From Cyclobacteriaceae bacterium (GTDB lineage Bacteria > Bacteroidota > Bacteroidia > Cytophagales > Cyclobacteriaceae), in NCBI GenBank assembly GCA_019638395.1, contig JAHBTX010000001.1, forward strand, positions 992,001 to 1,056,000: DNA of 64,000 nt, in the 5' to 3' direction. Position 1 is the stretch's first letter. Every line of letters starts with the position of its first letter. Position numbers and translations under genes: made by a program. Below the pieces are notes generated by a model, which saw only the letters and a program-made list of their open reading frames with translations, had not been told where the DNA came from and did no database searches. Positions 1-64,000 of this stretch are shown piece after piece.

Positions 1-356
1 AACCCGCTATCATTTATAAATAACCTGATGGGAATAAGCGTAAGTCCTTTTTCCTCTACTTTTGCCTCCAACTTATTTAGTTCAGCCCGTTTCATTAATA
101 GCTTTCGTTCACGGCCTGCTTCGTGATTATAATGAGTACCCTGCGCATAAGGAGTAATGCTTATTCCTTTTACAAAAATTTCACCCTTGCTAAAATAGCA
201 ATATCCGTCTTGTAAATTCACTTTTCCTTCGCGAATGGATTTTATTTCGGTGCCGCGCAGCACAATACCGGCAATAAACTTATCTAACAACTCGTAATTA
301 AAAGTTGCCTGCTTATTGCGTATGTTGATTGTATTTGAAAAACGCTTCTCTGCCAT
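1..356 (-). CDS. smpB: SsrA-binding protein SmpB, 3' end outside window
   Basis: I translated the minus strand from the ATG at 354-356. It gives 118 residues beginning MAEKRFSNTINIRNKQA, and the frame is open to the window edge. The fold signature of SmpB is clear: an ELLDKFIAGIVLRGTEIKSI segment, then INLQDGY-like (VNLQDGYCYF) and the HYNHEAGRERKLLMKRAEL helix. SmpB binds tmRNA and delivers it to stalled ribosomes in trans-translation. About 30 C-terminal residues are missing beyond position 1. The TAG stop of the upstream thioesterase gene (357-359) touches this ATG directly, so the two are almost certainly translationally coupled. Confidence 0.95.
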   Translation of the reverse strand, partial: MAEKRFSNTINIRNKQATFNYELLDKFIAGIVLRGTEIKSIREGKVNLQDGYCYFSKGEIFVKGISITPYAQGTHYNHEAGRERKLLMKRAELNKLEAKVEEKGLTLIPIRLFINDSG

Positions 357-743
357 CTATCTGTTTATTAACCTGTATAGTTTTTCCTTCTTCAGCATCT
401 TTTGGCCTGTTCTACCAATGGCTATGATGCGGCCCTGACACGTTGCTTCTATCGTACAAATTAATTCGGTTTCTCTAAGTAATTCCACCGTAGCCGTAAT
501 CAAAACTTCCTCACCTACCCGCGCCATTCCTGTATGTTCAATCGAAAGCATGGTTCCCACACCTTCTTCATCAGCTTCTTTCATCTCCAAAAAAAATAAT
601 CGCGATGACCATTCAAAGTCGCGGGCTAATGCAAACGTAGCATAGACCGGATGCACTACCGCACCATGAAAAGCAGCGCAATCAGCCTCGGTTACACGCA
701 GCCGGTATTCTTTTGTATCTCCAGGCTTAAATAATGCTTTCAC
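357..743 (-). CDS. Hotdog-fold thioesterase (FlK-like family)
   Basis: This 128-residue protein reads as a single hotdog domain. An N-terminal TEADCAAFHGAVVHPVYAT segment leads into the central helix, and MLSIEHTGMARVGEEVLITA matches the beta-strand run of fluoroacetyl-CoA-thioesterase-like proteins. Such enzymes hydrolyse acyl-CoA thioesters; the substrate cannot be told from sequence. The start is GTG at 741-743, 11 nt below the tsaD stop, and the stop abuts smpB, so tsaD, this gene and smpB form one minus-strand transcription unit. Family assignment is fairly sure; the physiological role is unknown. Confidence 0.75.
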   Translation of the reverse strand: MKALFKPGDTKEYRLRVTEADCAAFHGAVVHPVYATFALARDFEWSSRLFFLEMKEADEEGVGTMLSIEHTGMARVGEEVLITATVELLRETELICTIEATCQGRIIAIGRTGQKMLKKEKLYRLINR

Positions 744-754
744 ACAAAGAATTT

Positions 755-1768
755 TTATCCGCTAATTACCAGGTTCGCAGCAGGTGCGACTTCCAAAGAT
801 GCAAAACGCTTGGCAACAAATTTATAATGTGCAGCTATAGCAATCATAGCTGCGTTATCGGTGCAATATTCAAACTTTGGCATAAACACATTCCAACCCG
901 CTTGATCGGCCTGAATCTGTAAGCTTTTTCGAAGCCCTGAGTTTGCCGCTACGCCTCCGGCAATTGCCACATGGTTAATGCCTGTTTGCTCAACAGCCAG
1001 TTTTAGTTTTTCCATAACCATGTTTACCAAATGAGCTTGCAGGCTGGCGCAAATATCGTTTTTATTTATCTCCACAAAACGCGGTTCAGTTTTTTTATTG
1101 TCGCGTAAAAAATAAAGAAACGCTGTTTTAATTCCACTAAATGAAAAATCCAAGCCGGGAATAGCTGTATGCGGAAAGGAAAACGCTTTAGGGTTTCCTT
1201 CCTTTGCGTATGCATCAATCAGTGGCCCACCGGGATAAGGAAAGTCCATCATCTTGGCGGCCTTATCGAACGCTTCGCCAATGGCATCGTCTCGGGTTTC
1301 GCCAATCACCTCCATGGTAAGATAATCGTGCACTACTACCAATTGCGTATGTCCGCCACTTACTGTTAAACACAAAAAAGGAAACGCTGGCCTGGGATCA
1401 TCAATAAAGTGAGCCAACACGTGTGCTTCCATGTGGTTTACCTCGAGCAATGGTACTTGCAACCCCAATGCCATACCCTTAGCAAATGAAACCCCAACTA
1501 AAAGAGAACCCAACAAACCAGGACCACGTGTAAAAGCAATTGCATTTAATTGACGGACTTGCATACCAGCCGATGTAAGGGCCTCGTTTACTACCGAGTA
1601 AATCTGCTGTTGATGTGCGCGTGAAGCTAACTCAGGCACCACCCCACCATATTTCTGGTGCACTGTTTGTGAGGCAATTACATTATTAAGTACCTTGCCG
1701 GCTTGTATTATCGATGCAGAAGTTTCATCGCACGAAGACTCAATGGCAAGGATTATGGGTTGTGTCAT
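755..1768 (-). CDS. tsaD: tRNA N6-adenosine threonylcarbamoyltransferase TsaD
   Basis: TsaD transfers the threonylcarbamoyl group to A37 of ANN-decoding tRNAs (t6A), working with TsaB and TsaE. The protein has 337 residues, the usual length. It opens with the ASKHA signature ILAIESSCDETSAS, contains the metal-binding HMEAH (His112, His116), TVSGGHTQL, and the late AGGVAANSGLR and CTDNAAMIA motifs. Its ATG lies 10 nt from the tamB ATG on the opposite strand, so the promoters of the two genes must overlap each other or the coding regions. It heads the tsaD-thioesterase-smpB unit. Confidence 0.97.
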   Translation of the reverse strand: MTQPIILAIESSCDETSASIIQAGKVLNNVIASQTVHQKYGGVVPELASRAHQQQIYSVVNEALTSAGMQVRQLNAIAFTRGPGLLGSLLVGVSFAKGMALGLQVPLLEVNHMEAHVLAHFIDDPRPAFPFLCLTVSGGHTQLVVVHDYLTMEVIGETRDDAIGEAFDKAAKMMDFPYPGGPLIDAYAKEGNPKAFSFPHTAIPGLDFSFSGIKTAFLYFLRDNKKTEPRFVEINKNDICASLQAHLVNMVMEKLKLAVEQTGINHVAIAGGVAANSGLRKSLQIQADQAGWNVFMPKFEYCTDNAAMIAIAAHYKFVAKRFASLEVAPAANLVISG

Positions 1769-1778
1769 TATTAGGTAA

Positions 1779-4700
1779 ATGAAATTGCAAGTTATTAAAA
1801 ATCGGGTTTTTATCTGGTTAAAGCGTGTGTTGCTTTACACAACCTACTTCGTGTTGTTAGTGGTAATTGGAAGCTTTTTTATTTTGCAAATACCGGCCGT
1901 TCAAAAACGCATTGCACAACGCTTTACAAATAAATTCTCACAAGTATCTGGTTTTGTAATCAACTATTCCCGCTTACACGTAGTTTGGTACGATCGTGTT
2001 GAACTAAAAGACCTGACCATAACAGATCCGGCCGGAAACACCATGCTGGGGTCTCGTAAACTCCTGGTTAATTTCAGTTTATCTTCCTTATTAAGCGATA
2101 ACAACATAAACCTGGATGCAGTTTTTCTGGAAGATGCCGACATTCGATTTTATAAAATCCCCGAACAGGACTCTACACGGGATATCAACATAAATTTATT
2201 CATTAACGAAATCAACAAACAATTTTCGGGAGGAGGTGGCGGAGCTGCCAAGCACCTTAACATTGGCGAAATTCTTATTTACCGAACCGGATTTCAACTA
2301 CACGATGACCAGAAAGATTCTATCAAACATGCCTTCGATTACAACCATATTAATTTTTTTATTGACGAAGCACAGGCGAACAACTTTAAAGTAATTGGCG
2401 ACACCATTGAACTGAAACTAAACACACTTATTGGCGAAGAAAAGAATTGCTCTCTTCCTGTTCATAATTTTTCTACCTTCTTTAGATTATCACAAACCGG
2501 AATGGACTTTTATAACCTGAGTGCGCGTGTGGGTGAAAGTACCTTAAGCGATACCATTCAGTTTTCGTATAAGACACTTGCCGATCTCAATGATTTCAAT
2601 AACAAAGTTTTACTTAAAGCCTCCCTCCGCAATTGTATTATTAAACCAGCCGATTTGGTGCTGTTTACACCCGGCATTAAACCACTGCCGCAACCTATAG
2701 CCGTATCCAGCAAAGTTAGTGGCCGTATTAACCGCCTCACCTTAAATAGTATGGAACTTGCCTTAGGCGAAACTCAGGTTGCTGGTAAGTTGCAATTGGA
2801 TGGGCTTCCTGTAATAAGTGAAACATTTATTAACCTGGACCTTAAATCGGGCAACATTTTTATTGGCGATTTGGAATTTCTGTTCCCCCGCAATATAAAC
2901 GCGCTATTGCAGCCCTTGGGGCGCTTCAAGTTTATTGGAAAGTTTACCGGCTTTATTGACGACTTTGTGGCCAACGGAAATTTTAAAGGTGCCTTTGGTC
3001 AAATTATATCCGATATCAACCTTAAAGTTGATCCGCAATACATAAATCAATCTACTTATAGTGGTAACCTTACGCTTAACCAGTTAGATCTGGGGCTCAT
3101 GCTACGCGATACAAGCACGTTTCAAAAAGTAACTTTAAGCGGTCGCATAAAAGGAAAAGGACTTACACAGGAAACAGCAGATTTTAACCTGGCCGGTAAA
3201 ATTCAATCTATTGGTATTCGCCATTACAATTACACTAATATTATTACCGATGCCCGCTTTGCGAGCGAGCTTGTGAATGGGATAGTATCCATTGACGATC
3301 CTAACCTGCAGTTGCGGGCAATTGGTGGTGTTAACATCCGATCAGGCCAGCAGGTAATTAAGGTAAAAGCACAGTTAGACACATTACTTACCAAACCAAT
3401 AGGCTTAACAAGCGATGAACTTTTTGTAAAATCGAATGTGGACATTGACATTAAGGGGCTTAAACTGGATAGCCTCTTTGGCCGCGCACAATTGGCACGC
3501 AGCCACATAGAATTCAATGGCCGATCCATGGATATTGATACCGTATATTTACAATCTTCCGTTAACAATAATATTCGTAACCTAAGTTTGCACAGTTCCT
3601 TTGCAGATGCAACCCTAACCGGAGCGTTTTACTTTTCATCACTATTCAGCGATTTACAAAAGCTGAGTCATGAGTTTCAATTAAATCTTCGTAACAATAA
3701 AGATGAAATAGAAAGCTACTATTCCAAAAAACCAAAAGCCACCCAGGATTACCAAGTTAACTTCGCCCTCAATCTTAAAAATATTAACCCGCTGCTAAGT
3801 TTGATTAATCAACCTGTTTCAGTTTCGAACGAAAGCAATATTGAAGGCTCATTTACCAATGGCTACACATCGCGCCTGGTTGCCTACTCGCGAATTGATT
3901 CGGTAACCTACAACGGAAAATATTTCCTCGATAATGAAATTGAATTCTCTGGTTCAAAAATTCGCGATAGCACCAAAGTACTGGCTGTATTGTCGGTTCA
4001 ATCTCAACGCCAGCAACTCGCTTCAAACTTTTCAACCAAACAACTTTTTGCTGAAGCCGTGTGGGACGAAAACCACATTGATGTAGGTTTAGATTTTGAT
4101 CAGGAAGGAACGAGTAATTACGTAAGGCTGCAATCAGAAATTGATTTTCTGGCTGATAGTACCCGAATCAAAGTACTACCCTCGCGCCTGCACGTTCTTG
4201 AAAAATCGTGGCAAATAGATTCTGAAAACTATACCTTGGTTAAAGGCAGCGAATGGCGAATTCACAACCTCAGGCTATTTAACCAAAACGAATCGGCACT
4301 TTTAAACGGCTCCATATCAAGTGATGCCTCCGAGCCCCTGGTGCTCACACTTTCAAATTTTGATTTAACTATTCTTAACTCCATCAGCCCATCAGAATTA
4401 GGCGGCATAGTTGATGGCTATATCGAAGTAAAAGGCCTCTACACCGAATTTGCCATGCAAAACAACGTAACCATTAAAAATCTGGAAGTGGATAATTTTT
4501 TAGTGGGCGATGTAACAGGCACTACCTTGTGGGATCGTGAAATTGATCAATTCCTGATCGATTTTTATATAGACCGACTTAACCTCAGAACCCTGAACCT
4601 TGCCGGAAATTATAATCCGGCCGACAAAAAAAGCCCGCTATTTATTAGTGCTACACTGGAAGAAACCGATTTAAAAATTGTTGAACCGTTTCTGAAAGGA

Positions 4701-6332
4701 ATTTTTTCGAAAATGGGTGGCACGCTAACCGGCAAGTATCAGATTACCGGAAATTTTTCGCAACCGCTTATACAAGGCGAAGGCAAAATTACACGTGGCC
4801 AAATCATGATCGACTACCTCAAAACGCTCTATACGTTTGATGGCACCCTGGCCATGACTCCTACTAAAATCATCTTCAACGATTTTACACTTTACGATGG
4901 GTTAAAAAACAAAGGTGTGCTGGATGGATTCCTTACCCATCGCAACTATTCCCGTTTCCGAATAAACTTAGATGCTTCCTTCACCAACTTGCAATTGCTG
5001 AATACAACCAGTAAAGACAATAGCCTGTTCTATGGCCAGGCTTATGGAACCGGTAACCTGAATATGCTTGGCCCGCTAAACAATATGAAAATTTCGGCTA
5101 CAGCCCGCACAGCAAAGAACACACGCGTTTTTATTCCAATCAGCGGCTCCGAGTCGGTAGAAAAAAGTGAGTTTATAAATTTTATTCACTTTAAGGATAC
5201 TGTTCAGCTTGCTGAACAGAAACCGAACCGGCCACCCGACAGCGAGCCCACTGGCATCATACTCGATCTGAACTTAGACATTACACCCGATGCCTACACT
5301 GAAATAATATTCGACATTAAAGCCGGTGATATTATTCGCGGATATGGCCGGGGCGATATCAAATTACAAATAGATACCAAAGGTGAGTTTAATATGTTTG
5401 GCCTGTATGAGTTTGAACAAGGATACTACAACTTTACTCTATATGATATTATCAATAAAGAATTTACCATTACCAAAGGCAGTCGCATAAGCTGGTATGG
5501 CGATCCGTATGCCGGTGTATTGGATCTTAAAGCCAGCTATCGGCAAATGGCTTCGCTTGGGCCGATCTTGCCCGATCAAAGTGAAGAAACCCAAACCTCG
5601 GCCCAGGTAAGAAGAAAGTACCCAGTTGAAGTATTACTAACCCTGGATGGCCCCATGCTTTCACCTCAAATTAACTTTGATATTGATGCAAAAAATTTAC
5701 CCGATAATGTTAGTGCCGATAACGGAACCAATGTGCAACTTAATTTTGCATTTAAAGCATTTAAGGCCAAGCTTGACGAACAGGAACTAAAGCGCCAGGT
5801 ATTTAGCCTTATCATTCTAAGAAGATTTTCACCACACGATGCCTTTAGCACCAGTGGTTCTATTTCAAACAGTGTAAGCGAGTTGCTCTCCAATCAACTA
5901 AGCTATTGGCTTACCCAGGTAGATCAAAACCTTGAAATTGATCTGGACATTGGCGCTATGGATCAGGAGGCTTTTAATACATTTCAGTTACGACTCTCCT
6001 ATTCGTTTTTGAACGGACGCCTGCGTGTTACACGCGATGGTACCTTTGGTAATCAAACCAACCAATCGGACGTAGCCAATATGATTGGTGATTGGACTAT
6101 CGATTATATGCTTACACCCGATGGCAAGTTTAAAGTAAAAATGTACAGCCGGTCTAACTTCAATCAACTAACCAACACCCTGGGTACCCAGGCAGCCGTT
6201 ACCACAGGTGTTAGCTTATTGCACACTCAAAGCTTTAACCACATAAGAGACTTGTTACGCACCACACGCGAACGCAGACGCAAACAACTTAATCTTATCC
6301 CTGACGAAGAAAATCCGGATGAATCGGACTAA
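1779..6332 (+). CDS. tamB: TamB-type translocation/assembly module protein (DUF490)
   Basis: A 1517-residue protein with one N-terminal membrane anchor (about residues 13-35, YTTYFVLLVVIGSFFILQIP) and then a long, repetitive beta-rich body of the AsmA/TamB type. The conserved C-terminal DUF490 domain covers about residues 1130-1500 (GRGDIKLQIDTKGEFNMFGLYEFEQGYYNF in part, later ILRRFSP and LSYSFLNGRLRVTRDGTFG). TamB-like proteins bridge inner and outer membranes and are linked to outer-membrane protein insertion and phospholipid transport. In Bacteroidota the gene commonly sits divergent to tsaD, as here. The stop codon overlaps the next gene by 14 nt, suggesting coupled expression. Confidence 0.93.
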   Translation: MKLQVIKNRVFIWLKRVLLYTTYFVLLVVIGSFFILQIPAVQKRIAQRFTNKFSQVSGFVINYSRLHVVWYDRVELKDLTITDPAGNTMLGSRKLLVNFSLSSLLSDNNINLDAVFLEDADIRFYKIPEQDSTRDININLFINEINKQFSGGGGGAAKHLNIGEILIYRTGFQLHDDQKDSIKHAFDYNHINFFIDEAQANNFKVIGDTIELKLNTLIGEEKNCSLPVHNFSTFFRLSQTGMDFYNLSARVGESTLSDTIQFSYKTLADLNDFNNKVLLKASLRNCIIKPADLVLFTPGIKPLPQPIAVSSKVSGRINRLTLNSMELALGETQVAGKLQLDGLPVISETFINLDLKSGNIFIGDLEFLFPRNINALLQPLGRFKFIGKFTGFIDDFVANGNFKGAFGQIISDINLKVDPQYINQSTYSGNLTLNQLDLGLMLRDTSTFQKVTLSGRIKGKGLTQETADFNLAGKIQSIGIRHYNYTNIITDARFASELVNGIVSIDDPNLQLRAIGGVNIRSGQQVIKVKAQLDTLLTKPIGLTSDELFVKSNVDIDIKGLKLDSLFGRAQLARSHIEFNGRSMDIDTVYLQSSVNNNIRNLSLHSSFADATLTGAFYFSSLFSDLQKLSHEFQLNLRNNKDEIESYYSKKPKATQDYQVNFALNLKNINPLLSLINQPVSVSNESNIEGSFTNGYTSRLVAYSRIDSVTYNGKYFLDNEIEFSGSKIRDSTKVLAVLSVQSQRQQLASNFSTKQLFAEAVWDENHIDVGLDFDQEGTSNYVRLQSEIDFLADSTRIKVLPSRLHVLEKSWQIDSENYTLVKGSEWRIHNLRLFNQNESALLNGSISSDASEPLVLTLSNFDLTILNSISPSELGGIVDGYIEVKGLYTEFAMQNNVTIKNLEVDNFLVGDVTGTTLWDREIDQFLIDFYIDRLNLRTLNLAGNYNPADKKSPLFISATLEETDLKIVEPFLKGIFSKMGGTLTGKYQITGNFSQPLIQGEGKITRGQIMIDYLKTLYTFDGTLAMTPTKIIFNDFTLYDGLKNKGVLDGFLTHRNYSRFRINLDASFTNLQLLNTTSKDNSLFYGQAYGTGNLNMLGPLNNMKISATARTAKNTRVFIPISGSESVEKSEFINFIHFKDTVQLAEQKPNRPPDSEPTGIILDLNLDITPDAYTEIIFDIKAGDIIRGYGRGDIKLQIDTKGEFNMFGLYEFEQGYYNFTLYDIINKEFTITKGSRISWYGDPYAGVLDLKASYRQMASLGPILPDQSEETQTSAQVRRKYPVEVLLTLDGPMLSPQINFDIDAKNLPDNVSADNGTNVQLNFAFKAFKAKLDEQELKRQVFSLIILRRFSPHDAFSTSGSISNSVSELLSNQLSYWLTQVDQNLEIDLDIGAMDQEAFNTFQLRLSYSFLNGRLRVTRDGTFGNQTNQSDVANMIGDWTIDYMLTPDGKFKVKMYSRSNFNQLTNTLGTQAAVTTGVSLLHTQSFNHIRDLLRTTRERRRKQLNLIPDEENPDESD

Positions 6333-7194
6333 ATTTTTATGGTGTTGTGTGGTGCTTGCACTTGCACAATCTGTGTGTGCACAGGATACTGTACAGTTCA
6401 ATTTTAAAAAAAGACAACGCATTGTAATACTAGGTTCTACCACAGCCTATACCGGAAGTATGGTAGCTTTAAGTGCTGCCTGGTATAGCCAGAACAGCCG
6501 TCAATCGTTTCGCTTTTTTAATGATGCCCGCGAATGGAAGCAGATGGATAAACTGGGACATACGTTTTCAGCCTACCAGGTATCAGCCATTAGCTCTGCC
6601 ATTTGGCAATGGAGCGGAATCAACAAACAAAAATCAGATCGCATCGGAGCGTTGGTAAGCTTTGGCATTATGTCATCCATCGAAGTGTTGGATGGATTTT
6701 CAGAAGGTTATGGAGCTTCTGTATCAGATGTAGCCGCCAATGCAGTTGGCACTGGTTTATACTGGGGCCAGCAAGTGCTTTGGAACGAAACCCGTATTTA
6801 TCCCAAATTTTCATTTCACAGAACACACTATGCTGCAGTGCGGCCAACATTGTTGGGCAATGGTTTAGCCGAAGAGATATTAAAAGATTACAACGGGCAA
6901 TCACACTGGTTATCGGTTGATATGAATAAGTTTATACCATTTCCCAAATGGTTAAATCTTGCCATTGGTTATGGAGCCGAAGGTATGGTTTATGCCAACG
7001 ATGCCAGTAATCAACAAGCCGGCTATTACCCCTATCGCAAATTTTTTCTGGGCCTTGATTTTGATTTAACGGCATTCAAATCCAGAAATAAAACCCTCAA
7101 TACATTGATTTTTATAGTCAATATGGTACGCTTGCCTGCACCAACATTAGAATTCTCCAATGGCAAGATGCAGGGGCATTGGTTTTATTTCTGA
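6319..7194 (+). CDS. DUF2279 (YfiM-like) exported protein
   Basis: A 291-residue protein with an N-terminal signal peptide (MNRTKFLWCCVVLALAQSVCAQ, cleavage likely after SVCA). It then shows hydrophobic stretches and the DUF2279 core: WKQMDKLGHTFSAYQ followed by GFSEGYGASVSDVAANAVGT, where DKxGH and the GFSxxYGxSxxD blocks are diagnostic. The C-terminus looks like envelope-associated beta structure. The gene starts inside the tamB 3' end (14-nt overlap), so it is probably co-expressed with tamB and envelope-located. Molecular function of the family is unknown. Confidence 0.75.
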   Translation: MNRTKFLWCCVVLALAQSVCAQDTVQFNFKKRQRIVILGSTTAYTGSMVALSAAWYSQNSRQSFRFFNDAREWKQMDKLGHTFSAYQVSAISSAIWQWSGINKQKSDRIGALVSFGIMSSIEVLDGFSEGYGASVSDVAANAVGTGLYWGQQVLWNETRIYPKFSFHRTHYAAVRPTLLGNGLAEEILKDYNGQSHWLSVDMNKFIPFPKWLNLAIGYGAEGMVYANDASNQQAGYYPYRKFFLGLDFDLTAFKSRNKTLNTLIFIVNMVRLPAPTLEFSNGKMQGHWFYF

Positions 7195-7240
7195 TTTCGG
7201 TTAGTTTCATTACCTTCGGTTTACCTAACCACGAATATCT

Positions 7241-7639
7241 ATGGACCTTACTGCCTTTATGAAAAAGTATGCCGACCAGATTGGTGGTCAGTTTACACAA
7301 TACGATCCAAACCACTCCATCATTATCATGCCTGTATCGGGCAACCGGTTTCAAACCGTTATTGGCACTGTAAAAAAGAATGAGTTGTACAACCGGAGTT
7401 TAATTGCGCTTACATCAAAAGTGTGCGCACTTAAAACAAACATCGATTACAAAGCACTACTGGAACAAGCTGCTCATTTTAATTATTGCCGGTTTATTGT
7501 GAATGAAAATTACCTTCAATTAGAAGCGGTTGCGGCAGTTGAAACCACCACCGAAAATACCTTAACAGAAATGCTGCAGGAGGTTGCCAACCTGGCCGAT
7601 CAATACGAACATAAACTTACCGATTCAGACATTCATTAA
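7241..7639 (+). CDS. Conserved small protein of unknown function
   Basis: A 132-residue soluble protein with no signal peptide or membrane segment. The sequence alternates short beta strands (FQTVIGTVKK, CRFIVNENYLQLEAVAAV) with an acidic C-terminal helix (LTEMLQEVANLADQYEHKL). This is loosely reminiscent of YbjN/type III chaperone-like small folds, but I do not recognise a family. It lies 46 nt after the DUF2279 gene on the same strand and directly before the rnpB promoter. The intact frame and typical codon use support a real gene. Confidence 0.6.
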   Translation: MDLTAFMKKYADQIGGQFTQYDPNHSIIIMPVSGNRFQTVIGTVKKNELYNRSLIALTSKVCALKTNIDYKALLEQAAHFNYCRFIVNENYLQLEAVAAVETTTENTLTEMLQEVANLADQYEHKLTDSDIH

Positions 7640-7647
7640 ACATTAAG

Positions 7648-7675
7648 TTGATTTCGGGTTCAATCAGTACCTTTG
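7648..7675 (+). promoter_or_regulatory. Bacteroidota-type promoter of rnpB
   Basis: TTG at 7648-7650 is followed after 17 nt by TACCTTTG at 7668-7675, a full match to the TAnnTTTG -7 box. Transcription would begin about 5-7 nt further on, which is exactly the predicted 5' end of RNase P RNA. Confidence 0.75.
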
Positions 7676-7679
7676 CAAC

Positions 7680-8078
7680 TGCAAGCCGGCTTATCGTCCC
7701 GATAGCTATCGGGAAGGAAAGTCCGGGCAACGCAGAGCATCGTACTTCCTAACAGGAAGGTGTGCCGCCAAGGCATAACAGAAAGTGCCACAGAAAACAA
7801 ACTACCCGGTTCTGACTTGTCGGGATTGGGAAAAGGTGAAAAGGTGGAGTAAGAGCCCACCGCTTTGATGGCGACATCAAGGGCATGGCAAACCTTACGA
7901 GTTGAAAGGCCAAATAGGTCACGTTCACGCAAGTGGTTAGCTGCTCGCTAATAGCGCAAGCTGATGTGATTGGGTAGGCTGCTAGATTCTGATGGCAACA
8001 TCAGAACCAGATAAATGATAAGCGTTACATCCTGATAACAATCGGGGTGTAATACAGAACCCGGCTTACAGGCTTGCA
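7680..8078 (+). ncRNA. rnpB: RNase P RNA (class A)
   Basis: The catalytic RNA of RNase P, which matures tRNA 5' ends. The ends pair as helix P1: TGCAAGCC at 7680 with GGCTTGCA ending at 8078. The universally conserved CR-I block GGAAGGAAAGTCCGGGC (7711 onward) and the 3' ACAGAACCCGGCTTAC block (8053-8069) are both present, as is an internal ACAGAAA stretch near 7790. P3 is an 18-bp perfect palindrome (7697-7714). A 13-bp hairpin at 8024-8053 precedes the 3' conserved block. A T-run after 8078 may end transcription. Antisense open frames across this interval are artefacts of its structure. Confidence 0.96.
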
Positions 8079-8122
8079 TTTTTTTAAACACATTTATTAG
8101 CGATACTAAAACCAACTTACCT

Positions 8123-9286
8123 GTGCCAAAAGTTTTACTGATTGAAGACGAAGCCAGCATTCGCGCTGTATTAAAAGATATTCTGAAAGACCAAAAAGAA
8201 CTAAAGTTAGAGGTAGATGAAGCCAAAGATGGCCAGGAAGGGTTATCCATGTTGGAAAACACCGCCTACGATATTGTTTTCTGCGATGTAAAAATGCCTA
8301 AAGTAGATGGCATGGAAGTATTGCAACAAGCCAAAGCAAAAGGCAACCCCGCCACCTTCATTATGATTTCAGCACATGGCAGTACCGAACTTGCCGTTGA
8401 CGCAACCAAACTGGGTGCTTACGATTTTCTGCAAAAACCGCCCGATCTCAACCGGTTATTGATTACACTCCGCAACGCACTTGATAAGAATAATCTTGTA
8501 AAGGAGACAAAAATTCTAAAAAAGAAAGTATCAGGTAAATATGAAATTATCGGCAACTCAGCCAGCCTGGCCGAAGTAAAACAAATGATTGAAAAAGTGG
8601 CACCAACGGAGGCTCGTGTTTTGATTACGGGGCCAAATGGTGCCGGTAAAGAACTGGTGGCCCGTCAACTTCACGAACAAAGCGCACGCAACCAAGGCCC
8701 ATTTATCGAGGTAAACTGTGCTGCCATTCCATCGGAATTAATCGAGAGTGAATTGTTCGGACATGAAAAAGGGTCTTTTACATCGGCCATTAAACAAAAG
8801 CTGGGAAAATTTGAACAGGCCGAAGGTGGCACATTGTTCCTGGACGAAATAGGTGATATGGGTGCGGCAGCCCAAGCCAAAGTATTGAGGGCCTTACAAG
8901 AAAATAAAATTACCCGCGTGGGTGGCGAAAAAGATATTTCAGTAAACGTGCGTGTTGTTGCCGCCACCAATAAAGATTTGAAGAAAGAAATTACTGAAAA
9001 CCGTTTTCGGGAAGACTTGTATCACAGACTTTCAGTAATTCTCATTAAGGTTCCGGCCCTTAACGATCGCGTTGAAGACATTCCCTTATTAGTTGAAAAA
9101 TTTCTGACCGATATAGCGCAGGAATACGGCAGCAAGAAAAAAGATATTGATAAAGAAGGCTTGGCCCTGCTAAAAGCACATAATTGGACAGGCAACATTC
9201 GCGAATTGCGAAATGTGGTTGAGAGACTAATAATAATGAGTGATGGACCGACTATCAAGTCCAACGAAGTAAAAAAGTACCTGTAG
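8123..9286 (+). CDS. Response regulator with sigma-54-type AAA+ domain, no DNA-binding domain
   Basis: A 387-residue protein starting at GTG 8123. Residues 1-120 are a receiver domain with acidic pocket (E8, D9), phosphoacceptor D55 (FCDVKMP) and K105. Residues about 140-375 are an NtrC-type AAA+ domain: Walker A GPNGAGKE (170-177), Walker B FLDEIGD and the R-finger region RVVAATNKDLK. Two things differ from NtrC. The sigma-54-contacting GAFTGA loop reads GSFTSA (217-222), and the protein ends just after the AAA+ lid with no Fis-type helix-turn-helix, so it is about 60-80 residues short. It may act from solution or not through sigma-54 at all. It is monocistronic; no histidine kinase is adjacent. 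Confidence 0.9.
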   Translation: MPKVLLIEDEASIRAVLKDILKDQKELKLEVDEAKDGQEGLSMLENTAYDIVFCDVKMPKVDGMEVLQQAKAKGNPATFIMISAHGSTELAVDATKLGAYDFLQKPPDLNRLLITLRNALDKNNLVKETKILKKKVSGKYEIIGNSASLAEVKQMIEKVAPTEARVLITGPNGAGKELVARQLHEQSARNQGPFIEVNCAAIPSELIESELFGHEKGSFTSAIKQKLGKFEQAEGGTLFLDEIGDMGAAAQAKVLRALQENKITRVGGEKDISVNVRVVAATNKDLKKEITENRFREDLYHRLSVILIKVPALNDRVEDIPLLVEKFLTDIAQEYGSKKKDIDKEGLALLKAHNWTGNIRELRNVVERLIIMSDGPTIKSNEVKKYL

Positions 9287-9289
9287 CCT

Positions 9290-9406
9290 TTAAATACGGC
9301 TTTCGGTAGGTTTTTTCACTTCTTTCTTGCTATACGTGGGGCAGGTATATTGGCTGCACGAAGTAAGAAAAGCAAGTAGAGCTGCAAAAGCGAGAATTTT
9401 CTTCAT
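9290..9406 (-). CDS. 38-residue lipoprotein
   Basis: The minus strand from ATG 9404-9406 encodes MKKILAFAALLAFLTSC, a classic signal with lipobox LTSC, followed by a 21-residue mature tail containing CPTYSKKEVKKP and then a stop. The gene is convergent with the response regulator, with 3 nt between stops. A Lys-rich N-terminus, hydrophobic core and lipobox in so short a frame are unlikely by chance. Similar tiny CPxYS lipoproteins occur in Bacteroidota (from memory); no function is known. Confidence 0.65.
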   Translation of the reverse strand: MKKILAFAALLAFLTSCSQYTCPTYSKKEVKKPTESRI

Positions 9407-9495
9407 AACCAGTGGTTTTAAAGCAACAAAAATATCATTCTTTTAAAATCATCCAAACGGGATGTACCAAAAATGCTGTTTATCGACAAAATCGA

Positions 9496-10452
9496 CTACT
9501 CAACTAACAAATTACAACCGCGCATATCGCTATTGTCTATTCGGCCCAGAATCTCAAATTCACCAGGTTCAATCGTTTTCCCCAAGTCCTGAGTCTCTAT
9601 AAAAGCACAGGTGCTAAAATTGGCCAGGTCCACTACATTTATGCCCCCTGCTTTACCCTTAACATAATTAAACGGGTCGTTTATTTCCCTCACCATTACC
9701 CTCATCCACGGGGATAACCTGAAATAACCACTACCGGTGGAATAAGCCTGTGACAAAAGTTCAGTCATCCCGTACTCGGAGTGTATAACTGCAGTATTAA
9801 ACCTTTGGTTCAAAAAGGTATGCAATTCCTGTCTGGTTATTTCCTGCCTTCGTCCTTTCATACCTCCGGTTTCCATTACCAGTGCCTTGCTCAAATCAAG
9901 TTCAAACTTATCGGCAAGATCCAGCAAAGCAAACGACACACCCCACAGCAAAATTTTACGCGAACCAGACTGTAAAGCCTCAATTTTTCGCGCAAGTTCA
10001 TCGTGGTTGTATAAATAAAATCCGGAATGTTCCGATTCGCTGCCGCGGATAAAGTGGTCAATCATCGTTATAAGCGATGATCCCTTGCGCTCCAAATAAG
10101 CCGGTAGTAAAGCCAGAACATGATATTGCTGCAACGGGCCGTAAAACTGTTCAAATGTTTTTACCGTATGCTGCAGGTAAAAGTTAAGGTTGGCAACCAA
10201 ATGGCGGCTGGTTTGTAACCCTGTTGTTCCACTGCTGCTAAATTCCGTTTCGGCATTCCAGTTACCAGTTTGTATTGTTTGGGTTTTGAAAAAAGCAATA
10301 GGGAGAAACGGAACCTGGTTCAGGTGCTTGATGAGGTCTGGTTTTACCTTCAGATTTTTAAGATACTGCTTATAAACCGGGTTATTTTCGGCTTGTAAGC
10401 GGAATAAGCGGATTGCAATATCTTCAAAGCTGTTGGCGTTAACAGCGTACAA
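9496..10452 (-). CDS. LuxE-like acyl-protein synthetase / acyltransferase
   Basis: A 318-residue protein of the acyl-protein synthetase (LuxE) branch of AMP-forming enzymes. It has the phosphate-binding loop SSSGTTG (about residue 72-78) and the adenylate-site motif HSEYGMTELLSQAY, with ETGGMKGRR between them. In Bacteroidota such proteins often belong to surface glycan or lipid modification pathways, but no such cluster is adjacent here. The start is unclear: TTG at 10450-10452 is used, and a slightly longer N-terminus (KSFEAG) is possible without an ATG. The preceding gene on the other strand starts 64 nt away, so the intergenic space is divergent. Confidence 0.8.
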   Translation of the reverse strand: MYAVNANSFEDIAIRLFRLQAENNPVYKQYLKNLKVKPDLIKHLNQVPFLPIAFFKTQTIQTGNWNAETEFSSSGTTGLQTSRHLVANLNFYLQHTVKTFEQFYGPLQQYHVLALLPAYLERKGSSLITMIDHFIRGSESEHSGFYLYNHDELARKIEALQSGSRKILLWGVSFALLDLADKFELDLSKALVMETGGMKGRRQEITRQELHTFLNQRFNTAVIHSEYGMTELLSQAYSTGSGYFRLSPWMRVMVREINDPFNYVKGKAGGINVVDLANFSTCAFIETQDLGKTIEPGEFEILGRIDNSDMRGCNLLVE

Positions 10453-10516
10453 ACCGGCTTCAAAACTTTTGAATATGTTCAGGTGTTGTTTACTTTACAA
10501 GTGATAAAGGTAAAAA

Positions 10517-11326
10517 ATGAGAGTAATTAAGTTGGCGTTATTGGCAGGAATCTTGGGTTTGGTTGCATCTTGTTTTACTCCACCGGAATTTCCTGTTGAG
10601 CCCCGCATCGAATTTGAAAATATGATCTACAAACGGGTGGATGGAATCGACTCGCTGATTTTTTTCATAAACTTTACGGATGGCGATGGTGATTTGGGGC
10701 TGCAAAGTTCCGAAACCCGATGCACGCTAAATTCTGATAACAACCAGATTTGCTTCAACAACAAGATTCATGATCTATATCAGAATACCGAAACGGGCGA
10801 GTATGGCATTGTGGATACCGGTGTAGCTTGTAGCAAACCTTCGTTGTGTTTCAATAGTAAGTTTGTAATTCTTAAGCCAGATCGATCGCGCATTACTTAT
10901 CACGATAAAGTAAACAATCCCAACTATTCGAATTTACCGGCATTCCAAAAACCCTTTAATTGCACCAACTGGGAAATTCTGCGCAATAATGGTGTTGTAG
11001 TTGATACTTCCTATTATGAATTAAATTCAAACCACCACAATTTTGACATCGATTTTCTGGTAAAAAATCCAAACGGTACTTTTAGTGAATTTGATTTCAC
11101 AAAAGAATTTGATTTTCCTAATTGTGGCATTACCTACAATGGCCGGTTCCCGGTGTTGTTCACTGACAGGCCCGGTTCGCCCATGGAAGGGCGCATCCGG
11201 TTTGGCATTGGATCACCCGCCTTTCGGGCGCAGTTCAGCCTTAAAACCCTTAAGTTTCGCATTCAGATCACAGACAGAGCACTGAATAAAAGTAACGTAA
11301 TCGAAACTCCGGAAATAACCTTTTAA
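10517..11326 (+). CDS. Lipoprotein of unknown function
   Basis: A 269-residue lipoprotein. The signal MRVIKLALLAGILGLVASC ends in lipobox VASC (Cys19). The mature part has a DGDGDLGL loop of the type often seen in calcium-binding turns, several cysteines (CTLN, CFNNK, CSKPSLC, CTNWE) and a beta-rich C-terminus ending ETPEITF. It is probably outer-membrane anchored. It resembles Bacteroidota-specific lipoproteins that I cannot assign to a function. Divergent from the LuxE-like gene and convergent with the E1 gene. Confidence 0.75.
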   Translation: MRVIKLALLAGILGLVASCFTPPEFPVEPRIEFENMIYKRVDGIDSLIFFINFTDGDGDLGLQSSETRCTLNSDNNQICFNNKIHDLYQNTETGEYGIVDTGVACSKPSLCFNSKFVILKPDRSRITYHDKVNNPNYSNLPAFQKPFNCTNWEILRNNGVVVDTSYYELNSNHHNFDIDFLVKNPNGTFSEFDFTKEFDFPNCGITYNGRFPVLFTDRPGSPMEGRIRFGIGSPAFRAQFSLKTLKFRIQITDRALNKSNVIETPEITF

Positions 11327-11348
11327 GAATGGTTATAAGGCTTTTACT

Positions 11349-13751
11349 TTAATATAAGTTCGGAAATTTTTCCGGATCACACTCCTGCATTATGGCATAG
11401 GCAGCATCAAACACATCCTCCGCGTTAGGCTTCGAAAAATAATCCCCATCAGAACCATACGCTGGCCGATGCTCTTTCGCAGTTAATGTGCGTGGCATGG
11501 CATCTAAGAATTGATAGGCACCCTGAACCTCCATTGCCTGTTGCATCATAAACGCAGTGGCTCCTCCGGGTACATCTTCATCGGCAAACAAGACCCGGTT
11601 GGTTTTCTTAATCGATTTTAAAGTTGTTTGGGTTAAATCGAAAGGTAATAGTGTTTGTACATCTATCACCTCGCACGAAATACCAACTGCCTCCAATTCA
11701 CCTGCTGCTTCCATTACAATACGGCACATTGAACCATACGTTACCACGGTTATGTCTGTACCTTGTTTTAGTATTTCCGGTTCGCCTAGCGGCAAGGTAA
11801 ACTCACCAATATTTGCGGGCAGTTTTTCTTTTAAACGATACCCGTTCAAACACTCTACAACTATGGCCGGATCGTCTGATTGCAGAAGGGTATTATAAAA
11901 TCCGGCTGCCTGCGTCATGTTGCGGGGTACCAAAATAAACATACCGCGCAGCGAATGCAGCATCATGCCCATAGGTGAACCTGCGTGCCATACACCTTCT
12001 AATCTGTGCCCCCGGGTTCGTACAATCAATGGTGCTTTTTGTCCGCCTTTGGTTCTATATTGTAAACAGGCCAGATCATCCGATAGTGTTTGCAGGGCAT
12101 AGAGTAAGTAATCGAGGTATTGAACTTCGGCAATTGGTCGTAGGCCGCGCAAAGCGGCTCCAATTCCCTGCCCAATAATAGTGCACTCACGAATACCAGT
12201 ATCCGTTACCCGCAATTCACCAAATTGTTGCTGTAGTCCGGCAAAGCCTTGATTCACATCTCCGATTTTTCCAACATCTTCACCAAACGCTAATACTTTC
12301 GGATCGCGTTGTAATGCATTGCGAAAGCAAGCCTGCAGAATTTCGCGACCATCCACTAGTGGTGAATTATCGTTATATACCGGAGCGATTGGATTAACTT
12401 TTAATGCAGACCACTGCGATTGACTATGCAGATAAGAACTAAAGCGATCGAAATTTTTTTCTTCTGATGTTTTAATCCACGCCACCAATTTGTTTCGAAC
12501 TTCTGAAGAACTGTTTCGGAGCAACCGTGCTGCTTTACGCGCAGCTTTCACAGCATCCATTAGCAATGGATTGATTGTTTTACGAAGTTCCAGCAACGTA
12601 TCTTCTATGGAGGGTTGTTCAATTACAGCTTCGTTTAATATTTGTTCTAGCTCTTTCTGCGCTTTCTGAATATCCTTATTAAAATCTTTCCAAGCGGCTT
12701 CTTTAGCTGTGCGTGCCGTTGCTTTGGCACTCTTTTCAATTTCATCCAACTCGTCAGCAGTTGCTGCACCATTTTCAATTAACCATTGACGAAGTTTCCG
12801 AATACAATCGAACTCTACCTCCCACGCTAATCGCTCTTTCGACTTATAGCGCTCGTGTGAGCCCGAAGTGGAATGACCTTGTGGCTGCGTCATCTCGGTA
12901 ATATGCACCAGCACAGGTACATGTTCTTCGCGACATATTTTTTCTGCCTTTTCGTAAGTATTAATTAACGAAAGGTAATCCCACCCTTTAGCCGTAAAAA
13001 TTTCGTAGCCTTTTTCATTTTTGGTTCGTTGAAAGCCTGCTAAAATTTTTGAGATACTGCCTTTGGTTGTTTGGTATTCGGCCGGAACGGAAATACCATA
13101 CTCATCATCCCACACCGAAACCAACATGGGTACTTGTAAAACACCCGCTGCATTAATTGCCTCAAAAAAATGACCTTCGGATGTGGAAGCATTTCCTATT
13201 GTACCAAATGCTATTTCATTTCCGGCTGTACTTAATTCTGTATAGGCCGCCAGTTCGGGATTATTTCTAAAAAGTTTGGATGCATAAGCAAGACCTACCA
13301 GGCGTGGCATCTGCCCGGCCGTTGGCGAAATATCAGAACTACTGTTTTTTATTTGGGCCAGATTTTTGAAAGCACCTTGTTCATCGATCATGCGTGTAGC
13401 AAAGTGGCCGTTCATTAATCGGCCTGCTGAGGCAGGATCGGCCTCCACGCTGGTATGTGCATAGAGCTGTGCAAAGTATTGTTGCAGGGTTAACTCACCA
13501 ATGGCGAGCATAAAGGTTTGATCGCGATAATAACCGGCCCGATGATCGCCCGCCCGAAATACTTTAGCCATCGCAATTTGAGCCAGTTCTTTGCCATCGC
13601 CAAAAATTCCAAACTTAGCCTTGCCCATAAAAACTTCTTTGCGACCCAGCAAGCTGGCCTCGCGGCTTTCGCAGGCAAGTCGATAATCAGCAAGAATTGC
13701 AGCTACCTTCTTTTCTGATAATCCAGTAACCAAAGTTTTTGTTTGCGCCAC
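11349..13751 (-). CDS. Fused alpha/beta E1 component of a 2-oxoacid dehydrogenase
   Basis: An 800-residue TPP enzyme carrying both E1 subunits in one chain. Residues about 20-400 are the alpha part (GHFFEAINAAGVLQVP with the TPP-binding GNASTSEG, YRDQTFM, HSTSGSHERYK). Residues about 465-800 are the beta part (VLAFGEDVGKIGDVNQGF, TVVTYGSM, FADEDVPGGATAFM). It decarboxylates a 2-oxo acid and passes the acyl group to lipoyl-E2. Branched-chain 2-oxoacid or pyruvate are the likely substrates, and sequence alone does not decide between them. This fused form is common in Bacteroidota. No E2 or E3 gene is nearby. A roughly 65-residue charged linker (KAAWKDFNKDIQKAQKELEQ in part) joins the halves. 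Confidence 0.9.
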   Translation of the reverse strand: MAQTKTLVTGLSEKKVAAILADYRLACESREASLLGRKEVFMGKAKFGIFGDGKELAQIAMAKVFRAGDHRAGYYRDQTFMLAIGELTLQQYFAQLYAHTSVEADPASAGRLMNGHFATRMIDEQGAFKNLAQIKNSSSDISPTAGQMPRLVGLAYASKLFRNNPELAAYTELSTAGNEIAFGTIGNASTSEGHFFEAINAAGVLQVPMLVSVWDDEYGISVPAEYQTTKGSISKILAGFQRTKNEKGYEIFTAKGWDYLSLINTYEKAEKICREEHVPVLVHITEMTQPQGHSTSGSHERYKSKERLAWEVEFDCIRKLRQWLIENGAATADELDEIEKSAKATARTAKEAAWKDFNKDIQKAQKELEQILNEAVIEQPSIEDTLLELRKTINPLLMDAVKAARKAARLLRNSSSEVRNKLVAWIKTSEEKNFDRFSSYLHSQSQWSALKVNPIAPVYNDNSPLVDGREILQACFRNALQRDPKVLAFGEDVGKIGDVNQGFAGLQQQFGELRVTDTGIRECTIIGQGIGAALRGLRPIAEVQYLDYLLYALQTLSDDLACLQYRTKGGQKAPLIVRTRGHRLEGVWHAGSPMGMMLHSLRGMFILVPRNMTQAAGFYNTLLQSDDPAIVVECLNGYRLKEKLPANIGEFTLPLGEPEILKQGTDITVVTYGSMCRIVMEAAGELEAVGISCEVIDVQTLLPFDLTQTTLKSIKKTNRVLFADEDVPGGATAFMMQQAMEVQGAYQFLDAMPRTLTAKEHRPAYGSDGDYFSKPNAEDVFDAAYAIMQECDPEKFPNLY

Positions 13752-13837
13752 CTCGAAATTCCAGTTTGGTTATGGGTAAAAATAGGGAAAAACAAAGGAG
13801 GGGACAAAGTCTTAAATTTTTACGGTATAAAATCAGG

Positions 13838-14212
13838 CTATTTACTTTGTTCGCCAAAGAATGTCACCCAATCGCCACCAATTACTTTAGAATTATTTGC
13901 TGGTTGTTTGTATAGATAAATACCAATAAGCTCATTTTTGATTTGAATATCCCGATAGAAATAACCTGCGTTGATTTCAATATCAAAAATTTGTTGGGCA
14001 ACATCCGGGTTTGTAACCTGCATCACCTCAACCAGAATTTTATTACTCATGTTTTGTGTTTGCACAGCACACGGATAAGGCCCGAGCGAATACAATTCGT
14101 AACCAGGCAACCACATACTAAACTTATATTGCAGCTCAGATTCAAACTTTTTATGTAATGCCATGCCCCTGCGCAACGAGCCATAAAAAGCGTACATCGA
14201 ATTCTTATTCAT
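13838..14212 (-). CDS. Gamma-glutamylcyclotransferase (AIG2-like) family protein
   Basis: A 124-residue single-domain protein starting MNKNSMYAFYGSLRRGM. The YxFYGSLRRG block is the substrate-phosphate/glutamyl loop of the GGCT/AIG2 fold, and GYELYSLGPYPCAV and FDIEINAGYFYR match the later strands. Enzymes of this fold cyclise gamma-glutamyl or related amines. The catalytic Glu is probably in the IEINAGY segment (E at about residue 79). It is a single gene, separated by 86 nt from the E1 gene and divergent from ald. Confidence 0.8.
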   Translation of the reverse strand: MNKNSMYAFYGSLRRGMALHKKFESELQYKFSMWLPGYELYSLGPYPCAVQTQNMSNKILVEVMQVTNPDVAQQIFDIEINAGYFYRDIQIKNELIGIYLYKQPANNSKVIGGDWVTFFGEQSK

Positions 14213-14350
14213 CTGATCTATTTTCTAAATAATTGATTTCCAATTTATTGATTACGCGCATTTCGCAGAATTTCCACTATCACCAATGGAATGCCCATTG
14301 TTAGTTGAGAATCTTAGGCTTCATTTAAGTTGATGGGCATCTCATAGCAT

Positions 14351-14379
14351 TTTGCAATCGTGTACGAATGTTATCTTTG
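14351..14379 (+). promoter_or_regulatory. Bacteroidota-type promoter of ald
   Basis: TTTG at 14351-14354, a 17-nt spacer, then TATCTTTG at 14372-14379: an exact match to the TTTG/TAnnTTTG consensus. The predicted transcript starts near 14386, about 50 nt before the ald ATG. Confidence 0.8.
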
Positions 14380-14436
14380 CGAAGCAATTTTAAATTGCAT
14401 ATCTAATAGTACTGAAATATTTAAAAATTACCTGAT

Positions 14437-15549
14437 ATGATCATTGGCGTACCAAAAGAAATTAAAAACAACGAAAACCGCGTAGCTGTTACACCTGCCG
14501 GAACACAAGAGTTTATACGGAAAGGACATACTGTTTATGTGCAAACCAAAGCGGGCGATGGCAGCGGTTTTTCAGATGAAGAATACAAGGGCGCGGGCGC
14601 AAAAATTCTTTCAACAGCTAAAGAAGTTTTTGATATAGCCGAGATGATTATAAAAGTTAAAGAACCCATTGAGCAAGAGTATAGTCTTATCCGCAAAGAT
14701 CAATTGGTGTTTACTTACTTTCACTTTGCATCGTACGAACCATTGGCGCATGCGATGATTAAAACCGGTGCCATTTGCTTAGCGTATGAAACGGTTGAGC
14801 GTCCTGACAGAAGCCTGCCGTTGCTGGTGCCCATGTCGGAAGTAGCAGGCCGCATGGCCATTCAGGAAGGTGCCAAATACTTAGAGAAACCGTTGAAGGG
14901 CCGCGGCATTTTATTAGGTGGCGTACCCGGTGTAATGCCAGCCAAAGTTTTGATTTTAGGTGGCGGTGTAGTTGGAACCAATGCTGCTAAAATTGCAGCC
15001 GGCATGGGTGCCGATGTAGTTATTACCGATGTAAATTTGAACCGCCTGCGCTACCTTGATGATGTTATGCCAAAAAATGTTCACACCATGGCCTCCAACG
15101 ATTATGTGCTGCGCGAATTGGTTAAAACTTCCGATTTGATTGTAGGTGGGGTATTGATTCCTGGTGCAAAAGCCCCAAAACTTATTACCCGTGATATGTT
15201 AAAAACCATGCGGCCCGGTACTGTACTGGTAGATGTGGCCGTTGATCAGGGTGGATGTATTGAAACCTGCAAACCAACCACACACGAAGATCCAACGTAC
15301 ATTATTGATGATATTGTGCATTACTGCGTAGCAAATATGCCCGGTGCAGTGCCTTATACATCAACACTGGCTTTAACAAATGCTACGTTGCCTTACGCAT
15401 TAAAACTTGCCAATAATGGGTGGAAAAAAGCATGTAAGGAAAATGATGATTTGTTAAAAGGACTTAATGTGGTGCAAGGAAAAGTTGTTTACAAGGCTGT
15501 TGCCGATGCATTCAATCTTCCATATACCAACGTGCAGGAAGTTCTTTAA
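14437..15549 (+). CDS. ald: Alanine dehydrogenase
   Basis: A 370-residue NAD-dependent enzyme that interconverts alanine with pyruvate and ammonia. The N-terminus MIIGVPKEIKNNENRVAVTP is characteristic. The substrate-binding Lys and His are in the IIKVKEP and FTYFHFAS segments, and the Rossmann loop is LILGGGVVGTNAAKIAAGMGAD-like (GGGVVG near residue 175). Length and motif order are those of canonical Ald. It is preceded by a near-perfect promoter at 14351-14379. The stop codon overlaps by 4 nt the stop of the convergent HsdR-N-like gene. Confidence 0.96.
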   Translation: MIIGVPKEIKNNENRVAVTPAGTQEFIRKGHTVYVQTKAGDGSGFSDEEYKGAGAKILSTAKEVFDIAEMIIKVKEPIEQEYSLIRKDQLVFTYFHFASYEPLAHAMIKTGAICLAYETVERPDRSLPLLVPMSEVAGRMAIQEGAKYLEKPLKGRGILLGGVPGVMPAKVLILGGGVVGTNAAKIAAGMGADVVITDVNLNRLRYLDDVMPKNVHTMASNDYVLRELVKTSDLIVGGVLIPGAKAPKLITRDMLKTMRPGTVLVDVAVDQGGCIETCKPTTHEDPTYIIDDIVHYCVANMPGAVPYTSTLALTNATLPYALKLANNGWKKACKENDDLLKGLNVVQGKVVYKAVADAFNLPYTNVQEVL

Positions 15550-15995
15550 TCTGCAAATTTTGGAAACGCCTGAAGGAACTGAACTTCCGAGCCAGGTTGG
15601 GAAGTAGTTTCAAAGCAATAATGGACCATACCGTTGGTAACCGCTGCATAGCGGGCACCAACCGTCATGTTATAAACAGCTACCTGGTTAAATGCTTTTT
15701 GGGTTAGTTTAATTTCAGGTGCTTTGCATTCTACCAACATCCAGGGTTTGCCGGTGCGATCGTGAATGATGATATCCGAGCGTTTGTGAAGTTTGTTGTA
15801 GGTTAATCCGCGTTCTACTTTAAATAGTGCTTTGGGGTAAGCCAGTTCATTAATCAGATAATGAATGAAATGCTGCCGCACCCATTCTTCAGGGGTTAAC
15901 ACCACATACTTTTTTCGAATGATGTCAAAAATCCAAACTTTTCCCTGTTCTTTGCGCAAGGCGATGTTAAATTCGGGAAGGTTTAATTTATACAC
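15546..15995 (-). CDS. Stand-alone HsdR N-terminal-type nuclease domain protein
   Basis: A 149-residue protein matching only the N-terminal domain of type I restriction HsdR subunits (HSDR_N_2 type). The PD-(D/E)xK core is visible as KRSDIIIHDRTGKPWMLVECKAP: an Asp in RSD, then ExK in VECKAP. No helicase part and no HsdM/HsdS are nearby, so this is not a restriction system. Such solo proteins are conserved in Bacteroidota and may act in DNA repair or have another nuclease role. Convergent with ald (4-nt overlap). Confidence 0.75.
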   Translation of the reverse strand: MYKLNLPEFNIALRKEQGKVWIFDIIRKKYVVLTPEEWVRQHFIHYLINELAYPKALFKVERGLTYNKLHKRSDIIIHDRTGKPWMLVECKAPEIKLTQKAFNQVAVYNMTVGARYAAVTNGMVHYCFETTSQPGSEVQFLQAFPKFAD

Positions 15996-16051
15996 GCGTT
16001 AAAATTAATTCGTTTGAGTTATTGTTACACACTTCATAATCTACTCCTACT

Positions 16052-16822
16052 ATGAAATCAAAACAGGAAATTGTAGAAAACTGGCTACCCCGCTATACGG
16101 GCGTAAAACTGGAAGATTTTGGCCGCTACATCTTGCTTACCAATTTCGATAACTACGTAAAGAAATTTGCCGAGTGGCACGATGTGGAAGTGATGGGAAC
16201 GGACAGAGCCATGCGCAGTGCTACAGCCGGTGGTATTACCATTATTAACTTTGGAATGGGCAGCCCCAATGCAGCCACAATAATGGATTGTCTTACGGCT
16301 ATAATGCCCGAGGCATGCCTTTTTTTAGGAAAGTGTGGCGGTCTTAAAAAGAAGAATGATCTGGGCGATTTTATACTGCCTATTGCTGCCATTCGTGGCG
16401 AAGGTACCTCAAACGACTACTTCCCGGCAGAAGTACCAGCCCTCCCGGCCTTTGCCTTACAAAAAGCCATTTCAACAACTATTCGTGATAACAACCAAGA
16501 TTACTGGACGGGTACCGTTTATACCACCAACCGCAGGGTGTGGGAATGGGATGAGGACTTTAAAGATTACCTCATCAAAATCCGGGCTATGGCCATCGAC
16601 ATGGAAACGGCTACTATTTTTTCTACCGGCTTTTATAATGAAATCCCAACCGGGGCATTGTTGCTTGTATCAGACCAACCCATGGTTGTGGAAGGAATTA
16701 AAACCGAAGCGAGTGATAAAGTAGTTACTACCAGCTATGTGGACTTACATCTTAAAATCGGAATTGAATCGTTGAAGCAACTGATTAACAACGGCATGAC
16801 GGTGAAACACCTTCGCTACTGA
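16052..16822 (+). CDS. amn: AMP nucleosidase
   Basis: A 256-residue nucleoside phosphorylase-fold enzyme expected to split AMP into adenine and ribose 5-phosphate. Key stretches are IINFGMGSPNAATIMD (phosphate/ribose loop), LFLGKCGGLKK, and AMAIDMETATIF, where the Glu in DMETA binds the ribose hydroxyls. The late LLVSDQPM holds the purine-site Asp. It is the short Bacteroidota form lacking the N-terminal regulatory domain of the E. coli enzyme. The 3' end overlaps the convergent transporter gene by 7 nt. Confidence 0.9.
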   Translation: MKSKQEIVENWLPRYTGVKLEDFGRYILLTNFDNYVKKFAEWHDVEVMGTDRAMRSATAGGITIINFGMGSPNAATIMDCLTAIMPEACLFLGKCGGLKKKNDLGDFILPIAAIRGEGTSNDYFPAEVPALPAFALQKAISTTIRDNNQDYWTGTVYTTNRRVWEWDEDFKDYLIKIRAMAIDMETATIFSTGFYNEIPTGALLLVSDQPMVVEGIKTEASDKVVTTSYVDLHLKIGIESLKQLINNGMTVKHLRY

Positions 16823-18138
16823 ACTGTACGCGAATGTTTTTTGGCTATTAAAAGAGCCAATAGCCCCAGTACAAAAAAAACTATGAGGGCTAATACCGAG
16901 TTTTTCATTCCAAATACTTCATCGATATAGCCGAAACTAAAGATGCCTATAACAATGGCAATCTTTTCGGTTACATCATAAAAACTGAAAAAGGAAGCAG
17001 TGTCTTTTGTCTCCGGCATTAATTTACTGTAGGTGCTTCGGCTTAACGATTGAATGCCACCCATCACCAATCCTACAGCCACCGCTAATCCATAAAAATG
17101 AAACTCCACGCCAATGCCTGACTCTTTGAGAGTTGCCACCTGGTATGCAGCCACACAAACCAATATCCAAAACAAAACCACTCCCATCAATACCGGTAAG
17201 TTACCCGATTTACCCGATAGGTAAGACATTAGCATTGCACCCGGTATAGCTACCAATTGTATCAATACAACTGTAATTATCAATTTATCGGCAGGCAAAC
17301 CCAGTACCTGGCTACCAAATAAAGTTGCTGCCAGCATAACGGTTTGCACGCCCATGCTGTAAAAGAAAAATGCAACCAAAAACCATTTTAACAGCTTCAT
17401 GTGCTTCACTTCCTTCCACACTTTTCGCAATTCAATAAAACCTGCTTGTAGTACCTCGCTCAAAGGCTTCTTTTGGGGTGCGGATGTTTCGGGCAAATAC
17501 CTGAAGGTATATTGCGCAAATCCGACCCACCACAAACCCACCAATAAAAATGTATAGCGCGGCCCCGATGTTTCATCGCCTTGCGCACTAAAGTAGAGCA
17601 CCAACCCAAAGCCAATTATTTGCAACAATACACTGCCCGCATAGCCCATTGAATAACCACGGGCGCTTATCCAATCGCGGTCTTGGGGTGGTGCTATTTC
17701 TGGCAGGTATGAATTATAAAACACCAGGCTGCCTATGTAACCCATGGCTGCCATCATAAAGCAGAATAATCCCCAGCCTACAGATGGCTGCACACCTTTA
17801 AACCAGAAAAGCCCAACGCAAGCCAATCCACCTAACCAGGTGAAAAACTGCATAAACTTTTTCTTGTTGCCGCGCGAGTCGGCCACAGATGATAAAACCG
17901 GTAACGCTATTGCGATAATAAAATACGCAGTTGCCAATGCATAATCATACAAGGCAGTGTTTTTAAAAGTACGGCCCAACAGAGGCACTGTGTTTTCGCC
18001 ATAAGCCGATTTGGTAATGCCTGCAAAATAAATTGGGAAAAAGGTAGTGGTTATTACCAGGTTATACACCGAGTTTGCCCAGTCGTACATGCACCAGGCA
18101 TTGATAAGTTTGGTATTTCGGCTATTTGATTCCTGCAT
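16816..18138 (-). CDS. MFS transporter, UMF1 (autophagy-22-like) family
   Basis: A 440-residue, roughly 12-helix major facilitator. It begins RNTKLINAWCMYDWANSVYNLVITTTFFPIYF (in part), where the YDWANSVYN stretch is typical of the UMF1/Atg22 branch. A cytoplasmic loop near residue 230 (SEVLQAGFIELRKVWKEV) separates the two halves. Substrate is unknown; amino-acid export is known for the yeast relative. The ATG lies directly against the U-tract of the exb operon terminator, so either transcription starts further up or this gene depends on read-through. Confidence 0.85.
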   Translation of the reverse strand: MQESNSRNTKLINAWCMYDWANSVYNLVITTTFFPIYFAGITKSAYGENTVPLLGRTFKNTALYDYALATAYFIIAIALPVLSSVADSRGNKKKFMQFFTWLGGLACVGLFWFKGVQPSVGWGLFCFMMAAMGYIGSLVFYNSYLPEIAPPQDRDWISARGYSMGYAGSVLLQIIGFGLVLYFSAQGDETSGPRYTFLLVGLWWVGFAQYTFRYLPETSAPQKKPLSEVLQAGFIELRKVWKEVKHMKLLKWFLVAFFFYSMGVQTVMLAATLFGSQVLGLPADKLIITVVLIQLVAIPGAMLMSYLSGKSGNLPVLMGVVLFWILVCVAAYQVATLKESGIGVEFHFYGLAVAVGLVMGGIQSLSRSTYSKLMPETKDTASFFSFYDVTEKIAIVIGIFSFGYIDEVFGMKNSVLALIVFFVLGLLALLIAKKHSRTVQ

Positions 18139-18172
18139 AAAAAAATAGCCTCCTGATTTTTCAGAAGGCTAT
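18138..18172 (-). terminator. Rho-independent terminator of the exb operon
   Basis: On the minus strand ATAGCCTTCTGA pairs with TCAGGAGGCTAT (12 bp with one G-U) across a 4-nt loop, followed by seven Ts that run into the ATG of the MFS gene. It sits 22 nt past the last exbD stop. Confidence 0.8.
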
Positions 18173-18193
18173 TATACTGGTTACTTTAAATTT

Positions 18194-18658
18194 TTAGTTC
18201 TGATCGTTATCTTCCAGGGTTGAGTATAAAAGCTTTCGTGCATTTGCTTTTCTCAACTCTGTTTCGATATCGGCAATCAGGCCGCGTTTGGCATCTTTAT
18301 CAACCTTTAACGACACGGTAATCTGATCGCGCTCTACTTCATCCAACTTTGCTTTCTGTTCATTTACCCAACGTATAATATCCTTGGTATCAATAAACAG
18401 ATCATCGGCCTGAATTTTAGGCTCTTTACCATATTGCTGCACTTTGGTTGGCTCGCCTACATACAAGTTGGCCACCAGTGACTTGCGCATTAGCTTACGA
18501 AGCTGGGTAGCTTTCGGAATTTGCTGCTTAACCTCTAAAGAAGTCTTTCTCATTTCTGTTGTAACCATGAAGAAAAACAACAGCATGAAAACCACATCTG
18601 GCATGGAAGAGGTTGGTATATCCTGCTTCACATTCGTCTTTTTCTTAAATTTTGCCAT
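18194..18658 (-). CDS. exbD: ExbD/TolR-type biopolymer transport protein (second copy)
   Basis: A 154-residue protein with a single N-terminal membrane helix. The Asp of the ExbD proton path lies in SSMPDVVFMLLFFFMVTTEM, and the rest forms a periplasmic domain ending RKLLYSTLEDNDQN. It pairs with an ExbB pentamer to couple proton flow to TonB or an equivalent energiser. It is the last gene of the exbB-107aa-exbD-exbD unit, 18 nt below the other exbD, and is followed by a strong terminator. Confidence 0.9.
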   Translation of the reverse strand: MAKFKKKTNVKQDIPTSSMPDVVFMLLFFFMVTTEMRKTSLEVKQQIPKATQLRKLMRKSLVANLYVGEPTKVQQYGKEPKIQADDLFIDTKDIIRWVNEQKAKLDEVERDQITVSLKVDKDAKRGLIADIETELRKANARKLLYSTLEDNDQN

Positions 18659-18676
18659 ACTCTTTATGAGTTTAAG

Positions 18677-19234
18677 TTAGTTACCAACTTTGGTTGGATC
18701 AGCAATTGAAATATTGAGCGGTATTCCGGCACGTCCTTTCTCGTAGATAGCCTTGTTAGAGGGTATAGACAAGTCTGAAGCTGCCGCTCTGAATTCAGCA
18801 TTCGAAACACCAGCTTGTTCAGCGTAGATGTCGTAGTAAGCGGCCTGCACAATATCCAATAATTCAATAAACCGTTTATGACTGGTACCTCTATCCGTTT
18901 TAAACGAAACAATGGCTTTTTCCGGATTATCAGAACTTGAAGGATCTTTTCCATTGTTTAGTATGAAGGCTTTAATCTCATCTTTTAAAGTCCGGATATC
19001 CTCCCGGGGCTCCCCTTCAATCAGGAGGGCATCGGATGAGTTTATCTGAATTTTAAACATGTTGCGCTCCTGAATTTTCACATCTTCCGGAGGGTTTGCT
19101 TCCGGTGGTGGTGGTAGCGCAATGCTTAAGCCTTTGTTGTTTGGAATGGTAGTGGTAACCAGAAAGAACGTGAGCAACAAGAAGGCTATATCAGCCATAG
19201 ATGCATTCGGGATTTCTGGTGTTGATCGTGCCAT
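18677..19234 (-). CDS. exbD: ExbD/TolR-type biopolymer transport protein (first copy)
   Basis: A 185-residue protein with helix ASMADIAFLLLTFFLVTTTI, which holds the conserved Asp (MADIAF), and a longer periplasmic domain than the downstream copy. A proline-rich PPPPEANPPEDV linker follows the helix. The two ExbD proteins differ clearly, so the stator may hold a heterodimer. Its ATG shares a base with the stop of the upstream 107-residue gene (position 19234), indicating translational coupling. Confidence 0.9.
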   Translation of the reverse strand: MARSTPEIPNASMADIAFLLLTFFLVTTTIPNNKGLSIALPPPPEANPPEDVKIQERNMFKIQINSSDALLIEGEPREDIRTLKDEIKAFILNNGKDPSSSDNPEKAIVSFKTDRGTSHKRFIELLDIVQAAYYDIYAEQAGVSNAEFRAAASDLSIPSNKAIYEKGRAGIPLNISIADPTKVGN

Positions 19235-19557
19235 TACTTAAGTGCTTTATTGATTTCTGAAAATATAACGCCTACAGCGGCTATTATAAAAACTATATAA
19301 AATACAGTAAGCCCGGCTCCGATCAGTTTTGAAGAAGACTCATCTACACCTGCCATTACATAACGTGGTGTTACACTCCCATCTGATACCGCATAAGCAA
19401 TCAGGAATACTACTACCAAAACCACCACGCCAGCCATTGATTTAAGTAAACCTTTGGGTGACTTAAGGGCATTTATTAAGGGTAACACGATTGCTGCTAT
19501 AACGGCCACTAAGAAGAAGGCGAACATTACGTATAATCCAATATCTATACTATCCAT
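19234..19557 (-). CDS. Small four-helix membrane protein of the exb operon
   Basis: A 107-residue protein with about three or four hydrophobic helices: VMFAFFLVAVIAAIVLPLI, LKSMAGVVVLVVVFLIAYAV and LTVFYIVFIIAAVGVIFSEI. No known motif. It lies between exbB (8-nt gap) and the first exbD (1-nt overlap). The same small gene recurs in ExbBD operons of Bacteroidota as I recall them, suggesting an accessory subunit of the proton channel. That role is inferred from position only. Confidence 0.75.
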   Translation of the reverse strand: MDSIDIGLYVMFAFFLVAVIAAIVLPLINALKSPKGLLKSMAGVVVLVVVFLIAYAVSDGSVTPRYVMAGVDESSSKLIGAGLTVFYIVFIIAAVGVIFSEINKALK

Positions 19558-19565
19558 AGTTATGC

Positions 19566-20315
19566 TTATTTAGATAGTTTGTGCTTAACCAGAATATCCA
19601 CTAATGCAATAGAAGCATCTTCCATTGAGTTAACCAGGCTGTCGATTTTCGATACCAAGTAGTTATAAAGTGTTTGAAGTACCATACCCACAATCAAACC
19701 ACCTACTGTTGTGATCAAGGCTGTTTTCATACCACCAGCAACAACCTGAGGCGAAATATCACCGGCTGCTTCAATCGCATCGAAGGCGTTCACCATCCCG
19801 ATTACAGTACCAAAGAAACCAAGCATGGGGCCGAGTGAAATAAACAACGATACCCAGATAAGACCACGCTCCAAGCGGGCCATTTCCACACCACCATACG
19901 AAACAATCGATTTTTCAACCATTTCAATTCCTTCTGATGAGCGCATAAGCCCCTGAGTAAAAATAGAAGCAACTGGGCCACGTGTGTTTTTAGTAACGTC
20001 TTTGGCAGCTTCAATTCCACCTTTGGCTAAGGCATCTTCAATTTGCCCCAATAATTTTTTGGTATTGGTGGTGGCCAGGTTAAGGGTAATAATTCTTTCA
20101 ATAGAAATTGCCAAGCCTAAGATTAAACAGATAAGAATTGGCCACATAAAGGTAGGGCCACCCTCAATAAATTTGTTTTTAATCTGTTGTTGAAATGAGG
20201 CTGAGTCACCTGATGCCTCTTCAGTGGTTGCGCCTTGGGAATCCTGGGTGTAAGCCTGTGTGGTGCTGAAAGCAAGCACCCCGATTAACGCAAAAATCGA
20301 AAGTAATTTTTTCAT
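19566..20315 (-). CDS. exbB: MotA/TolQ/ExbB proton channel protein
   Basis: A 249-residue inner-membrane protein. It has an N-terminal signal-like segment (MKKLLSIFALIGVLAFSTTQAYTQ), then helices MWPILICLILGLAISIERI, GLIWVSLFISLGPMLGFFGTVIGMV and a third near TTVGGLIVGMVLQTLYNYL. GLLGTVxGM (here GFFGTVIGM) is the family hallmark. With two ExbD partners it would power TonB-dependent uptake such as the SusC in this window, or gliding/secretion. It has its own promoter at 20347-20375. Confidence 0.92.
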   Translation of the reverse strand: MKKLLSIFALIGVLAFSTTQAYTQDSQGATTEEASGDSASFQQQIKNKFIEGGPTFMWPILICLILGLAISIERIITLNLATTNTKKLLGQIEDALAKGGIEAAKDVTKNTRGPVASIFTQGLMRSSEGIEMVEKSIVSYGGVEMARLERGLIWVSLFISLGPMLGFFGTVIGMVNAFDAIEAAGDISPQVVAGGMKTALITTVGGLIVGMVLQTLYNYLVSKIDSLVNSMEDASIALVDILVKHKLSK

Positions 20316-20346
20316 GGTTTAAGGTTTAGATAATACTTGAAGTGGC

Positions 20347-20375
20347 CAAATTTAAAGGTTTTGATTAATCCCAAA
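20347..20375 (-). promoter_or_regulatory. Bacteroidota-type promoter of the exb operon
   Basis: On the minus strand TTTG (20372-20375), 17-nt spacer, TAAATTTG (20347-20354). Predicted start about 20340, leaving a leader of some 25 nt before the exbB ATG. The remaining 20376-20614 is AT-rich; apart from a small CATGTT/AACATG hairpin near 20576-20592 I see nothing in it. Confidence 0.75.
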
Positions 20376-20614
20376 CAAGATTTTAAAAAAAAAACTAAAA
20401 TTCTATTCTGTGCCCTTCTGCTTTCTGCCATAGAATTCAAATTACGTCCGTTAGTCACGCAAAATTTGATTTTGTTTAATTCTTGTCTGGCGTTAATTTT
20501 TTATTTCTTAAAAGTTACTTGGAAAGGGCTTGAAATCATCTTGCACCGGGGCGTAAATCATTTTATTGGCCATTTCATGTTGGCTTAACATGACAAAACG
20601 TTTGGCTGGCAGTA

Positions 20615-20645
20615 TTTGAAAGGGAAAGATTAATCCATTTCTTTG
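20615..20645 (+). promoter_or_regulatory. Probable promoter of tRNA-Ser
   Basis: TTTG at 20615-20618, 19-nt spacer, TTTCTTTG at 20638-20645 (seven of eight consensus positions, A replaced by T). It ends 12 nt before the mature tRNA. Confidence 0.5.
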
Positions 20646-20657
20646 CGGGGCTTTTTT

Positions 20658-20747
20658 GGAGAGGTGTCCGAGTGGTTGAAGGAGCACGCCTGGAAAGTGT
20701 GTTTACCTGAAAGGGTAACGCGGGTTCGAATCCCGCTCTCTCCGCCA
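20658..20747 (+). tRNA. tRNA-Ser (GGA anticodon)
   Basis: Class II cloverleaf. The acceptor stem is GGAGAGG with TCTCTCC. The anticodon stem CACGC/GTGTG encloses loop CTGGAAA with anticodon GGA, which reads UCC/UCU serine codons. A long variable arm (TTACC/GGTAA) and T-arm GCGGG-TTCGAAT-CCCGC follow. Discriminator G and an encoded CCA end at 20747, only 5 nt before the stop of the convergent asparaginase gene. Confidence 0.96.
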
Positions 20748-20752
20748 TTCTT

Positions 20753-21811
20753 TTATGCCATTTCACCAGCCAGAGAAACTCCGATTCGCGCTCGTGTTCC
20801 TTCTATATCATACTCGGCCAGCAGCAACATAAGCTTAGTAATGGCTGCCTCCAAGGTAATATCACCGCCACTTATAACCCCAATATCGGCTAATACCTTG
20901 CTGGTTTCGTACCGGCCCTGCTCCACCATGCCGCCAGGGCATTGCGATACGTTTAGCAAAATTAAACCGCGGTTGATTGCTGCCCCCAAACTTTCAACAA
21001 ACCAACGGGCTGTTGGTGCATTGCCAGAACCAAAAGTTTCGATTATTACAGCCTTCACTCCATTTGTGTTTAAAACGGCTTCTACCATTTGCGGGCTTAT
21101 TCCCGGAAATAGTTTGAGGATTGAAACCGAAGCATCGAACTTTGATAAAAGCCTGAGTGGCCCGGCAGCCGCAGGTGCGATAGCGGCCAGGTTGTAATCA
21201 ATTTTAACCCCGGCCTTGGCTAACACCGGATAGTTACCTGATTCAAACGCATCAAAATGCATGCTTTCTACTTTTTTGGCACGATTGCCCCGCAGCAATT
21301 GATAATCGAAGTAAATACAAACTTCAGGAACAAGCGGTTTATCATTCAGCTTGGCGGAAGTAATCTCCAATGCGGTAATCAGGTTTTCACGCGCATCGGA
21401 CCGGGGTTGGCTAATAGGCAACTGGGCTCCTGTAAAAATAACCGGCTTGGCCAGGTTGGGTAACATAAAACTAATGGCCGAAGCTGTAAAGGCCATTGTG
21501 TCGGTTCCGTGCAACACCACAAAGCCATCTTGTAAATCGTAATTATCAAAAATAATTTCACCAATTGCTTTCCAATGCTCAGGTGAAATATTAGATGAGT
21601 CAACCGGATTAGTAAACGAAACAACTGTAATTTCAAGAAAGAGATTTCGCAAGGCCGGTAGTTGTTCCTTTATCAGAGAGAAGTCGAACGGAATTAATAC
21701 CCCCGATTCATTGTACGTCATTCCAAATGTACCCCCGGTATAAATAATCATTACGCGCGAGCGGGCTTCGGCTGGTGTAGCCGTGTTAATACTGATGCGT
21801 GTGTACTTCAT
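20753..21811 (-). CDS. ansA: Type I L-asparaginase
   Basis: A 352-residue cytoplasmic-type asparaginase with no signal peptide. The first nucleophile Thr lies in VMIIYTGGTFGMTY and the second catalytic group in VVLHGTDTMAFTASAIS (HGTDTM). It releases aspartate and ammonia from asparagine. The start ATG overlaps the tatD stop by 4 nt, so asparaginase is the downstream member of a tatD-ansA pair. Its stop nearly meets the tRNA-Ser. Confidence 0.94.
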   Translation of the reverse strand: MKYTRISINTATPAEARSRVMIIYTGGTFGMTYNESGVLIPFDFSLIKEQLPALRNLFLEITVVSFTNPVDSSNISPEHWKAIGEIIFDNYDLQDGFVVLHGTDTMAFTASAISFMLPNLAKPVIFTGAQLPISQPRSDARENLITALEITSAKLNDKPLVPEVCIYFDYQLLRGNRAKKVESMHFDAFESGNYPVLAKAGVKIDYNLAAIAPAAAGPLRLLSKFDASVSILKLFPGISPQMVEAVLNTNGVKAVIIETFGSGNAPTARWFVESLGAAINRGLILLNVSQCPGGMVEQGRYETSKVLADIGVISGGDITLEAAITKLMLLLAEYDIEGTRARIGVSLAGEMA

Positions 21812-22578
21812 CTCTCAAACAATCTGGTTGCATTAGAATGGGTTTGTTGCATCAATTCTTGCAGCGTTATGTTTCGTAATGCAGCTACCCGGCTTGCAAT
21901 TAAAGGAATATATTCGGGAGTATTGCGTTTACCGCGATGGGGTGCTGGTGCCAGGTATGGGCTATCGGTTTCCAGCACAATCCGGTTGCCATCAAGCTGC
22001 GGAATTACAGTATCTAATCCGCCATTCTTAAATGTAGCCACACCACCTAAGCCCACATAAAAACCAAGATCAAAAATCTTCTTTGCTTGTTCAACCGAGC
22101 CGGTGAAGCAATGGAATACACCAGTTAAAGCCGGGCCGGCAAAGGGTTGTAGCAGTGCAATTGTTTCATCAATGGATTGGCGACAATGAATTACCAACGG
22201 CAGCTTATATTGCCTGGCCCAGGTTGTTTGTATTTTAAAAGCTTCCTGTTGTTGTTCCCAATAGGTTTTATCCCAATATAAATCGGTACCCATTTCGCCA
22301 ATTGCAGCAAAACGTTTTTTTTGTAACCAGCTCTCAACCAGATAAAGTTCTTTTTCAAAATCTTTTTTTACCGAACAAGGATGCAGGCCCATCATGGCTA
22401 TACATTGGTGCGGAAACTTTGCCTCTACCTCTAACATATTATCAATCGAAGTATGATCTACATTAGGCATGTAAATCAGCTCTACTTGTTGTGCTGTGCA
22501 ACGGGCTAGTACCTCTTGGCGGTCGCCATCAAATTCTTTTGCATAAATGTGTGCGTGGCTGTCGATCCAAAAACTCAT
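21808..22578 (-). CDS. TatD-family metal-dependent DNase
   Basis: A 256-residue TIM-barrel hydrolase. Metal ligands are visible as DSHAHIY near the N-terminus, GEMGTD (Glu), VIHCRQS, GVFHCFTG and the late LETDSPYLAP (Asp). TatD proteins are 3'-5' exonucleases or deoxyribonucleases linked to DNA repair. Overlaps ansA by 4 nt and follows the glycosyltransferase gene by 4 nt, making a three-gene minus-strand run. Confidence 0.93.
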   Translation of the reverse strand: MSFWIDSHAHIYAKEFDGDRQEVLARCTAQQVELIYMPNVDHTSIDNMLEVEAKFPHQCIAMMGLHPCSVKKDFEKELYLVESWLQKKRFAAIGEMGTDLYWDKTYWEQQQEAFKIQTTWARQYKLPLVIHCRQSIDETIALLQPFAGPALTGVFHCFTGSVEQAKKIFDLGFYVGLGGVATFKNGGLDTVIPQLDGNRIVLETDSPYLAPAPHRGKRNTPEYIPLIASRVAALRNITLQELMQQTHSNATRLFER

Positions 22579-22582
22579 GCGG

Positions 22583-23635
22583 CTAAATTAACAATTCATC
22601 CAAAGCCTGCTTTAACTGATTCTTATTTTCGCTTCTTCTAAATCCCAAACAAGCCGGCAGTATCGCGAAAGCTTTTTCCAAATCGATTTCACCTTGCGAT
22701 TGCACTACCGCTATCTTGTTTTCTTTTACATACTGACCGAGGTATTCCTGTTCGGTTTGGCCCGGGGTTGGAACCAGAATTACCTGTTGTTTTCCTAAAC
22801 AATACAAATCCATAATAGTGCTGTATCCACTACGTGCTATAATTACCGATGCATTTACCATCAGTTCTTCCAACTCGGCAGCCGGAAGATGATTAATAAG
22901 TTCTACGCCATTCTGCACGCGAACATCGGCTGTATGTGTTACCCCCCGCACAATTACAGAAGGGCGCATAAGTTTAGTGAGTTGCGCCAGTAAGGTTTGC
23001 TCGAATAACGTTCGTTGATTTTCCGGGCCCGAAACCAGGCCCACTATAAGTGAATCGTTTGTGGCGTTGGCCGGAGTTGCAAACCGGCTAAGCATACCAA
23101 CAAACCGATGTGGTATTTTTACTCCTGCTGTAAATGGTTGTGTAATTCCGGCAGGCCCGGAATCAGGAATCCAAACAGTATTAAATTTTTCAAGGGCTTT
23201 TTTTAGCGTTGCGTTGATGATGGTAGCACCCACATTCCAGACGCCAGAAAACAATAACTGCAATTGATGGGTGATAATAATGGAAGGAATTTTTTCGCTG
23301 AAACATCCATACCTGTTATCGGAAATGATATGGGTGAAATGTAACTCGGCTATTAATTCCTGAACCTGTTGATGCTCCTGCCGGATAGTTTTTTGGATGC
23401 GTGGTAACTGCATGAGCATATTAAGCATGAGCGAACCATGTGCAGGATAGGTAACTTCATGTGCCGGTAACTGTATAAAACGCAAGGCACTAAACTCTTG
23501 CTTCAACAAATGTAAAGCGGCACCATCGCTGCCAATGGTAACCTCGATGTTACGTTGCAATAACTGATTAATAACCGGGATACTGCGCGTGGCATGACCC
23601 AGCCCCCAATTCAATACTGCAACAAAAACATGCAT
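22583..23635 (-). CDS. GT-B glycosyltransferase (GT1/GT28-like)
   Basis: A 350-residue protein with the GT-B layout. The N-terminal Rossmann part begins HVFVAVLNWGLGHATRSIPV, with the glycine-rich GLGHATR loop of MurG/MGT enzymes. The C-terminal nucleotide-sugar part has ASVIIARSGYSTIMDLYCLG and VLVPTPGQTEQEYLG. The donor is probably a UDP-sugar and the acceptor unknown. It sits between the polysaccharide deacetylase gene and tatD, all minus strand with gaps of 18 and 4 nt, so the deacetylase and this enzyme may modify the same envelope glycan. Confidence 0.82.
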   Translation of the reverse strand: MHVFVAVLNWGLGHATRSIPVINQLLQRNIEVTIGSDGAALHLLKQEFSALRFIQLPAHEVTYPAHGSLMLNMLMQLPRIQKTIRQEHQQVQELIAELHFTHIISDNRYGCFSEKIPSIIITHQLQLLFSGVWNVGATIINATLKKALEKFNTVWIPDSGPAGITQPFTAGVKIPHRFVGMLSRFATPANATNDSLIVGLVSGPENQRTLFEQTLLAQLTKLMRPSVIVRGVTHTADVRVQNGVELINHLPAAELEELMVNASVIIARSGYSTIMDLYCLGKQQVILVPTPGQTEQEYLGQYVKENKIAVVQSQGEIDLEKAFAILPACLGFRRSENKNQLKQALDELLI

Positions 23636-23653
23636 ATACCTGATATTAGTATG

Positions 23654-24337
23654 TTAAAGTCTTTCAAAGGTGTAACCTTTTTCGTTCAAAAATTCGAGGT
23701 AGCGCGGCAGGGCAAACATCATGTTCCGCTCAGCTTTGTAACTATCATGAAATACTACAATTGAACCTGACCTGGTTGCCCGAATGGTGCCTCGAATGCA
23801 TACATCCGGAGTTATGCTGTTACGATAATCTTGCGTAAGCACATCCCACATAATGATTTTATATTTTTCTTTCAACGCACTAATCTGGCTATGGGTTATG
23901 CGGCCGTACGGTGGGCGAAAGAGTTGGTAATTAGTTGCAGGTAATCGGTGTTCGGTAATTGGTAATCGGTTTTCAGTGGTATGCGGTTGGTTGGAGTGCT
24001 GAGATTTAAGTATTGCTTCGCATTTATTAATGTTTTCGATATAGGTTTGCAAAGGAGTTTTCCAACCTTTAAGATGATTGAACGTGTGGTTGCCAATGGC
24101 ATGACCAGTCGTTAAAATTTTTGCAAATACTTCGGGGTGTTTCTGCACGTTATCGCCAATACAAAAAAAAGTAGCCACTGCCTTATACTGCTTCAATGTT
24201 TCCAACACAAAGTCGGTTGCACCGGGAACGGGACCATCATCGAATGTGAGGTAAACTTTTTTCTCGGTTGCCGGCATGCGCCACACCAACTTCGGGTAAA
24301 GCCAGGGAAGAAAAAAAGGTGTTTGAAACAGATTCAA
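23654..24337 (-). CDS. Polysaccharide deacetylase (NodB domain) with in-frame repeat insert
   Basis: A 227-residue carbohydrate esterase 4 protein that removes N-acetyl groups from a glycan. The catalytic-base/metal Asp pair is in YLTFDDGPVPGA (D33, D34) and the metal His in AIGNHTFNHLKG (H84, H88). The second half has FRPPYGR, IMWDVLTQDY and IVVFHDSY. Between KSQ (113) and FRPPYG (140) lies a foreign-looking stretch, TENRLPI followed by TEHRLPA, encoded by 7-nt period repeats (23922-23991). The insertion is between the NodB motif-2 helix and motif 3 and keeps the frame. The start is TTG 24335-24337; no ATG is available upstream because the repeat tract begins there. Confidence 0.9.
   Translation of the reverse strand: MNLFQTPFFLPWLYPKLVWRMPATEKKVYLTFDDGPVPGATDFVLETLKQYKAVATFFCIGDNVQKHPEVFAKILTTGHAIGNHTFNHLKGWKTPLQTYIENINKCEAILKSQHSNQPHTTENRLPITEHRLPATNYQLFRPPYGRITHSQISALKEKYKIIMWDVLTQDYRNSITPDVCIRGTIRATRSGSIVVFHDSYKAERNMMFALPRYLEFLNEKGYTFERL
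23922..23991. repeat. Heptanucleotide-period repeat inside a coding sequence
   Basis: On the plus strand about eight to ten consecutive 7-nt units end in GGT or AGT in constant phase: AATCGGT twice, GTTCGGT, AATTGGT, AATTAGT and relatives. On the coding (minus) strand it appears as ACCGATT-type units, so three units equal seven codons. It resembles the intergenic tract at 27737-27823, which contains the same ATTACCG and AATCGGT words. Confidence 0.8.
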
Positions 24338-24407
24338 AGATTTAAATTTAAAATTACTCCGGATTCAAAATTTTTAAATCTCGAATTCGAAATTTCAAAT
24401 TATTCTA
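24338..24407. repeat. AT-rich heptanucleotide-period tract filling a gene gap
   Basis: Units in constant 7-nt phase include CTCGAAT, TCGAAAT and TTCAAAT at 24380-24400. The left part (AGATTTA, AATTTAA) is roughly inverse-complementary to the right (TTTAAAT, CTCGAAT), so a hairpin is possible. It occupies the whole space between the SpoIIE stop (24400-24402) and the deacetylase TTG. Confidence 0.65.
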
Positions 24408-25614
24408 CCCGGCACGAAAGAATCGTGATATCATCGCGGTAACCATTGCGGCCTTTAAACCCATCGAGGTTTACAATAATATCCTGATGCATGGTGCGAA
24501 TATCTTTATTACGATTATGCTGCAGGTAATCCACCAATGCCTGCACGCCATACTCGGCACCTGCTTCGTTTATCGTTTCGGTAAGGCCATCGGTATAAGC
24601 AAAAAGTGTAAACGCACTCAAATCGGTAATGAACCCTTCGTTTAAAAATGGCAATGGATTCATAGCCCCCAACACAGTGCTACCTTCTTCTAACAACCGC
24701 ACACCACTTTTATCCATCAGTATAGGTGGGTTATGGCCGGCATTTACATACACCATTGTTTTGAGGCTAAGGTCGTAAATAGCACCAAAGAAAGTTATGA
24801 ACTTTTCGCCTTTGGTGTTTTCCATTACCTGGTAGTTGAGTGCCTCTACAATTTCTTTCAGGTTTGGGGTTTGGCGCAACAATGTTCGTAATGATGCCTG
24901 AAAGTTGGACATCATTAATGCGGCAGGAATTCCTTTTCCGCTAACATCGGCCACACAAATCAAAAACTGATTTTTATTTATAGGCACGTAATCGTAGTAG
25001 TCGCCACCAATTATATCGTGTGGTAAATAGCTGGCTTCAATCTTTAGTCGATCGGTATAAGGCAGCCTTTCGGGAAATAGAAACTGCTGCACATCGCTGG
25101 CAATTTCCAACTCCTTGCGAAATGCTTCTTGTTCTAATTGTTTACGTGCGAGTTTTTTATTTTCAATTGCAACTATAATAATGTTGCTGAGTGCCTGAAT
25201 AAATTTTATGCTCTCATCCCGGTCGTGCTTGTTAGGATGGAGGCCCCCAACAAACACAAGCGCCAGTGTATCGGATTTGTGTGCGACCGGAATAACCAGG
25301 TCGAACTCGTGAAAAACACATTCTTCATCAAATTCATCCATGCGGTGGATGTTTTTGATAAGCTTAAAACGATCGTCCAGCCGGTGCTTTTGAAAATTTG
25401 ACTGGGTGCCAAAACTAACTTTACAATTCCAGATTTCATCTAACACGAAGAGTGCTAACTTCTTGATGTTGAGATTGGAGCGTAAGGTGAAGTTAAAAAT
25501 TTTATAGAGCGACTCCTCCGGAACATTGTTATTGATAGATTGGGTTATCTCCAACAACGCGTTGAGTTCCAGCTCTTTTCTTTCGAGAAGTGTTTTTAGC
25601 TCCAGTTCGTTCAT
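24400..25614 (-). CDS. SpoIIE/RsbU-type PP2C serine phosphatase
   Basis: A 404-residue protein. Residues about 1-35 form a helical or coiled segment (ELELKTLLERKELELNALLE). Residues about 30-155 look like a GAF-type sensor, followed by a helical linker (KKLARKQLEQEAFRKELEIA). Residues about 185-404 are a PP2C_SpoIIE domain with metal-binding GGDYYDY, VADVSGKGIPAALMM, VNAGHNPP and FAYTDGLTE. Such enzymes dephosphorylate anti-anti-sigma or STAS partners in partner-switching. No kinase or STAS gene is adjacent. The start ATG is 28 nt below a 17-bp palindrome. Confidence 0.92.
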   Translation of the reverse strand: MNELELKTLLERKELELNALLEITQSINNNVPEESLYKIFNFTLRSNLNIKKLALFVLDEIWNCKVSFGTQSNFQKHRLDDRFKLIKNIHRMDEFDEECVFHEFDLVIPVAHKSDTLALVFVGGLHPNKHDRDESIKFIQALSNIIIVAIENKKLARKQLEQEAFRKELEIASDVQQFLFPERLPYTDRLKIEASYLPHDIIGGDYYDYVPINKNQFLICVADVSGKGIPAALMMSNFQASLRTLLRQTPNLKEIVEALNYQVMENTKGEKFITFFGAIYDLSLKTMVYVNAGHNPPILMDKSGVRLLEEGSTVLGAMNPLPFLNEGFITDLSAFTLFAYTDGLTETINEAGAEYGVQALVDYLQHNRNKDIRTMHQDIIVNLDGFKGRNGYRDDITILSCRVE

Positions 25615-25641
25615 ACACTATAACATGTAAAAATAGCTAAA

Positions 25642-25658
25642 AGCCAATTCAATTGGCT
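25642..25658. promoter_or_regulatory. Palindrome upstream of the SpoIIE phosphatase gene
   Basis: AGCCAATT-C-AATTGGCT, a perfect 8-bp inverted repeat around one base. It lies 28 nt before the phosphatase ATG (minus strand), a suitable place for an operator or leader hairpin. The region 25615-25772 otherwise shows nothing I can name. Confidence 0.4.
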
Positions 25659-25772
25659 ATACGTTCCGGATAAGCAACTAAGATTAACAAAATATTAAAT
25701 GTTGGGTGGTGATGAGGCCAAACCAATACATAAGTTTTTGCATCAAAATGATCTTGTGAGGTGAGATTAGAA

Positions 25773-25861
25773 TGGTCTGTGAGGACACAGACCAGACCAG
25801 AATTATAGAGGGGCACAGACCAGAATAAAGAAGGTTAGAATGGTCTGTGAGGACACAGACC
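25773..25861. repeat. Two full copies and one half copy of an AGGA-loop hairpin repeat
   Basis: GGTCTGTGAGGACACAGACC occurs at 25774-25793 and at 25842-25861, each embedded in a TTAGAAT...AGAATAA context, so the repeat unit is longer than the hairpin. A right half alone (GCACAGACCAGAATAA) lies near 25813-25828. An 8-bp stem closes an AGGA loop. Degenerate remains (GACCAGGCCAGAGCACAGAC) continue to 25910. This is the 3' space of the GT2 gene (25615-25920), which holds no gene. Confidence 0.8.
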
Positions 25862-25920
25862 AGAATAAGAAGAATAAGAATAAAGAAGACCAGGCCAGAG
25901 CACAGACTATTTGTAACCCA

Positions 25921-27033
25921 TTAATGCGAATTGTGATCTGGCAAAACCGTACGGCCTTTCCACTTATACCCAACCAGTTGCGATGCCAACGCTACTATCA
26001 TAACATAAGGTGGATAAAATATTTGCAAAACAACAAAGGCCAACAAACTAAATGGTTGTTGAATTAACGTTGAAGTATAAGCCAATAGCACGCCTTCCAG
26101 TACGATTTTCGCCAATACACCAGCCAGTAAAAACGGACTTTGAGTAAAAAGAGCAATTGCCACCATTGGCAACCAAGCAATCTGAAATATAAGAACAAGC
26201 ACAGCCAGCAACTTCCCTATCGGTGAGTTGGCTCCCCATTTACTTGCCCACCGGATACGTTGCTCAAAAAATTCGTTTACGGATTTTGCTGGCCTTGTTT
26301 TGCAACTATTATTTCCAAACCTGATAGCCCGAATGGATTGCGGAAAGCGTTTTGAAATCTTGCGCATCAGAAATTCATCATCGCCTGTGGGAATATGTTC
26401 ATTGCCTGCATATCCCGCTACTGCTTCAAAAGCCGATTTTTTAAACGCCAGACTTGCACCATTGCACATAATAGGTTTGTTCCAACCCAACATACCCAAA
26501 CCGGTGGCCATTACACTGGCAAACTCAACCGCCTGCAGCTTACCAAAAAAAACAGGATTGTGTTTTAAACACACACTTCCGGCAACCAATTGTGTTGTTG
26601 GCTTAAAGGAGCGCACCATATCCGTAAGCCATTCGCGCGGAAGTTCGCAGTCGGCATCGGTGGTAACAATAATTTCTGCAATTGCTTGCCCAATGCCCGC
26701 AGTCAATGCTTGCTTTTTGCCTTTACCAGTTGCCTGCATGATGGTTATTATTAGCTGCGAAAATTTATGCTTCAAAATCTGGGCAACCTGCACCGTGTTG
26801 TCTTCCGAATGATCATCTACTAAAATCAATTCCCACTTTCCTTTATAATTCTGATGCGCCAAAGAAGCAATTAAAGTTTCCAGGTTTAGTGCCTCGTTAC
26901 GCATAGCAACTACCACCGCTACAACTGGGGTTGCGCCTCCTGTCTGTTGATCTTTCCTCCATCGCGCCAAGCCGCTGAAAAGAATCAGCAAAAAAATAAA
27001 ATAGATTACAAAAATGCTGATCCAGATAACCAT
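25921..27033 (-). CDS. Membrane-anchored family 2 glycosyltransferase
   Basis: A 370-residue GT2 enzyme. An N-terminal helix (MVIWISIFVIYFIFLLILFSGLA) precedes the GT-A domain with VVVAMRNEALNLETLIASL, LVDDHSEDNT, TTDADCELP (the DxD metal motif) and the acceptor-side GDDEFLMRK with QRIRWASKWG (Q-x-x-R-W). Three C-terminal helices follow. QRIRW is typical of processive or polyprenyl-linked enzymes. It probably adds a sugar to a lipid or growing glycan at the inner membrane. It starts 115 nt from ruvC on the opposite strand. Confidence 0.9.
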   Translation of the reverse strand: MVIWISIFVIYFIFLLILFSGLARWRKDQQTGGATPVVAVVVAMRNEALNLETLIASLAHQNYKGKWELILVDDHSEDNTVQVAQILKHKFSQLIITIMQATGKGKKQALTAGIGQAIAEIIVTTDADCELPREWLTDMVRSFKPTTQLVAGSVCLKHNPVFFGKLQAVEFASVMATGLGMLGWNKPIMCNGASLAFKKSAFEAVAGYAGNEHIPTGDDEFLMRKISKRFPQSIRAIRFGNNSCKTRPAKSVNEFFEQRIRWASKWGANSPIGKLLAVLVLIFQIAWLPMVAIALFTQSPFLLAGVLAKIVLEGVLLAYTSTLIQQPFSLLAFVVLQIFYPPYVMIVALASQLVGYKWKGRTVLPDHNSH

Positions 27034-27148
27034 TGTTTATCAGTAAGTTTGAGCGCATTTAACTATAGACCTTCCAGGTTGTTATGATAAACTTAAACAT
27101 CTGGAAGATCGGTCAAAACAAGAATTGAGATGCCTCAAAGTTTTAGAT

Positions 27149-27745
27149 GTGAGCAAAGTTGATAAAAAAGTTATTACCGAAAAGATTATTTTAGGCTTAG
27201 ACCCTGGCACCAACGTAATGGGTTACGGTGTTATTTTGATCAGAACCGGATCTGTTACGCTGTTACAGTTTGGTGTTATTCAAATGGGTAAAACGGGGGC
27301 GCATGCGGGTAAGCTTAAAAAGATTTTTGATAGGGTGTTGGCATTGGTTGATGAATTTAAACCCGATGAAGTTGCATTAGAGGCACCCTTCTTTGGTAAG
27401 AATGTGCAGTCGATGCTGAAGTTGGGCCGTGCACAAGGTGTAGCTATGTCGGCCGCGTTGTATCGCGAAGTACCTATTACCGAGTATGCGCCCAAAAAAG
27501 TAAAGCAATCTGTTACCGGCAATGGCAATGCATCCAAAGAACAAGTAGCTAAAATGCTGATGCAGATTTTTAATATTAAGGAAATGCCAAAACTTTTCGA
27601 TGCCTCGGATGCATTGGCCGTTGCAGTGTGCCATCATTACCAACATGGCAGTGTAAAACTTAAAGCAAAAGGCTGGGGCGATTTTCTAAAGACAAATCCT
27701 GGAAGGATTTCGGGTGGACGGAAAACCGTGGTCATTGGTCAGTAA
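27149..27745 (+). CDS. ruvC: Holliday junction resolvase RuvC
   Basis: RuvC cuts Holliday junctions. The first catalytic Asp is in IILGLDPGTNVMGYGV, Glu in VALEAPFFGKNVQSM, and the last Asp pair in FDASDALAVAVCHHY, with the basic helix PKKVKQSVTGNGNASKEQV between. I place the start at GTG 27149 (about 198 residues); TTG 27125 would add eight residues lacking family similarity. The last codons, ATT GGT CAG TAA, are the beginning of a 7-nt period repeat, so the repeat supplies the stop codon. Confidence 0.93.
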   Translation: MSKVDKKVITEKIILGLDPGTNVMGYGVILIRTGSVTLLQFGVIQMGKTGAHAGKLKKIFDRVLALVDEFKPDEVALEAPFFGKNVQSMLKLGRAQGVAMSAALYREVPITEYAPKKVKQSVTGNGNASKEQVAKMLMQIFNIKEMPKLFDASDALAVAVCHHYQHGSVKLKAKGWGDFLKTNPGRISGGRKTVVIGQ

Positions 27746-27823
27746 TCGGTTATGGGTGGTCAGTGGACTGTAAACCAAAAACTGATCACTGAATACCGAT
27801 TACCCGTTTACTGATTACCGATT
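27737..27823. repeat. Heptanucleotide-period inverted repeat spanning two gene ends
   Basis: Units in constant phase: GGTCAGT, AATCGGT, TATGGGT, GGTCAGT, GGACTGT, then after AAACCAA the inverse forms AAACTGA, TCACTGA, ATACCGA, TTACCCG, TTTACTG, ATTACCG. The left and right arms are imperfectly complementary, making a long hairpin between convergent ruvC and wecB. Both stop codons (ruvC 27743-27745, wecB 27808-27810) lie inside the repeat. It may act as a two-way terminator. Confidence 0.8.
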
Positions 27824-28896
27824 CTAACAAGTTCGTGCACAATTCTATCAGCAGTGCGGCCATCCCACAACTGTGGAATCTTTCCAGCTTTCCATTCACC
27901 TTTCTTTACTTTATCCAGGGCATTGGTTAACGCACTAAAATCATCACCAATCATTTCGTTGGTTCCTTCTGTAACCGTTTCGGGGCGCTCGGTATTATTG
28001 CGCAACGTTAGGCAAGGTATGCCCAGCACGGTGGTTTCTTCTTGCACCCCGCCTGAATCAGTTATTACCGCTTTTGATTCTTTGATCAGGTAGATAAACT
28101 CGAGGTAGCTAAGTGGATCGCACGCACGGATGTTTTTGGGTTTCTGCGCAAGCGTTGAAAAATTTTTCATCGTACGTGGATGTACTGGAAATACGATGGG
28201 TAGCCCGGTGTCATCTAACACCTGCATCCATTTTGCAAACTTTTCCGGATCGTCCACATTACTGGGTCTATGCAACGTAAGCACAAAATAGTTTTTGGAT
28301 TGTAGTGCAAACTCATCCCAAAAGCCAGGTTTCAGTGTGCGTGGTAGTTGCGTAAGCAGCGTGTCGATCATTGTGTTGCCCACAAAAAAAATCTGCTCGT
28401 TCTTCACTCCCGATCTTTTCAAATTATCATTCGCCACTTGCGATGTAGTAAAAAAGTAATCGGCTACTGAATCTGTTACCAGGCGATTGATTTCTTCGGG
28501 CATAGTCATATCGAACGAACGAATGCCACCTTCTACATGGGCTACTTTTGTATGGAGCTTTTTAGCCACTATCGTACAAGCCATAGTGGAAGTTACATCG
28601 CCCACTACAATCACCAGATCGGTTGGGTTGGCAAGTAAATCTTTTTCAAACTCAATCATAATGCGGGCCGTTTGTTCGGCTTGTGTGCCGGAACCAGCCC
28701 CCAGGTTTACATGCGCTGCTGGTATTTGCAGTTGCTCAAAGAAGATTTTACTCAGCCGGTCGTCATAATGCTGGCCGGTATGCACCAATCGATAGTGAAT
28801 ATCATACCCGTCTGTTTGTGTACGCTCCATGGCCCGGATGATGGGCGCTATCTTCATGAAGTTAGGACGGGCTCCGGCAACGAGAGTGATTTTCAT
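27808..28896 (-). CDS. wecB: UDP-N-acetylglucosamine 2-epimerase (non-hydrolysing)
   Basis: A 362-residue GT-B-like epimerase making UDP-ManNAc for surface glycans. Diagnostic stretches: LVAGARPNFMKIAPIIRAM, HTGQHYDDRLS, VVGDVTSTMACTIVAKKL, HVEGGIRSFDMTMPEEINR, LTLHRPSNVDDPE, ITDSGGVQEETTVLGIPCLTLR and NTERPETV. Its final residues RIGNQ and stop are encoded by the 7-nt period repeat shared with ruvC. The first 193 bp are duplicated at 30406-30598. A TACCTTTG box (minus, 28992-28999) about 100 nt upstream may be its promoter. Confidence 0.96.
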   Translation of the reverse strand: MKITLVAGARPNFMKIAPIIRAMERTQTDGYDIHYRLVHTGQHYDDRLSKIFFEQLQIPAAHVNLGAGSGTQAEQTARIMIEFEKDLLANPTDLVIVVGDVTSTMACTIVAKKLHTKVAHVEGGIRSFDMTMPEEINRLVTDSVADYFFTTSQVANDNLKRSGVKNEQIFFVGNTMIDTLLTQLPRTLKPGFWDEFALQSKNYFVLTLHRPSNVDDPEKFAKWMQVLDDTGLPIVFPVHPRTMKNFSTLAQKPKNIRACDPLSYLEFIYLIKESKAVITDSGGVQEETTVLGIPCLTLRNNTERPETVTEGTNEMIGDDFSALTNALDKVKKGEWKAGKIPQLWDGRTADRIVHELVRIGNQ

Positions 28897-28929
28897 TACA
28901 ATAAATGGTTTATCCGTTTACATTATCAT

Positions 28930-28999
28930 GGTCTGTGAGTACTTGATCATTATCATTTATTAATAAGTGAATACTCTCGCCAAAATATTTTCAAAGGTA
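28930..28999 (-). promoter_or_regulatory. wecB leader: half hairpin repeat and possible -7 box
   Basis: TACCTTTG on the minus strand at 28992-28999 matches the -7 consensus, but no clear -33 box is seen 17-20 nt above it. GGTCTGTGAG at 28930-28939 is a left half of the AGGA-loop hairpin family. The gap 28897-29002 holds no gene. Confidence 0.4.
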
Positions 29000-29002
29000 G
29001 GC

Positions 29003-30175
29003 TTACCTAATCGTTGATAAATACTTTTTTACAAAAATTTCTAAACTTACTCTGCGTACACCTTCTTTAGAAAGATAATCAGTTTCAAATGGGGTGATAA
29101 TAAAGTTGTTTTTCGATTTTAAATCTTCCACTGAGTGATAAAACCCTTTACTTATGTTGATTGATTTGCTATACTTTATCTCAATGGCCGCCTTCACTTC
29201 TTCCCCTTTTGCTAAAACCAGGTCACACTCGGCACCTGCGTGAGTCCTATAATAATATCCATCCAGCCGGGTATCCTTAGCGTATAAGATTTGACTAATC
29301 ACATACCCCTCCCAAGATGCACCAATACTTGGATGGTTGAGCAAATCTTGATCACTGTGAATGTTGAGCAAAAAATGGAGAATACCCGAATCATTGACAT
29401 AAACTTTAGGTGCTTTAACCAATCTCTTGCGCACGTTAATAAAAAAAGGTGGAAGGCGGTTGATAATAAATGCTCCTTCCAAAAACTCAATATAGCGTTT
29501 CAGCGTTGTGCCCGTAATATCAAGGGAGTTACCCAGGTTTTCGGCATTGAGAATGTTACCATGCATGCGCGCCAGCATTTGCCATAGTTTGCGCATAGTA
29601 ACAGTCGAAAATTTTACATCGAACAGAAAAGGCAAATCTCTTTCAATGTATGTAGTAATGAACGAATCCATCCAATCGCTTCGATTAGCATTTGATTTTA
29701 GGGTAAGTGGTACTGGAAACCCTCCGCGCAACCAATGCTTTTTTATGCTAATTGATACCGGTAATTCATGCACTCCGATTGGATTAAGCTGGCAATACAT
29801 TACCCTGCCGGCCAGGCTTTCAGACGCACCTTTAAGCAATTCTGGCGAAGCAGAACCCGTGATGATAAACCTTGCCGGTATTCTTTTTTCATCAATCAAT
29901 GATCGCAACAGTGGAAACAACGAGGGCATGCGTTGCACTTCATCAATGATTACACAGTGGTTTATATACGTTGCAAAAAACTCTTCCGGCTCGCGATTAA
30001 TTGCGGCAAGCGTACTTGGCCGTTCCAGATCAAGGTAGTGAACTGGTTTTTTTAATTTCCCCGTCAATTCTTTCGCCAACGTGGTTTTGCCCACCTGCCT
30101 TGCTCCTAAAATAGCAACTGAAGGAAATGATTTTAACGCCCGTACGAGGGTGGTTATGGTAGCTCTTTCAATCAT
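29003..30175 (-). CDS. AAA+ ATPase with DUF4143 C-terminal domain (copy 1)
   Basis: A 390-residue protein. Walker A is ILGARQVGKTTLAKEL (about residues 20-35), Walker B HCVIIDEVQRMP, sensor FIITGSASPELLKG. The C-terminal DUF4143 domain includes a nuclease-like core, AGAECDLVLAKGEEVKAAIEIKYSKS (D...ExK type, in part). Family members are widespread in bacteria and archaea as accessory genes; their function is unknown. It separates intact wecB from a truncated wecB copy, so it looks like a later arrival. It has a strong promoter whose predicted start lies at or next to the ATG (leaderless), overlapped by a 37-bp dyad. Confidence 0.92.
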   Translation of the reverse strand: MIERATITTLVRALKSFPSVAILGARQVGKTTLAKELTGKLKKPVHYLDLERPSTLAAINREPEEFFATYINHCVIIDEVQRMPSLFPLLRSLIDEKRIPARFIITGSASPELLKGASESLAGRVMYCQLNPIGVHELPVSISIKKHWLRGGFPVPLTLKSNANRSDWMDSFITTYIERDLPFLFDVKFSTVTMRKLWQMLARMHGNILNAENLGNSLDITGTTLKRYIEFLEGAFIINRLPPFFINVRKRLVKAPKVYVNDSGILHFLLNIHSDQDLLNHPSIGASWEGYVISQILYAKDTRLDGYYYRTHAGAECDLVLAKGEEVKAAIEIKYSKSINISKGFYHSVEDLKSKNNFIITPFETDYLSKEGVRRVSLEIFVKKYLSTIR

Positions 30176-30179
30176 TTTT

Positions 30180-30210
30180 CAAAGGTAATACCATCCTTGA
30201 AAATTTCAAA
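30180..30210 (-). promoter_or_regulatory. Leaderless-type promoter of the first DUF4143 ATPase
   Basis: Minus strand TTTG (30207-30210), 19-nt spacer, TACCTTTG (30180-30187), then four nucleotides and the ATG at 30175. Transcription would begin at or within a few bases of the start codon. Confidence 0.7.
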
Positions 30211-30231
30211 TTGCATTTGACATTTTCAAGG
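30195..30231. promoter_or_regulatory. 37-bp dyad overlapping the -33 region
   Basis: CCTTGAAAAT at 30195 mirrors ATTTTCAAGG ending at 30231, and the inner TCAAAT mirrors ATTTGA, with one mismatched pair and a 3-nt centre. It covers the -33 element of the ATPase promoter, as a repressor operator would. A diverged half copy (CTTGAAATTTCAAATTGCAT) recurs at 30349-30373. Confidence 0.6.
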
Positions 30232-30373
30232 ACAGATTAAATCGAATAAATGACTGCTTCAAAGTTTTAATATGGCCATGTTTCGTGATATTGATCTGAT
30301 CTATGCGGACACAGATGGTTGTATCGACATTATCTCGGTAGTTACATGCTTGAAATTTCAAATTGCATTTAAC

Positions 30374-30400
30374 TATTGGCCGTGAGGACACAGGCCAATA
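30374..30400. repeat. AGGA-loop hairpin repeat, C/G-swapped stem
   Basis: TATTGGCC-GTG-AGGA-CAC-A-GGCCAATA: 11 paired bases with one bulged A around the AGGA loop. Compared with GGTCTGTG/CACAGACC the stem has exchanged T-A for C-G pairs, keeping pairing. It abuts the truncated wecB copy. Confidence 0.7.
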
Positions 30401-30405
30401 ATAAG

Positions 30406-30598
30406 GGTTTACATGCGCTGCTGGTATTTGCAGTTGCTCAAAGAAGATTTTACTCAACTTATCATCATAATGCTGGCCGGTATGCACCAATCGATAGTGA
30501 ATATCATACCCGTCTGTTTGTGTACGCTCCATGGCCCGGATGATGGGCGCTATCTTCATGAAGTTAGGACGGGCTCCGGCAACGAGAGTGATTTTCAT
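30406..30598 (-). pseudogene. Truncated duplicate of wecB (first 62 codons)
   Basis: This 193-bp segment copies 28704-28896 exactly from the ATG, except for five substitutions confined to 8 bp (30457-30464 versus 28755-28762). Those changes are three synonymous codons and one Arg to Lys codon. After the duplication the frame runs into hairpin repeats and random sequence, so no functional epimerase can be made. It is a remnant of duplication or of recombination with a related allele. Confidence 0.88.
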
Positions 30599-30611
30599 AA
30601 GTAATTATCTT

Positions 30612-30841
30612 TATTGGCCAGTGGAGAACACAGACTAATAGGTAAGTGAAATAAAAAACGAAGGTGCAAAAATTCAGTTTCCTTTTGAGAAAGCGAAATG
30701 ATTCGAAAGAAAAGATAAAACCTATTGGTTAGATTGTTGGATATTTGGTTTTTGGAGAACAGTACCATGATGATGGGATTGTATTGGCCTGTGAGGACAC
30801 AGGACACAGGCCAAGTGAATGAGACACAAGCCAACTTTTTG
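30612..30841. repeat. Gene-free stretch with decayed and full AGGA-loop hairpins
   Basis: A full but extended copy lies at 30784-30814: TTGGCCTGTG pairs with CACAGGCCAA, and AGGACAC is duplicated in the loop. A decayed copy (TTGGCCAGTGGAGAACACAGAC) is at about 30614-30635, and a lone right half (GAGACACAAGCCAA) follows at 30821-30834. No open frame here looks real. The region lies between the wecB remnant and the permease stop. Confidence 0.65.
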
Positions 30842-31939
30842 TTAAGCCTGCTCTTTCAATTGCGATTTAGGTGCAAACAAAGGCACCAATGCCGGTGTGG
30901 CTGCCAGAAGCATACATAACGCACCAAAACCTGTTACATTTAAAGGCGAGGCGAATGTGGGTTGTGTGGCATAAATCAACATCACCACCATTACCGAAAA
31001 TGGCAACGAGCAAGCCAAAATATTCATTGCAAAATCAAGATCGAATGTACCTGTTGATTTTCCATGATTCGCTTCTAATTTGTTTACCACCGCCATGTGG
31101 GCATACGGCCAGAAACTACATGCACTTTGTGGGAAGATTACGATCAATAATGCTGTGCTCAAATCGGGAGGTGCGATAACAACCAACAGCACTGCAGAAA
31201 TCAGAAATGCAACGCCCGACCGGAAAAACAAAAATGCAAGAATGGTGCGTACCTGAGCCCAGGTAAACTTTACCGACATACCGATGAACAACAGCACAAG
31301 TGGAGTCATCATTAAGCTAAGCTTGTCAATACCTGACTGAAGGAAGCCCGGGAACGCATCATACCGAATGTCCACCGCCAGCAACAAAATTGCCGTTAGC
31401 ACAACCAGGTTTACTGGCTCGTTTACCAAAGCCTTCAACACGTCTTTCAGATTCAGTTTGCCCGCGCCTGTAAACTCGCGATTGAATTTATAATACCAGC
31501 GCATGGCAATGATATAGGCTATTATCAATACGAAAATTTTATTGCCCAAATCGGCCACAGCTGCCATAGCAAGTGTACCCTCACCGCTGTACTCTAAAAT
31601 GAATGGGAATACCGAGAGCCCCGGTGCAAGTGAAGGAATAATTAACATTAACGTGCGGTACTGATTCTGCTGAATATTGAATAGCGAATCCAGCGGCAGC
31701 TTGCTAATTAAAAAATACATCACAAAATTAAAAGCCAACGCCAACACCGGAACCAACATCAGCTCCAGTGTAAACTCAACTTTTAATAATGCTATAAAAA
31801 TTGTAGCCGGCAGTGCAATGCTTAAAATTAAGGTGCGCACGCCCTCCCGTTGTTCTTTGCTTTTAATTTTGCTGCTAATGAGTACCCCTACAAAAATCAG
31901 CAACAGCAGCGAAACGGTTTTGGTTATCGCTTCCGGCAT
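30842..31939 (-). CDS. AEC-type (auxin efflux carrier family) permease
   Basis: A 365-residue integral membrane protein with about ten helices in two halves, starting MPEAITKTVSLLLLIFVGVL. Layout and stretches such as LILSIALPATIFIALL and LMMTPLVLLFIGMSVKF resemble AEC/BASS-like carriers of organic acids or amino acids. The charge-poor helices carry an unusual FPQSACSFWPYAH in the second half. Its ATG follows the stop of the aminotransferase gene with no gap, so the two are coupled and may handle one metabolite. Confidence 0.75.
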   Translation of the reverse strand: MPEAITKTVSLLLLIFVGVLISSKIKSKEQREGVRTLILSIALPATIFIALLKVEFTLELMLVPVLALAFNFVMYFLISKLPLDSLFNIQQNQYRTLMLIIPSLAPGLSVFPFILEYSGEGTLAMAAVADLGNKIFVLIIAYIIAMRWYYKFNREFTGAGKLNLKDVLKALVNEPVNLVVLTAILLLAVDIRYDAFPGFLQSGIDKLSLMMTPLVLLFIGMSVKFTWAQVRTILAFLFFRSGVAFLISAVLLVVIAPPDLSTALLIVIFPQSACSFWPYAHMAVVNKLEANHGKSTGTFDLDFAMNILACSLPFSVMVVMLIYATQPTFASPLNVTGFGALCMLLAATPALVPLFAPKSQLKEQA

Positions 31940-33097
31940 TTAACTAACGGCATTGAAAGTAGAAACAAACAATTTCATTTCGTCAAGCGTACCAATGCTT
32001 ACGCGGCCGTAACTCTTACCTGATATTTCAAAACCGCGTACACCTACACCCTTTTCAGCCATTTTTTCAGTAAACTCTTTGGACGGCATCTGAATTGGGA
32101 AAAGAATGAAGTTAGTATAAGAAGGTATGGGCGCAGCACCTGCCTTTTGAAGTGCCTTGAAGGTAAACTCGCGGTTTATCTTGATGTTATTGCGGGTAAA
32201 ATTTTGAAACTCGGTATCCGCCAGGCTGGCCAACGCTCCCGCTAAGGAAGTAACTGACAACGCCATTTCGGTGCGAACGAGTTTTTTAATCATCTTGATA
32301 CGCTCTGGGTTTGCCACCATATACCCTACCCGCAAGCCAGCCATGCCATGAATTTTTGAAAACGTGCGGCACACAATTATATCGTAGCCTTCACTTACCA
32401 AACCAACTGTGGTTTGTGATTCAGGATTGTCCAGCAACTCCAGGTAAGCTTCATCTACAAATACCGGTGTTTTGCTGCTCACTTGCTTGCAAAAATTTTT
32501 AAGCTTATCGATTGGTGAGAGCGTACCGGTAGGATTATTGGGATTACAGATGTACACAATCTTGGTTTCCCCATCTATTGCGCTGGCCATTGCATCCACA
32601 TCATGTGCATAATCGCTGGTAAGCGGAATATTTTTCCAGGTTGCCCCGATGGAAGTAGCGGTTTTAACGAGGGACAGATAAGATGGATCTGCTGAAACTA
32701 CGTTGCCACCTTTCATGCAAAGGGCGAAGGCCACTTTTTCCAGAATATCGGTTGAGCCTGCTGATAGCAAAATATTTTCTGGCGTTACGCCTTCCTTTTT
32801 TGCTAACAACTCCTCCATTTCGCGCGAGCTGTTATATACATACCGGTTTCCTTTTGCAGCGCTTTCTACGATTGCAGCTATCGCTTTTTTAGAAGGGCCC
32901 CAGGGATTTTCGTTTGCCGATAACCGAGCTTTAATTTCATTGGCAACAGGTGGAAAAAAATCTTCGCGCAGGCTATAACTACCTTTAAATGGTTTCATCC
33001 CAAATGCGGGCTTATCCAATACAGACAATCCGACAAGACTGCCGGCAGCTAATGCACTGGTGCGAAGCCAGTTTCTGCGAGAAAGGTGGTTGGTCAT
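31940..33097 (-). CDS. Tat-exported PLP-dependent aminotransferase (HisC-like)
   Basis: A 385-residue fold-type I aminotransferase preceded by a twin-arginine signal: SRRNWLRTSALAAGSLVGLS, with processing probably near KPAFG. The catalytic part shows ANENPWGPS, ICNPNNPTGTLS, VDEAYLELL and the PLP-lysine motif TFSKIHGMAGLRVGY, closest to histidinol-phosphate aminotransferase-like enzymes. Export with cofactor already bound explains use of Tat. The substrate is unknown. It is upstream of and touching the permease gene. An 18-bp interrupted palindrome lies 26 nt above its ATG. Confidence 0.88.
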   Translation of the reverse strand: MTNHLSRRNWLRTSALAAGSLVGLSVLDKPAFGMKPFKGSYSLREDFFPPVANEIKARLSANENPWGPSKKAIAAIVESAAKGNRYVYNSSREMEELLAKKEGVTPENILLSAGSTDILEKVAFALCMKGGNVVSADPSYLSLVKTATSIGATWKNIPLTSDYAHDVDAMASAIDGETKIVYICNPNNPTGTLSPIDKLKNFCKQVSSKTPVFVDEAYLELLDNPESQTTVGLVSEGYDIIVCRTFSKIHGMAGLRVGYMVANPERIKMIKKLVRTEMALSVTSLAGALASLADTEFQNFTRNNIKINREFTFKALQKAGAAPIPSYTNFILFPIQMPSKEFTEKMAEKGVGVRGFEISGKSYGRVSIGTLDEMKLFVSTFNAVS

Positions 33098-33122
33098 GGC
33101 AAGGTGGTTTAGTGTTTGTTAA

Positions 33123-33140
33123 AGTTGATTTATATCAACT
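33123..33140. promoter_or_regulatory. Palindrome upstream of the exported aminotransferase gene
   Basis: AGTTGAT-TTAT-ATCAACT, a 7-bp inverted repeat with a 4-nt centre, 26 nt from the aminotransferase ATG in the divergent gap 33098-33324. It is a possible operator; nothing else is recognisable in the gap. Confidence 0.4.
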
Positions 33141-33324
33141 ACAGTTTTATATAAAATCATGTTGCCAACGATTGCAAGGGTGATAAGGATTTTGTGTGAG
33201 CGGTTGAGTGGTAATTAATAGACTAACAATCATAAACAAGGCAGAGTATCGGTATCGTTTGCATTATTCCGACTTTACTAAAATTCTTCAAGCCGAATTA
33301 TGTTTCTTTGCAGAAAAATAATCT

Positions 33325-34536
33325 GTGCCAACAAAAGTTCTCATGCTGCTCAATGCGCCTTATCCGGCCGACATCCGTGTAAAAAAGGAAACGGGAGCAT
33401 TGTTAAAGGCTGGTCACGAAATTCATTTGCTCTGTCTTAGAAAAAAAGGTCAGGCTATTACTGAGTTTGTTGAGGGAATTCATGTGCATAGGATTGATGC
33501 CGGAAAGAATAACTACCAACTTGCCTTCTGGGATGTAATCATGTCATTGACTTTTGAACACCCCAAATTCAAAACAGCCATTCACACCATCATAAGGCGA
33601 GAAAAAATCAACCTGGTTCATGTTCATGACTTACCGCTGGCAGGCACTGCCCTTGCCCTTAAAAAAGAACTTGGTTTAAAAGTAATTGTTGACTTACACG
33701 AAAATTATCCGGAAGCCCTTCGCACGTGGTTTACCTGGAAAAAAAACCCAATTGCCCGGCTCAAAAATTTTCTATTCATGAATCCCGATCGGTGGACGCG
33801 TTGGGAAAAAAAAGCGTGTGAAGAAGCAGACACCATTATTGCCGTGGTTGATGAAATGAAAACACGGTTGCTTTATGAACATCGTTTTGATGCCGATAAA
33901 GTAGTTGTCGTTTCAAATACCGAAGAAAAAACATTTATAAACCAATCTGTAGATAATACTGTCTATCAAAATCTGGCAGGCAAGTTTATCGTTATCTATT
34001 CTGGTGGCATTGGTCCGCATCGTGGGGTTGATGTGGCGATAAAAGGAATGAGTCATGTGCAGGAACCCGAAAATATTCACTTCGTCATTGTAGGCTTTGG
34101 AAGTAATGCAGTTATGCAGAACCTACAAAATTTGGTGAAAGAAAGGGATCTGTGCAACGTTCACTTTTTGGGTTATCAGCCCTTCAGTAAATTTTTCTCT
34201 TATTTGTCGCTGGCTGATGTGAATGTAATTCCACATCAATCTAATGGCCATACCGATCACACCATTCCGCACAAGTTATTTCAAGGTATGATGACTGGCA
34301 AACCCATGCTGGTTAGCTCAAGTGCTCCGTTGAAGCGAATTGTTGAATCCTGCCAAAGTGGTTTGGTTTTTACAGCAGGTGATGAACATGACTTTGCAAA
34401 AAAGGTGAACGAATTATATTGCAGCAAAAAACTTTGTGCAACATTAGGAGCGAATGGAAAAAAAGCAACGCTGGAGGGCAATCTGAACTGGGAGCATGAA
34501 CAACAAACACTTTTAGATATTTACGGCAACTATTAA
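33325..34536 (+). CDS. Family 4 glycosyltransferase
   Basis: A 403-residue GT-B retaining enzyme. The N-terminal acceptor half has LMLLNAPYPADIRVKKETG and VHVHDLPLAGTALALKKELG. The donor half has VIYSGGIGPHRGVDVAIKGM, VIVGFGSNA, FLGYQPFSKFFSYLSLADVNVIPHQSNGHTDHTIPHKLFQGMM (in part), with the E-x7-E-like region replaced by a HTIPHKLFQGM block. It is part of surface polysaccharide assembly. The start is GTG 33325. The stop TAA shares its last base with the ATG of the methyltransferase gene. Confidence 0.9.
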   Translation: MPTKVLMLLNAPYPADIRVKKETGALLKAGHEIHLLCLRKKGQAITEFVEGIHVHRIDAGKNNYQLAFWDVIMSLTFEHPKFKTAIHTIIRREKINLVHVHDLPLAGTALALKKELGLKVIVDLHENYPEALRTWFTWKKNPIARLKNFLFMNPDRWTRWEKKACEEADTIIAVVDEMKTRLLYEHRFDADKVVVVSNTEEKTFINQSVDNTVYQNLAGKFIVIYSGGIGPHRGVDVAIKGMSHVQEPENIHFVIVGFGSNAVMQNLQNLVKERDLCNVHFLGYQPFSKFFSYLSLADVNVIPHQSNGHTDHTIPHKLFQGMMTGKPMLVSSSAPLKRIVESCQSGLVFTAGDEHDFAKKVNELYCSKKLCATLGANGKKATLEGNLNWEHEQQTLLDIYGNY

Positions 34537-35111
34537 TGGACTTCACCGAAGCATATAATCTTAACAACCAAGTATTAAGCAGACGTTACAGCAAAACTCT
34601 TGCCTTTGTAAAACAAACTTTACCGGTTGGCACAAGTGTATTGGATATTGGAATTGCCAATCCCCTTTCAAGATTGTTCGAGCAAGAAGGATACAATGTA
34701 AGCAATACAAAAGGTGAGGATCTGGATGACTTTCCAGAATCAGTAAATCAATTTAAAACAGAAGCTGCTTTTGCTTTTGAAATCCTGGAACATCTGATCA
34801 ATCCGATGGGAGTTCTAAAAAATATTCAGGCTAATCGATTATACGCAAGCATCCCATTGTCACTCTGGTTTGCCAAAGCCTATCGAAATAAGAACGATCG
34901 TTGGGATCAGCATTTTCATGAATTTGAAGATTGGCAGTTTGATTGGTTGTTAGAAAAAAGTGGCTGGAAAATAGTACGTTCAGAAAAATGGACTTCACCA
35001 ACGGGAGTGGTGGGGATTAGACCTTTATTACGTCATATTACTCCGAGGTACTATATAGTAGAAGCTGTTAAATCATACAGTTCACTCCACCATATTTTCA
35101 GGCAAGAGTGA
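34536..35111 (+). CDS. Class I SAM-dependent methyltransferase
   Basis: A 191-residue methyltransferase. The SAM-binding motif I reads SVLDIGIANPLSRLF, which is atypical: IANP takes the place of the usual GxGxG. The later AFEILEHLINPMGVLKNI resembles the class I motif of Methyltransf_11/23 proteins. It overlaps the GT4 gene by 1 nt and probably methylates a sugar or lipid intermediate in the same pathway. Confidence 0.78.
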   Translation: MDFTEAYNLNNQVLSRRYSKTLAFVKQTLPVGTSVLDIGIANPLSRLFEQEGYNVSNTKGEDLDDFPESVNQFKTEAAFAFEILEHLINPMGVLKNIQANRLYASIPLSLWFAKAYRNKNDRWDQHFHEFEDWQFDWLLEKSGWKIVRSEKWTSPTGVVGIRPLLRHITPRYYIVEAVKSYSSLHHIFRQE

Positions 35112-35408
35112 ACCTTATTCCAAAATTCTGATTCTGTTAATAAAAATTTAGAACAGAATTTACGCTTGCAACTACTGGCAATCCATTCAATAAACAGTAT
35201 GTGTAAGGTTATTTTCTCAAAACGGTAATTCAAAAAAAAACAAACGGTTTTTTCAAAACTTATAGTGTAAGTTTATTGTAAGCGATAGTAGAACAGAAGA
35301 CCTGTTAACCTTTAAAGTATGCCCAATAAAGACTTGTATGTTCGAGTGTTTTTGCGAAGTGGCTTGCTGTCGCATTAGCAAATTCCGGCTTAAATATTTA
35401 CTTTTTCA
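35112..35408. other. Gene-free stretch with a possible terminator hairpin
   Basis: ATTCTGTT (35131-35138) pairs with AACAGAAT (35152-35159), 20 nt past the methyltransferase stop. It may end that transcript, although only a short T-run follows. The rest to 35408 is AT-rich and shows no gene. Confidence 0.4.
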
Positions 35409-35450
35409 GATCATAATCCAAAAAAGTTATAACTTTGCCGGATTATGATC
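35409..35450. promoter_or_regulatory. Nested 42-bp dyad over the promoter and start codon of an ATPase gene
   Basis: Outer arms GATCATAATCC (35409-35419) and GGATTATGATC (35440-35450) are perfect inverse complements. Between them, exactly centred, is the 14-bp palindrome AAAGTTATAACTTT (35423-35436) with 3-nt spacers on both sides. A TAACTTTG -7 box (35430-35437) lies in the centre and the ATG (35445-35447) lies in the right arm, so a leaderless transcript is predicted. Suits an operator of a dimeric regulator. Confidence 0.75.
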
Positions 35451-36569
35451 GTCAGAAAGCTTGAAAAGCTGGTAAAATCGCATCTGGGTTCTGGAAAAGC
35501 AGTAATTCTTATTGGTGCGCGCCAGGTGGGTAAAACCACGCTCTTGGCAACTATTGCTGCTCAATACGACAGTCCGGCACTATTTATTAATTGCGATGAG
35601 CCCGACATGCGGGCACTACTTTTCAACAAAACCTCTACCGAACTAAGGGCCATTATCGGTAACCATAAGTTAGTGATCATTGATGAAGCCCAGCGGGTTA
35701 AGAATATAGGTTTAAGTCTAAAGCTAATAACCGATCAGATTAAATCGGTACAACTTATTGTATCCGGCTCTTCTGCGCTGGAGCTGGCCAATGAGATAAA
35801 TGAGCCCCTTACCGGAAGAAAATGGGAATTCATGATGTACCCGATTTCATCCGAAGAATTAATGCAATTTACTTCTGTTACAGAAGAGAGAAGACTCTTG
35901 AATACCCGACTTATTTATGGATTTTATCCGGACGTGGTGAATAACCCCGGATCGGAGAAGAAAATTTTAAAGAGCCTAACAGACAGCTATTTATACAAAG
36001 ATTTGTTCTCGTTTAAAGATGTGCGCAAACCAGAGGTAATTGAAAAAATTCTTCAAGCATTAAGCCTTCAAATTGGTGCTGAAGTAAGTTATAACGAGAT
36101 AGCCGATCTGGTTAAATCCGATCCACAAACCGTGAGCCGATACATTGATTTGTTAGAAAAAACCATGGTTGTGTACAGGCTTCCTTCCTTTAGCAGAAAT
36201 CTCAGAAATGAATTGAAAAAGAGTCGTAAAATTTATTTTTATGATAATGGTGTACGTAATGCCACCATTGCTAATTTTCAACCAATTGAACTTAGAAAAG
36301 ATGCAGGAGCACTTTGGGAAAACTTCATTATGACCGAACGCCTTAAGTTTACCAGTTATGCCGGAATTTGGAGTAATAAATTTTTCTGGCGTACAAAGCA
36401 GCAGCAAGAGATTGATTACATTGAAGAACGTGATGGTAAACTTTATACTTTCGAATTTAAATGGGGTAAAGTAAAAAAGGAAAAAGCACCTCTAACATTT
36501 ACAAATGCTTATCCAAATAGCGAGCATCGGGTTATCACACCTGAAAATTATCAAACGTTTATTTCATAA
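35445..36569 (+). CDS. AAA+ ATPase with DUF4143 C-terminal domain (copy 2)
   Basis: A 374-residue protein, family-related to the one at 29003-30175 but clearly diverged. Walker A ILIGARQVGKTTLLATIA (about residues 19-36), Walker B KLVIIDEAQRVKNIG, sensor LIVSGSSALELANE, a winged-helix-like NEIADLVKSDPQTVSRYIDLLE, and a C-terminal nuclease-like core QEIDYIEERDGKLYTFEFKWGK (in part; D...E.K). The function of such ATPases is unknown. Its stop overlaps by one base the ATG of the flippase gene (TAATG), which would make the flippase dependent on the dyad-controlled promoter at 35409-35450. Confidence 0.92.
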   Translation: MIVRKLEKLVKSHLGSGKAVILIGARQVGKTTLLATIAAQYDSPALFINCDEPDMRALLFNKTSTELRAIIGNHKLVIIDEAQRVKNIGLSLKLITDQIKSVQLIVSGSSALELANEINEPLTGRKWEFMMYPISSEELMQFTSVTEERRLLNTRLIYGFYPDVVNNPGSEKKILKSLTDSYLYKDLFSFKDVRKPEVIEKILQALSLQIGAEVSYNEIADLVKSDPQTVSRYIDLLEKTMVVYRLPSFSRNLRNELKKSRKIYFYDNGVRNATIANFQPIELRKDAGALWENFIMTERLKFTSYAGIWSNKFFWRTKQQQEIDYIEERDGKLYTFEFKWGKVKKEKAPLTFTNAYPNSEHRVITPENYQTFIS

Positions 36570-38065
36570 TGGGCCTCGTCATCCGCCAAAGTATTTACAC
36601 CACCTTAATATCCTATGCCGGGGCTTCAATTGGTTATCTCAATCTGCTTTATCTATTCCCAAAATTTCTGGAACCCGAACAAGTCGGGTTACTAAGAACT
36701 ATTCAGGACGCAGCTATCTTGTTAGCCCCGTTTGCCACGTTTGGATTGGCGCAAAGTATTTTCCGGTTTCATCCGCAACTTGTTAAAGACAAAACAACCG
36801 AAGCGGGCTTTATAAGCCTCATTACCTTTTTAGCGCTGGTTGGGTTTGCTATTTTTTTTGTTGCTTTCAAACTATTCGAAACATCAATCCTCGCCTACTT
36901 TGAAGACAATGCACGGGAAATCATCCAATACGCATCAGTAGTATTATGGCTTACACTGATTTTACTAATTACATCATTGCTGGAGGCTTACTCAAGATCG
37001 TTGTTGAAAATGATTTTTCCGAACCTGTTGCGCGAGGTGGTGGTTCGGCTGTTGCTGGCGCTATTGGTGATAAGCTATTTTCAAGGTTACATTTCCTACA
37101 ACCAATTTATTGTCAACACCGTAATCGCTTATCTTTTTTGCCTGTTGTTGCTAGTGGCTTATCTCAGTTTTCTTAAAAAGATTTCATTCACGTTAAATCT
37201 AAGCTCGCTGCAACCGGCTAAAATAAAGTCGCTGGTCGTTTATAGTTCACTCAGTTTTGCCGGCACTGCGGGTATGATTGTGATTGGCAAAGTAGATAGC
37301 ATGATGGTATCGGGCATGTTGGGGCTGGCAGCCAATGCCGTTTATACTACCGCATTTTACATGGCTACGATCATTGAAATTCCACGAAGGGCCATGAGCC
37401 AGGTGGCCATGCCCTTGATAGCGCGCGCGTTTGAAAAAAATGACTTGACCGACATTCAAACAATCTACAGGAAAACAGCCATCAACCAATTTATTATTGG
37501 CGCATTGCTCCTGGTTGGAGTCTATATCAATCTGGATAATATATTCGCACTGATGCCGCGACAGGAAGTTTATGAAGTTGGAAAGTGGGTAGTGATTATT
37601 GTTGGTATTGGCAAGCTAACCGACATGTTGTTTGGTCCGAGTAGCGAGATTATTGTACTCTCAAAATATTACGCGTTTAATATTTTACTGCTTACATCGC
37701 TGGCAGCCGTTGTAATTGTTAGTAACAACATCCTCATCCCGATTTACGGTATAAATGGAGCCGCTATGGGTTCGGCTTTGGCGCTTATCACGTTTAATAT
37801 CCTGAAGTATTTTTTCATCTGGTATAAATTGAAGATGCAGCCATTTAATCTGGATTCAGTAAAAGTTCTGGTTATAGCTTTAGTGATGATCGGACTAAAT
37901 CTACTTATCCCAAAATTTCAAACAGTAGTTGCTGATATTGCTATTCGTTCTGTAGCAATCACTATTACTTATTCGGTTCTGATATTCTACTCGCGCGCCA
38001 CCCCAGATGGGAATTCGTTTCTACTGAAGCAACTTAATCGCGTTGGGCTACTTAAAAAGAATTAA
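36569..38065 (+). CDS. Wzx-type oligosaccharide flippase
   Basis: A 498-residue polytopic protein of the polysaccharide transport (MATE-like) superfamily with about 14 helices. The N-terminus is MGLVIRQSIYTTLISYAGASI, followed by YLFPKFLEPEQVGLLRT. A central GKVDSMMVSGMLGLAANAVYTTAFYMATI (in part) is typical. It would move lipid-linked repeat units across the inner membrane for the glycan made by the neighbouring transferases. Translationally coupled to the DUF4143 ATPase upstream; 3' end overlaps the convergent GT4 gene by 4 nt. Confidence 0.9.
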   Translation: MGLVIRQSIYTTLISYAGASIGYLNLLYLFPKFLEPEQVGLLRTIQDAAILLAPFATFGLAQSIFRFHPQLVKDKTTEAGFISLITFLALVGFAIFFVAFKLFETSILAYFEDNAREIIQYASVVLWLTLILLITSLLEAYSRSLLKMIFPNLLREVVVRLLLALLVISYFQGYISYNQFIVNTVIAYLFCLLLLVAYLSFLKKISFTLNLSSLQPAKIKSLVVYSSLSFAGTAGMIVIGKVDSMMVSGMLGLAANAVYTTAFYMATIIEIPRRAMSQVAMPLIARAFEKNDLTDIQTIYRKTAINQFIIGALLLVGVYINLDNIFALMPRQEVYEVGKWVVIIVGIGKLTDMLFGPSSEIIVLSKYYAFNILLLTSLAAVVIVSNNILIPIYGINGAAMGSALALITFNILKYFFIWYKLKMQPFNLDSVKVLVIALVMIGLNLLIPKFQTVVADIAIRSVAITITYSVLIFYSRATPDGNSFLLKQLNRVGLLKKN

Positions 38066-39363
38066 CCCACTGTCTCTAACAATACAATCAACTTATCTGT
38101 CAGCACCCTGCGGGAATAATTTGTTAGCGTTTTTGAATCTGGCTTAGTACCTGACTTCCAGTTTGTGAAACTTTTCATCAAGGCTGTCTCAAGACCTAAC
38201 TGGTCGTTAGGCTCATGTACGTTTCCGGCACCAGCATTTTTTATAATCAAAGCTGAATCGCCATCACTCGCCCCCACTCCAATTATTTCGTTACCCGATG
38301 CCAGGTACTCAAAAAGTTTTCCCGGAATATTACCTGCTGCATGAGCAGCGTGTGCGAGTACTAACAAAAGCACATCGGTACTTCCATATAATTTCAATAA
38401 TTCGTTGTGCGGCAGTTGATTAATGAAAGTAACGCAAGCAGCTAACACGTTATCGTCTTCAACAAAACTTTTGAACACGGCATTAACCGAACCAACAAAC
38501 TCTATATTCAATGCGCTATTAAAATCAGCATGCTTCAAACAAAGTTCTTTAATGGCAAGCATAGCAGGACGAGGATCGCGCAATTCATCAACTCCTCCGA
38601 TATGTCGAATAGTGAATTTAGAAGTGCGATGATGTTGGATTAATTTAAAGTCATCTTCATCAAAACCGTTGGTAATCAAGTGTACATTTTTTCCGCCCAG
38701 TTGTTGAAATTGCTTTAGGTAATAAGGAGTAACCGTTAACACGAGATCAGCCTCTTGTAATACTGATCGTTCCATTTGTTTATGACGATTTCTTGCCCAT
38801 GTTGAAAGCTGAAGCGTATCCAATAAATCCCACTCACTCCAGGGATCACGAAAATCAGCAACCCATTTTATTGCTGCATTTTTTCTTTTTAATCCCCTAC
38901 CAATCAGATGCATGCTGTGCGGTGGACCGGTAGTAATTATTCTGTCGATATTATTCCGTTGCACAAAGTCGATCAGGTATTCAACTGATGGTTTTATCCA
39001 AAATCTTCTTGCATCGGGGATGAAAAAATTTCCGCGTACCCACATGCCAAATTTCTGAAGGAGTGTTTTCTTACCGGTAGCAACAAAGTCAACTTGTTGC
39101 ATTTTCTTACCAGAAAAAATTGAAGTGAGCTGATTGAAGATTTTGTATGGCTCCCAGATCGGAAAATGAATTACTTCAACCTGAGACGGTACATCTTTTA
39201 ACAGCGATGTATCCCAAATAGCTACATGCGGATTTTCAGGAGTGAATACATAAGGTTCCCATCCTTTTTGTGTCAGATACTTTACAAATTTTAGCCAACG
39301 TTGCACGCCACTTCCCCCGGAAGGGGGCCAGTAATAGGTTATGATGAGCACTCGCTTATTCAT
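38062..39363 (-). CDS. Family 4 glycosyltransferase
   Basis: A 433-residue GT-B enzyme beginning KRVLIITYYWPPSGGSGVQRWLKF. It shows IITTGPPHSMHLIG and WVADFRDPWSEW in the acceptor half. The donor half has VHLITNGFDEDDF, IEFVGSVNAVFKS, LHAHAAGNIPGKLFEYLASGNEIIGVG-like residues (AAGNIPGKLFEYLASG), the nucleotide-sugar site. It closes the surface-glycan cluster on the opposite strand. Its leader contains four heptanucleotide units (39373-39400). Confidence 0.9.
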   Translation of the reverse strand: MNKRVLIITYYWPPSGGSGVQRWLKFVKYLTQKGWEPYVFTPENPHVAIWDTSLLKDVPSQVEVIHFPIWEPYKIFNQLTSIFSGKKMQQVDFVATGKKTLLQKFGMWVRGNFFIPDARRFWIKPSVEYLIDFVQRNNIDRIITTGPPHSMHLIGRGLKRKNAAIKWVADFRDPWSEWDLLDTLQLSTWARNRHKQMERSVLQEADLVLTVTPYYLKQFQQLGGKNVHLITNGFDEDDFKLIQHHRTSKFTIRHIGGVDELRDPRPAMLAIKELCLKHADFNSALNIEFVGSVNAVFKSFVEDDNVLAACVTFINQLPHNELLKLYGSTDVLLLVLAHAAHAAGNIPGKLFEYLASGNEIIGVGASDGDSALIIKNAGAGNVHEPNDQLGLETALMKSFTNWKSGTKPDSKTLTNYSRRVLTDKLIVLLETVG

Positions 39364-39372
39364 GAAGTAAAA

Positions 39373-39400
39373 GTAGGCAGTTGGCAGTAGGCAATCGGCA
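39373..39400. repeat. Four heptanucleotide units in a glycosyltransferase leader
   Basis: GTAGGCA, GTTGGCA, GTAGGCA, ATCGGCA in tandem without gaps, 10 nt from the ATG of the GT4 gene. Unlike the other tracts it has no inverse arm. Confidence 0.75.
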
Positions 39401-39409
39401 AAGCTTACA

Positions 39410-40315
39410 TTAATTTTTTATTCCCAGTTGAGAATTAATTTCAACAATCTTTTCGGGTTTAAACCATTTGGTGTCTGGATCTTTTTTAAACCACGTTAGT
39501 TGCCGCTTGGCATAATGCCTTGAGTTTCGTTTTAGCAATCTAACGGCTTCCGCTTTATCATAAAGCCCATCCATAAATCCAAAAATCTCGCGATAGCCTA
39601 CCGTTTGTAACGCATTCAGGTGGCGGAGCGGATAAAATTTTTCAGCTTCGGCAAACAACCCTTGCTCAATCATGCCATCCATGCGCATGTCAATGCGGTT
39701 ATAAAGTTCTTCACGTTCCAACTCAATACCAATCTTTACAATCTGAAACGGATGTTCAGTTTTTTTCTGTTGTCGTAATTCATGCATGGGTTTTTGCCAG
39801 GCACGATACAGTTCCAGCGCCCGGATTAACCGATGTGGATTTTGAATATCTACTATTTCAAAATAAGCCGGATCAACTTGTTTTACCTGTGCTTGCAACC
39901 AGGTAAGTCCGTTTGCTTCGTATTCTTCAATTATCTGTGCCCTTAATCCTTCCGGGATAGGTGGCATCTCATCAAAACCCTCCAGCACCGCTTTTATGTA
40001 CAAGCCTGAGCCTCCACAAAGAATAAGATTATCGTATTGCTGAAACAAAAAATGGATCAACGTAAGTGCCTCACGACCATATGCCCCGGCATCGTAGTCA
40101 TCTTTTATAGAATGTGTATTTATGAAATGGTGCTTAACCTGCATCAGTTCGGCTGGGCTGGGTTTTGCGGTACCAATTTCCAACTCCTTGTAAATCTGGC
40201 GCGAGTCGGCCGAAATAATCTCAGTTTGAAGCTGTTGCGCCAACCGGATGGCCAGTGTGGTTTTGCCTACAGCAGTAGGACCCACAATTACAATTAGTCT
40301 TTTTGTTGATTTCAT
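39410..40315 (-). CDS. miaA: tRNA dimethylallyltransferase
   Basis: A 301-residue enzyme that adds a dimethylallyl group to A37 of UNN-reading tRNAs. P-loop VGPTAVGKTTLAIRLA, catalytic Asp-containing ISADSRQIYKELEIGTAKP, DDYDAGAYGREA, CGGSGLYIKAVLEG and QKPMHELRQ, QTVGYREIFGF, with KRNSRHYAKRQLTWFKKD near the end. Standard length. The start codon directly follows the heptanucleotide tract at 40315-40384, whose units form the 5' leader. Confidence 0.96.
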   Translation of the reverse strand: MKSTKRLIVIVGPTAVGKTTLAIRLAQQLQTEIISADSRQIYKELEIGTAKPSPAELMQVKHHFINTHSIKDDYDAGAYGREALTLIHFLFQQYDNLILCGGSGLYIKAVLEGFDEMPPIPEGLRAQIIEEYEANGLTWLQAQVKQVDPAYFEIVDIQNPHRLIRALELYRAWQKPMHELRQQKKTEHPFQIVKIGIELEREELYNRIDMRMDGMIEQGLFAEAEKFYPLRHLNALQTVGYREIFGFMDGLYDKAEAVRLLKRNSRHYAKRQLTWFKKDPDTKWFKPEKIVEINSQLGIKN

Positions 40316-40384
40316 TACCGAATTACGAATTACGAATTACTATTGAATACACCAACCAAAATCGTAAATCGCAAATTCGAAATT
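40315..40384. repeat. Heptanucleotide-period inverted repeat between divergent genes
   Basis: Ten gapless 7-nt units: TTACCGA, ATTACGA twice, ATTACTA, TTGAATA, CACCAAC, then CAAAATC, GTAAATC, GCAAATT, CGAAATT. The left units and the right units are rough inverse complements around the CACCAAC centre. It begins at the miaA start codon and fills most of the divergent gap; the next gene starts 38 nt on. Confidence 0.8.
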
Positions 40385-40421
40385 TAAGCCTTATCTTTCG
40401 GACTAAAATTCGCCACTACGA

Positions 40422-40697
40422 ATGATTAAGTACACCAATCAATTTTTAACCAAGCTGGAAGACCTGGTTGCCGAATCGGATTATATTCTTCGGTATGAAA
40501 AGGGAAACTTCAAATCGGGCTATTGCCTGCTAAAAGAACAGAAGATCATGATTGTGAACAAGTTCTTTACGGTTGAAGGAAAAATAAATGCATTGTTAGA
40601 CATTCTGAAAAACCTGGAGCTTGACCCCACACGGTTTTCTGAAAAGAGTAAAAAACTTTATGACGAACTACATGATGTTGAGGTAAAGAGTGAATAA
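40422..40697 (+). CDS. Conserved 91-residue protein of unknown function
   Basis: A small acidic-basic protein starting MIKYTNQFLTKLEDLVAESDYILRYEKGNFKSGYC, followed by two strands (EQKIMIVNKFFTV) and a C-terminal helix (INALLDILKNLELDP). No membrane segment. I recognise it only as a short conserved type found in Bacteroidota. It is the first gene of a plus-strand run with Uma2, MBL hydrolase and rqcH, gaps of 3-22 nt. Confidence 0.65.
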   Translation: MIKYTNQFLTKLEDLVAESDYILRYEKGNFKSGYCLLKEQKIMIVNKFFTVEGKINALLDILKNLELDPTRFSEKSKKLYDELHDVEVKSE

Positions 40698-40719
40698 GGC
40701 CTTTCGCAACTTTTAGACT

Positions 40720-41250
40720 ATGCAAGAAGCGGTTTTACATCCACCCCGAACACTTTTGGAAGTATTTAAAATGCTACCAGAGGGAACTTGTGCAGAAATA
40801 GTTGATAATAGTCTATATATGTCGCCATCACCAACTTTAAATCATCAAAGTGCGATCGGAGGACTGTTTAGCAAAATCTATTCGCACGTTCTCAAAAAGA
40901 AATTGGGGAAAGCCTTTGTTGCACCTTTGGATGTTTATCTTTCCAAGACGAATGTATTTCAACCTGATGTGGTTTTTGTCTCAACACAAAATGAAAGTAT
41001 TTTAAAAAGAGACGGCATTTATGGTGCTCCCGATCTGGTGATTGAAATATTGTCAGCCGGAACTAAAAAATTAGACCTCACCAAGAAAAAAGATGCCTAC
41101 GAAAAAGCGGGCGTAAAAGAGTATTGGGTGGTTGATCCTGAAACATCTGAAGCTATCGGCTTTCAATTAGTAAAAGGAAAATATCAGGAGTTTAAGCGCC
41201 AACAAAATAAAGTCAGTTCGCTTTTACTTAAGCGCACATTCAAGTTTTAG
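40720..41250 (+). CDS. Uma2-family (DUF820) putative endonuclease
   Basis: A 176-residue PD-(D/E)xK fold protein: NHQSAIGGLFSKIYSHV, YLSKTNVFQPDVVFVS (catalytic Asp in QPDVVFV), and APDLVIEILSAGTKKLDLTKKKDAYEKAGVKEYWVVDP, where Glu in VIEILS and a Lys near DLTKKKDAY complete the active site. Uma2 proteins are abundant but functionally undefined. It lies between two conserved genes and has no partner toxin or antitoxin visible. Confidence 0.85.
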   Translation: MQEAVLHPPRTLLEVFKMLPEGTCAEIVDNSLYMSPSPTLNHQSAIGGLFSKIYSHVLKKKLGKAFVAPLDVYLSKTNVFQPDVVFVSTQNESILKRDGIYGAPDLVIEILSAGTKKLDLTKKKDAYEKAGVKEYWVVDPETSEAIGFQLVKGKYQEFKRQQNKVSSLLLKRTFKF

Positions 41251-41253
41251 CTT

Positions 41254-42015
41254 TTGAAAATCACTTTTCTCGGTACCGGAACTTCACAAGGTGTGCCTGT
41301 AATTGGGTGCACGTGCGAGGTTTGTCAGTCGCTTGATTATCGCGATAAGCGATTGCGCTCTTCTATTCATTTGCAACTAAATGATCTGAGTTTAGTTATT
41401 GATACCGGGCCCGATTTTCGACAGCAGATGTTGCGCGAGCGCATTAACAAACTTGATGCTGTTTTATTTACCCACAGCCATAAAGATCATATTGCCGGGT
41501 TGGACGATGTACGGGCTTACAACTATCTGCAAAAAGCCGACATGCCGGTTTACGGAAATGCAGATGTTTTTGCACAACTCAAAAAAGAGTTTTACTACGT
41601 ATTTGAAAAAAATAAATACCCGGGCATTCCTCAATTAAAACTGCACGAAATTAATCACGCACCATTTTTTATCGGCTCCATAAAAATTTTACCACTACCG
41701 GTATTGCATTATCAACTACCGGTGTTGGGTTTTCGCATCGATAATTTCAGTTACATTACCGATGCCAATCAAATTCCGGAATCAACTTTAGCCTTATTAA
41801 AGGGCACACACACGCTGGTGTTAAATGCCTTGCAACGCGAAAAACATGTTTCGCATTTTAATCTGGAGGAAGCATTGGCAATGGCGGCTCGCATTGGCGC
41901 CCAACAAACCTATTTTATACACATCAGTCATAAACTTGGTTGCCATAAAATTGTAGAACGTGAGTTACCAAATTCAGTAGCTTTGGCTTACGATGGCCTG
42001 AGTATTGAGGTTTAA
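41254..42015 (+). CDS. MBL-fold metallo-hydrolase (PhnP-like)
   Basis: A 253-residue metallo-beta-lactamase-fold phosphodiesterase-like enzyme beginning ITFLGTGTSQGVPVIGCTCEVC. The two cysteines of the GCTCEVC stretch are typical of PhnP-like proteins and could bind a structural zinc. The metal motif is FTHSHKDHIAGLDDVR, and LHYQLPVLGFRIDNFSYITDA and FIHISHKLG supply further ligands. It probably cleaves a cyclic or diester phosphate. Start is TTG 41254, 3 nt after the Uma2 stop; the next gene follows 3 nt later. Confidence 0.88.
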   Translation: MKITFLGTGTSQGVPVIGCTCEVCQSLDYRDKRLRSSIHLQLNDLSLVIDTGPDFRQQMLRERINKLDAVLFTHSHKDHIAGLDDVRAYNYLQKADMPVYGNADVFAQLKKEFYYVFEKNKYPGIPQLKLHEINHAPFFIGSIKILPLPVLHYQLPVLGFRIDNFSYITDANQIPESTLALLKGTHTLVLNALQREKHVSHFNLEEALAMAARIGAQQTYFIHISHKLGCHKIVERELPNSVALAYDGLSIEV

Positions 42016-42018
42016 CCC

Positions 42019-43554
42019 GTGCACAATAACTATTACTTTCTAAAACAACTGAGCAAGCACTTGCACCAAAAGCTTTCAGGCTTTTGGGTAGTGGCGTGCT
42101 TTAGTCAGAATAAAGATGAGTTGGTGCTGGAATTCAACAACGCACAACAATCGTACTTTATTAAAGCAAGTTTACAATCTGACTTTTGCTGTCTTTCGTT
42201 TCCCGATCAATTTAACCGCGCCCGAAAAAACAGCATCGATCTCTTCAACGAGATTATTCTAAAAGCCGTAAAACAGGTTTATCAATTTGAAAACGAACGG
42301 TGCATTGCTATTCAACTTGAAGATAATTTCTCGTTACTTTTTAAAATGCATGGCAATAGGGCTAATGTTATTCTCTTTCAAAATGATAGTGCAATAGCTT
42401 TATTCCGAAGCCATTTGAAAAGTGATTTATCGCTTACGCTTTCTACACTTAAGCGCACTCTTGATTTCAGTGAGCAAACTTTTCGGGAGCATTTATCTAA
42501 TCTGCCAGCCTATTATTATACGTTTGGTAAATTGGTTTGGCAATATTGGGATATGAAAATAAAAGGTTTCCCCGATAAAGATTTGTGGCCAGCATTCCAG
42601 CAATTAATTCAGGAATTAGAATCACCTAAGTATTACCTGATTGAGCATTCAGATAAACTTCAGCTTTCGCTGGTGCCAACTCACACTATTTTAATAGAGT
42701 TTGAGAATCCGGAGGTGGCACTCAATTCATTCTTTATCCAGTATGTTCATCAGCAAGCTTTCAGTTCGCAGAAAGACAAACAACTGAAAACACTACGCGA
42801 CCAGATCAAAGCCGGCCAAAATTATATTCAAAAAAACAGACAGAAATTAACAGAACTGCAACAAGACACACACTACCAGCTTTGGGGCGATTTGCTGATG
42901 GCCAACCTCCATGCACTTACCAACGGAATTAAACACACCACGCTTAGCAGTTTTTACGACAATCAACCCGTGGAGATAAAATTAAAACCCGAACTATCGC
43001 CACAAAAAAATGCCGAGGTATTTTATCGCAAGGCTAAGAATCAGCAAATCGAAATCAATCAGCTAAAGAAAGCAATTGAACTTAAAAGCACAGAACTTCA
43101 ACGATTAACACACCAATTAACAGAAGTTGAAAACACAATTGATCTAAAACAATTAAAGCAAACCGAACCTCAAACCGCTTCCAAACAAAAAAAAGAAATA
43201 CTTCCTTACTACCAATTTGAGCACAAAGGTTTTCGTATTTGGGTGGGGCGCAATGCCGAAGCCAACGATGAACTTACGTTGAAACTGGCTTACAAAGAAG
43301 ACTTGTGGTTACATGCAAAAGATGTGGCAGGTTCGCATGTCATTATTAAGCATCAAGCGGGTAAAAATTTTCCTAAAGATGTAATTGAACGTGCAGCCCA
43401 ATTAGCTGCCTACAACTCCAAACGCAAAACCGATTCGCTATGCCCGGTTATCGTTACACCTAAAAAGTTTGTTCGCAAACGTAAAGGCGATCCTGCCGGA
43501 GCCGTTGTGGTGGAGCGAGAGCAGGTGATATTAGTAGAACCTAAACTTGATTAA
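42019..43554 (+). CDS. rqcH: NFACT-family ribosome quality control protein RqcH
   Basis: A 511-residue NFACT protein. The N-terminal FbpA-like domain has FKMHGNRANVILFQ, a coiled coil spans about residues 255-385 (KTLRDQIKAGQNYIQ and IELKSTELQRLTHQLTEVEN), and the C-terminal NFACT-R domain has GFRIWVGRNAEANDELTLK, DLWLHAKDVAGSHVIIK and VIVTPKKFVRKRKGDPAGAV. RqcH adds alanine tails to nascent chains on split 50S subunits. The start is GTG 42019. Convergent with pyk, with a repeat tract between. Confidence 0.88.
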   Translation: MHNNYYFLKQLSKHLHQKLSGFWVVACFSQNKDELVLEFNNAQQSYFIKASLQSDFCCLSFPDQFNRARKNSIDLFNEIILKAVKQVYQFENERCIAIQLEDNFSLLFKMHGNRANVILFQNDSAIALFRSHLKSDLSLTLSTLKRTLDFSEQTFREHLSNLPAYYYTFGKLVWQYWDMKIKGFPDKDLWPAFQQLIQELESPKYYLIEHSDKLQLSLVPTHTILIEFENPEVALNSFFIQYVHQQAFSSQKDKQLKTLRDQIKAGQNYIQKNRQKLTELQQDTHYQLWGDLLMANLHALTNGIKHTTLSSFYDNQPVEIKLKPELSPQKNAEVFYRKAKNQQIEINQLKKAIELKSTELQRLTHQLTEVENTIDLKQLKQTEPQTASKQKKEILPYYQFEHKGFRIWVGRNAEANDELTLKLAYKEDLWLHAKDVAGSHVIIKHQAGKNFPKDVIERAAQLAAYNSKRKTDSLCPVIVTPKKFVRKRKGDPAGAVVVEREQVILVEPKLD

Positions 43555-43628
43555 TTTAAATTTTGGATTTAAGATTTCACATTAAGGACAACCTAATTTT
43601 GAATCTTAAATCCGAAATCTTAAATCTT
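43555..43628. repeat. Heptanucleotide-period inverted repeat between convergent rqcH and pyk
   Basis: Starting directly after the rqcH stop: TTTAAAT, TTTGGAT, TTAAGAT, TTCACAT, then TTTTGAA, TCTTAAA, TCCGAAA, TCTTAAA up to the pyk stop. GGATTTAAGATT (43565-43576) is a perfect inverse complement of AATCTTAAATCC (43602-43613). Possible two-way terminator. Confidence 0.78.
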
Positions 43629-45065
43629 TTAACTCACCACATGTACCTTAATCATATTAGAGCGACCACGCTCCTGAATAGGCATGCTGGCTAAAATAAT
43701 AAAGATATCGCCCGATTGCACGTGGCCATCGCGTTTCAGAATTTTTTCTACATCGGCAATGGTTTCATCGGTGCTGCTGGCTTTATCGTAATGATAGGCG
43801 CGGGTGGCCCACACTAAGTTCATGGCATTCAAGATTGAGTCGTTGCTGGTAAACGCAAAGATGTTGGCGTTGGGGCGGTGCGAGGATGCTTTAAAGGCTG
43901 CGTAGCCTAACTGCGTCATCCCCACAATAGCTTTGGCATTAACTTCTTTTGCAAGTTTACAAGCAGTAAGAATCAAACTATCATTAAAATAATTAGGCGA
44001 ATCCGGATCAATATCGCGATAGCGGAAGTAAATATTTCCTTGCTTCTCAACCGAACCAATAGTACGCACCATACTGCGGATAACTTCTACCGGGTATTTA
44101 CCGGCAGCTGTTTCGGCAGATAGCATTAATGCATCGGCACCATCCATTACAGCATTAGCCACATCGTTGGTTTCGGCACGCGTAGGTCGTGGATTTTCAA
44201 TCATGCTCTCCATCATTTGCGTGGCCACAATTACCGGCTTGGAGGCGCGATTACATTTTTCAACCAGCATCTTTTGCACCATGGGCACTTCTTCCATCCA
44301 GATTTCAACACCCAAATCGCCACGGGCAACCATCACTGCATCCGTGGCTGCAATAATATCATCAATGTTCTCAAGTGCTTCTGGTTTTTCAATCTTGGCA
44401 ACAATGCGTGTATTGGATTTATGTTCGTTAATAATGTCGCGTAAGGTTTGAATATCCTTGGCTTTGCGCACAAACGACAACGCTACCCAATCCACTCTGT
44501 TCTTCAGTCCAAATTTCAGGTCTTCCAAATCCTTTTCGGTTAGTGAAGGAGCCGATACTTTAGAAAACGGCAGGTTAATTCCTTTACGGGATTTGAGCGG
44601 CCCTCCGTAAATAATAGTACAGGTTACTTCTACCCCACGCACATCTTTTACGCGCAGTTCAAGTTTACCATCATCAATTAAAATCATATCGCCCACCTTT
44701 ACATCGTTGGGCAAACCTTCGTACGAGGTGCTAACCAAATGTTTAGTGCCTAAAACTTCTTTGGTGGTAATGGTTATGGTTTCTCCGGCTTTAATTTCAA
44801 CACCGGGTTCCATTTCGTTTACACGGATTTTAGGGCCTTGCAAATCTTGCAAAATGGCAATGTGGGTACCCAGTTCATCATTAATCTCACGGATGTAGTT
44901 AACCACCTTTTGGTGATCTTCATGCTTGCCATGCGAAAAGTTAAGGCGGAACACATCTACCCCTTCGCGGGCTAATGCGGTTAGCATTTCTTTGTTGTTA
45001 GAAGCCGGGCCTATTGTGGCAACTATTTTAGTTTTGTTGTACGAAACACGTTGTTCCATGCGCAA
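43629..45065 (-). CDS. pyk: Pyruvate kinase
   Basis: A 478-residue glycolytic enzyme converting phosphoenolpyruvate and ADP to pyruvate and ATP. Present are KIVATIGPASNN, RLNFSHGKHEDH, LQDLQGPKIRV, DWVALSFVRKAKDI, VAKIEKPEALENID, MVARGDLGVEI, IVATQMMESMI and ADALMLSAETAAGKYP. It lies downstream of the IPExxxVDY gene (13-nt gap), an arrangement common in Bacteroidota. Confidence 0.97.
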   Translation of the reverse strand: MRMEQRVSYNKTKIVATIGPASNNKEMLTALAREGVDVFRLNFSHGKHEDHQKVVNYIREINDELGTHIAILQDLQGPKIRVNEMEPGVEIKAGETITITTKEVLGTKHLVSTSYEGLPNDVKVGDMILIDDGKLELRVKDVRGVEVTCTIIYGGPLKSRKGINLPFSKVSAPSLTEKDLEDLKFGLKNRVDWVALSFVRKAKDIQTLRDIINEHKSNTRIVAKIEKPEALENIDDIIAATDAVMVARGDLGVEIWMEEVPMVQKMLVEKCNRASKPVIVATQMMESMIENPRPTRAETNDVANAVMDGADALMLSAETAAGKYPVEVIRSMVRTIGSVEKQGNIYFRYRDIDPDSPNYFNDSLILTACKLAKEVNAKAIVGMTQLGYAAFKASSHRPNANIFAFTSNDSILNAMNLVWATRAYHYDKASSTDETIADVEKILKRDGHVQSGDIFIILASMPIQERGRSNMIKVHVVS

Positions 45066-45078
45066 GATTGGGTGGGGT

Positions 45079-45501
45079 TTAGAAAATAAAGTTATCCTTC
45101 GATTTTAAAGCGGGTAAAGGTATAAAAGCCGTTAATTGGATGGAAGGAATATTTTTTAAGAGTTCCTGCAAACGATTGCTGGACATATGAGCTTCACCCT
45201 GCGTTAGCATAATGTAATCGTAGTGTGGAAATTCCGGCACTAATAAATTTTTAATCTGTTCAGCTTCGTTGGGTTTGTTCCGAAAGAGTTTTAACACATT
45301 AACCTCGTTTTCGAAGGCATAATACAGGTGGCTTGCAAAAGAATCATTACCTAATAACACAGTTAAATCGGGTTGGCGGGCAAGCCGGCTACCTAAAATA
45401 TGATTTACTTCCCAGGCTAACTTATAACCTTTGGCAGATGAAATTATGCCGATTAGCTCAAAATCGAATGAATATTCGATTTCAAGCCGCTTTTTCTTCA
45501 T
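45079..45501 (-). CDS. IPExxxVDY-family protein
   Basis: About 140 residues starting MKKKRLEIEYSFDFELIGI. The family name motif appears as VPEFPHYDY, with I to V and V to Y changes. These proteins are limited to Bacteroidota and sit next to pyk, as here; function unknown. A longer frame opens at 45627 but would run through the acpP promoter and into acpP, so I start at ATG 45499-45501. Divergent from acpP. Confidence 0.85.
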   Translation of the reverse strand: MKKKRLEIEYSFDFELIGIISSAKGYKLAWEVNHILGSRLARQPDLTVLLGNDSFASHLYYAFENEVNVLKLFRNKPNEAEQIKNLLVPEFPHYDYIMLTQGEAHMSSNRLQELLKNIPSIQLTAFIPLPALKSKDNFIF

Positions 45502-45543
45502 TTTTGCCCCGGGTTTGGTATTCACAACACTCGTTTTAAATGT

Positions 45544-45575
45544 TTTGACAATATTGCACCAAATCTCTTTATTTG
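45544..45575 (+). promoter_or_regulatory. Probable promoter of acpP-fabF-rnc
   Basis: TTTG (45544-45547), 20-nt spacer, TTTATTTG (45568-45575), seven of eight consensus positions. It lies 34 nt before the acpP ATG. Confidence 0.5.
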
Positions 45576-45609
45576 CACAGATTTTTGAATCCTCTAAACC
45601 TTTAAAAAC

Positions 45610-45849
45610 ATGTCTGAAATCGCACAAAAAGTAAAACAGATCATTATCGACAAACTTGGCGTGGAAGAATCTGAAGTTACTCCTGAAGCAAGTTTCACTA
45701 ACGACCTTGGAGCTGACTCTTTGGACACCGTAGAACTTATTATGGAGTTCGAAAAAGAATTTAACATTTCCATTCCTGACGACCAGGCCGAAAACATTGC
45801 CACTGTAGGCCAGGCGATTTCTTACCTCGAAGAGAACGTTAAGAAATAA
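45610..45849 (+). CDS. acpP: Acyl carrier protein
   Basis: A 79-residue acidic four-helix carrier for fatty-acid synthesis. The phosphopantetheine attachment Ser37 is in [19 protein letters not shown]. First gene of acpP-fabF-rnc, in the conserved bacterial order, 39 nt before fabF. Confidence 0.97.
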
Positions 45850-45888
45850 TAGGTTTTGTCAGTTCTTTTGCTCCACTAACGGATTGTG

Positions 45889-47139
45889 ATGACTTTTAAA
45901 AGAGTAGTAGTTACAGGTGCAGGTGCATTAACCCCAATCGGGAACAACCTTCCGCAATACTGGGAAGGTTTAAAAGCCGGTAAAAGTGGTGCTGCCCCCA
46001 TTACACGATTTGACACCTCTCTCTTTAAAACCAAGTTTGCCTGCGAGGTAAAGAACTTCAGGATTGAAGACTTTATGGATCGCAAAGAAGGCCGCAAACT
46101 TGATCCCTTTGCACAATATGCCATGGTGGTGGCTGACGAAGCTATAGCAGATGCCAACCTTCCGCTAACTGAACTTAACCGCGACCGCGTTGGGGTAATA
46201 TGGGGTTCAGGTATCGGAGGGTTGTTTACTTTTCAGGAAGAAGTTAAATCTTTCGCCAAAGGCGATGGCACACCACGGTTCAATCCATTTTTTATTCCGA
46301 AAATGATTGCCGATTTAAGTGCCGGCCACATTTCAATTAAGTATGGCTTTCGGGGGCCTAACTTTGTAACCGTATCAGCCTGCGCATCTTCAACCAATGC
46401 CATTTACGATGCTTATACCTATTTACGATTAGGCAAAGCCGATGTGATTGTTACCGGTGGATCGGAAGCAGCCGTATGCGAAGCCGGTGTAGGCGGGTTT
46501 AATGCCATGAAGGCGTTATCCGAAAGAAACGATGCCCCCGAAACTGCATCAAGACCGTACGATAAAGACCGCGATGGCTTTGTATTAGGCGAGGGTGCCG
46601 GAGCCCTGATACTGGAAGAATACGAACACGCTAAAAAACGCGGTGCAAAAATTTATGCAGAAGTAATTGGTGGCGGGCTTTCAGCCGATGCTTACCACAT
46701 TACAGCACCTCATCCGGAAGGGGCTGGCATTATTAAAGTAATGCAAAACGCACTGGATGAAGCCGGCATCAAACCCGAAGAAGTTGATTATATCAACACG
46801 CACGGCACCTCTACCCCATTGGGAGACATAGGAGAAATAAAAGCCATACAGGCAGTATTTGGTGAGCAAGCTTATAAGATGAACATCAGTTCTACCAAAT
46901 CAATGACAGGCCACTTGCTGGGAGCGGCCGGTGCTATTGAAGCGTTAGCTTGCATTCTGGCACTTAAAGAAGGTGTGGTAGCACCTACCATTAATCACTT
47001 TACCGATGACGATGGGCTAGACCCACGCCTGAACCTGACGTTTAATAAAGCACAGAAGCGCGAAGTAAAAGTAGCACTCAGCAACACGTTTGGTTTTGGT
47101 GGGCACAATGCTTCCATCATTATGAAGAAAGCAGAGTAA
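45889..47139 (+). CDS. fabF: Beta-ketoacyl-ACP synthase II
   Basis: A 416-residue condensing enzyme that elongates acyl-ACP with malonyl-ACP. The Cys-His-His triad is in TVSACASSTNAIYDA, YINTHGTSTPLGD and KSMTGHLLGAAGAIEA, with late NTFGFGGHNAS. Start taken as ATG 45889 (MTFKRVVVTGAG); the GTG three bases earlier is in frame but unnecessary. 5 nt before rnc. Confidence 0.96.
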   Translation: MTFKRVVVTGAGALTPIGNNLPQYWEGLKAGKSGAAPITRFDTSLFKTKFACEVKNFRIEDFMDRKEGRKLDPFAQYAMVVADEAIADANLPLTELNRDRVGVIWGSGIGGLFTFQEEVKSFAKGDGTPRFNPFFIPKMIADLSAGHISIKYGFRGPNFVTVSACASSTNAIYDAYTYLRLGKADVIVTGGSEAAVCEAGVGGFNAMKALSERNDAPETASRPYDKDRDGFVLGEGAGALILEEYEHAKKRGAKIYAEVIGGGLSADAYHITAPHPEGAGIIKVMQNALDEAGIKPEEVDYINTHGTSTPLGDIGEIKAIQAVFGEQAYKMNISSTKSMTGHLLGAAGAIEALACILALKEGVVAPTINHFTDDDGLDPRLNLTFNKAQKREVKVALSNTFGFGGHNASIIMKKAE

Positions 47140-47144
47140 GCACT

Positions 47145-47864
47145 GTGTGGCACTTACTTACCTTATCTAAACCCAACACCAAAGACGATAAAAAACTAAT
47201 CACTGCAATTAAAACCATTGCCGGTTTTGCACCGGGCAACCTGGCTTTGTATAAACTGGCTACCCTGCACAGTTCGCGCGGTAAAGAAAAAAATGGCTTT
47301 CGCGAGTCAAACGAACGATTGGAATATTTAGGCGATGCTATTTTGGGTGCTGCCGTTGCCGATTACCTCTTCAAAAAATATCCGTTTAAAGACGAAGGCT
47401 TCCTTACCGAAATCCGCTCGCGCATTGTAAACCGCGAATCGTTAAATCACCTGGCAAAAAAAGTAGGGGTAGCTTCCATTGTACAATTTGACAGTAAGAA
47501 TATACAATTACAAAAAGTGATTCTGGGTAATACACTCGAAGCACTGGTAGGTGCCATCTATTTGGATAAAGGCTACCTGCGCACCAAAAAATTCGTCATC
47601 GACAAACTTATACAACCTTACTTCGATCTGGAGGTTGTAGTAAACTCAAACTCCAATCATAAAAGTAAGGTGATTGAATGGGCCCAACGCAACAGCAAAG
47701 AAATTCGCTTTGAAGTTGAGGAAGTAAAGAAAGGCCGCAACTCGCGTGAGTTTTCGGCTCAGGTTTTTTTAGGCGATGAAGCATTTGGGCAAGGCTTTGG
47801 ACTAACCAAGAAAAAAGCTGAGCAGGATGCAGCTGAAAAAACCTGCCTGTTGCTGAATATCTAA
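47145..47864 (+). CDS. rnc: Ribonuclease III
   Basis: A 239-residue double-strand RNA nuclease. The catalytic signature ESNERLEYLGDAILGAAV is at about residues 58-75, the second acidic pair in GNTLEALVGAIYLDKG, and a C-terminal dsRBD ends GLTKKKAEQDAAEKTCLLL. Start GTG 47145. Third gene of acpP-fabF-rnc. Confidence 0.95.
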   Translation: MWHLLTLSKPNTKDDKKLITAIKTIAGFAPGNLALYKLATLHSSRGKEKNGFRESNERLEYLGDAILGAAVADYLFKKYPFKDEGFLTEIRSRIVNRESLNHLAKKVGVASIVQFDSKNIQLQKVILGNTLEALVGAIYLDKGYLRTKKFVIDKLIQPYFDLEVVVNSNSNHKSKVIEWAQRNSKEIRFEVEEVKKGRNSREFSAQVFLGDEAFGQGFGLTKKKAEQDAAEKTCLLLNI

Positions 47865-47935
47865 CTCTGAAGTTTATCGCTAATCATTTCTGCTCTAAAT
47901 ACATCTGGTAAATGGTAAATACTCTCCGGAACCAA

Positions 47936-47943
47936 TATCTTTG
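47936..47943 (+). promoter_or_regulatory. -7 box before the toxin-antitoxin pair
   Basis: TATCTTTG, an exact TAnnTTTG match, 28 nt before the DUF6922-like gene. No good -33 TTTG is seen, but the box implies a promoter separate from the rnc operon. Confidence 0.45.
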
Positions 47944-47971
47944 AAGTAGTTGTTATCTGGCTAAAACCTGT

Positions 47972-48241
47972 ATGAACCTCGCTACCAATCTGATCAATCG
48001 TACCTCTTTATTTTGGGAGATAAACCCAAACAGGATTGCCAGCGTACTGGAAGAAAATGACGACTGGGTAATTGTAAGGGTTTTTGAATACGGTACTATC
48101 GAAGATATAGCCGAGGTTATTCGTGTGTATGGCAAGGCAAAGGTTATAGAAGTTTTGCGTCAGGAAAAACTGACGCCTATAGCTGCTTCGATGGCCTATT
48201 TGTTCCTCCATGTAGATCGTTACGGAAGACACCCATTATGA
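47972..48241 (+). CDS. DUF6922-like antitoxin candidate
   Basis: An 89-residue protein: FWEINPNRIASVLEENDDWVIVRVFEYGTIEDIAEVIRVYG in outline, where the LFWE...IVRVxEYG pattern is that of DUF6922 proteins found before AbiEii genes. The stop overlaps the next ATG (ATGA, 48238-48241). As the first gene of the pair it would be the antitoxin. Family recognition is from memory and moderate. Confidence 0.7.
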   Translation: MNLATNLINRTSLFWEINPNRIASVLEENDDWVIVRVFEYGTIEDIAEVIRVYGKAKVIEVLRQEKLTPIAASMAYLFLHVDRYGRHPL

Positions 48242-48888
48242 TTCATCTCGAGACTGTAAGCCAACAGTTATTGGAAGTTGTCCAAAAACTATCTTCCGTT
48301 CCAGAACTTGGTGCCTTCAGGTTGGTTGGAGGTACTGCCATTGCTCTTCACATAGGCCATAGAAAGTCTGTTGACATAGACTTTTTTTCTAATGAAAGAA
48401 CCAACAAAAAAGAAATCACAGCAATACTTCGATCGATATTCCCAAATACTGAATTCTTTCTTAACCAACACCGCATTTCTTTTGAAGCTTCAGACATTCG
48501 TATAGAATTATTTGATGATTGGTCAACACCATTCTTAGAAAAACCAATCATTGAAAATGAGATTAGATTAGCTTCATTAAACGATCTGGCTGCATTTAAA
48601 CTGGATGCCATTATTGAGAGGCGCGAAAAGAAAGATTATATCGATCTGTTTGTAATCTTTAAAAAACTTGGAGCAATGCATGTACTACAACAATTTAAAT
48701 CTTACAATCCTCATGTTTCCGCTAAGTCGGTACTCTTTGCATTAGAGGAAGTACATACCGCACGCAGTAATAAATCGGTTATGCCCGAAATGCTGTTAGC
48801 AGTTTCCTGGAGTGATATTGAAAACGCAATGATTGATGCCGCCCGAGAGTATCTTTCCGTTCTTACAACGAATAGGAATAAAAATTAG
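48238..48888 (+). CDS. AbiEii-type nucleotidyltransferase toxin candidate
   Basis: A 216-residue nucleotidyltransferase. The active-site block reads LVGGTAIALHIGHRKSVDIDFFS: GG, then D-x-D at VDIDFF. The later LNDLAAFKLDAIIERREKKDYIDLFVIFKK holds the conserved Lys and Asp of the AbiEii/AbiGii family. AbiEii enzymes transfer nucleotides to tRNA or other targets and act as type IV toxins. The pair is inserted between rnc and nadE, with 8 nt to nadE, so it shares that transcript. Confidence 0.85.
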   Translation: MIHLETVSQQLLEVVQKLSSVPELGAFRLVGGTAIALHIGHRKSVDIDFFSNERTNKKEITAILRSIFPNTEFFLNQHRISFEASDIRIELFDDWSTPFLEKPIIENEIRLASLNDLAAFKLDAIIERREKKDYIDLFVIFKKLGAMHVLQQFKSYNPHVSAKSVLFALEEVHTARSNKSVMPEMLLAVSWSDIENAMIDAAREYLSVLTTNRNKN

Positions 48889-48896
48889 CCAAAATT

Positions 48897-50753
48897 ATGA
48901 GTACAGTAAGAATTGGTGGCGCACCGGTAAATCAAACCCCACTCGATTGGCTTGGTAACAAAACCCATATTACTGATGCCATTGAAGCTGCCAGGCATGA
49001 GCAAGTAAAACTACTTTGCTTTCCGGAATTGAGTATTACCGGATATGGCTGCGAAGATTTGTTCTTAAGCGATTGGCTCTGTGAAAAAGCATGGCAAATA
49101 CTTTTAGAAATTATTCCACACACGCAAGACATTACTATTTGTATTGGCCTTCCCTTGCGCATGAACGGCATAACCTATAACGGTGCTTGTGTAATCAATA
49201 ATCAAAATATTCTGGGCATTGCGTTAAAACAAAACCTTGCCCGCGATGGTGTACATTACGAACCGCGCTGGTTCGATGCCTGGAAACCAAGCACGGTAAT
49301 TGAATTAACACGAGACAACTTTACATTTCCGGTTGGTGATTTAGTTTTTGAACTGGAGGACATAAAATTTGGATTTGAAATTTGCGAAGATGCCTGGCGT
49401 AAAGAAAAACGACCCGGCTACAGGCTTGCACAACGCGGTGTTAACCTGATCTTAAACCCCAGCGCCAGTCATTTTGCAATGGGTAAAAGTCAATTGCGCG
49501 AACAAGAGGTGGTAAAAGACGGATCGCGCCTATTTAACTGCGCTTACCTTTTTGTAAACCTGCTGGGCAATGAAGCCGGGCGCATGATTTACGATGGTGA
49601 TATAATTTTTGGGGTTAAGGGTGAAATAATTCAACTCAACAATCGTCTTTCCTTAAAGCCATTTAACATGGTGTGGTGTGATGTTGATTTTAAAAATTTA
49701 GATAATACCGAAATATATCCGCTTACGGACAGTAAAATCAAGAATGAAGAGTTTGTTAAAGCCACTTCTTTAGCCTTATTCGATTACTTGCGTAAAAGCA
49801 AAGCAAAAGGCTATGTACTCAGCTTAAGCGGTGGGGCAGATTCATCGCTATGTGCCATTTTAGTTGCCGAAATGATAAGACGTGGCGTTCAGGAATTAGG
49901 ACCAGAAAAATTTTGTGAAGCGGTTAACATTCACGCAAGCAACTCACTGAAGGAAATTACAGGCAAGCTACTTACCTGCGCCTATCAGGGCACCCGAAAT
50001 TCATCGGAGGCAACCTTTACTTCCTCGCAGCAATTAGCACAATCAATCGGGGCCGGCTTTCACCACTGGACGGTTGACGATGAGGTAAAATCATACGAAG
50101 GTAAAATTGAAAAAGTATTGGGCCGACCACTTACGTGGGAGCAGGATGATATTGCCCTACAAAACATTCAAGCCCGCAGCCGCTCGCCCATTATCTGGCT
50201 ATTGGCAAACATTAAACAAGCAGTGTTGCTTACAACCTCAAACCGAAGCGAAGGCGATGTAGGTTACGCCACTATGGATGGCGATACCAGTGGCAGCCTT
50301 GCCCCGATTGCCGGAATTGATAAACCCTTTATTCTGCAATGGTTAAAGTGGGCCGAAAAAGAGTTGGGGTATACCGGCCTGAGTTATGTAAACAATCTTA
50401 CTCCCACTGCCGAACTACGCCCAAGTGAGCGCGATCAAACCGATGAGAAAGATTTAATGCCGTACTCCATTCTGCTGGAAATAGAGCGATTGGCCATACA
50501 ACAACGCCTGGCACCCGCTCAGGTTTACCTGCAGCTACAAAAGCAACCATTACCCGGTAGCCCGGATACAAGCTTGCTGAAAATGTATGTTCAGAAATTC
50601 TTCAGGATGTGGGCTACCAACCAATGGAAACGTGAACGCATCGCTCCTTCTTTTCACCTGGATGAGTGGAACGTGGATCCACGAAGCTGGTGCCGGTTCC
50701 CGATTCTTTCGGCCGGGTTTAGGTTTGAACTGGAAGAGCTCGATAAACTTTAA
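48897..50753 (+). CDS. nadE: Glutamine-dependent NAD+ synthetase
   Basis: A 618-residue bifunctional enzyme that makes NAD from nicotinic acid adenine dinucleotide with glutamine nitrogen. Residues about 1-285 are the nitrilase-type glutaminase: CFPELSITGYGCEDLF (Glu), ALKQNLARDGVHYEPRW (Lys) and FEICEDAW (Cys). Residues about 300-618 are the synthetase with PP-loop LSLSGGADSSLCAIL, TTSNRSEGDVGYATMDGDTSG and PTAELRPSERDQTDE. Likely terminator at 50762-50805. Confidence 0.95.
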   Translation: MSTVRIGGAPVNQTPLDWLGNKTHITDAIEAARHEQVKLLCFPELSITGYGCEDLFLSDWLCEKAWQILLEIIPHTQDITICIGLPLRMNGITYNGACVINNQNILGIALKQNLARDGVHYEPRWFDAWKPSTVIELTRDNFTFPVGDLVFELEDIKFGFEICEDAWRKEKRPGYRLAQRGVNLILNPSASHFAMGKSQLREQEVVKDGSRLFNCAYLFVNLLGNEAGRMIYDGDIIFGVKGEIIQLNNRLSLKPFNMVWCDVDFKNLDNTEIYPLTDSKIKNEEFVKATSLALFDYLRKSKAKGYVLSLSGGADSSLCAILVAEMIRRGVQELGPEKFCEAVNIHASNSLKEITGKLLTCAYQGTRNSSEATFTSSQQLAQSIGAGFHHWTVDDEVKSYEGKIEKVLGRPLTWEQDDIALQNIQARSRSPIIWLLANIKQAVLLTTSNRSEGDVGYATMDGDTSGSLAPIAGIDKPFILQWLKWAEKELGYTGLSYVNNLTPTAELRPSERDQTDEKDLMPYSILLEIERLAIQQRLAPAQVYLQLQKQPLPGSPDTSLLKMYVQKFFRMWATNQWKRERIAPSFHLDEWNVDPRSWCRFPILSAGFRFELEELDKL

Positions 50754-50761
50754 ACTAAAAT

Positions 50762-50805
50762 CTTTGAGGTCGTTGTAAAATTATTAAAACCCCTCAAAGC
50801 TTTTT
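50762..50805 (+). terminator. Probable terminator after nadE
   Basis: CTTTGAGG (50762-50769) pairs with CCTCAAAG (50792-50799) around a 22-nt loop, followed by CTTTTTC. Stem is modest but well placed. Confidence 0.5.
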
Positions 50806-50843
50806 CAACAAGAAACACCTGGAAGGTTTTAGCAAATTGCACT

Positions 50844-50851
50844 TATATTTG
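50844..50851 (+). promoter_or_regulatory. -7 box of lgt promoter
   Basis: TATATTTG, a full TAnnTTTG match, 41 nt before the lgt ATG. No convincing -33 box lies 17-20 nt above it. Confidence 0.45.
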
Positions 50852-50891
50852 CCACTTGCCGGTAATTAGAATCGGCCAAATTAGTTGATCT

Positions 50892-52010
50892 ATGGCATTC
50901 TTAAGTTACGTAATCTGGAACACCAGCCCTGAGATTTTTTCGGTTGGATCGTTTGTCTTACGTTGGTACGGATTATTATTCGCTGCAGGCTTTTTAGTAA
51001 GCCAGCAAGTACTGTACTACATCTACCGAAAGGAAGGCAAACCTGAAAAAGATGTAGATACCCTTACCATTTATATGGTACTTGCTACCATACTGGGTGC
51101 CCGATTGGGGCATGTCATTTTCTATCAACCCGAACTGTTTATTAAAGATCCACTCAACATAATATTGCCCTTTGAATTCTCGCCTTTCCGGTTTACCGGT
51201 TTACAAGGTTTGGCCAGCCATGGTGGTGCATTCGGAATTTTATTTGCATTGTGGTTATACAGTCGCAAGAAAAAGCCGGGGCAAAATTATTTGCAGGTAT
51301 TAGATCGCATCGTAATTGTAGTTGCGCTTACAGGTGCGCTAATTCGGTTGGGTAACTTTTTCAATTCTGAGATTATCGGTTTGCCATCCAACAATCCATT
51401 AAGTGTTGTTTTTGTAAATCGTGTAACAGAGAGCCTTACTTCCAAAAAAGACAGCCCCGTGCAATATGTAAAGGTAGAGCGCAACAAAGAACTACCGGAA
51501 GGGGCACATGGCCGGGTACCAATTTATATCTATGTGGTTTTTAAACCGGGGGTGGCACAATTAAAAGCCAAGAATTACCTGGAAGGAGATGTTCAATATT
51601 ACCTCAATTATTTTGATGAGTACATCGATAACCAGGGTTCGCCCTTAAAGTATCAAGGCGATATTGATGGCGATGGTAATTACATTGCCCGCATTAATAC
51701 ATTTGGTATTGCCCGCCACCCGGCACAACTATATGAATCCATTTCCTGCGTTATCCTGTTTATAATTTTATTCCTGATCTGGAATCGCAAAAAAGAAAAT
51801 ACCCCTACCGGTTTAATCTTTGGAGTTTTTATGGTAATACTTTGGGGCTTGCGTTTTGCATACGAATTTCTGAAAGAAGATCAGGTTGCATTTGAAGCCG
51901 GTATGACGCTTAATATGGGGCAACTGCTAAGTATTCCGCTGTTCATTGTTGGTATTCTGATTTTAATTTGGGCTTTACGAACTAAACCCGTGGAAGGAAT
52001 AAAACCTTAA
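50892..52010 (+). CDS. lgt: Prolipoprotein diacylglyceryl transferase
   Basis: A 372-residue inner-membrane enzyme that moves diacylglycerol to the lipobox cysteine, needed for the many lipoproteins here. Seven helices; LRWYGLLFAAGFLVS, LASHGGAFGILFALWLYSRK with HGGAFG, LIRLGNFFNSEIIG (the Lgt signature) and ARHPAQLYES. The extra length over the E. coli enzyme comes from a periplasmic insert at about residues 185-270 (VKVERNKELPEGAHGRVP onward), a feature of Bacteroidota Lgt. Confidence 0.95.
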   Translation: MAFLSYVIWNTSPEIFSVGSFVLRWYGLLFAAGFLVSQQVLYYIYRKEGKPEKDVDTLTIYMVLATILGARLGHVIFYQPELFIKDPLNIILPFEFSPFRFTGLQGLASHGGAFGILFALWLYSRKKKPGQNYLQVLDRIVIVVALTGALIRLGNFFNSEIIGLPSNNPLSVVFVNRVTESLTSKKDSPVQYVKVERNKELPEGAHGRVPIYIYVVFKPGVAQLKAKNYLEGDVQYYLNYFDEYIDNQGSPLKYQGDIDGDGNYIARINTFGIARHPAQLYESISCVILFIILFLIWNRKKENTPTGLIFGVFMVILWGLRFAYEFLKEDQVAFEAGMTLNMGQLLSIPLFIVGILILIWALRTKPVEGIKP

Positions 52011-52039
52011 AACCAATTTGGCCAAAAAAGTGGCAACAC

Positions 52040-53455
52040 ATGTGGGCATTGATAATTGGTTTGTTTGGATTTACAGCGCAACCCGTTGCCACTGATACAC
52101 TGCGTCCGTTTAATGATACTACCAATCGTGTTGTAACAGTAAACCGGATTCTGATTATCGGCAACAAGAATACCCGCGAAAACATTATCTCGCGGGAATT
52201 AGATGTTAAACCAGGCGATACTATTAGCATTAAAAGGCTTGCTAAACTGGTTGAACAAGACCAGCGCAAAATTTATAATCTCCGGCTCTTTAATACGGTT
52301 GAGGTACGGTGGTTGCCCATCAGCTACCAACAAGTGGATATACTGGTAGATGTAAATGAGCGGTGGTACACCTTTCCGGTTCCGATTTTCGAACTATCCG
52401 ATCGGAATTTTAATGAATGGTGGCAAAATTATAACCACGATTTCAGGCGTGTAAACTATGGGCTACGCTTGTATCAATACAATTTCAGAGGCCGCAATGA
52501 AACGTTGCGGCTTACCGCTCAATTTGGTTTTACAAGGCGTTTTGAACTTAGTTACCGTATTCCGTACATCGATCAAAAACAAAAGCACGGTTTAATTTTT
52601 GATTTTAGTTACAGCGAACCACGCAACCTTGCTTACTTTACCGATGATCATAAATTAGTGTTTAGAAGCGATCGGCAACGCCTGCGCACTTCTTACATAT
52701 CAGGCATCTCTTATACTTTTCGTAAAAGTTTTTATCAAACCCATACCTTTCAATTTCAGAACCAACAAAATTCCATTTCCGATTCAATTGCCTACTATAA
52801 TCCTAACTATTTTGGTGGCGGTAGCAAAACACAATCGTTTAGTACCATTCGTTATCTTTTTAATGCCGACCATCGCGATGTTTTTGCCTATCCGCTTAAA
52901 GGATATCAGGTTACAGCTATGGCCTCCAAATCCGGATTGGGTTTTGGCTCTGTAAACTTATGGGAAGTAAGCGCGAGTTATGCCAGTTACATAACATTGG
53001 GCCATCACTTCTACGTTTCTAACTACACCTCGGCATATGCGAGCTCGCCCAACAATCAACCCTATTATTTGTACAATGCGTTGGGTTATAAGCGGCAGCT
53101 AGTTAAAGGATATGAAGTGTATATAATTGAAGGACCTGTGTTTTTTCTGAACAAAAGTACACTCCGGAAAAAAATCTTTTCGCGCACGTGGGAGTTGGAT
53201 GGGCTAGCTATTGAACAATTCCGCTATTTCCCGTTGGCCATCTACCTCAAAAGCTATCTCGACATGGGTTATGTTGATAATTATCCGTACTACGAAAGCT
53301 TAAATTTAAATACACGATTGTCGAATCGATTACTTGCCGGTGCTGGTGGCGGTATTGATATCGTTACTGCATATGATGCCGTAATCCGATTAGAGTACAC
53401 TTTTACGCGCGAAAAAACACAAGGCTTCTTTCTGCACATGAAGAAAGAGTTTTGA
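52040..53455 (+). CDS. BamA/TamA-like outer-membrane barrel with one POTRA
   Basis: A 471-residue exported protein. After the signal region (MWALIIGLFGFTAQPVAT) comes one POTRA domain (VNRILIIGNKNTRENIISRELDVKPGDTIS in part, FNTVEVRW, VDILVDVNERWYT). Then from about residue 150 a beta-barrel with aromatic-rich strands ends in KTQGFFLHMKKEF, with a terminal Phe as required for Bam recognition. It is shorter than BamA (which has five POTRAs); related Bacteroidota proteins are unassigned. Follows lgt by 29 nt; convergent with the alkaline phosphatase gene with no gap. Confidence 0.82.
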   Translation: MWALIIGLFGFTAQPVATDTLRPFNDTTNRVVTVNRILIIGNKNTRENIISRELDVKPGDTISIKRLAKLVEQDQRKIYNLRLFNTVEVRWLPISYQQVDILVDVNERWYTFPVPIFELSDRNFNEWWQNYNHDFRRVNYGLRLYQYNFRGRNETLRLTAQFGFTRRFELSYRIPYIDQKQKHGLIFDFSYSEPRNLAYFTDDHKLVFRSDRQRLRTSYISGISYTFRKSFYQTHTFQFQNQQNSISDSIAYYNPNYFGGGSKTQSFSTIRYLFNADHRDVFAYPLKGYQVTAMASKSGLGFGSVNLWEVSASYASYITLGHHFYVSNYTSAYASSPNNQPYYLYNALGYKRQLVKGYEVYIIEGPVFFLNKSTLRKKIFSRTWELDGLAIEQFRYFPLAIYLKSYLDMGYVDNYPYYESLNLNTRLSNRLLAGAGGGIDIVTAYDAVIRLEYTFTREKTQGFFLHMKKEF

Positions 53456-55282
53456 TTACTTCTTATCGAGAAGTTGTTTGATTTTTACGAATATGTGCGT
53501 GTTGGGATAAACACCTTTAAACAAATCGGCCCCGGGCCCGTAAGCAAAAACCGGAACGGGAATGCCGCTGTGATCGGTTGTGCTAAAACCACTTTGTACA
53601 AAACCGGTTTTTAAATCACCATCAATAAGCGAAAGTCCACCAGTTTCGTGGTCGGCTGTTATAATCAGTAATGTATCATCATCTGCATCCACATACTTCA
53701 TGGCCTCTGCTGCCGTTTTATCAAAATCCAATACTTCGGTTACAATATAGCCTAAGTTGTTGGCATGCCCGCCCCAATCAATCTGCGCACCCTCTACCAT
53801 AATAAAAAATTTTTTGCCCTTCCCGGAAAAAACCTGTAAGCTCTTATTCAACGACCGGCTTAAGATTTCACCCCTTCCCTTTTGTATGGGTAGCACCGTC
53901 TCGTTATCCAATATCACAAACTTAGAGTTTGTAATGGTATCTAATGCTGCAAAGCGGGTGGCTACGGTATAGCCTTGCTTTTTAAGAGTATCTAAAAGAT
54001 TTCGGTTGTCTTTCCGTTCCGAAAAATTTTTCACACCACCGCCAATCAAAATATCCACTTTACTTCTAAGAAAGTCATTTGCAATAGGCTCGCTCATACC
54101 ACGCTCGGGCTGATGCGCATAAAACGATGCTGGCGTAGCTCCGGTAACATCATCGCTGGTGATTAATGCTGTGTGGTAGTTTTGTTGGCGAAGTATCTCA
54201 ACCAAGGTTGCAACCGGCTGTCCGTTTGCATCAACACCAATGTATCGGTTATTGGTAAGCGTACCGGTAGCTAGGGCTGTTGCTCCGGCTGCTGAATCGG
54301 TAATGTAATTATTAGCCGAGGCTGTTACACATAAACCTACTGTTGGAATATTAAAAATGGAAAGGCTACCGTGGTTAGCAGTATAGCCACTATAAAGTTG
54401 CGCCAATCCTGTTCCATCACCAATCAGGAGTATTATATTTTGAGGCGTTTTTTTCCATTTAACTTTCGGTGCCGGAACATAAGCTGTATGCGAAACCTCA
54501 CCCTGATAGGTAGTAAACTCACGATTTTTAAAAAATTGAACACACGCCTCTACGTGATCGGTATTAATAATATCGGCCTTCACAAGCGAAATCAACTTCA
54601 TCCAGGCGCTGATAAAATCAGGAGCACCCCAAAACCGAACCGGTTTACCAACTGCATGTGCTTTGGAAACTACATCCATTACCCGTTCGTAGTGCTCTTT
54701 AACCAATACACCTTTTCCATTCCAATTGGTTAAGGCAGCCATGCCGGTACTAATCATTACCACCCGCTGTAATTGATCGGCTGAATAGGTAATTCCGGGC
54801 CGGCCATCAAAGTATAGCCACTGTGGAAATTGATTCCAGGTTTGAGGCGCGGGCATATTACCACTAACGGCAATCCGAAAAGTTTTTGCTTGTAAAAGTT
54901 GCGGGTAAGACTCGATCTTTTTTATTAACACCGGTAAGGTAGTGGTAGCTGCTGTTTTAAGATCAATCATTAATGTTAACACCTGCTCACTGTCTTTATA
55001 AGCATAGCCGTTATTTTCTATTAATACTTTCTGAATGGGTTTAAGATACAAGTCCTCCAGTAAAGCTGCATTTTTCAATTCGGCTTCGGTATGGGCTACT
55101 TTTAACTCATCTGCTACAAGAAAAATATCAGCTTCGATGTAACCTACCTGATTTTGATAAGCTGTATAAAATGGTTTGGCGGTTGCATAATCGTTGTGCG
55201 CAAATATCTGCGAGGGTGAGTAGGATTGCCCAAAGCCCTTCAGGGTAAGCAATAACACTATCAGAAGTATGTTAATTTTCAT
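53456..55282 (-). CDS. Exported fusion of phosphodiesterase-like domain and alkaline phosphatase
   Basis: A 608-residue secreted protein (signal MKINILLIVLLLTLKGFGQS). Residues about 25-255 form a GDPD/PI-PLC-like TIM barrel: FAHNDYATAKPFYTAY, GYIEADIFL, LKVAHTEAELK, LMIDLKTAATTTL and VRFWGAPDF. Residues about 280-608 are an alkaline phosphatase with IILLIGDGTGLAQ (metal Asp), TDSAAGATALATGT (nucleophile Ser), TSDDVTGATPASFY, EGAQIDWGGHANN, ITADHETGG and TTDHSGIPVPVFA. One chain could cut a phosphodiester and then remove the phosphate. Start ATG 55280-55282; an in-frame ATA/ATG further up lacks a signal. Last gene of the susC-susD-plc cluster. Confidence 0.9.
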   Translation of the reverse strand: MKINILLIVLLLTLKGFGQSYSPSQIFAHNDYATAKPFYTAYQNQVGYIEADIFLVADELKVAHTEAELKNAALLEDLYLKPIQKVLIENNGYAYKDSEQVLTLMIDLKTAATTTLPVLIKKIESYPQLLQAKTFRIAVSGNMPAPQTWNQFPQWLYFDGRPGITYSADQLQRVVMISTGMAALTNWNGKGVLVKEHYERVMDVVSKAHAVGKPVRFWGAPDFISAWMKLISLVKADIINTDHVEACVQFFKNREFTTYQGEVSHTAYVPAPKVKWKKTPQNIILLIGDGTGLAQLYSGYTANHGSLSIFNIPTVGLCVTASANNYITDSAAGATALATGTLTNNRYIGVDANGQPVATLVEILRQQNYHTALITSDDVTGATPASFYAHQPERGMSEPIANDFLRSKVDILIGGGVKNFSERKDNRNLLDTLKKQGYTVATRFAALDTITNSKFVILDNETVLPIQKGRGEILSRSLNKSLQVFSGKGKKFFIMVEGAQIDWGGHANNLGYIVTEVLDFDKTAAEAMKYVDADDDTLLIITADHETGGLSLIDGDLKTGFVQSGFSTTDHSGIPVPVFAYGPGADLFKGVYPNTHIFVKIKQLLDKK

Positions 55283-55401
55283 ATTGCAAGTGGTGGTGTA
55301 AATCATATTGCAGTTGTAATCAAATAATTTGAACCAACAATTCGTAGGTTCATAAATTTAGGGTAACTATATAAGTCCGGAAGTTACGCACGTTCTATAC
55401 T

Positions 55402-56496
55402 TCACTTCAATTGGCAACCCGATGCTGTAACCAATACCGGATTGCATTGACTGTACGCACCATCAAAACTAATTTCAAAATCTTTATTAGGACTCAATGA
55501 CTTTTGGTAATAATCTGTAGAGATTACCTGTGCCCCCGACCGAATTGCGGCTTCAAACCGACTCCTATCTCCGGTTCGTGCTTCACGTGTATCTGCATCA
55601 GAGCGGGTGCGTACCATAAAACCCAACTTTACCTTCTCAGCTATATTTTTCTCCTGCTTAACAGGATCATTCATAATTAAGAAAGCAGCGTGATGATTGT
55701 TTGAATCGGCATTTGCAAACATGGGTCTTGCATAGGCTTCGTCTCCCGATATGTACAATTCTGTTAACTCTTTTCCTGCGTCCAGTACAAAAAGAATTTT
55801 TCCGCGTACTTGATCAAGGGTGGGCCAACCATTTTTAACAATTGCCTGGCGTAGTGTTGTGGCTTTTCCCTTAACCTGCTTTGGTGTAACCAGCTCAGTC
55901 GGATTAAAAATTTCAAAAATCTCCGCATCTAATGCATCTAACACTGCTTTATCAAACGGGATTACTTCCGCAAAGCCAGGTTTATCGAGCCCTGAACTTT
56001 TTGGATTGATAGTAATTATAATTGGCAAATGATCGGCATGTGATTTTGACCAATCGCGGATTAGGGTTAAACATATTTTAAAGGTGGCACAATGGGTTCT
56101 GAAATCAATATCCGGTACGTGCAGCACTTTAAAACCCGGATGCTGCATAACAGTTGCATCGTAAGGTCTGGCTTCAACTCCCTGCGCTTTCAATATATCG
56201 AGGCCTTTGGGCTTCGAGAACCGACCGCCATCCGGATCGTAGAGTACATCAATCTCCAGACTTCTAAGCCCTAAATCCAATTGTTGTACTATGGGGATAT
56301 GTGTATAGTCTAACCCAACTGTTTCCGCACGTTCGGACAAAATGATATCCATCAACGGCTTTTCAATTCCAATTTTGTAACTGTTATGACTGCCTATTAC
56401 CTGTGTTTCATTCATCTTAAGCACCTGCCCGTGCAGAACGGCTAATGGCGAACAAAAAATTATTATTGCAATAACATTCTTGTATAAATACTTCAT
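55402..56496 (-). CDS. Ca2+-dependent phosphoinositide phospholipase C-like exported enzyme
   Basis: A 364-residue secreted protein (signal MKYLYKNVIAIIIFCSPLAVLHGQ). The first catalytic His37 is in VIGSHNSYKIG; RSLEIDVLYDP and VMQHPGFKVLHVPDIDF supply calcium ligands and the second His; PIIITINPKSSG follows. The family cleaves phosphatidylinositol or related glycerophosphoinositol, releasing inositol phosphate. It lies between susD (terminator hairpin in between) and the phosphatase fusion, whose ATG is 119 nt downstream. Confidence 0.88.
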   Translation of the reverse strand: MKYLYKNVIAIIIFCSPLAVLHGQVLKMNETQVIGSHNSYKIGIEKPLMDIILSERAETVGLDYTHIPIVQQLDLGLRSLEIDVLYDPDGGRFSKPKGLDILKAQGVEARPYDATVMQHPGFKVLHVPDIDFRTHCATFKICLTLIRDWSKSHADHLPIIITINPKSSGLDKPGFAEVIPFDKAVLDALDAEIFEIFNPTELVTPKQVKGKATTLRQAIVKNGWPTLDQVRGKILFVLDAGKELTELYISGDEAYARPMFANADSNNHHAAFLIMNDPVKQEKNIAEKVKLGFMVRTRSDADTREARTGDRSRFEAAIRSGAQVISTDYYQKSLSPNKDFEISFDGAYSQCNPVLVTASGCQLK

Positions 56497-56547
56497 CCGA
56501 TTTAAAACTACTTTATGGGTTATAAGGTATTAGCAGTACAAGATTTA

Positions 56548-56580
56548 AAAGGTCGAAAGCCCGTAAGGCTTTCGACCTTT
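56548..56580 (-). terminator. Strong intra-cluster terminator hairpin between susD and plc
   Basis: AAAGGTCGAAAGCC (56548-56561) and GGCTTTCGACCTTT (56567-56580) are perfect inverse complements (14 bp) with a 5-nt loop; on the minus strand the right side runs into TTTT. It lies 36 nt past the susD stop and 51 nt before the plc ATG, so it may cut expression of plc and phosphatase relative to susCD. Confidence 0.8.
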
Positions 56581-56616
56581 GTGATTTAGTTTTTTTGAAA
56601 ATTTAAAACGCAGAGA

Positions 56617-58359
56617 TTAATACCCTGGATTCTGCGATAAAAATCCTGGCAGGTTTGAAGCACCGTCAATTGCTTTTTGCGGAATGGGAAACAATCTTTT
56701 GTTCACATCGTTATCGGTCTTGCCTGTCCAGGTACTTTCATATTTACCAAACCGTATCTGATAGTTTCTTCTAAAGCCTTCCCAGTAAAGTTCGAACCCG
56801 GCTTCGCGAAATAAAATATCCAGGTTGATGGAAGTTAATGGAGCGGGTGTTTGTGCAGGTCTTGCATTTCTGGAAGTGCGAAGGGTATTTATATCAGCCA
56901 ATGCCCCGGCATTATCGCCACTTCTTAATTTAGCTTCCGCCCGCATCAGGTAAATTTCACCCAGACGAATCAAAACGATATCCACGCTGCTGTACGAACA
57001 ACAATCAGGAGACGTTTTGCTAAACTGATACTTGGAGAACCGGTGGCCTGTATTGTGCAAACTACCTTGGTCGGTAAAGTCAACTTGTTTTACATGATCT
57101 ACGTAGGCCCGGCTTGCACCGCTGGTTCTGGCATTAATAACGGGATAAATACGAACTTTACCATCAGCACATTTCAGAATATTGCCAGCCGCATCTTTTC
57201 TGGGGCCCCAAATTTTGCCCCGAAGTATTCCTCTGTTAATTTGAAAATCCAATGCATTAACACAAAAGTAATGCTCCGCATCATTTGCCGGGGTTACGCC
57301 AGTAAGGTCTTTGAGGCTTTCGGGTACAATTGTGTTTTCCTGAAAGAAGCGTGCATCGGCCACGGCAGGATCTACGTTACCGTAGGCATCAACCCAGGTT
57401 TGATAAAAATCGGGTGTTAATGCTGCTGCATCCGTGCCCCGTGAGTTAGGCCACTCAGGTCTTGGCACTAAATCACCGGAGATAGACCAATATGCCCACC
57501 GGCTATGTTCTGTCTGAAGCACGCCCCGTTGGTCAAGTGAAAATATAACTTCTGGGTTGGTGTTATTATTATCGTTAAACAACGCAAAATACTCGGGCGA
57601 CAGGGAGTACGGTCCTGCTATAATCTCATTCGTATATTGTATTACCTTTTGCATATCTGCCGGCCTAAAATCGGGCGTTCCATAGGGGTTGCGATATACG
57701 GCTGCATTAAGGTAGAGTCGTGCTAACAGTGCTTTCACCGCATCTCGCGAAAATCTTCCACGCCCCTTATCATTACCAATCACATTAACTACCGATAGGA
57801 GTTCACTCTCAATATAATCAATAGCATCTTGCCCTTTTAATACCACCGATAGTTGAGAGGCACTTGATTTTTTAAATACAATCCCCCAGCTATCGAGTAT
57901 TAACAAGTTGAGATATGCCTTCATGGCAACCATTTCATAAAGAGCTTGTTGGGCTTCAGCATTACCTGCTGCTTCTGGTTTCAATCTTTCTTCGGCTGCT
58001 ACTGCTCTGGATAAGTTAAGTGTTAAGTCAGTCCAGGTATCACCTACCAAAGCATTTCCGGGCGTCATCAAATGTTGATGAACTGCAATAAACTTTCCAC
58101 CATCAAACCAATCGCTACCACCGCGATAAGGCAGGATGGCTTCATCGGAAGCAATTTCCTGAAGACCGAAATTACGTGTATGCAGCCATACATTGCGAAG
58201 ATAACCATAAGCGGGGGCTATCGATCCACTTACGGTTTCGGCCTGGCCGGTTCCGGTAAGCGATTCGTCCAGTACTTCCTCTTCCAGGTCGGTACAACTT
58301 AGAAGAACCAATAAAAAGGCGAAGATGGGAAACGTCTTATTAAACTTTATATTTTTCAT
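56617..58359 (-). CDS. susD: SusD/RagB-type substrate-binding lipoprotein
   Basis: A 580-residue outer-membrane lipoprotein (MKNIKFNKTFPIFAFLLVLLSC, lipobox LLSC). SusD hallmarks are the TPR-like helical repeats, the ARLYLNAAVYRNP stretch, the LRLGEIYLMRAEAKLRSGDNAGALADINTLRTSR region (given in part) and a C-terminal RRNYQIRFGKYESTW with KRLFPIPQKAIDGASNLPGFLSQNPGY ending. It caps the SusC transporter and binds substrate. Its gene follows susC by 43 nt. No glycosidase is near, so the ligand is more likely the phosphorylated substrate of the next two enzymes. Confidence 0.93.
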   Translation of the reverse strand: MKNIKFNKTFPIFAFLLVLLSCTDLEEEVLDESLTGTGQAETVSGSIAPAYGYLRNVWLHTRNFGLQEIASDEAILPYRGGSDWFDGGKFIAVHQHLMTPGNALVGDTWTDLTLNLSRAVAAEERLKPEAAGNAEAQQALYEMVAMKAYLNLLILDSWGIVFKKSSASQLSVVLKGQDAIDYIESELLSVVNVIGNDKGRGRFSRDAVKALLARLYLNAAVYRNPYGTPDFRPADMQKVIQYTNEIIAGPYSLSPEYFALFNDNNNTNPEVIFSLDQRGVLQTEHSRWAYWSISGDLVPRPEWPNSRGTDAAALTPDFYQTWVDAYGNVDPAVADARFFQENTIVPESLKDLTGVTPANDAEHYFCVNALDFQINRGILRGKIWGPRKDAAGNILKCADGKVRIYPVINARTSGASRAYVDHVKQVDFTDQGSLHNTGHRFSKYQFSKTSPDCCSYSSVDIVLIRLGEIYLMRAEAKLRSGDNAGALADINTLRTSRNARPAQTPAPLTSINLDILFREAGFELYWEGFRRNYQIRFGKYESTWTGKTDNDVNKRLFPIPQKAIDGASNLPGFLSQNPGY

Positions 58360-58402
58360 ATTGCTCCGTTAGATTTTTTTAAAAGGATTTGTTTGTCTTG
58401 AT

Positions 58403-61400
58403 TTAAAAGGTTGCGCTAAGACTGAACAAAAACGTTCTTGCTCGTGGATAGGTAAACCGGTCGATACCAAACGTTTGGATTTCGCCCGAAGTAGTTCCGG
58501 TATTTACTTCCGGATCAAATCCGGAGTAATCTGTTACTATAAATAAATTTTGACCGGTTACGGATAGGCGGATATTTTGGAATGTACTACCCAAGCCTAT
58601 TTTAGATGGTATAAGATTATAACCCAGGGTTGCATTATTCAATCTGAGGAAAGAACCATTTTCTAAATAACGGGTTGACACGGTATTGGAATTACTTGCC
58701 GATTCATTGGGATATTGGATAGCAAAATCGGTTGTATTGTTTGATCGTGTTAATTGGGCTTTACTAAACAACGTCATGGTGGTGTGGTTGTAAATTTTGT
58801 TTCCGGCAACACCGTTAAAGTTGAAACCCAAATCAAAATTCTTATACTTAAAGTTTGCGTTGAACGCATAGATAAAATCAGGAATCGAATTACCTACCAC
58901 CCTGCGGTCGTTATCTAATACGGCTCCGTCTCCGTTAGTATCTTTAAATCGATTAAGTCCATCAGCGCCTATCCCATCAAATTCAAGCATATAGAAAGCG
59001 CCAATAGCTTCATTATTGATATAGCCATTAATGGTTGCCCCTGTTTGGCCTGAACCCTGGGCTGCTCCTGTGGTTAACACTGTAAAAGGTGAATCTTTTA
59101 CTTTATTTCTGATAAATGTGATGTTACCACCCACGCTGTAAAATAAGTTGCGTTGTGCATTACCCTTATAGTTCAAGGCTAATTCCACACCATTATTTTG
59201 AATAACCATATCGTTGATATTGGTCCAAAATCTGTCGGTAGGCTGTACCGGATCTGCCGGTTGTACTTCCAACAGGATGTTAGTAGATCGTTTATTAAAA
59301 TAATCGATGGTACCTGTTAACCGGTAGTCGAGCAAAGCAAAATCAATTCCGATGTCCGTTTGGGTAGATACTTCCCATTGAAGATTTGGGTTTGCCAACC
59401 GGGTAAAAGTAATTCCGAAAGGATAACCATCAATTGAGTTAGCATTAGGATTAATAGGATAGGTATTGGCACTTGAACCGCCTGTTATTAATCTGGATTC
59501 AGAAAAACTTGCTTGCGTAATTTTTGCTGGTATTTCCTGATTACCCGTTTGCCCCCAGCTTGCACGCATTTTTAAGTTTTGTAAAAAAGAGTTAGACATG
59601 AACTTCTCGTTAATAATATTCCAGCCTAATGCTACAGATGGGAAGTAACCGTACTTGTTGTTGTTACCAAATTTGGATGATCCATCGGCCCGAAGGGTAG
59701 CTGTAACCAAATACCGATCGGCAAATCCATAGTTCACTCTGCCAAAGAAAGACTGCAATTCGTTTTTCTCTGCACTTGAAGTTAATGTGGTGGGGAAGGT
59801 ACTGCTGCTTGTCTGATCCTGATACTTTGGCTCAATATTGTTGTTAGCGAAACCCCGGAAAGTAACTGATCTGTCTTCGTTTAAAAATTTTTGATAGGAG
59901 TGTCCTGCTAACAATGCAACCGAATGAACGCTTTTGTTCCAATTGTAGTTAAGTGTATTCTCAACTAATTCATTGGAGTTTGCACTAACGGTATTAATCA
60001 ACGATCCATTTGAGATATTTGCTTCGTTTACAACCTGCGGAAACGGTTTGAATTGCACGTCACGGTTTGTTGCCGAATAATCAACACCTAAATTTAATTT
60101 ATAAACAAGACCCTTTACTAATTCCACCGAAGGTGAAATGGATGCTAAGATGCGATTGTTGGTAGCCAGGTCGCTGTACAGTTCGTTTCGTTTCAGCGGA
60201 TTCAGTGCATTCGTGTTCAGCAAAGTAGGCTCTCCATTGGTGTAGGCTGGTATGGTTGGGTTTAAATTGAGCATATCACTTATGGTTGGGCTTATTTGCG
60301 GACGCAAATTTTCGGTGCGGGAGGCAGTAAGGTTATACTCAATGTTCAATTTATTATTGATTGCCTTTTGCGTCATATTCAATTTTCCGGAATAACGTTT
60401 CAGGTTGCTATTCTTTAAAATTCCTTCCTGATCTTGCCGGCCAACAGATGCGAAATATGAAAACTTATCGGAAGCACCACTTAAAGAAAGATTAGCATTT
60501 GTAGAAACGCCTGTCTGGCTCAATTCATCTTGCCAGTTTGTATTTCCACCAAAGTCTTGTAATAAACCGCCCTCGGCTACCACCTGACTGCGAAACGTAT
60601 CGGCATCAAATACATCTATCTTCTTCGACATATAGGAGAAAGCGGTTGAAACGTTTAAGTTCATTTCTGTTTTTCCGGCTTTTCCTTTTTTCGTTGTAAT
60701 TACCACAACTCCATTCGATGCCCGCGATCCATAAACTGCTGCTGCACTGGCATCCTTTAATACATCAATACTCTCAATATCGCTTGGATTAAGAAAGTTT
60801 AATGGGTTGATATCAAAGCCATTGCTCGAATTGTCGAGTAACAAACCATCTACTACATAGAGCGGTTGTGTTCCTGAACGCAAGCTACCAATACCGCGTA
60901 TAATAACGTTTTGTGCCGCACCTGGCTCACCACTGGTGGTGGTAATATTAACTCCGGCCAATTTGCCTTGCAAAAGTTCACCAGCATTGGCAAATATTCC
61001 TTTATTAAATTCATCGCTTTTAACAGATGCAATCGCTCCTGTTACATCCGATCGCTTTTGTGTTCCATAACCCACCACAACAATCTCCGACAGTGTTGCA
61101 GCATCTGGTTGCAGTTGAATGGAAATTTCGGTTTGTGTACCCACCCGAACTTCCTGGGTAGCAGTACCCACAAAACTAAACACCAGCACCGACTCTTGCG
61201 AAGCTACCGTAAGTTTGTACCTGCCTTCCGCATCGGCCACGGTTCCATTGGTGGTACCCTTTTCAAGAATGTTAACACCCGGAAGCGGGCTTCCTGTATC
61301 ATCGGTAATCTTACCTGAGATTGAAATTGAATTTTGATCCAGGGGTTCAGGATACGCATGGTTAAATGTAAATACGAAGAGTAATACGGCTGCAAAGCTG

Positions 61401-61459
61401 AACCATCGAAAGGCGGGGTGTTTCTTTTCTCCGGCACATAACAGGTAATCATTTTTCAT
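58403..61459 (-). CDS. susC: SusC/RagA-type TonB-dependent outer-membrane transporter
   Basis: A 1018-residue transporter. After a signal (FSFAAVLLFVFTFNHAYPEP) there is a carboxypeptidase-like regulatory domain at about residues 45-125 (ISGKITDDTGSPLPGVNI). Then comes the plug domain (SEIVVVGYGTQKRSDVTGAI, NVIIRGIGSLRSGTQPLYVVDG) and a 22-strand barrel that ends YPRARTFLFSLSATF, with terminal Phe. Imports a substrate with SusD using TonB energy, possibly supplied by the ExbBD operon in this window. Confidence 0.95.
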   Translation of the reverse strand: MKNDYLLCAGEKKHPAFRWFSFAAVLLFVFTFNHAYPEPLDQNSISISGKITDDTGSPLPGVNILEKGTTNGTVADAEGRYKLTVASQESVLVFSFVGTATQEVRVGTQTEISIQLQPDAATLSEIVVVGYGTQKRSDVTGAIASVKSDEFNKGIFANAGELLQGKLAGVNITTTSGEPGAAQNVIIRGIGSLRSGTQPLYVVDGLLLDNSSNGFDINPLNFLNPSDIESIDVLKDASAAAVYGSRASNGVVVITTKKGKAGKTEMNLNVSTAFSYMSKKIDVFDADTFRSQVVAEGGLLQDFGGNTNWQDELSQTGVSTNANLSLSGASDKFSYFASVGRQDQEGILKNSNLKRYSGKLNMTQKAINNKLNIEYNLTASRTENLRPQISPTISDMLNLNPTIPAYTNGEPTLLNTNALNPLKRNELYSDLATNNRILASISPSVELVKGLVYKLNLGVDYSATNRDVQFKPFPQVVNEANISNGSLINTVSANSNELVENTLNYNWNKSVHSVALLAGHSYQKFLNEDRSVTFRGFANNNIEPKYQDQTSSSTFPTTLTSSAEKNELQSFFGRVNYGFADRYLVTATLRADGSSKFGNNNKYGYFPSVALGWNIINEKFMSNSFLQNLKMRASWGQTGNQEIPAKITQASFSESRLITGGSSANTYPINPNANSIDGYPFGITFTRLANPNLQWEVSTQTDIGIDFALLDYRLTGTIDYFNKRSTNILLEVQPADPVQPTDRFWTNINDMVIQNNGVELALNYKGNAQRNLFYSVGGNITFIRNKVKDSPFTVLTTGAAQGSGQTGATINGYINNEAIGAFYMLEFDGIGADGLNRFKDTNGDGAVLDNDRRVVGNSIPDFIYAFNANFKYKNFDLGFNFNGVAGNKIYNHTTMTLFSKAQLTRSNNTTDFAIQYPNESASNSNTVSTRYLENGSFLRLNNATLGYNLIPSKIGLGSTFQNIRLSVTGQNLFIVTDYSGFDPEVNTGTTSGEIQTFGIDRFTYPRARTFLFSLSATF

Positions 61460-61725
61460 AGGCTGAATGTCATTAGTTTATCTTATGCAATAATTGCGAT
61501 GCAAAACTTGCAAATCGATACTTCCTGAATAACACCTGCCGGTTACCTATTCGTTAATCATGATAGTTTTAAATATGTAGAGATTTAACATTCTGAAAAC
61601 AATTGCAGTAGTTAGATATTCATATTATAAATATGAATTTGAGTGTTTAGATAAAAGACACCGAAATCAAATCACTAATCCGATTGAAATTATTTTACGC
61701 TAACACCTGCATGCGTAACACTGCC
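61460..61725. other. Intergenic region upstream of susC
   Basis: No gene seen. A GATTTGC stretch on the minus strand about 45-55 nt above the susC ATG only weakly resembles a -7 box. The region ends at the stop of the MORN-repeat gene. Confidence 0.4.
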
Positions 61726-62385
61726 TTAATATTTCTTGTAAATTTTTTTCTTCCCTTTCTCATACCGATACCAGGTTCCGGTTTCTTTACCTTGAATATA
61801 ATTGCCGCTAAACTCAAGCTCTCCGGTGGCGGAATAAAATTTCCATTCACCATCTTCCTTACCATGCACGTAACTACCCTCCTGCAGTAAAATTCCCTTT
61901 TCGCTGTAAACCTGAGTGGGGCCTTCGGGCGTTCCAAATATGTAGTTAACCACCCGCTCCACTTTCCCGTTTTCAAAATAATGAACCCACCGGCCGCTGT
62001 ATTCGCTTTGTTGATACGTACCCTTGCGATGTAATTTACCCGAAGGATGATAGTACCAGGCTGAATCTGTTAAGGCACCTGCGCTCCAATTCTCTCGCCC
62101 TTGCAGTTTACCATCGGGATAAAAATAAGTGACGGTTCCATGAAGCAATCCCTTTTCAAAAAACTCAATAGCGCTCTGCTGGCCATTTGGGTAATAATAC
62201 TTCCATTCACCCACCTTCAGTTCATACTCTTTTACGCCAATAGCTTTTAACTGGCCTGTTGCATAGTATTCCTTTACTTCCTGCGAATAGATTTCTGAGT
62301 TTAAAAGGAGAAAAATCCCAAAAAAAATTATCTTGGGTAAATAAACCTTGCCTTGTGAACCGGTTGTTATTGCTACTGCTTTCAT
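61726..62385 (-). CDS. Exported MORN-repeat (YwqK-like) protein
   Basis: A 219-residue protein with a signal (LPKIIFFGIFLLLNSEIYSQ) and about eight MORN-type repeats of the form YYPNGQ...G.W.YY: GEWKYYYPNGQQ, GTVTYFYPDGKLQG, AWYYHPSGKLHRKG, GRWVHYFENGKVER, EGPTQVYSEKG, GEWKFYSATGELEFSG and GTWYRYEKGKKK. Often labelled antitoxin by similarity to B. subtilis YwqK, but no toxin is present; a structural or envelope role is more likely. The start is taken at the second Met (62385). It overlaps the divergent barrel gene by 31 nt. Confidence 0.78.
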   Translation of the reverse strand: MKAVAITTGSQGKVYLPKIIFFGIFLLLNSEIYSQEVKEYYATGQLKAIGVKEYELKVGEWKYYYPNGQQSAIEFFEKGLLHGTVTYFYPDGKLQGRENWSAGALTDSAWYYHPSGKLHRKGTYQQSEYSGRWVHYFENGKVERVVNYIFGTPEGPTQVYSEKGILLQEGSYVHGKEDGEWKFYSATGELEFSGNYIQGKETGTWYRYEKGKKKIYKKY

Positions 62386-63179
62386 TGGGGATTGTAAAGA
62401 TAGCAAATACCCAAAGTATCTCCACCCAAATGGGGGCGCGTGGCTTGGGTATGGGAAACGCTACCCATGGACTGGTTTACGAATGGGGCTTATTAAACAA
62501 TGTTGCTTCCATTGGCTTATTAACCGAAGCATCCGGTGCAGCGGCCTATCATATTAATTCGCAACTCCCCCACGCCAACAGAATGGCCTTTGCCGTTAAT
62601 TGCCCACTAAAGATGGGTGTAGTTGCAGCAAGTGTGTTTCGTTTTGGAGATGATTTGTATAACGAGCAGTTGATTAGTACCGGCTTCGCAAATAAATTCG
62701 GCAACACTTCGCTGGGGCTGAAAGCGAACTACATTCAGTATCAGGCGCAAGGTTTTGGCACACACACAACAATGAGTATTGATTTAGGGGGCATCACTCA
62801 GCTTACGCCTGTAATCACGATCGCGGCCAGTATCAGCAACCTTACCCAATCCAACCTGCGGGTAGAAGATAAAAAAGAAATATTGCCTACCAGGCTAACT
62901 GCCGGCCTTACCTTCAGGCTAAGCGAAAAAGTAATAGCCGCCACCGAACTTGAAAAAGAAATAACCCATACCACCAACTGGCGTACCGGCCTTGAATATA
63001 ACCTGAAAGAAAAATTTTTTGCCCGCACGGGCTTTAATCTGAATCCTACCAGTGGATTTTTTGGATTAGGTGCGCGCAAAAAATTACTGCAAGTCGATTA
63101 TGCCGTCCAGTTAAATTCATTAACAGGAGCCAGCCACCAGGCCTCGGTAACCTATCGGCTTTCGGGCAAAAAAGTATGA
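62355..63179 (+). CDS. PorV/PorQ-like outer-membrane beta-barrel protein
   Basis: About 274 residues from GTG 62355 (VNRLLLLLLSLGIVKIANTQS, a good signal peptide). The mature start MGARGLGMGNATHGL is typical of PorV/PorQ-type barrels of the type IX secretion world. Alternating strands follow to the end, LTGASHQASVTYRLSGKKV. A longer frame opens at 62259 but its first 32 codons lack a signal and run antisense inside the MORN gene. ATGA overlap with the next gene at 63176-63179. Confidence 0.78.
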   Translation: MNRLLLLLLSLGIVKIANTQSISTQMGARGLGMGNATHGLVYEWGLLNNVASIGLLTEASGAAAYHINSQLPHANRMAFAVNCPLKMGVVAASVFRFGDDLYNEQLISTGFANKFGNTSLGLKANYIQYQAQGFGTHTTMSIDLGGITQLTPVITIAASISNLTQSNLRVEDKKEILPTRLTAGLTFRLSEKVIAATELEKEITHTTNWRTGLEYNLKEKFFARTGFNLNPTSGFFGLGARKKLLQVDYAVQLNSLTGASHQASVTYRLSGKKV

Positions 63180-64000
63180 GAATCATTTTTCTACTGTTAT
63201 GGATTGCAATAGCCGCACGCTGCATGGGGCAGGAACTTATTCGAAAAGAAGTTGACCTGGAAAGACTGGTGGATGAACTGCTTGCCGGACAAGATGAAGA
63301 TTTTAATTACGAAGAGTTATATGAAAACCTTGCATTACTATTAGCACAACCTACCGACATCAATCAGATTACAGCTGAGCAGTTGCGCACGCTATTCATC
63401 TTAAATGAATTACAAATACAAGCCATTCTGGATTATCGCGAAAAAGCCGGGCCATTCATTTCGCTATACGAACTACAATCCATTCCACAAGTTGATAAGC
63501 AAACGTTTGAACGGTTAATTCAATTTGTAACAATTACCGATCAACAAAGCATGCTTAACCGCTCGCTACTTCAGCGAATTTTATCAGAACAGAATAACTA
63601 TCTCCTGCTACGCTTCGACAGAACACTGGAAGAAAAATCGGGCTATAGTACTTCGGCAACAACTGCCAGCCGGTACAGGGGCTCAGCCGAAAGGCTATAC
63701 ACCCGATTTCGGGTTAGCAGACCGGGCGATTTTAGCATTGGCTTTACAGCCGAAAAAGATGCCGGAGAAAAAATAGAATGGGCACCCGATCGAAAACAAT
63801 ATGGGCCGGGGTTCCTGTCATTTCATGCTCAGGTTTTGAATAAGAAAAAAATCAAGAATCTGATTGTTGGCGATTACCAGGCGCAGTTTGGTCAAGGCCT
63901 GGTGTTGGGTTCGGCATTTGGTATCGGTAAAAATGCAGAAGCCGTTTCCACCACGCGCAGAGCTACCATTGGTTTTATGCCTTACACTTCGGCTTACGAA
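63176..64000 (+). CDS. Helix-hairpin-helix outer-membrane protein, 3' end outside window
   Basis: The frame from ATG 63176 (overlapping the previous stop, ATGA) is open to the window end: 275 codons. Signal MRIIFLLLWIAIAARCMGQ, then an acidic helix region and ComEA-like HhH repeats: DINQITAEQLRTLFILNELQ and AILDYREKAGPFISLYELQ. Then strands such as LYTRFRVSRPGDFSIGFTAEKD that suggest a barrel. Bacteroidota encode such HhH-plus-barrel proteins, function unknown. Confidence 0.85.
   Translation, partial: MRIIFLLLWIAIAARCMGQELIRKEVDLERLVDELLAGQDEDFNYEELYENLALLLAQPTDINQITAEQLRTLFILNELQIQAILDYREKAGPFISLYELQSIPQVDKQTFERLIQFVTITDQQSMLNRSLLQRILSEQNNYLLLRFDRTLEEKSGYSTSATTASRYRGSAERLYTRFRVSRPGDFSIGFTAEKDAGEKIEWAPDRKQYGPGFLSFHAQVLNKKKIKNLIVGDYQAQFGQGLVLGSAFGIGKNAEAVSTTRRATIGFMPYTSAYE

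Follow-up and report, generated by a model that had tools for sequence, protein, structure and literature searches.

The window, a 64-kb (64,000 nt) stretch of the genome of an uncultured Cyclobacteriaceae bacterium, carries six tracts read as head-to-tail 7-nt units, among protein genes that include a polysaccharide deacetylase, a SpoIIE-domain gene, RuvC, Epimerase_2, IPPT, NFACT and pyruvate kinase (Table 1). Reading frames were taken as the longest ORFs and are not gene-finder output, and the labels miaA (for the IPPT gene), rqcH (for the NFACT gene), truA, thiolase and 'leucine-rich' are presumptive, resting on Pfam names or translations. The initial annotation had placed all the tracts flush against gene ends or starts, which is not so for 23922-23991, a tract inside the deacetylase-domain ORF; the tract between RuvC and Epimerase_2 overlaps the ends of both ORFs. 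Apart from RNase P and a tRNA, Rfam at gathering scores gives nothing in the window, and it has no match at the tracts. Neither gap DNA nor an invented heptamer query matched any plasmid in blastn with the low-complexity filter on.

Table 1. Heptameric tracts of the window and the reading frame that carries the coding tract.
Feature	Position	Strand	Remarks
Polysaccharide deacetylase ORF, TTG start	23654..24337	-	PF01522, E 4.6e-27; carries coding tract
Direct 7-nt array ACCGATT/ACCAATT/ACCGAAC (sense-strand words)	23922..23991	-	Lag-7 identity 0.56, score 13; strongest portion 23940-23977; within deacetylase reading frame
Weak AT-rich heptamer hairpin, SpoIIE-domain gene end	24338..24407	-	Fold z -2.2
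Heptamer hairpin, convergent RuvC (+)/Epimerase_2 (-) gap	27729..27823		Lag-7 score 24; fold z -4.1
Direct array GTAGGCA/GTTGGCA, two minus-strand genes flanking	39372..39401		Lag-7 identity 0.81, score 15
AATTACG heptamer hairpin, IPPT gene (-)/91-aa ORF (+) gap	40315..40384		Score 21; fold z -3.4
GATTTAA/GATTTCG heptamer hairpin	43555..43628		Fills NFACT/pyruvate kinase convergent gap; fold z -6.4

The 64 kb were scanned for lag clusters, i.e. at least 19 matches in 28 comparisons. There are six clusters at lag 7 (two of them within one tract), one at lag 4, two at lag 14 (one in tract 23922) and none at any remaining lag between 5 and 15, against 0.05-0.25 clusters per lag in local shuffles. 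The lag-7 clusters fall in five of the six tracts, where head-to-tail 7-nt units thus exceed chance. Tract 24338-24407 has no such cluster and is weak (identity 0.48 at lag 7, 0.47 at lag 6 and 0.40 at lag 8); its minus strand contains an exact RRTTNNNx3RRTT match at 24377-24401 (G000:C1:1016377-1016401). Across the six tracts in coordinate order, lag-7 identity is 0.56, 0.48, 0.61, 0.81, 0.65 and 0.60, so that the units are neither identical nor nearly so. The period first read from the sequence therefore stands for five tracts, whereas the word 'strict' does not suit repeats as degenerate as these.

When each tract was folded and compared with 200 dinucleotide shuffles, strong hairpins were obtained at 43555-43628, 27729-27823 and 40315-40390, a weak one at 24338-24407, and only direct arrays at 23922-23991 (z -0.4) and 39372-39401 (z 0.0). 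This agrees with the earlier statement that four tracts have a second half roughly inverse-complementary to the first. The companion statement, that the phase holds across the tract centre, failed: in 16 hairpins, every remainder modulo 7 occurs among the spacings of the mirrored motifs. In stems picked by complementarity alone (score of at least 11; sets of 25, 24 and 32 stems), the match within arms is highest at lag 7 (0.395, 0.395 and 0.478) and 0.20-0.34 at other lags, although the three longest stems of the window's own genome are not heptameric (0.222 at lag 7).

An excess at lag 7 over other lags and over shuffled DNA, which had been proposed as a check, is borne out beyond the window. 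In 603 gaps of the own genome and its relatives there are 25 lag-7 repeat segments, compared with a mean of 0.35 and a maximum of 3 in 20 dinucleotide shuffles, and lags from 4 to 16 other than 7 and 14 give 0-2 segments. Elsewhere in the genome, a perfect AATTAGG array of nine units (L213:2089-2152) shows the young state of such tracts. Tracts of 8-nt period also occur in other Bacteroidota, and among pooled Pontibacter stems no single lag stands out clearly (0.315 at lag 8, 0.310 at lag 3, 0.293 at lag 7). Counts from the Pontibacter, Splendidivirga and Brumimicrobium stretches are not genome rates, because these stretches were picked partly around pattern matches. A control of 50 kb from E. 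coli, with 4,495 non-coding bases, has no lag-7 segment and is too small a sample to weigh. Loss of mismatch repair was considered as a cause and rejected, since a search of 13 genomes, some rich in tracts and some poor, found MutS_I in all of them.

The tracts had been described as sharing not one common sequence, with free choice of word. For whole words the former is correct; nevertheless, the 5' arms of heptamer hairpins lean to RRTTNNN (log-likelihood 273, compared with 183-205 in ten column-shuffled controls), and arm polarity is fixed within the genus (0 of 200 random orientations reach the observed value), so that word choice is not free. The independence of these hairpins is overstated, because the sets behind both figures include some orthologous tracts from related genomes. 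Not every word conforms: the window's GTAGGCA fits neither RRTT nor RRTY, and AGTCGAT fits RRTY only. Outside the genus, polarity at period 7 is not significant (21 of 200 random orientations reach the observed value, n=29). At period 8, 1 of 200 random orientations does so for arms from outside the genus (n=19) and 9 of 200 for those within it (n=7), and the period-8 arms of these seven do not spell RRTT.

Counts over whole genomes, in which palindromic AATT words were counted on both strands, are likewise mixed. RRTTNNN runs outnumber the reversed pattern in the own genome (96 vs. 25) and in G039 (152 vs. 6), G040 (88 vs. 17), G046 (333 vs. 68) and G043 (485 vs. 277), but the counts are 222 vs. 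345 in G049, 44 vs. 36 in G041 and 7 vs. 6 in G048; G044 has no runs and G045 has 0 vs. 10. The 8-nt pattern exceeds its reverse in G040 (55 vs. 17), G039 (35 vs. 15), G043 (126 vs. 35) and the own genome (11 vs. 4), six matches each in G039 and G040 being plain GATT repeats, and runs against the trend in G046 (6 vs. 103). In a phylum survey of 148 genomes, tallied by hand, the RGTT form has at least 10 matches and at least three times the control in 13 of the 37 genomes of the same class (own genome included, with just 2 matches), with none reversed; among the other 111 genomes, 9 pass these thresholds and 8 are reversed. These results speak against RRTT as a general rule.

In orthologous gaps, a heptamer tract can stay while its word class changes. 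Some gaps keep the word in altered form, some have a different class of word, and some lack a tract altogether. The gap at 27729..27823 has related words in three relatives, and words resembling the array at 39372..39401 are present in L023, L025 and L026. Orthologous versions of the tract at 40315..40384 occur in L023, L142, L024 and L026, with another word class in L028, and the tract is not recognisable in the orthologous gap of L025. At the pyruvate kinase gap, some relatives have a heptamer hairpin spelled differently, some a terminator, and some neither of the two. A wholesale change of word class is hard to produce by stepwise drift. A step of seven between relatives, one of the checks proposed initially, was seen in one of four comparisons within the genus. 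The deacetylase, whose coding tract has a period that is no codon multiple, was aligned with those of L142, L162, L158, L169 and L082: the tract is 14 residues (42 nt, i.e. six units) longer than in L142, which has a shorter array at the matching position, whereas against L162, L158 and L169 the excess is 57, 30 and 24 nt, none of them a multiple of seven. Gap lengths at the miaA-like gene range from 98 to 129 nt and do not differ in sevens.

The location of the tracts bears on whether they are maintained by selection as bidirectional terminators or stabilisers of mRNA 3' ends, with the 7-nt period incidental to long stems, a reading that we consider rather unlikely. There is a modest bias towards convergent gaps, 11 of 119 of which carry a tract, compared with 27 of 724 other gaps (p 0.014; odds about 2.6-fold). 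For this test, gaps rather than tracts were counted, and 26 loci were dropped because they had been selected for pyruvate kinase, which borders a convergent gap; a count by tract that includes them gives 20/164 vs. 41/1,014 (p 9e-5). In the own genome alone the bias is not significant (4/37 vs. 9/248, p 0.07). Further points in favour of 3'-end hairpins are their presence in several species despite different words, and the 31 sequences that follow pyruvate kinase, of which 12 are heptameric and 4 have a canonical terminator, with 1 having both, by an automatic criterion that misses cases of both kinds visible by eye. On the other hand, tract frequency does not differ significantly between divergent and tandem gaps (4/150 vs. 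23/574, p 0.63), and in tandem gaps the tract is closer to the upstream stop in 19 of 31 cases. Moreover, the window tracts do not have the GC-rich stem and T-run of an intrinsic terminator: the pyruvate kinase gap was not called a canonical terminator, and by eye no T-run follows any of the tracts. Selection for long hairpins alone, which the initial annotation had offered as one option, also fails to cover two of the six window tracts, which are direct arrays; of these, one lies in coding sequence.

Tiny mobile hairpins resembling MITEs, REPs or SDRs, spread by a transposase and owing their vocabularies to recent spread, would account for the fixed arm polarity, for another word class at an orthologous gap, and for the vocabularies of individual lineages, such as AGTTAGAG/AGTTTGGG in Pontibacter and mostly RATT words in the own genome, where AATTGTC recurs at seven sites (at most 2 mismatches) and the reversed pattern at none. 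We think this unlikely, as the tracts have in common no conserved palindromic core of the REP/RAYT or REPIN type, only the RRTT tendency, and inspection of a few gaps by eye revealed no target duplication. The Y1 transposase (PF01797), considered as a driver, is uninformative because all 13 genomes have it, whether they are rich or poor in tracts. A multivalent binder suited to a shared core at fixed spacing would fit the RRTT tendency and the polarity; it is very improbable given that the tracts in the gaps examined have no consistent place before start codons, that four of the six in the window are paired, and that the spacing is 8 in some relatives. Chance in AT-rich spacer DNA could produce tract 24338-24407 taken alone. 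For the set of tracts it is refuted by the shuffles and the other lags given above, and its probability is close to nil.

The reading that we favour, with somewhat better than even confidence, is that these are degenerate heptanucleotide tracts of the simple sequence repeat (SSR) kind, grown in 7-nt steps and often given arms by fold-back. As mechanism we infer slippage together with fold-back copying. Tracts would lengthen as 7-nt units are duplicated, or 8-nt units in certain related lineages, and decay through point mutation, and the non-coding ones would often gain an inverted second arm, most simply when the nascent strand folds back and copies itself, i.e. by template switching at quasipalindromes, a kind of mutation documented in E. 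coli (PMC7202029). Such copying would also let the words drift without the arms losing their match. Tracts would then persist where they are least harmful, which is somewhat oftener between convergent genes. Recruitment as bidirectional 3'-end hairpins may have happened to some of them. Copying or slippage in 7-nt steps had been suggested at the outset, and the lag-7 excess, the AATTAGG array and the 42-nt coding difference support it; the free choice of word that went with it does not agree with the data, and 8-nt tracts exist as well. Slippage alone predicts neither RRTTNNN nor the arm polarity, and a fixed 7-nt footprint leaves the 8-nt tracts without account.

Heptanucleotide repeats as such, inverted pairs near stop codons in Xanthomonas, and degenerate paired heptamers in Nostoc trnL are already in print. 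The initial annotation knew of no Bacteroidota equivalent with the inverted form. Prior art proved to be close (PMC4679880, PMC4692102), and the part of the claim that stands is that a word search of one open-licence library found no degenerate, many-word inverted form in Bacteroidota. TAACTGA repeats occur in Beggiatoaceae, Cyanobacteria and five Bacteroidetes, with other heptamers beside them in two of the latter (MacGregor 2015, PMC4679880). Like the tracts, they form heptamer arrays in Bacteroidota spacers, and rotation of their reverse complement gives AGTTATC, a word that conforms to RRTTNNN; as described there, they differ in being one word in direct arrays, with one inverted case, mostly just before start codons in the main genome. 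No TAACTGA doublet occurs on either strand of the 64-kb window. In Xanthomonas and Nostoc, GGGAATC and GGGGA(T/C)T, respectively, are dispersed heptamers that lie mainly in intergenic DNA, frequently no more than 50 bp from a stop codon and seldom between divergent ORFs, and that vary in length and sequence between relatives; Xanthomonas has 70 and 75 inverted heptamer pairs in two genomes (Rehm 2015, PMC4692102). In that account each genome has a single G-rich word with the potential to form G-quadruplexes, and inverted pairs are few in Nostoc. The GGGAATC pairs are called convergent, so that, going by the text rather than a figure, GATT would stand in the 3' arm, opposite to its place in the present tracts, and GGGGACT does not fit RRTT. 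An excess of heptanucleotide SSRs in prokaryotes, with slippage over a 7-nt polymerase contact as the proposed cause, was reported by Mrazek 2007 (cited in PMC4679880 and PMC4692102); as cited, that work concerns repeats longer than expected, without mention of degenerate inverted or 8-nt tracts.

A close likeness is to the P6b repeats of the Nostoc trnL (tRNA-Leu UAA) intron, Class I TDNGATT and Class II NNTGAGT (PMC4476775, PMC3488679), which as described there share with the tracts degenerate 7-nt units, paired arms (as in four of the six window tracts, z -2.2 to -6.4), probably size changes by repeat number, and a word class that changes repeatedly with structure kept. Class I fits RRTTNNN because it contains GATT, and of the possible Class II spellings a quarter fit RRTT, a retrospective comparison limited to the words of the cited papers. 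P6b is one locus in a cyanobacterial group I intron, whereas the tracts here lie at many intergenic sites and one coding site, between or within protein genes of Bacteroidota. A single sequence-preferring copying process in Bacteroidota, Cyanobacteria and some Gammaproteobacteria, writing 7-nt (in some lineages 8-nt) steps with RRTT heading the units and fold-back hairpins of fixed polarity, could have the published heptamers among its outputs; we regard this as distinctly unlikely, and if it were true, the rule and not the word would be the inherited feature. The papers cited here each treat a single heptamer word in a single genome or locus. The shared spelling tendency, the polarity within the genus, the 8-nt tracts and a rhythm kept while the word changes make the question 'why seven' testable, and an answer must cover both RRTT and eight. 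Across a large phylum, such tracts would be a source of fresh hairpins where genes end and of added residues in proteins. They are mostly intergenic and resemble known cyanobacterial and other bacterial repeats; their words differ by place and species, while the spelling tendency and the rhythm tend to be kept.

In a sliding lag scan of the window (lag n being the match of DNA against itself shifted by n nt), six clusters appeared at lag 7 and hardly any elsewhere. They cover all but one of the six tracts to which the initial annotation ascribed a 7-nt period: tract 24338-24407 lies outside them, merging with the AT-rich background in the scan; its minus strand carries a run of RRTTNNN, the spelling tendency of hairpin 5′ arms examined below. 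For the cross-genome comparison, non-coding segments with a score of at least 12 were counted. In 464 kb of the own genome, 10 such segments have lag 7, compared with 0-2 for each of the remaining lags between 4 and 21. Mixed relatives (400 kb) have 14, 11 and 7 at lags 7, 14 and 21, respectively, and 0-1 elsewhere, and 26 further loci have 15 at lag 7, 11 at lag 14 and 0-2 at the others. In the relative G023 (400 kb), lags 7, 14, 21 and 6 give 3, 4, 3 and 2 segments and others 0-1; with 3 at lag 7 and 4 at lag 14, there is thus no clear lag-7 excess in G023 alone. In 603 gaps pooled from the own genome, G023 and the mixed relatives (129,936 nt including flanks), 25 lag-7 segments were found, as against a mean of 0.35 and a maximum of 3 in 20 dinucleotide-preserving shuffles, so that the proposed excess at lag 7 holds up. 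Judged by pyruvate kinase (92-96 percent identity), MAGs of uncultured Cytophagales, Bacteroidetes and Cyclobacteriaceae are the closest relatives with a name. In 300 kb from two plasmids of the cyanobacterium Trichormus (Anabaena) variabilis there are 7 segments at lag 7, 5 at lag 14 and 0-2 at others, and on plasmid A arms of the AGTCAGG type form a degenerate heptamer hairpin; the structure is therefore not peculiar to Bacteroidota.

Coordinates of tracts, hairpins and other features
Feature	Location	Word or remark
Window	G000:C1:992001-1056000	genome size 4.78 Mb
RNase P RNA class A	window 7678-8084	
tRNA gene	window 20658-20744	
Post-pyruvate kinase heptamer hairpin	window, L025	GATTTAA
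Post-pyruvate kinase heptamer hairpin	L022	GGTTTCC/GGTTACC
Post-pyruvate kinase heptamer hairpin	L027	AGTTACC
Post-pyruvate kinase heptamer hairpin	L028	ATTCAAR
Post-pyruvate kinase heptamer hairpin	L030	AGTTATY
Post-pyruvate kinase heptamer hairpin	L038	CGTTATT
Post-pyruvate kinase heptamer hairpin	L047	AGTCATT
Hairpin at gene end	window 30194-30232	TCCTTGAAAATTTCAAAT/ATTTGACATTTTCAAGGA
Its close counterpart in G023	L142:7736-7776	
Conserved block	window 40385-40421	TATCTT...AAAATTCGCCACTACGA
Perfect array	L213:2089-2152 (G000:C1, about 349088-349151)	nine AATTAGG units
Hairpin between thiolase-like and truA-like ORFs	L220:1344-1375; L234	AATTGTC
Trichormus plasmid A hairpin	L273:43054-43145	AGTCAGG-type
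8-nt-period hairpins	L067:18050-18132; L069:18339-18421; Pontibacter L173-L192	like AGTTAGAG, AGTTTGGG

When stems were selected by complementarity alone, lag 7 was the best self-match of the arms in three samples. An arm match of at least 60 percent was seen at lag 7 in 55 of the 321 stems with sufficient arm length, at lag 6 in 14 and at lag 8 in 24 of 225. Four of the window tracts are borne out as hairpins by folding, one of them weakly, and the other two are not, in agreement with the inverted halves reported for four. The claim that the phase holds across the tract centre fails: in 16 hairpins, the mirrored-motif distance modulo 7 takes every value, and the loop is therefore without continuous phase.

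The 5′ arms of the hairpins tend toward a common spelling. With the alignment phase left free, 44 7-periodic 5′ arms give the consensus [AG][AG]T[TC]NNN (log-likelihood 273, vs. 183-205 in ten controls with each arm's column order shuffled). For a stricter set of 29 hairpins, always taking the 5′ arm gives 243.9, a value reached by 0 of 200 random arm choices (203.7 ± 10.9). Genus lag-7 tracts taken irrespective of hairpins (n = 50) also share a motif (450 vs. 378 ± 17 in shuffles), which on both strands is closer to A[TG]T[CTA]A than to RRTT. After rotation or complementing, RRTT, expected in a random 7-mer with a chance of 0.19, is present in the published heptamers H. pylori GTGATTA, TAACTGA (PMC4679880), GGGAATC and GGGGATT (PMC4692102) and Nostoc Class I TDNGATT; it occurs in a quarter of the Nostoc Class II spellings (PMC3488679, PMC4476775) and is absent from the published GGGGACT, as it is from the window word GTAGGCA.

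The 31 sequences following pyruvate kinase include the heptamer hairpins tabulated above; others show a terminator of canonical type, only a short remnant, or nothing, and the next gene is a different one in some cases. Nine own tracts have both flanking genes in at least one relative's stretch. A related word is found in at least one relative for 27729, 39372, L015:6766 and both L019 tracts; 40319 and 43555 show a related word plus another word class; L021:16872 has another class in L160 and a gap of just 10 nt in L144; and 30794 has no tract in the one relative compared. Four relatives have inherited the 40315 tract, their loops being similar; in L025 it is not recognisable. The block adjoining it is strongly conserved in six sequences and is perhaps the promoter or leader of a 91-aa ORF. 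The heptameric character of the hairpin at 30194-30232 is not clear.

Counted by gap and leaving out loci chosen around pyruvate kinase, tracts occupy 11 of 119 convergent, 23 of 574 tandem and 4 of 150 divergent gaps, a modest bias toward convergent gaps (odds ratio vs. the rest 2.6, p 0.014; divergent vs. tandem, p 0.63). In tandem gaps, the upstream stop is the nearer end for 19 of 31 tracts (all four sets). Contrary to the initial description, not every tract is flush with a gene end or start: 23922-23991 sits inside an ORF of 227 aa that encodes a polysaccharide deacetylase domain. The deacetylases of L142, L162, L158 and L169, from genus relatives, are alignable over their whole length and shorter at the tract by 14, 19, 10 and 8 residues, respectively; in L082, which is more distant, the difference is 25 residues. 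At this position L142 also carries a 7-spaced array, though a shorter one (lag-7 score 6 vs. 13 in the own sequence; other lags at most 4 and 6, respectively). Tract 27729-27823 overlaps the final codons of both convergent ORFs, whose protein C-termini are therefore made of repeat DNA. The AATTAGG array overlaps the end of an ORF that is, by eye, leucine-rich in appearance, and in two genomes the thiolase-like frame extends into the AATTGTC hairpin, giving a longer C-terminus.

We favour a mutational origin of the tracts in 7-nt steps because of the period, the perfect AATTAGG array and the coding tract; selection on an RNA hairpin would hardly account for a period of 7 within a coding sequence. 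Tolerance and a possible use of tracts as 3′-end hairpins are both compatible with the modest bias in location. We file the tracts as a variant of already known heptanucleotide repeats. Mutation in 7-nt steps leaves RRTT, the arm polarity and 8-nt tracts unaccounted for, and these form the interesting remainder.

In chosen stretches of three genera, lag-8 and lag-7 segments number 10 and 6, respectively, in Pontibacter (400 kb), 4 and 9 in Splendidivirga (200 kb) and 5 and 18 in Brumimicrobium (200 kb), with 0-3 at other lags from 4 to 13. The Pontibacter word types are AGTTAGAG and AGTTTGGG. Splendidivirga does not follow RRTTNNNN (6 vs. 103 for the reversed pattern). When 8-nt hairpins from outside the genus are pooled (n = 19), AGTT lies on the 5′ arm, and the C content of these arms is 4 percent.
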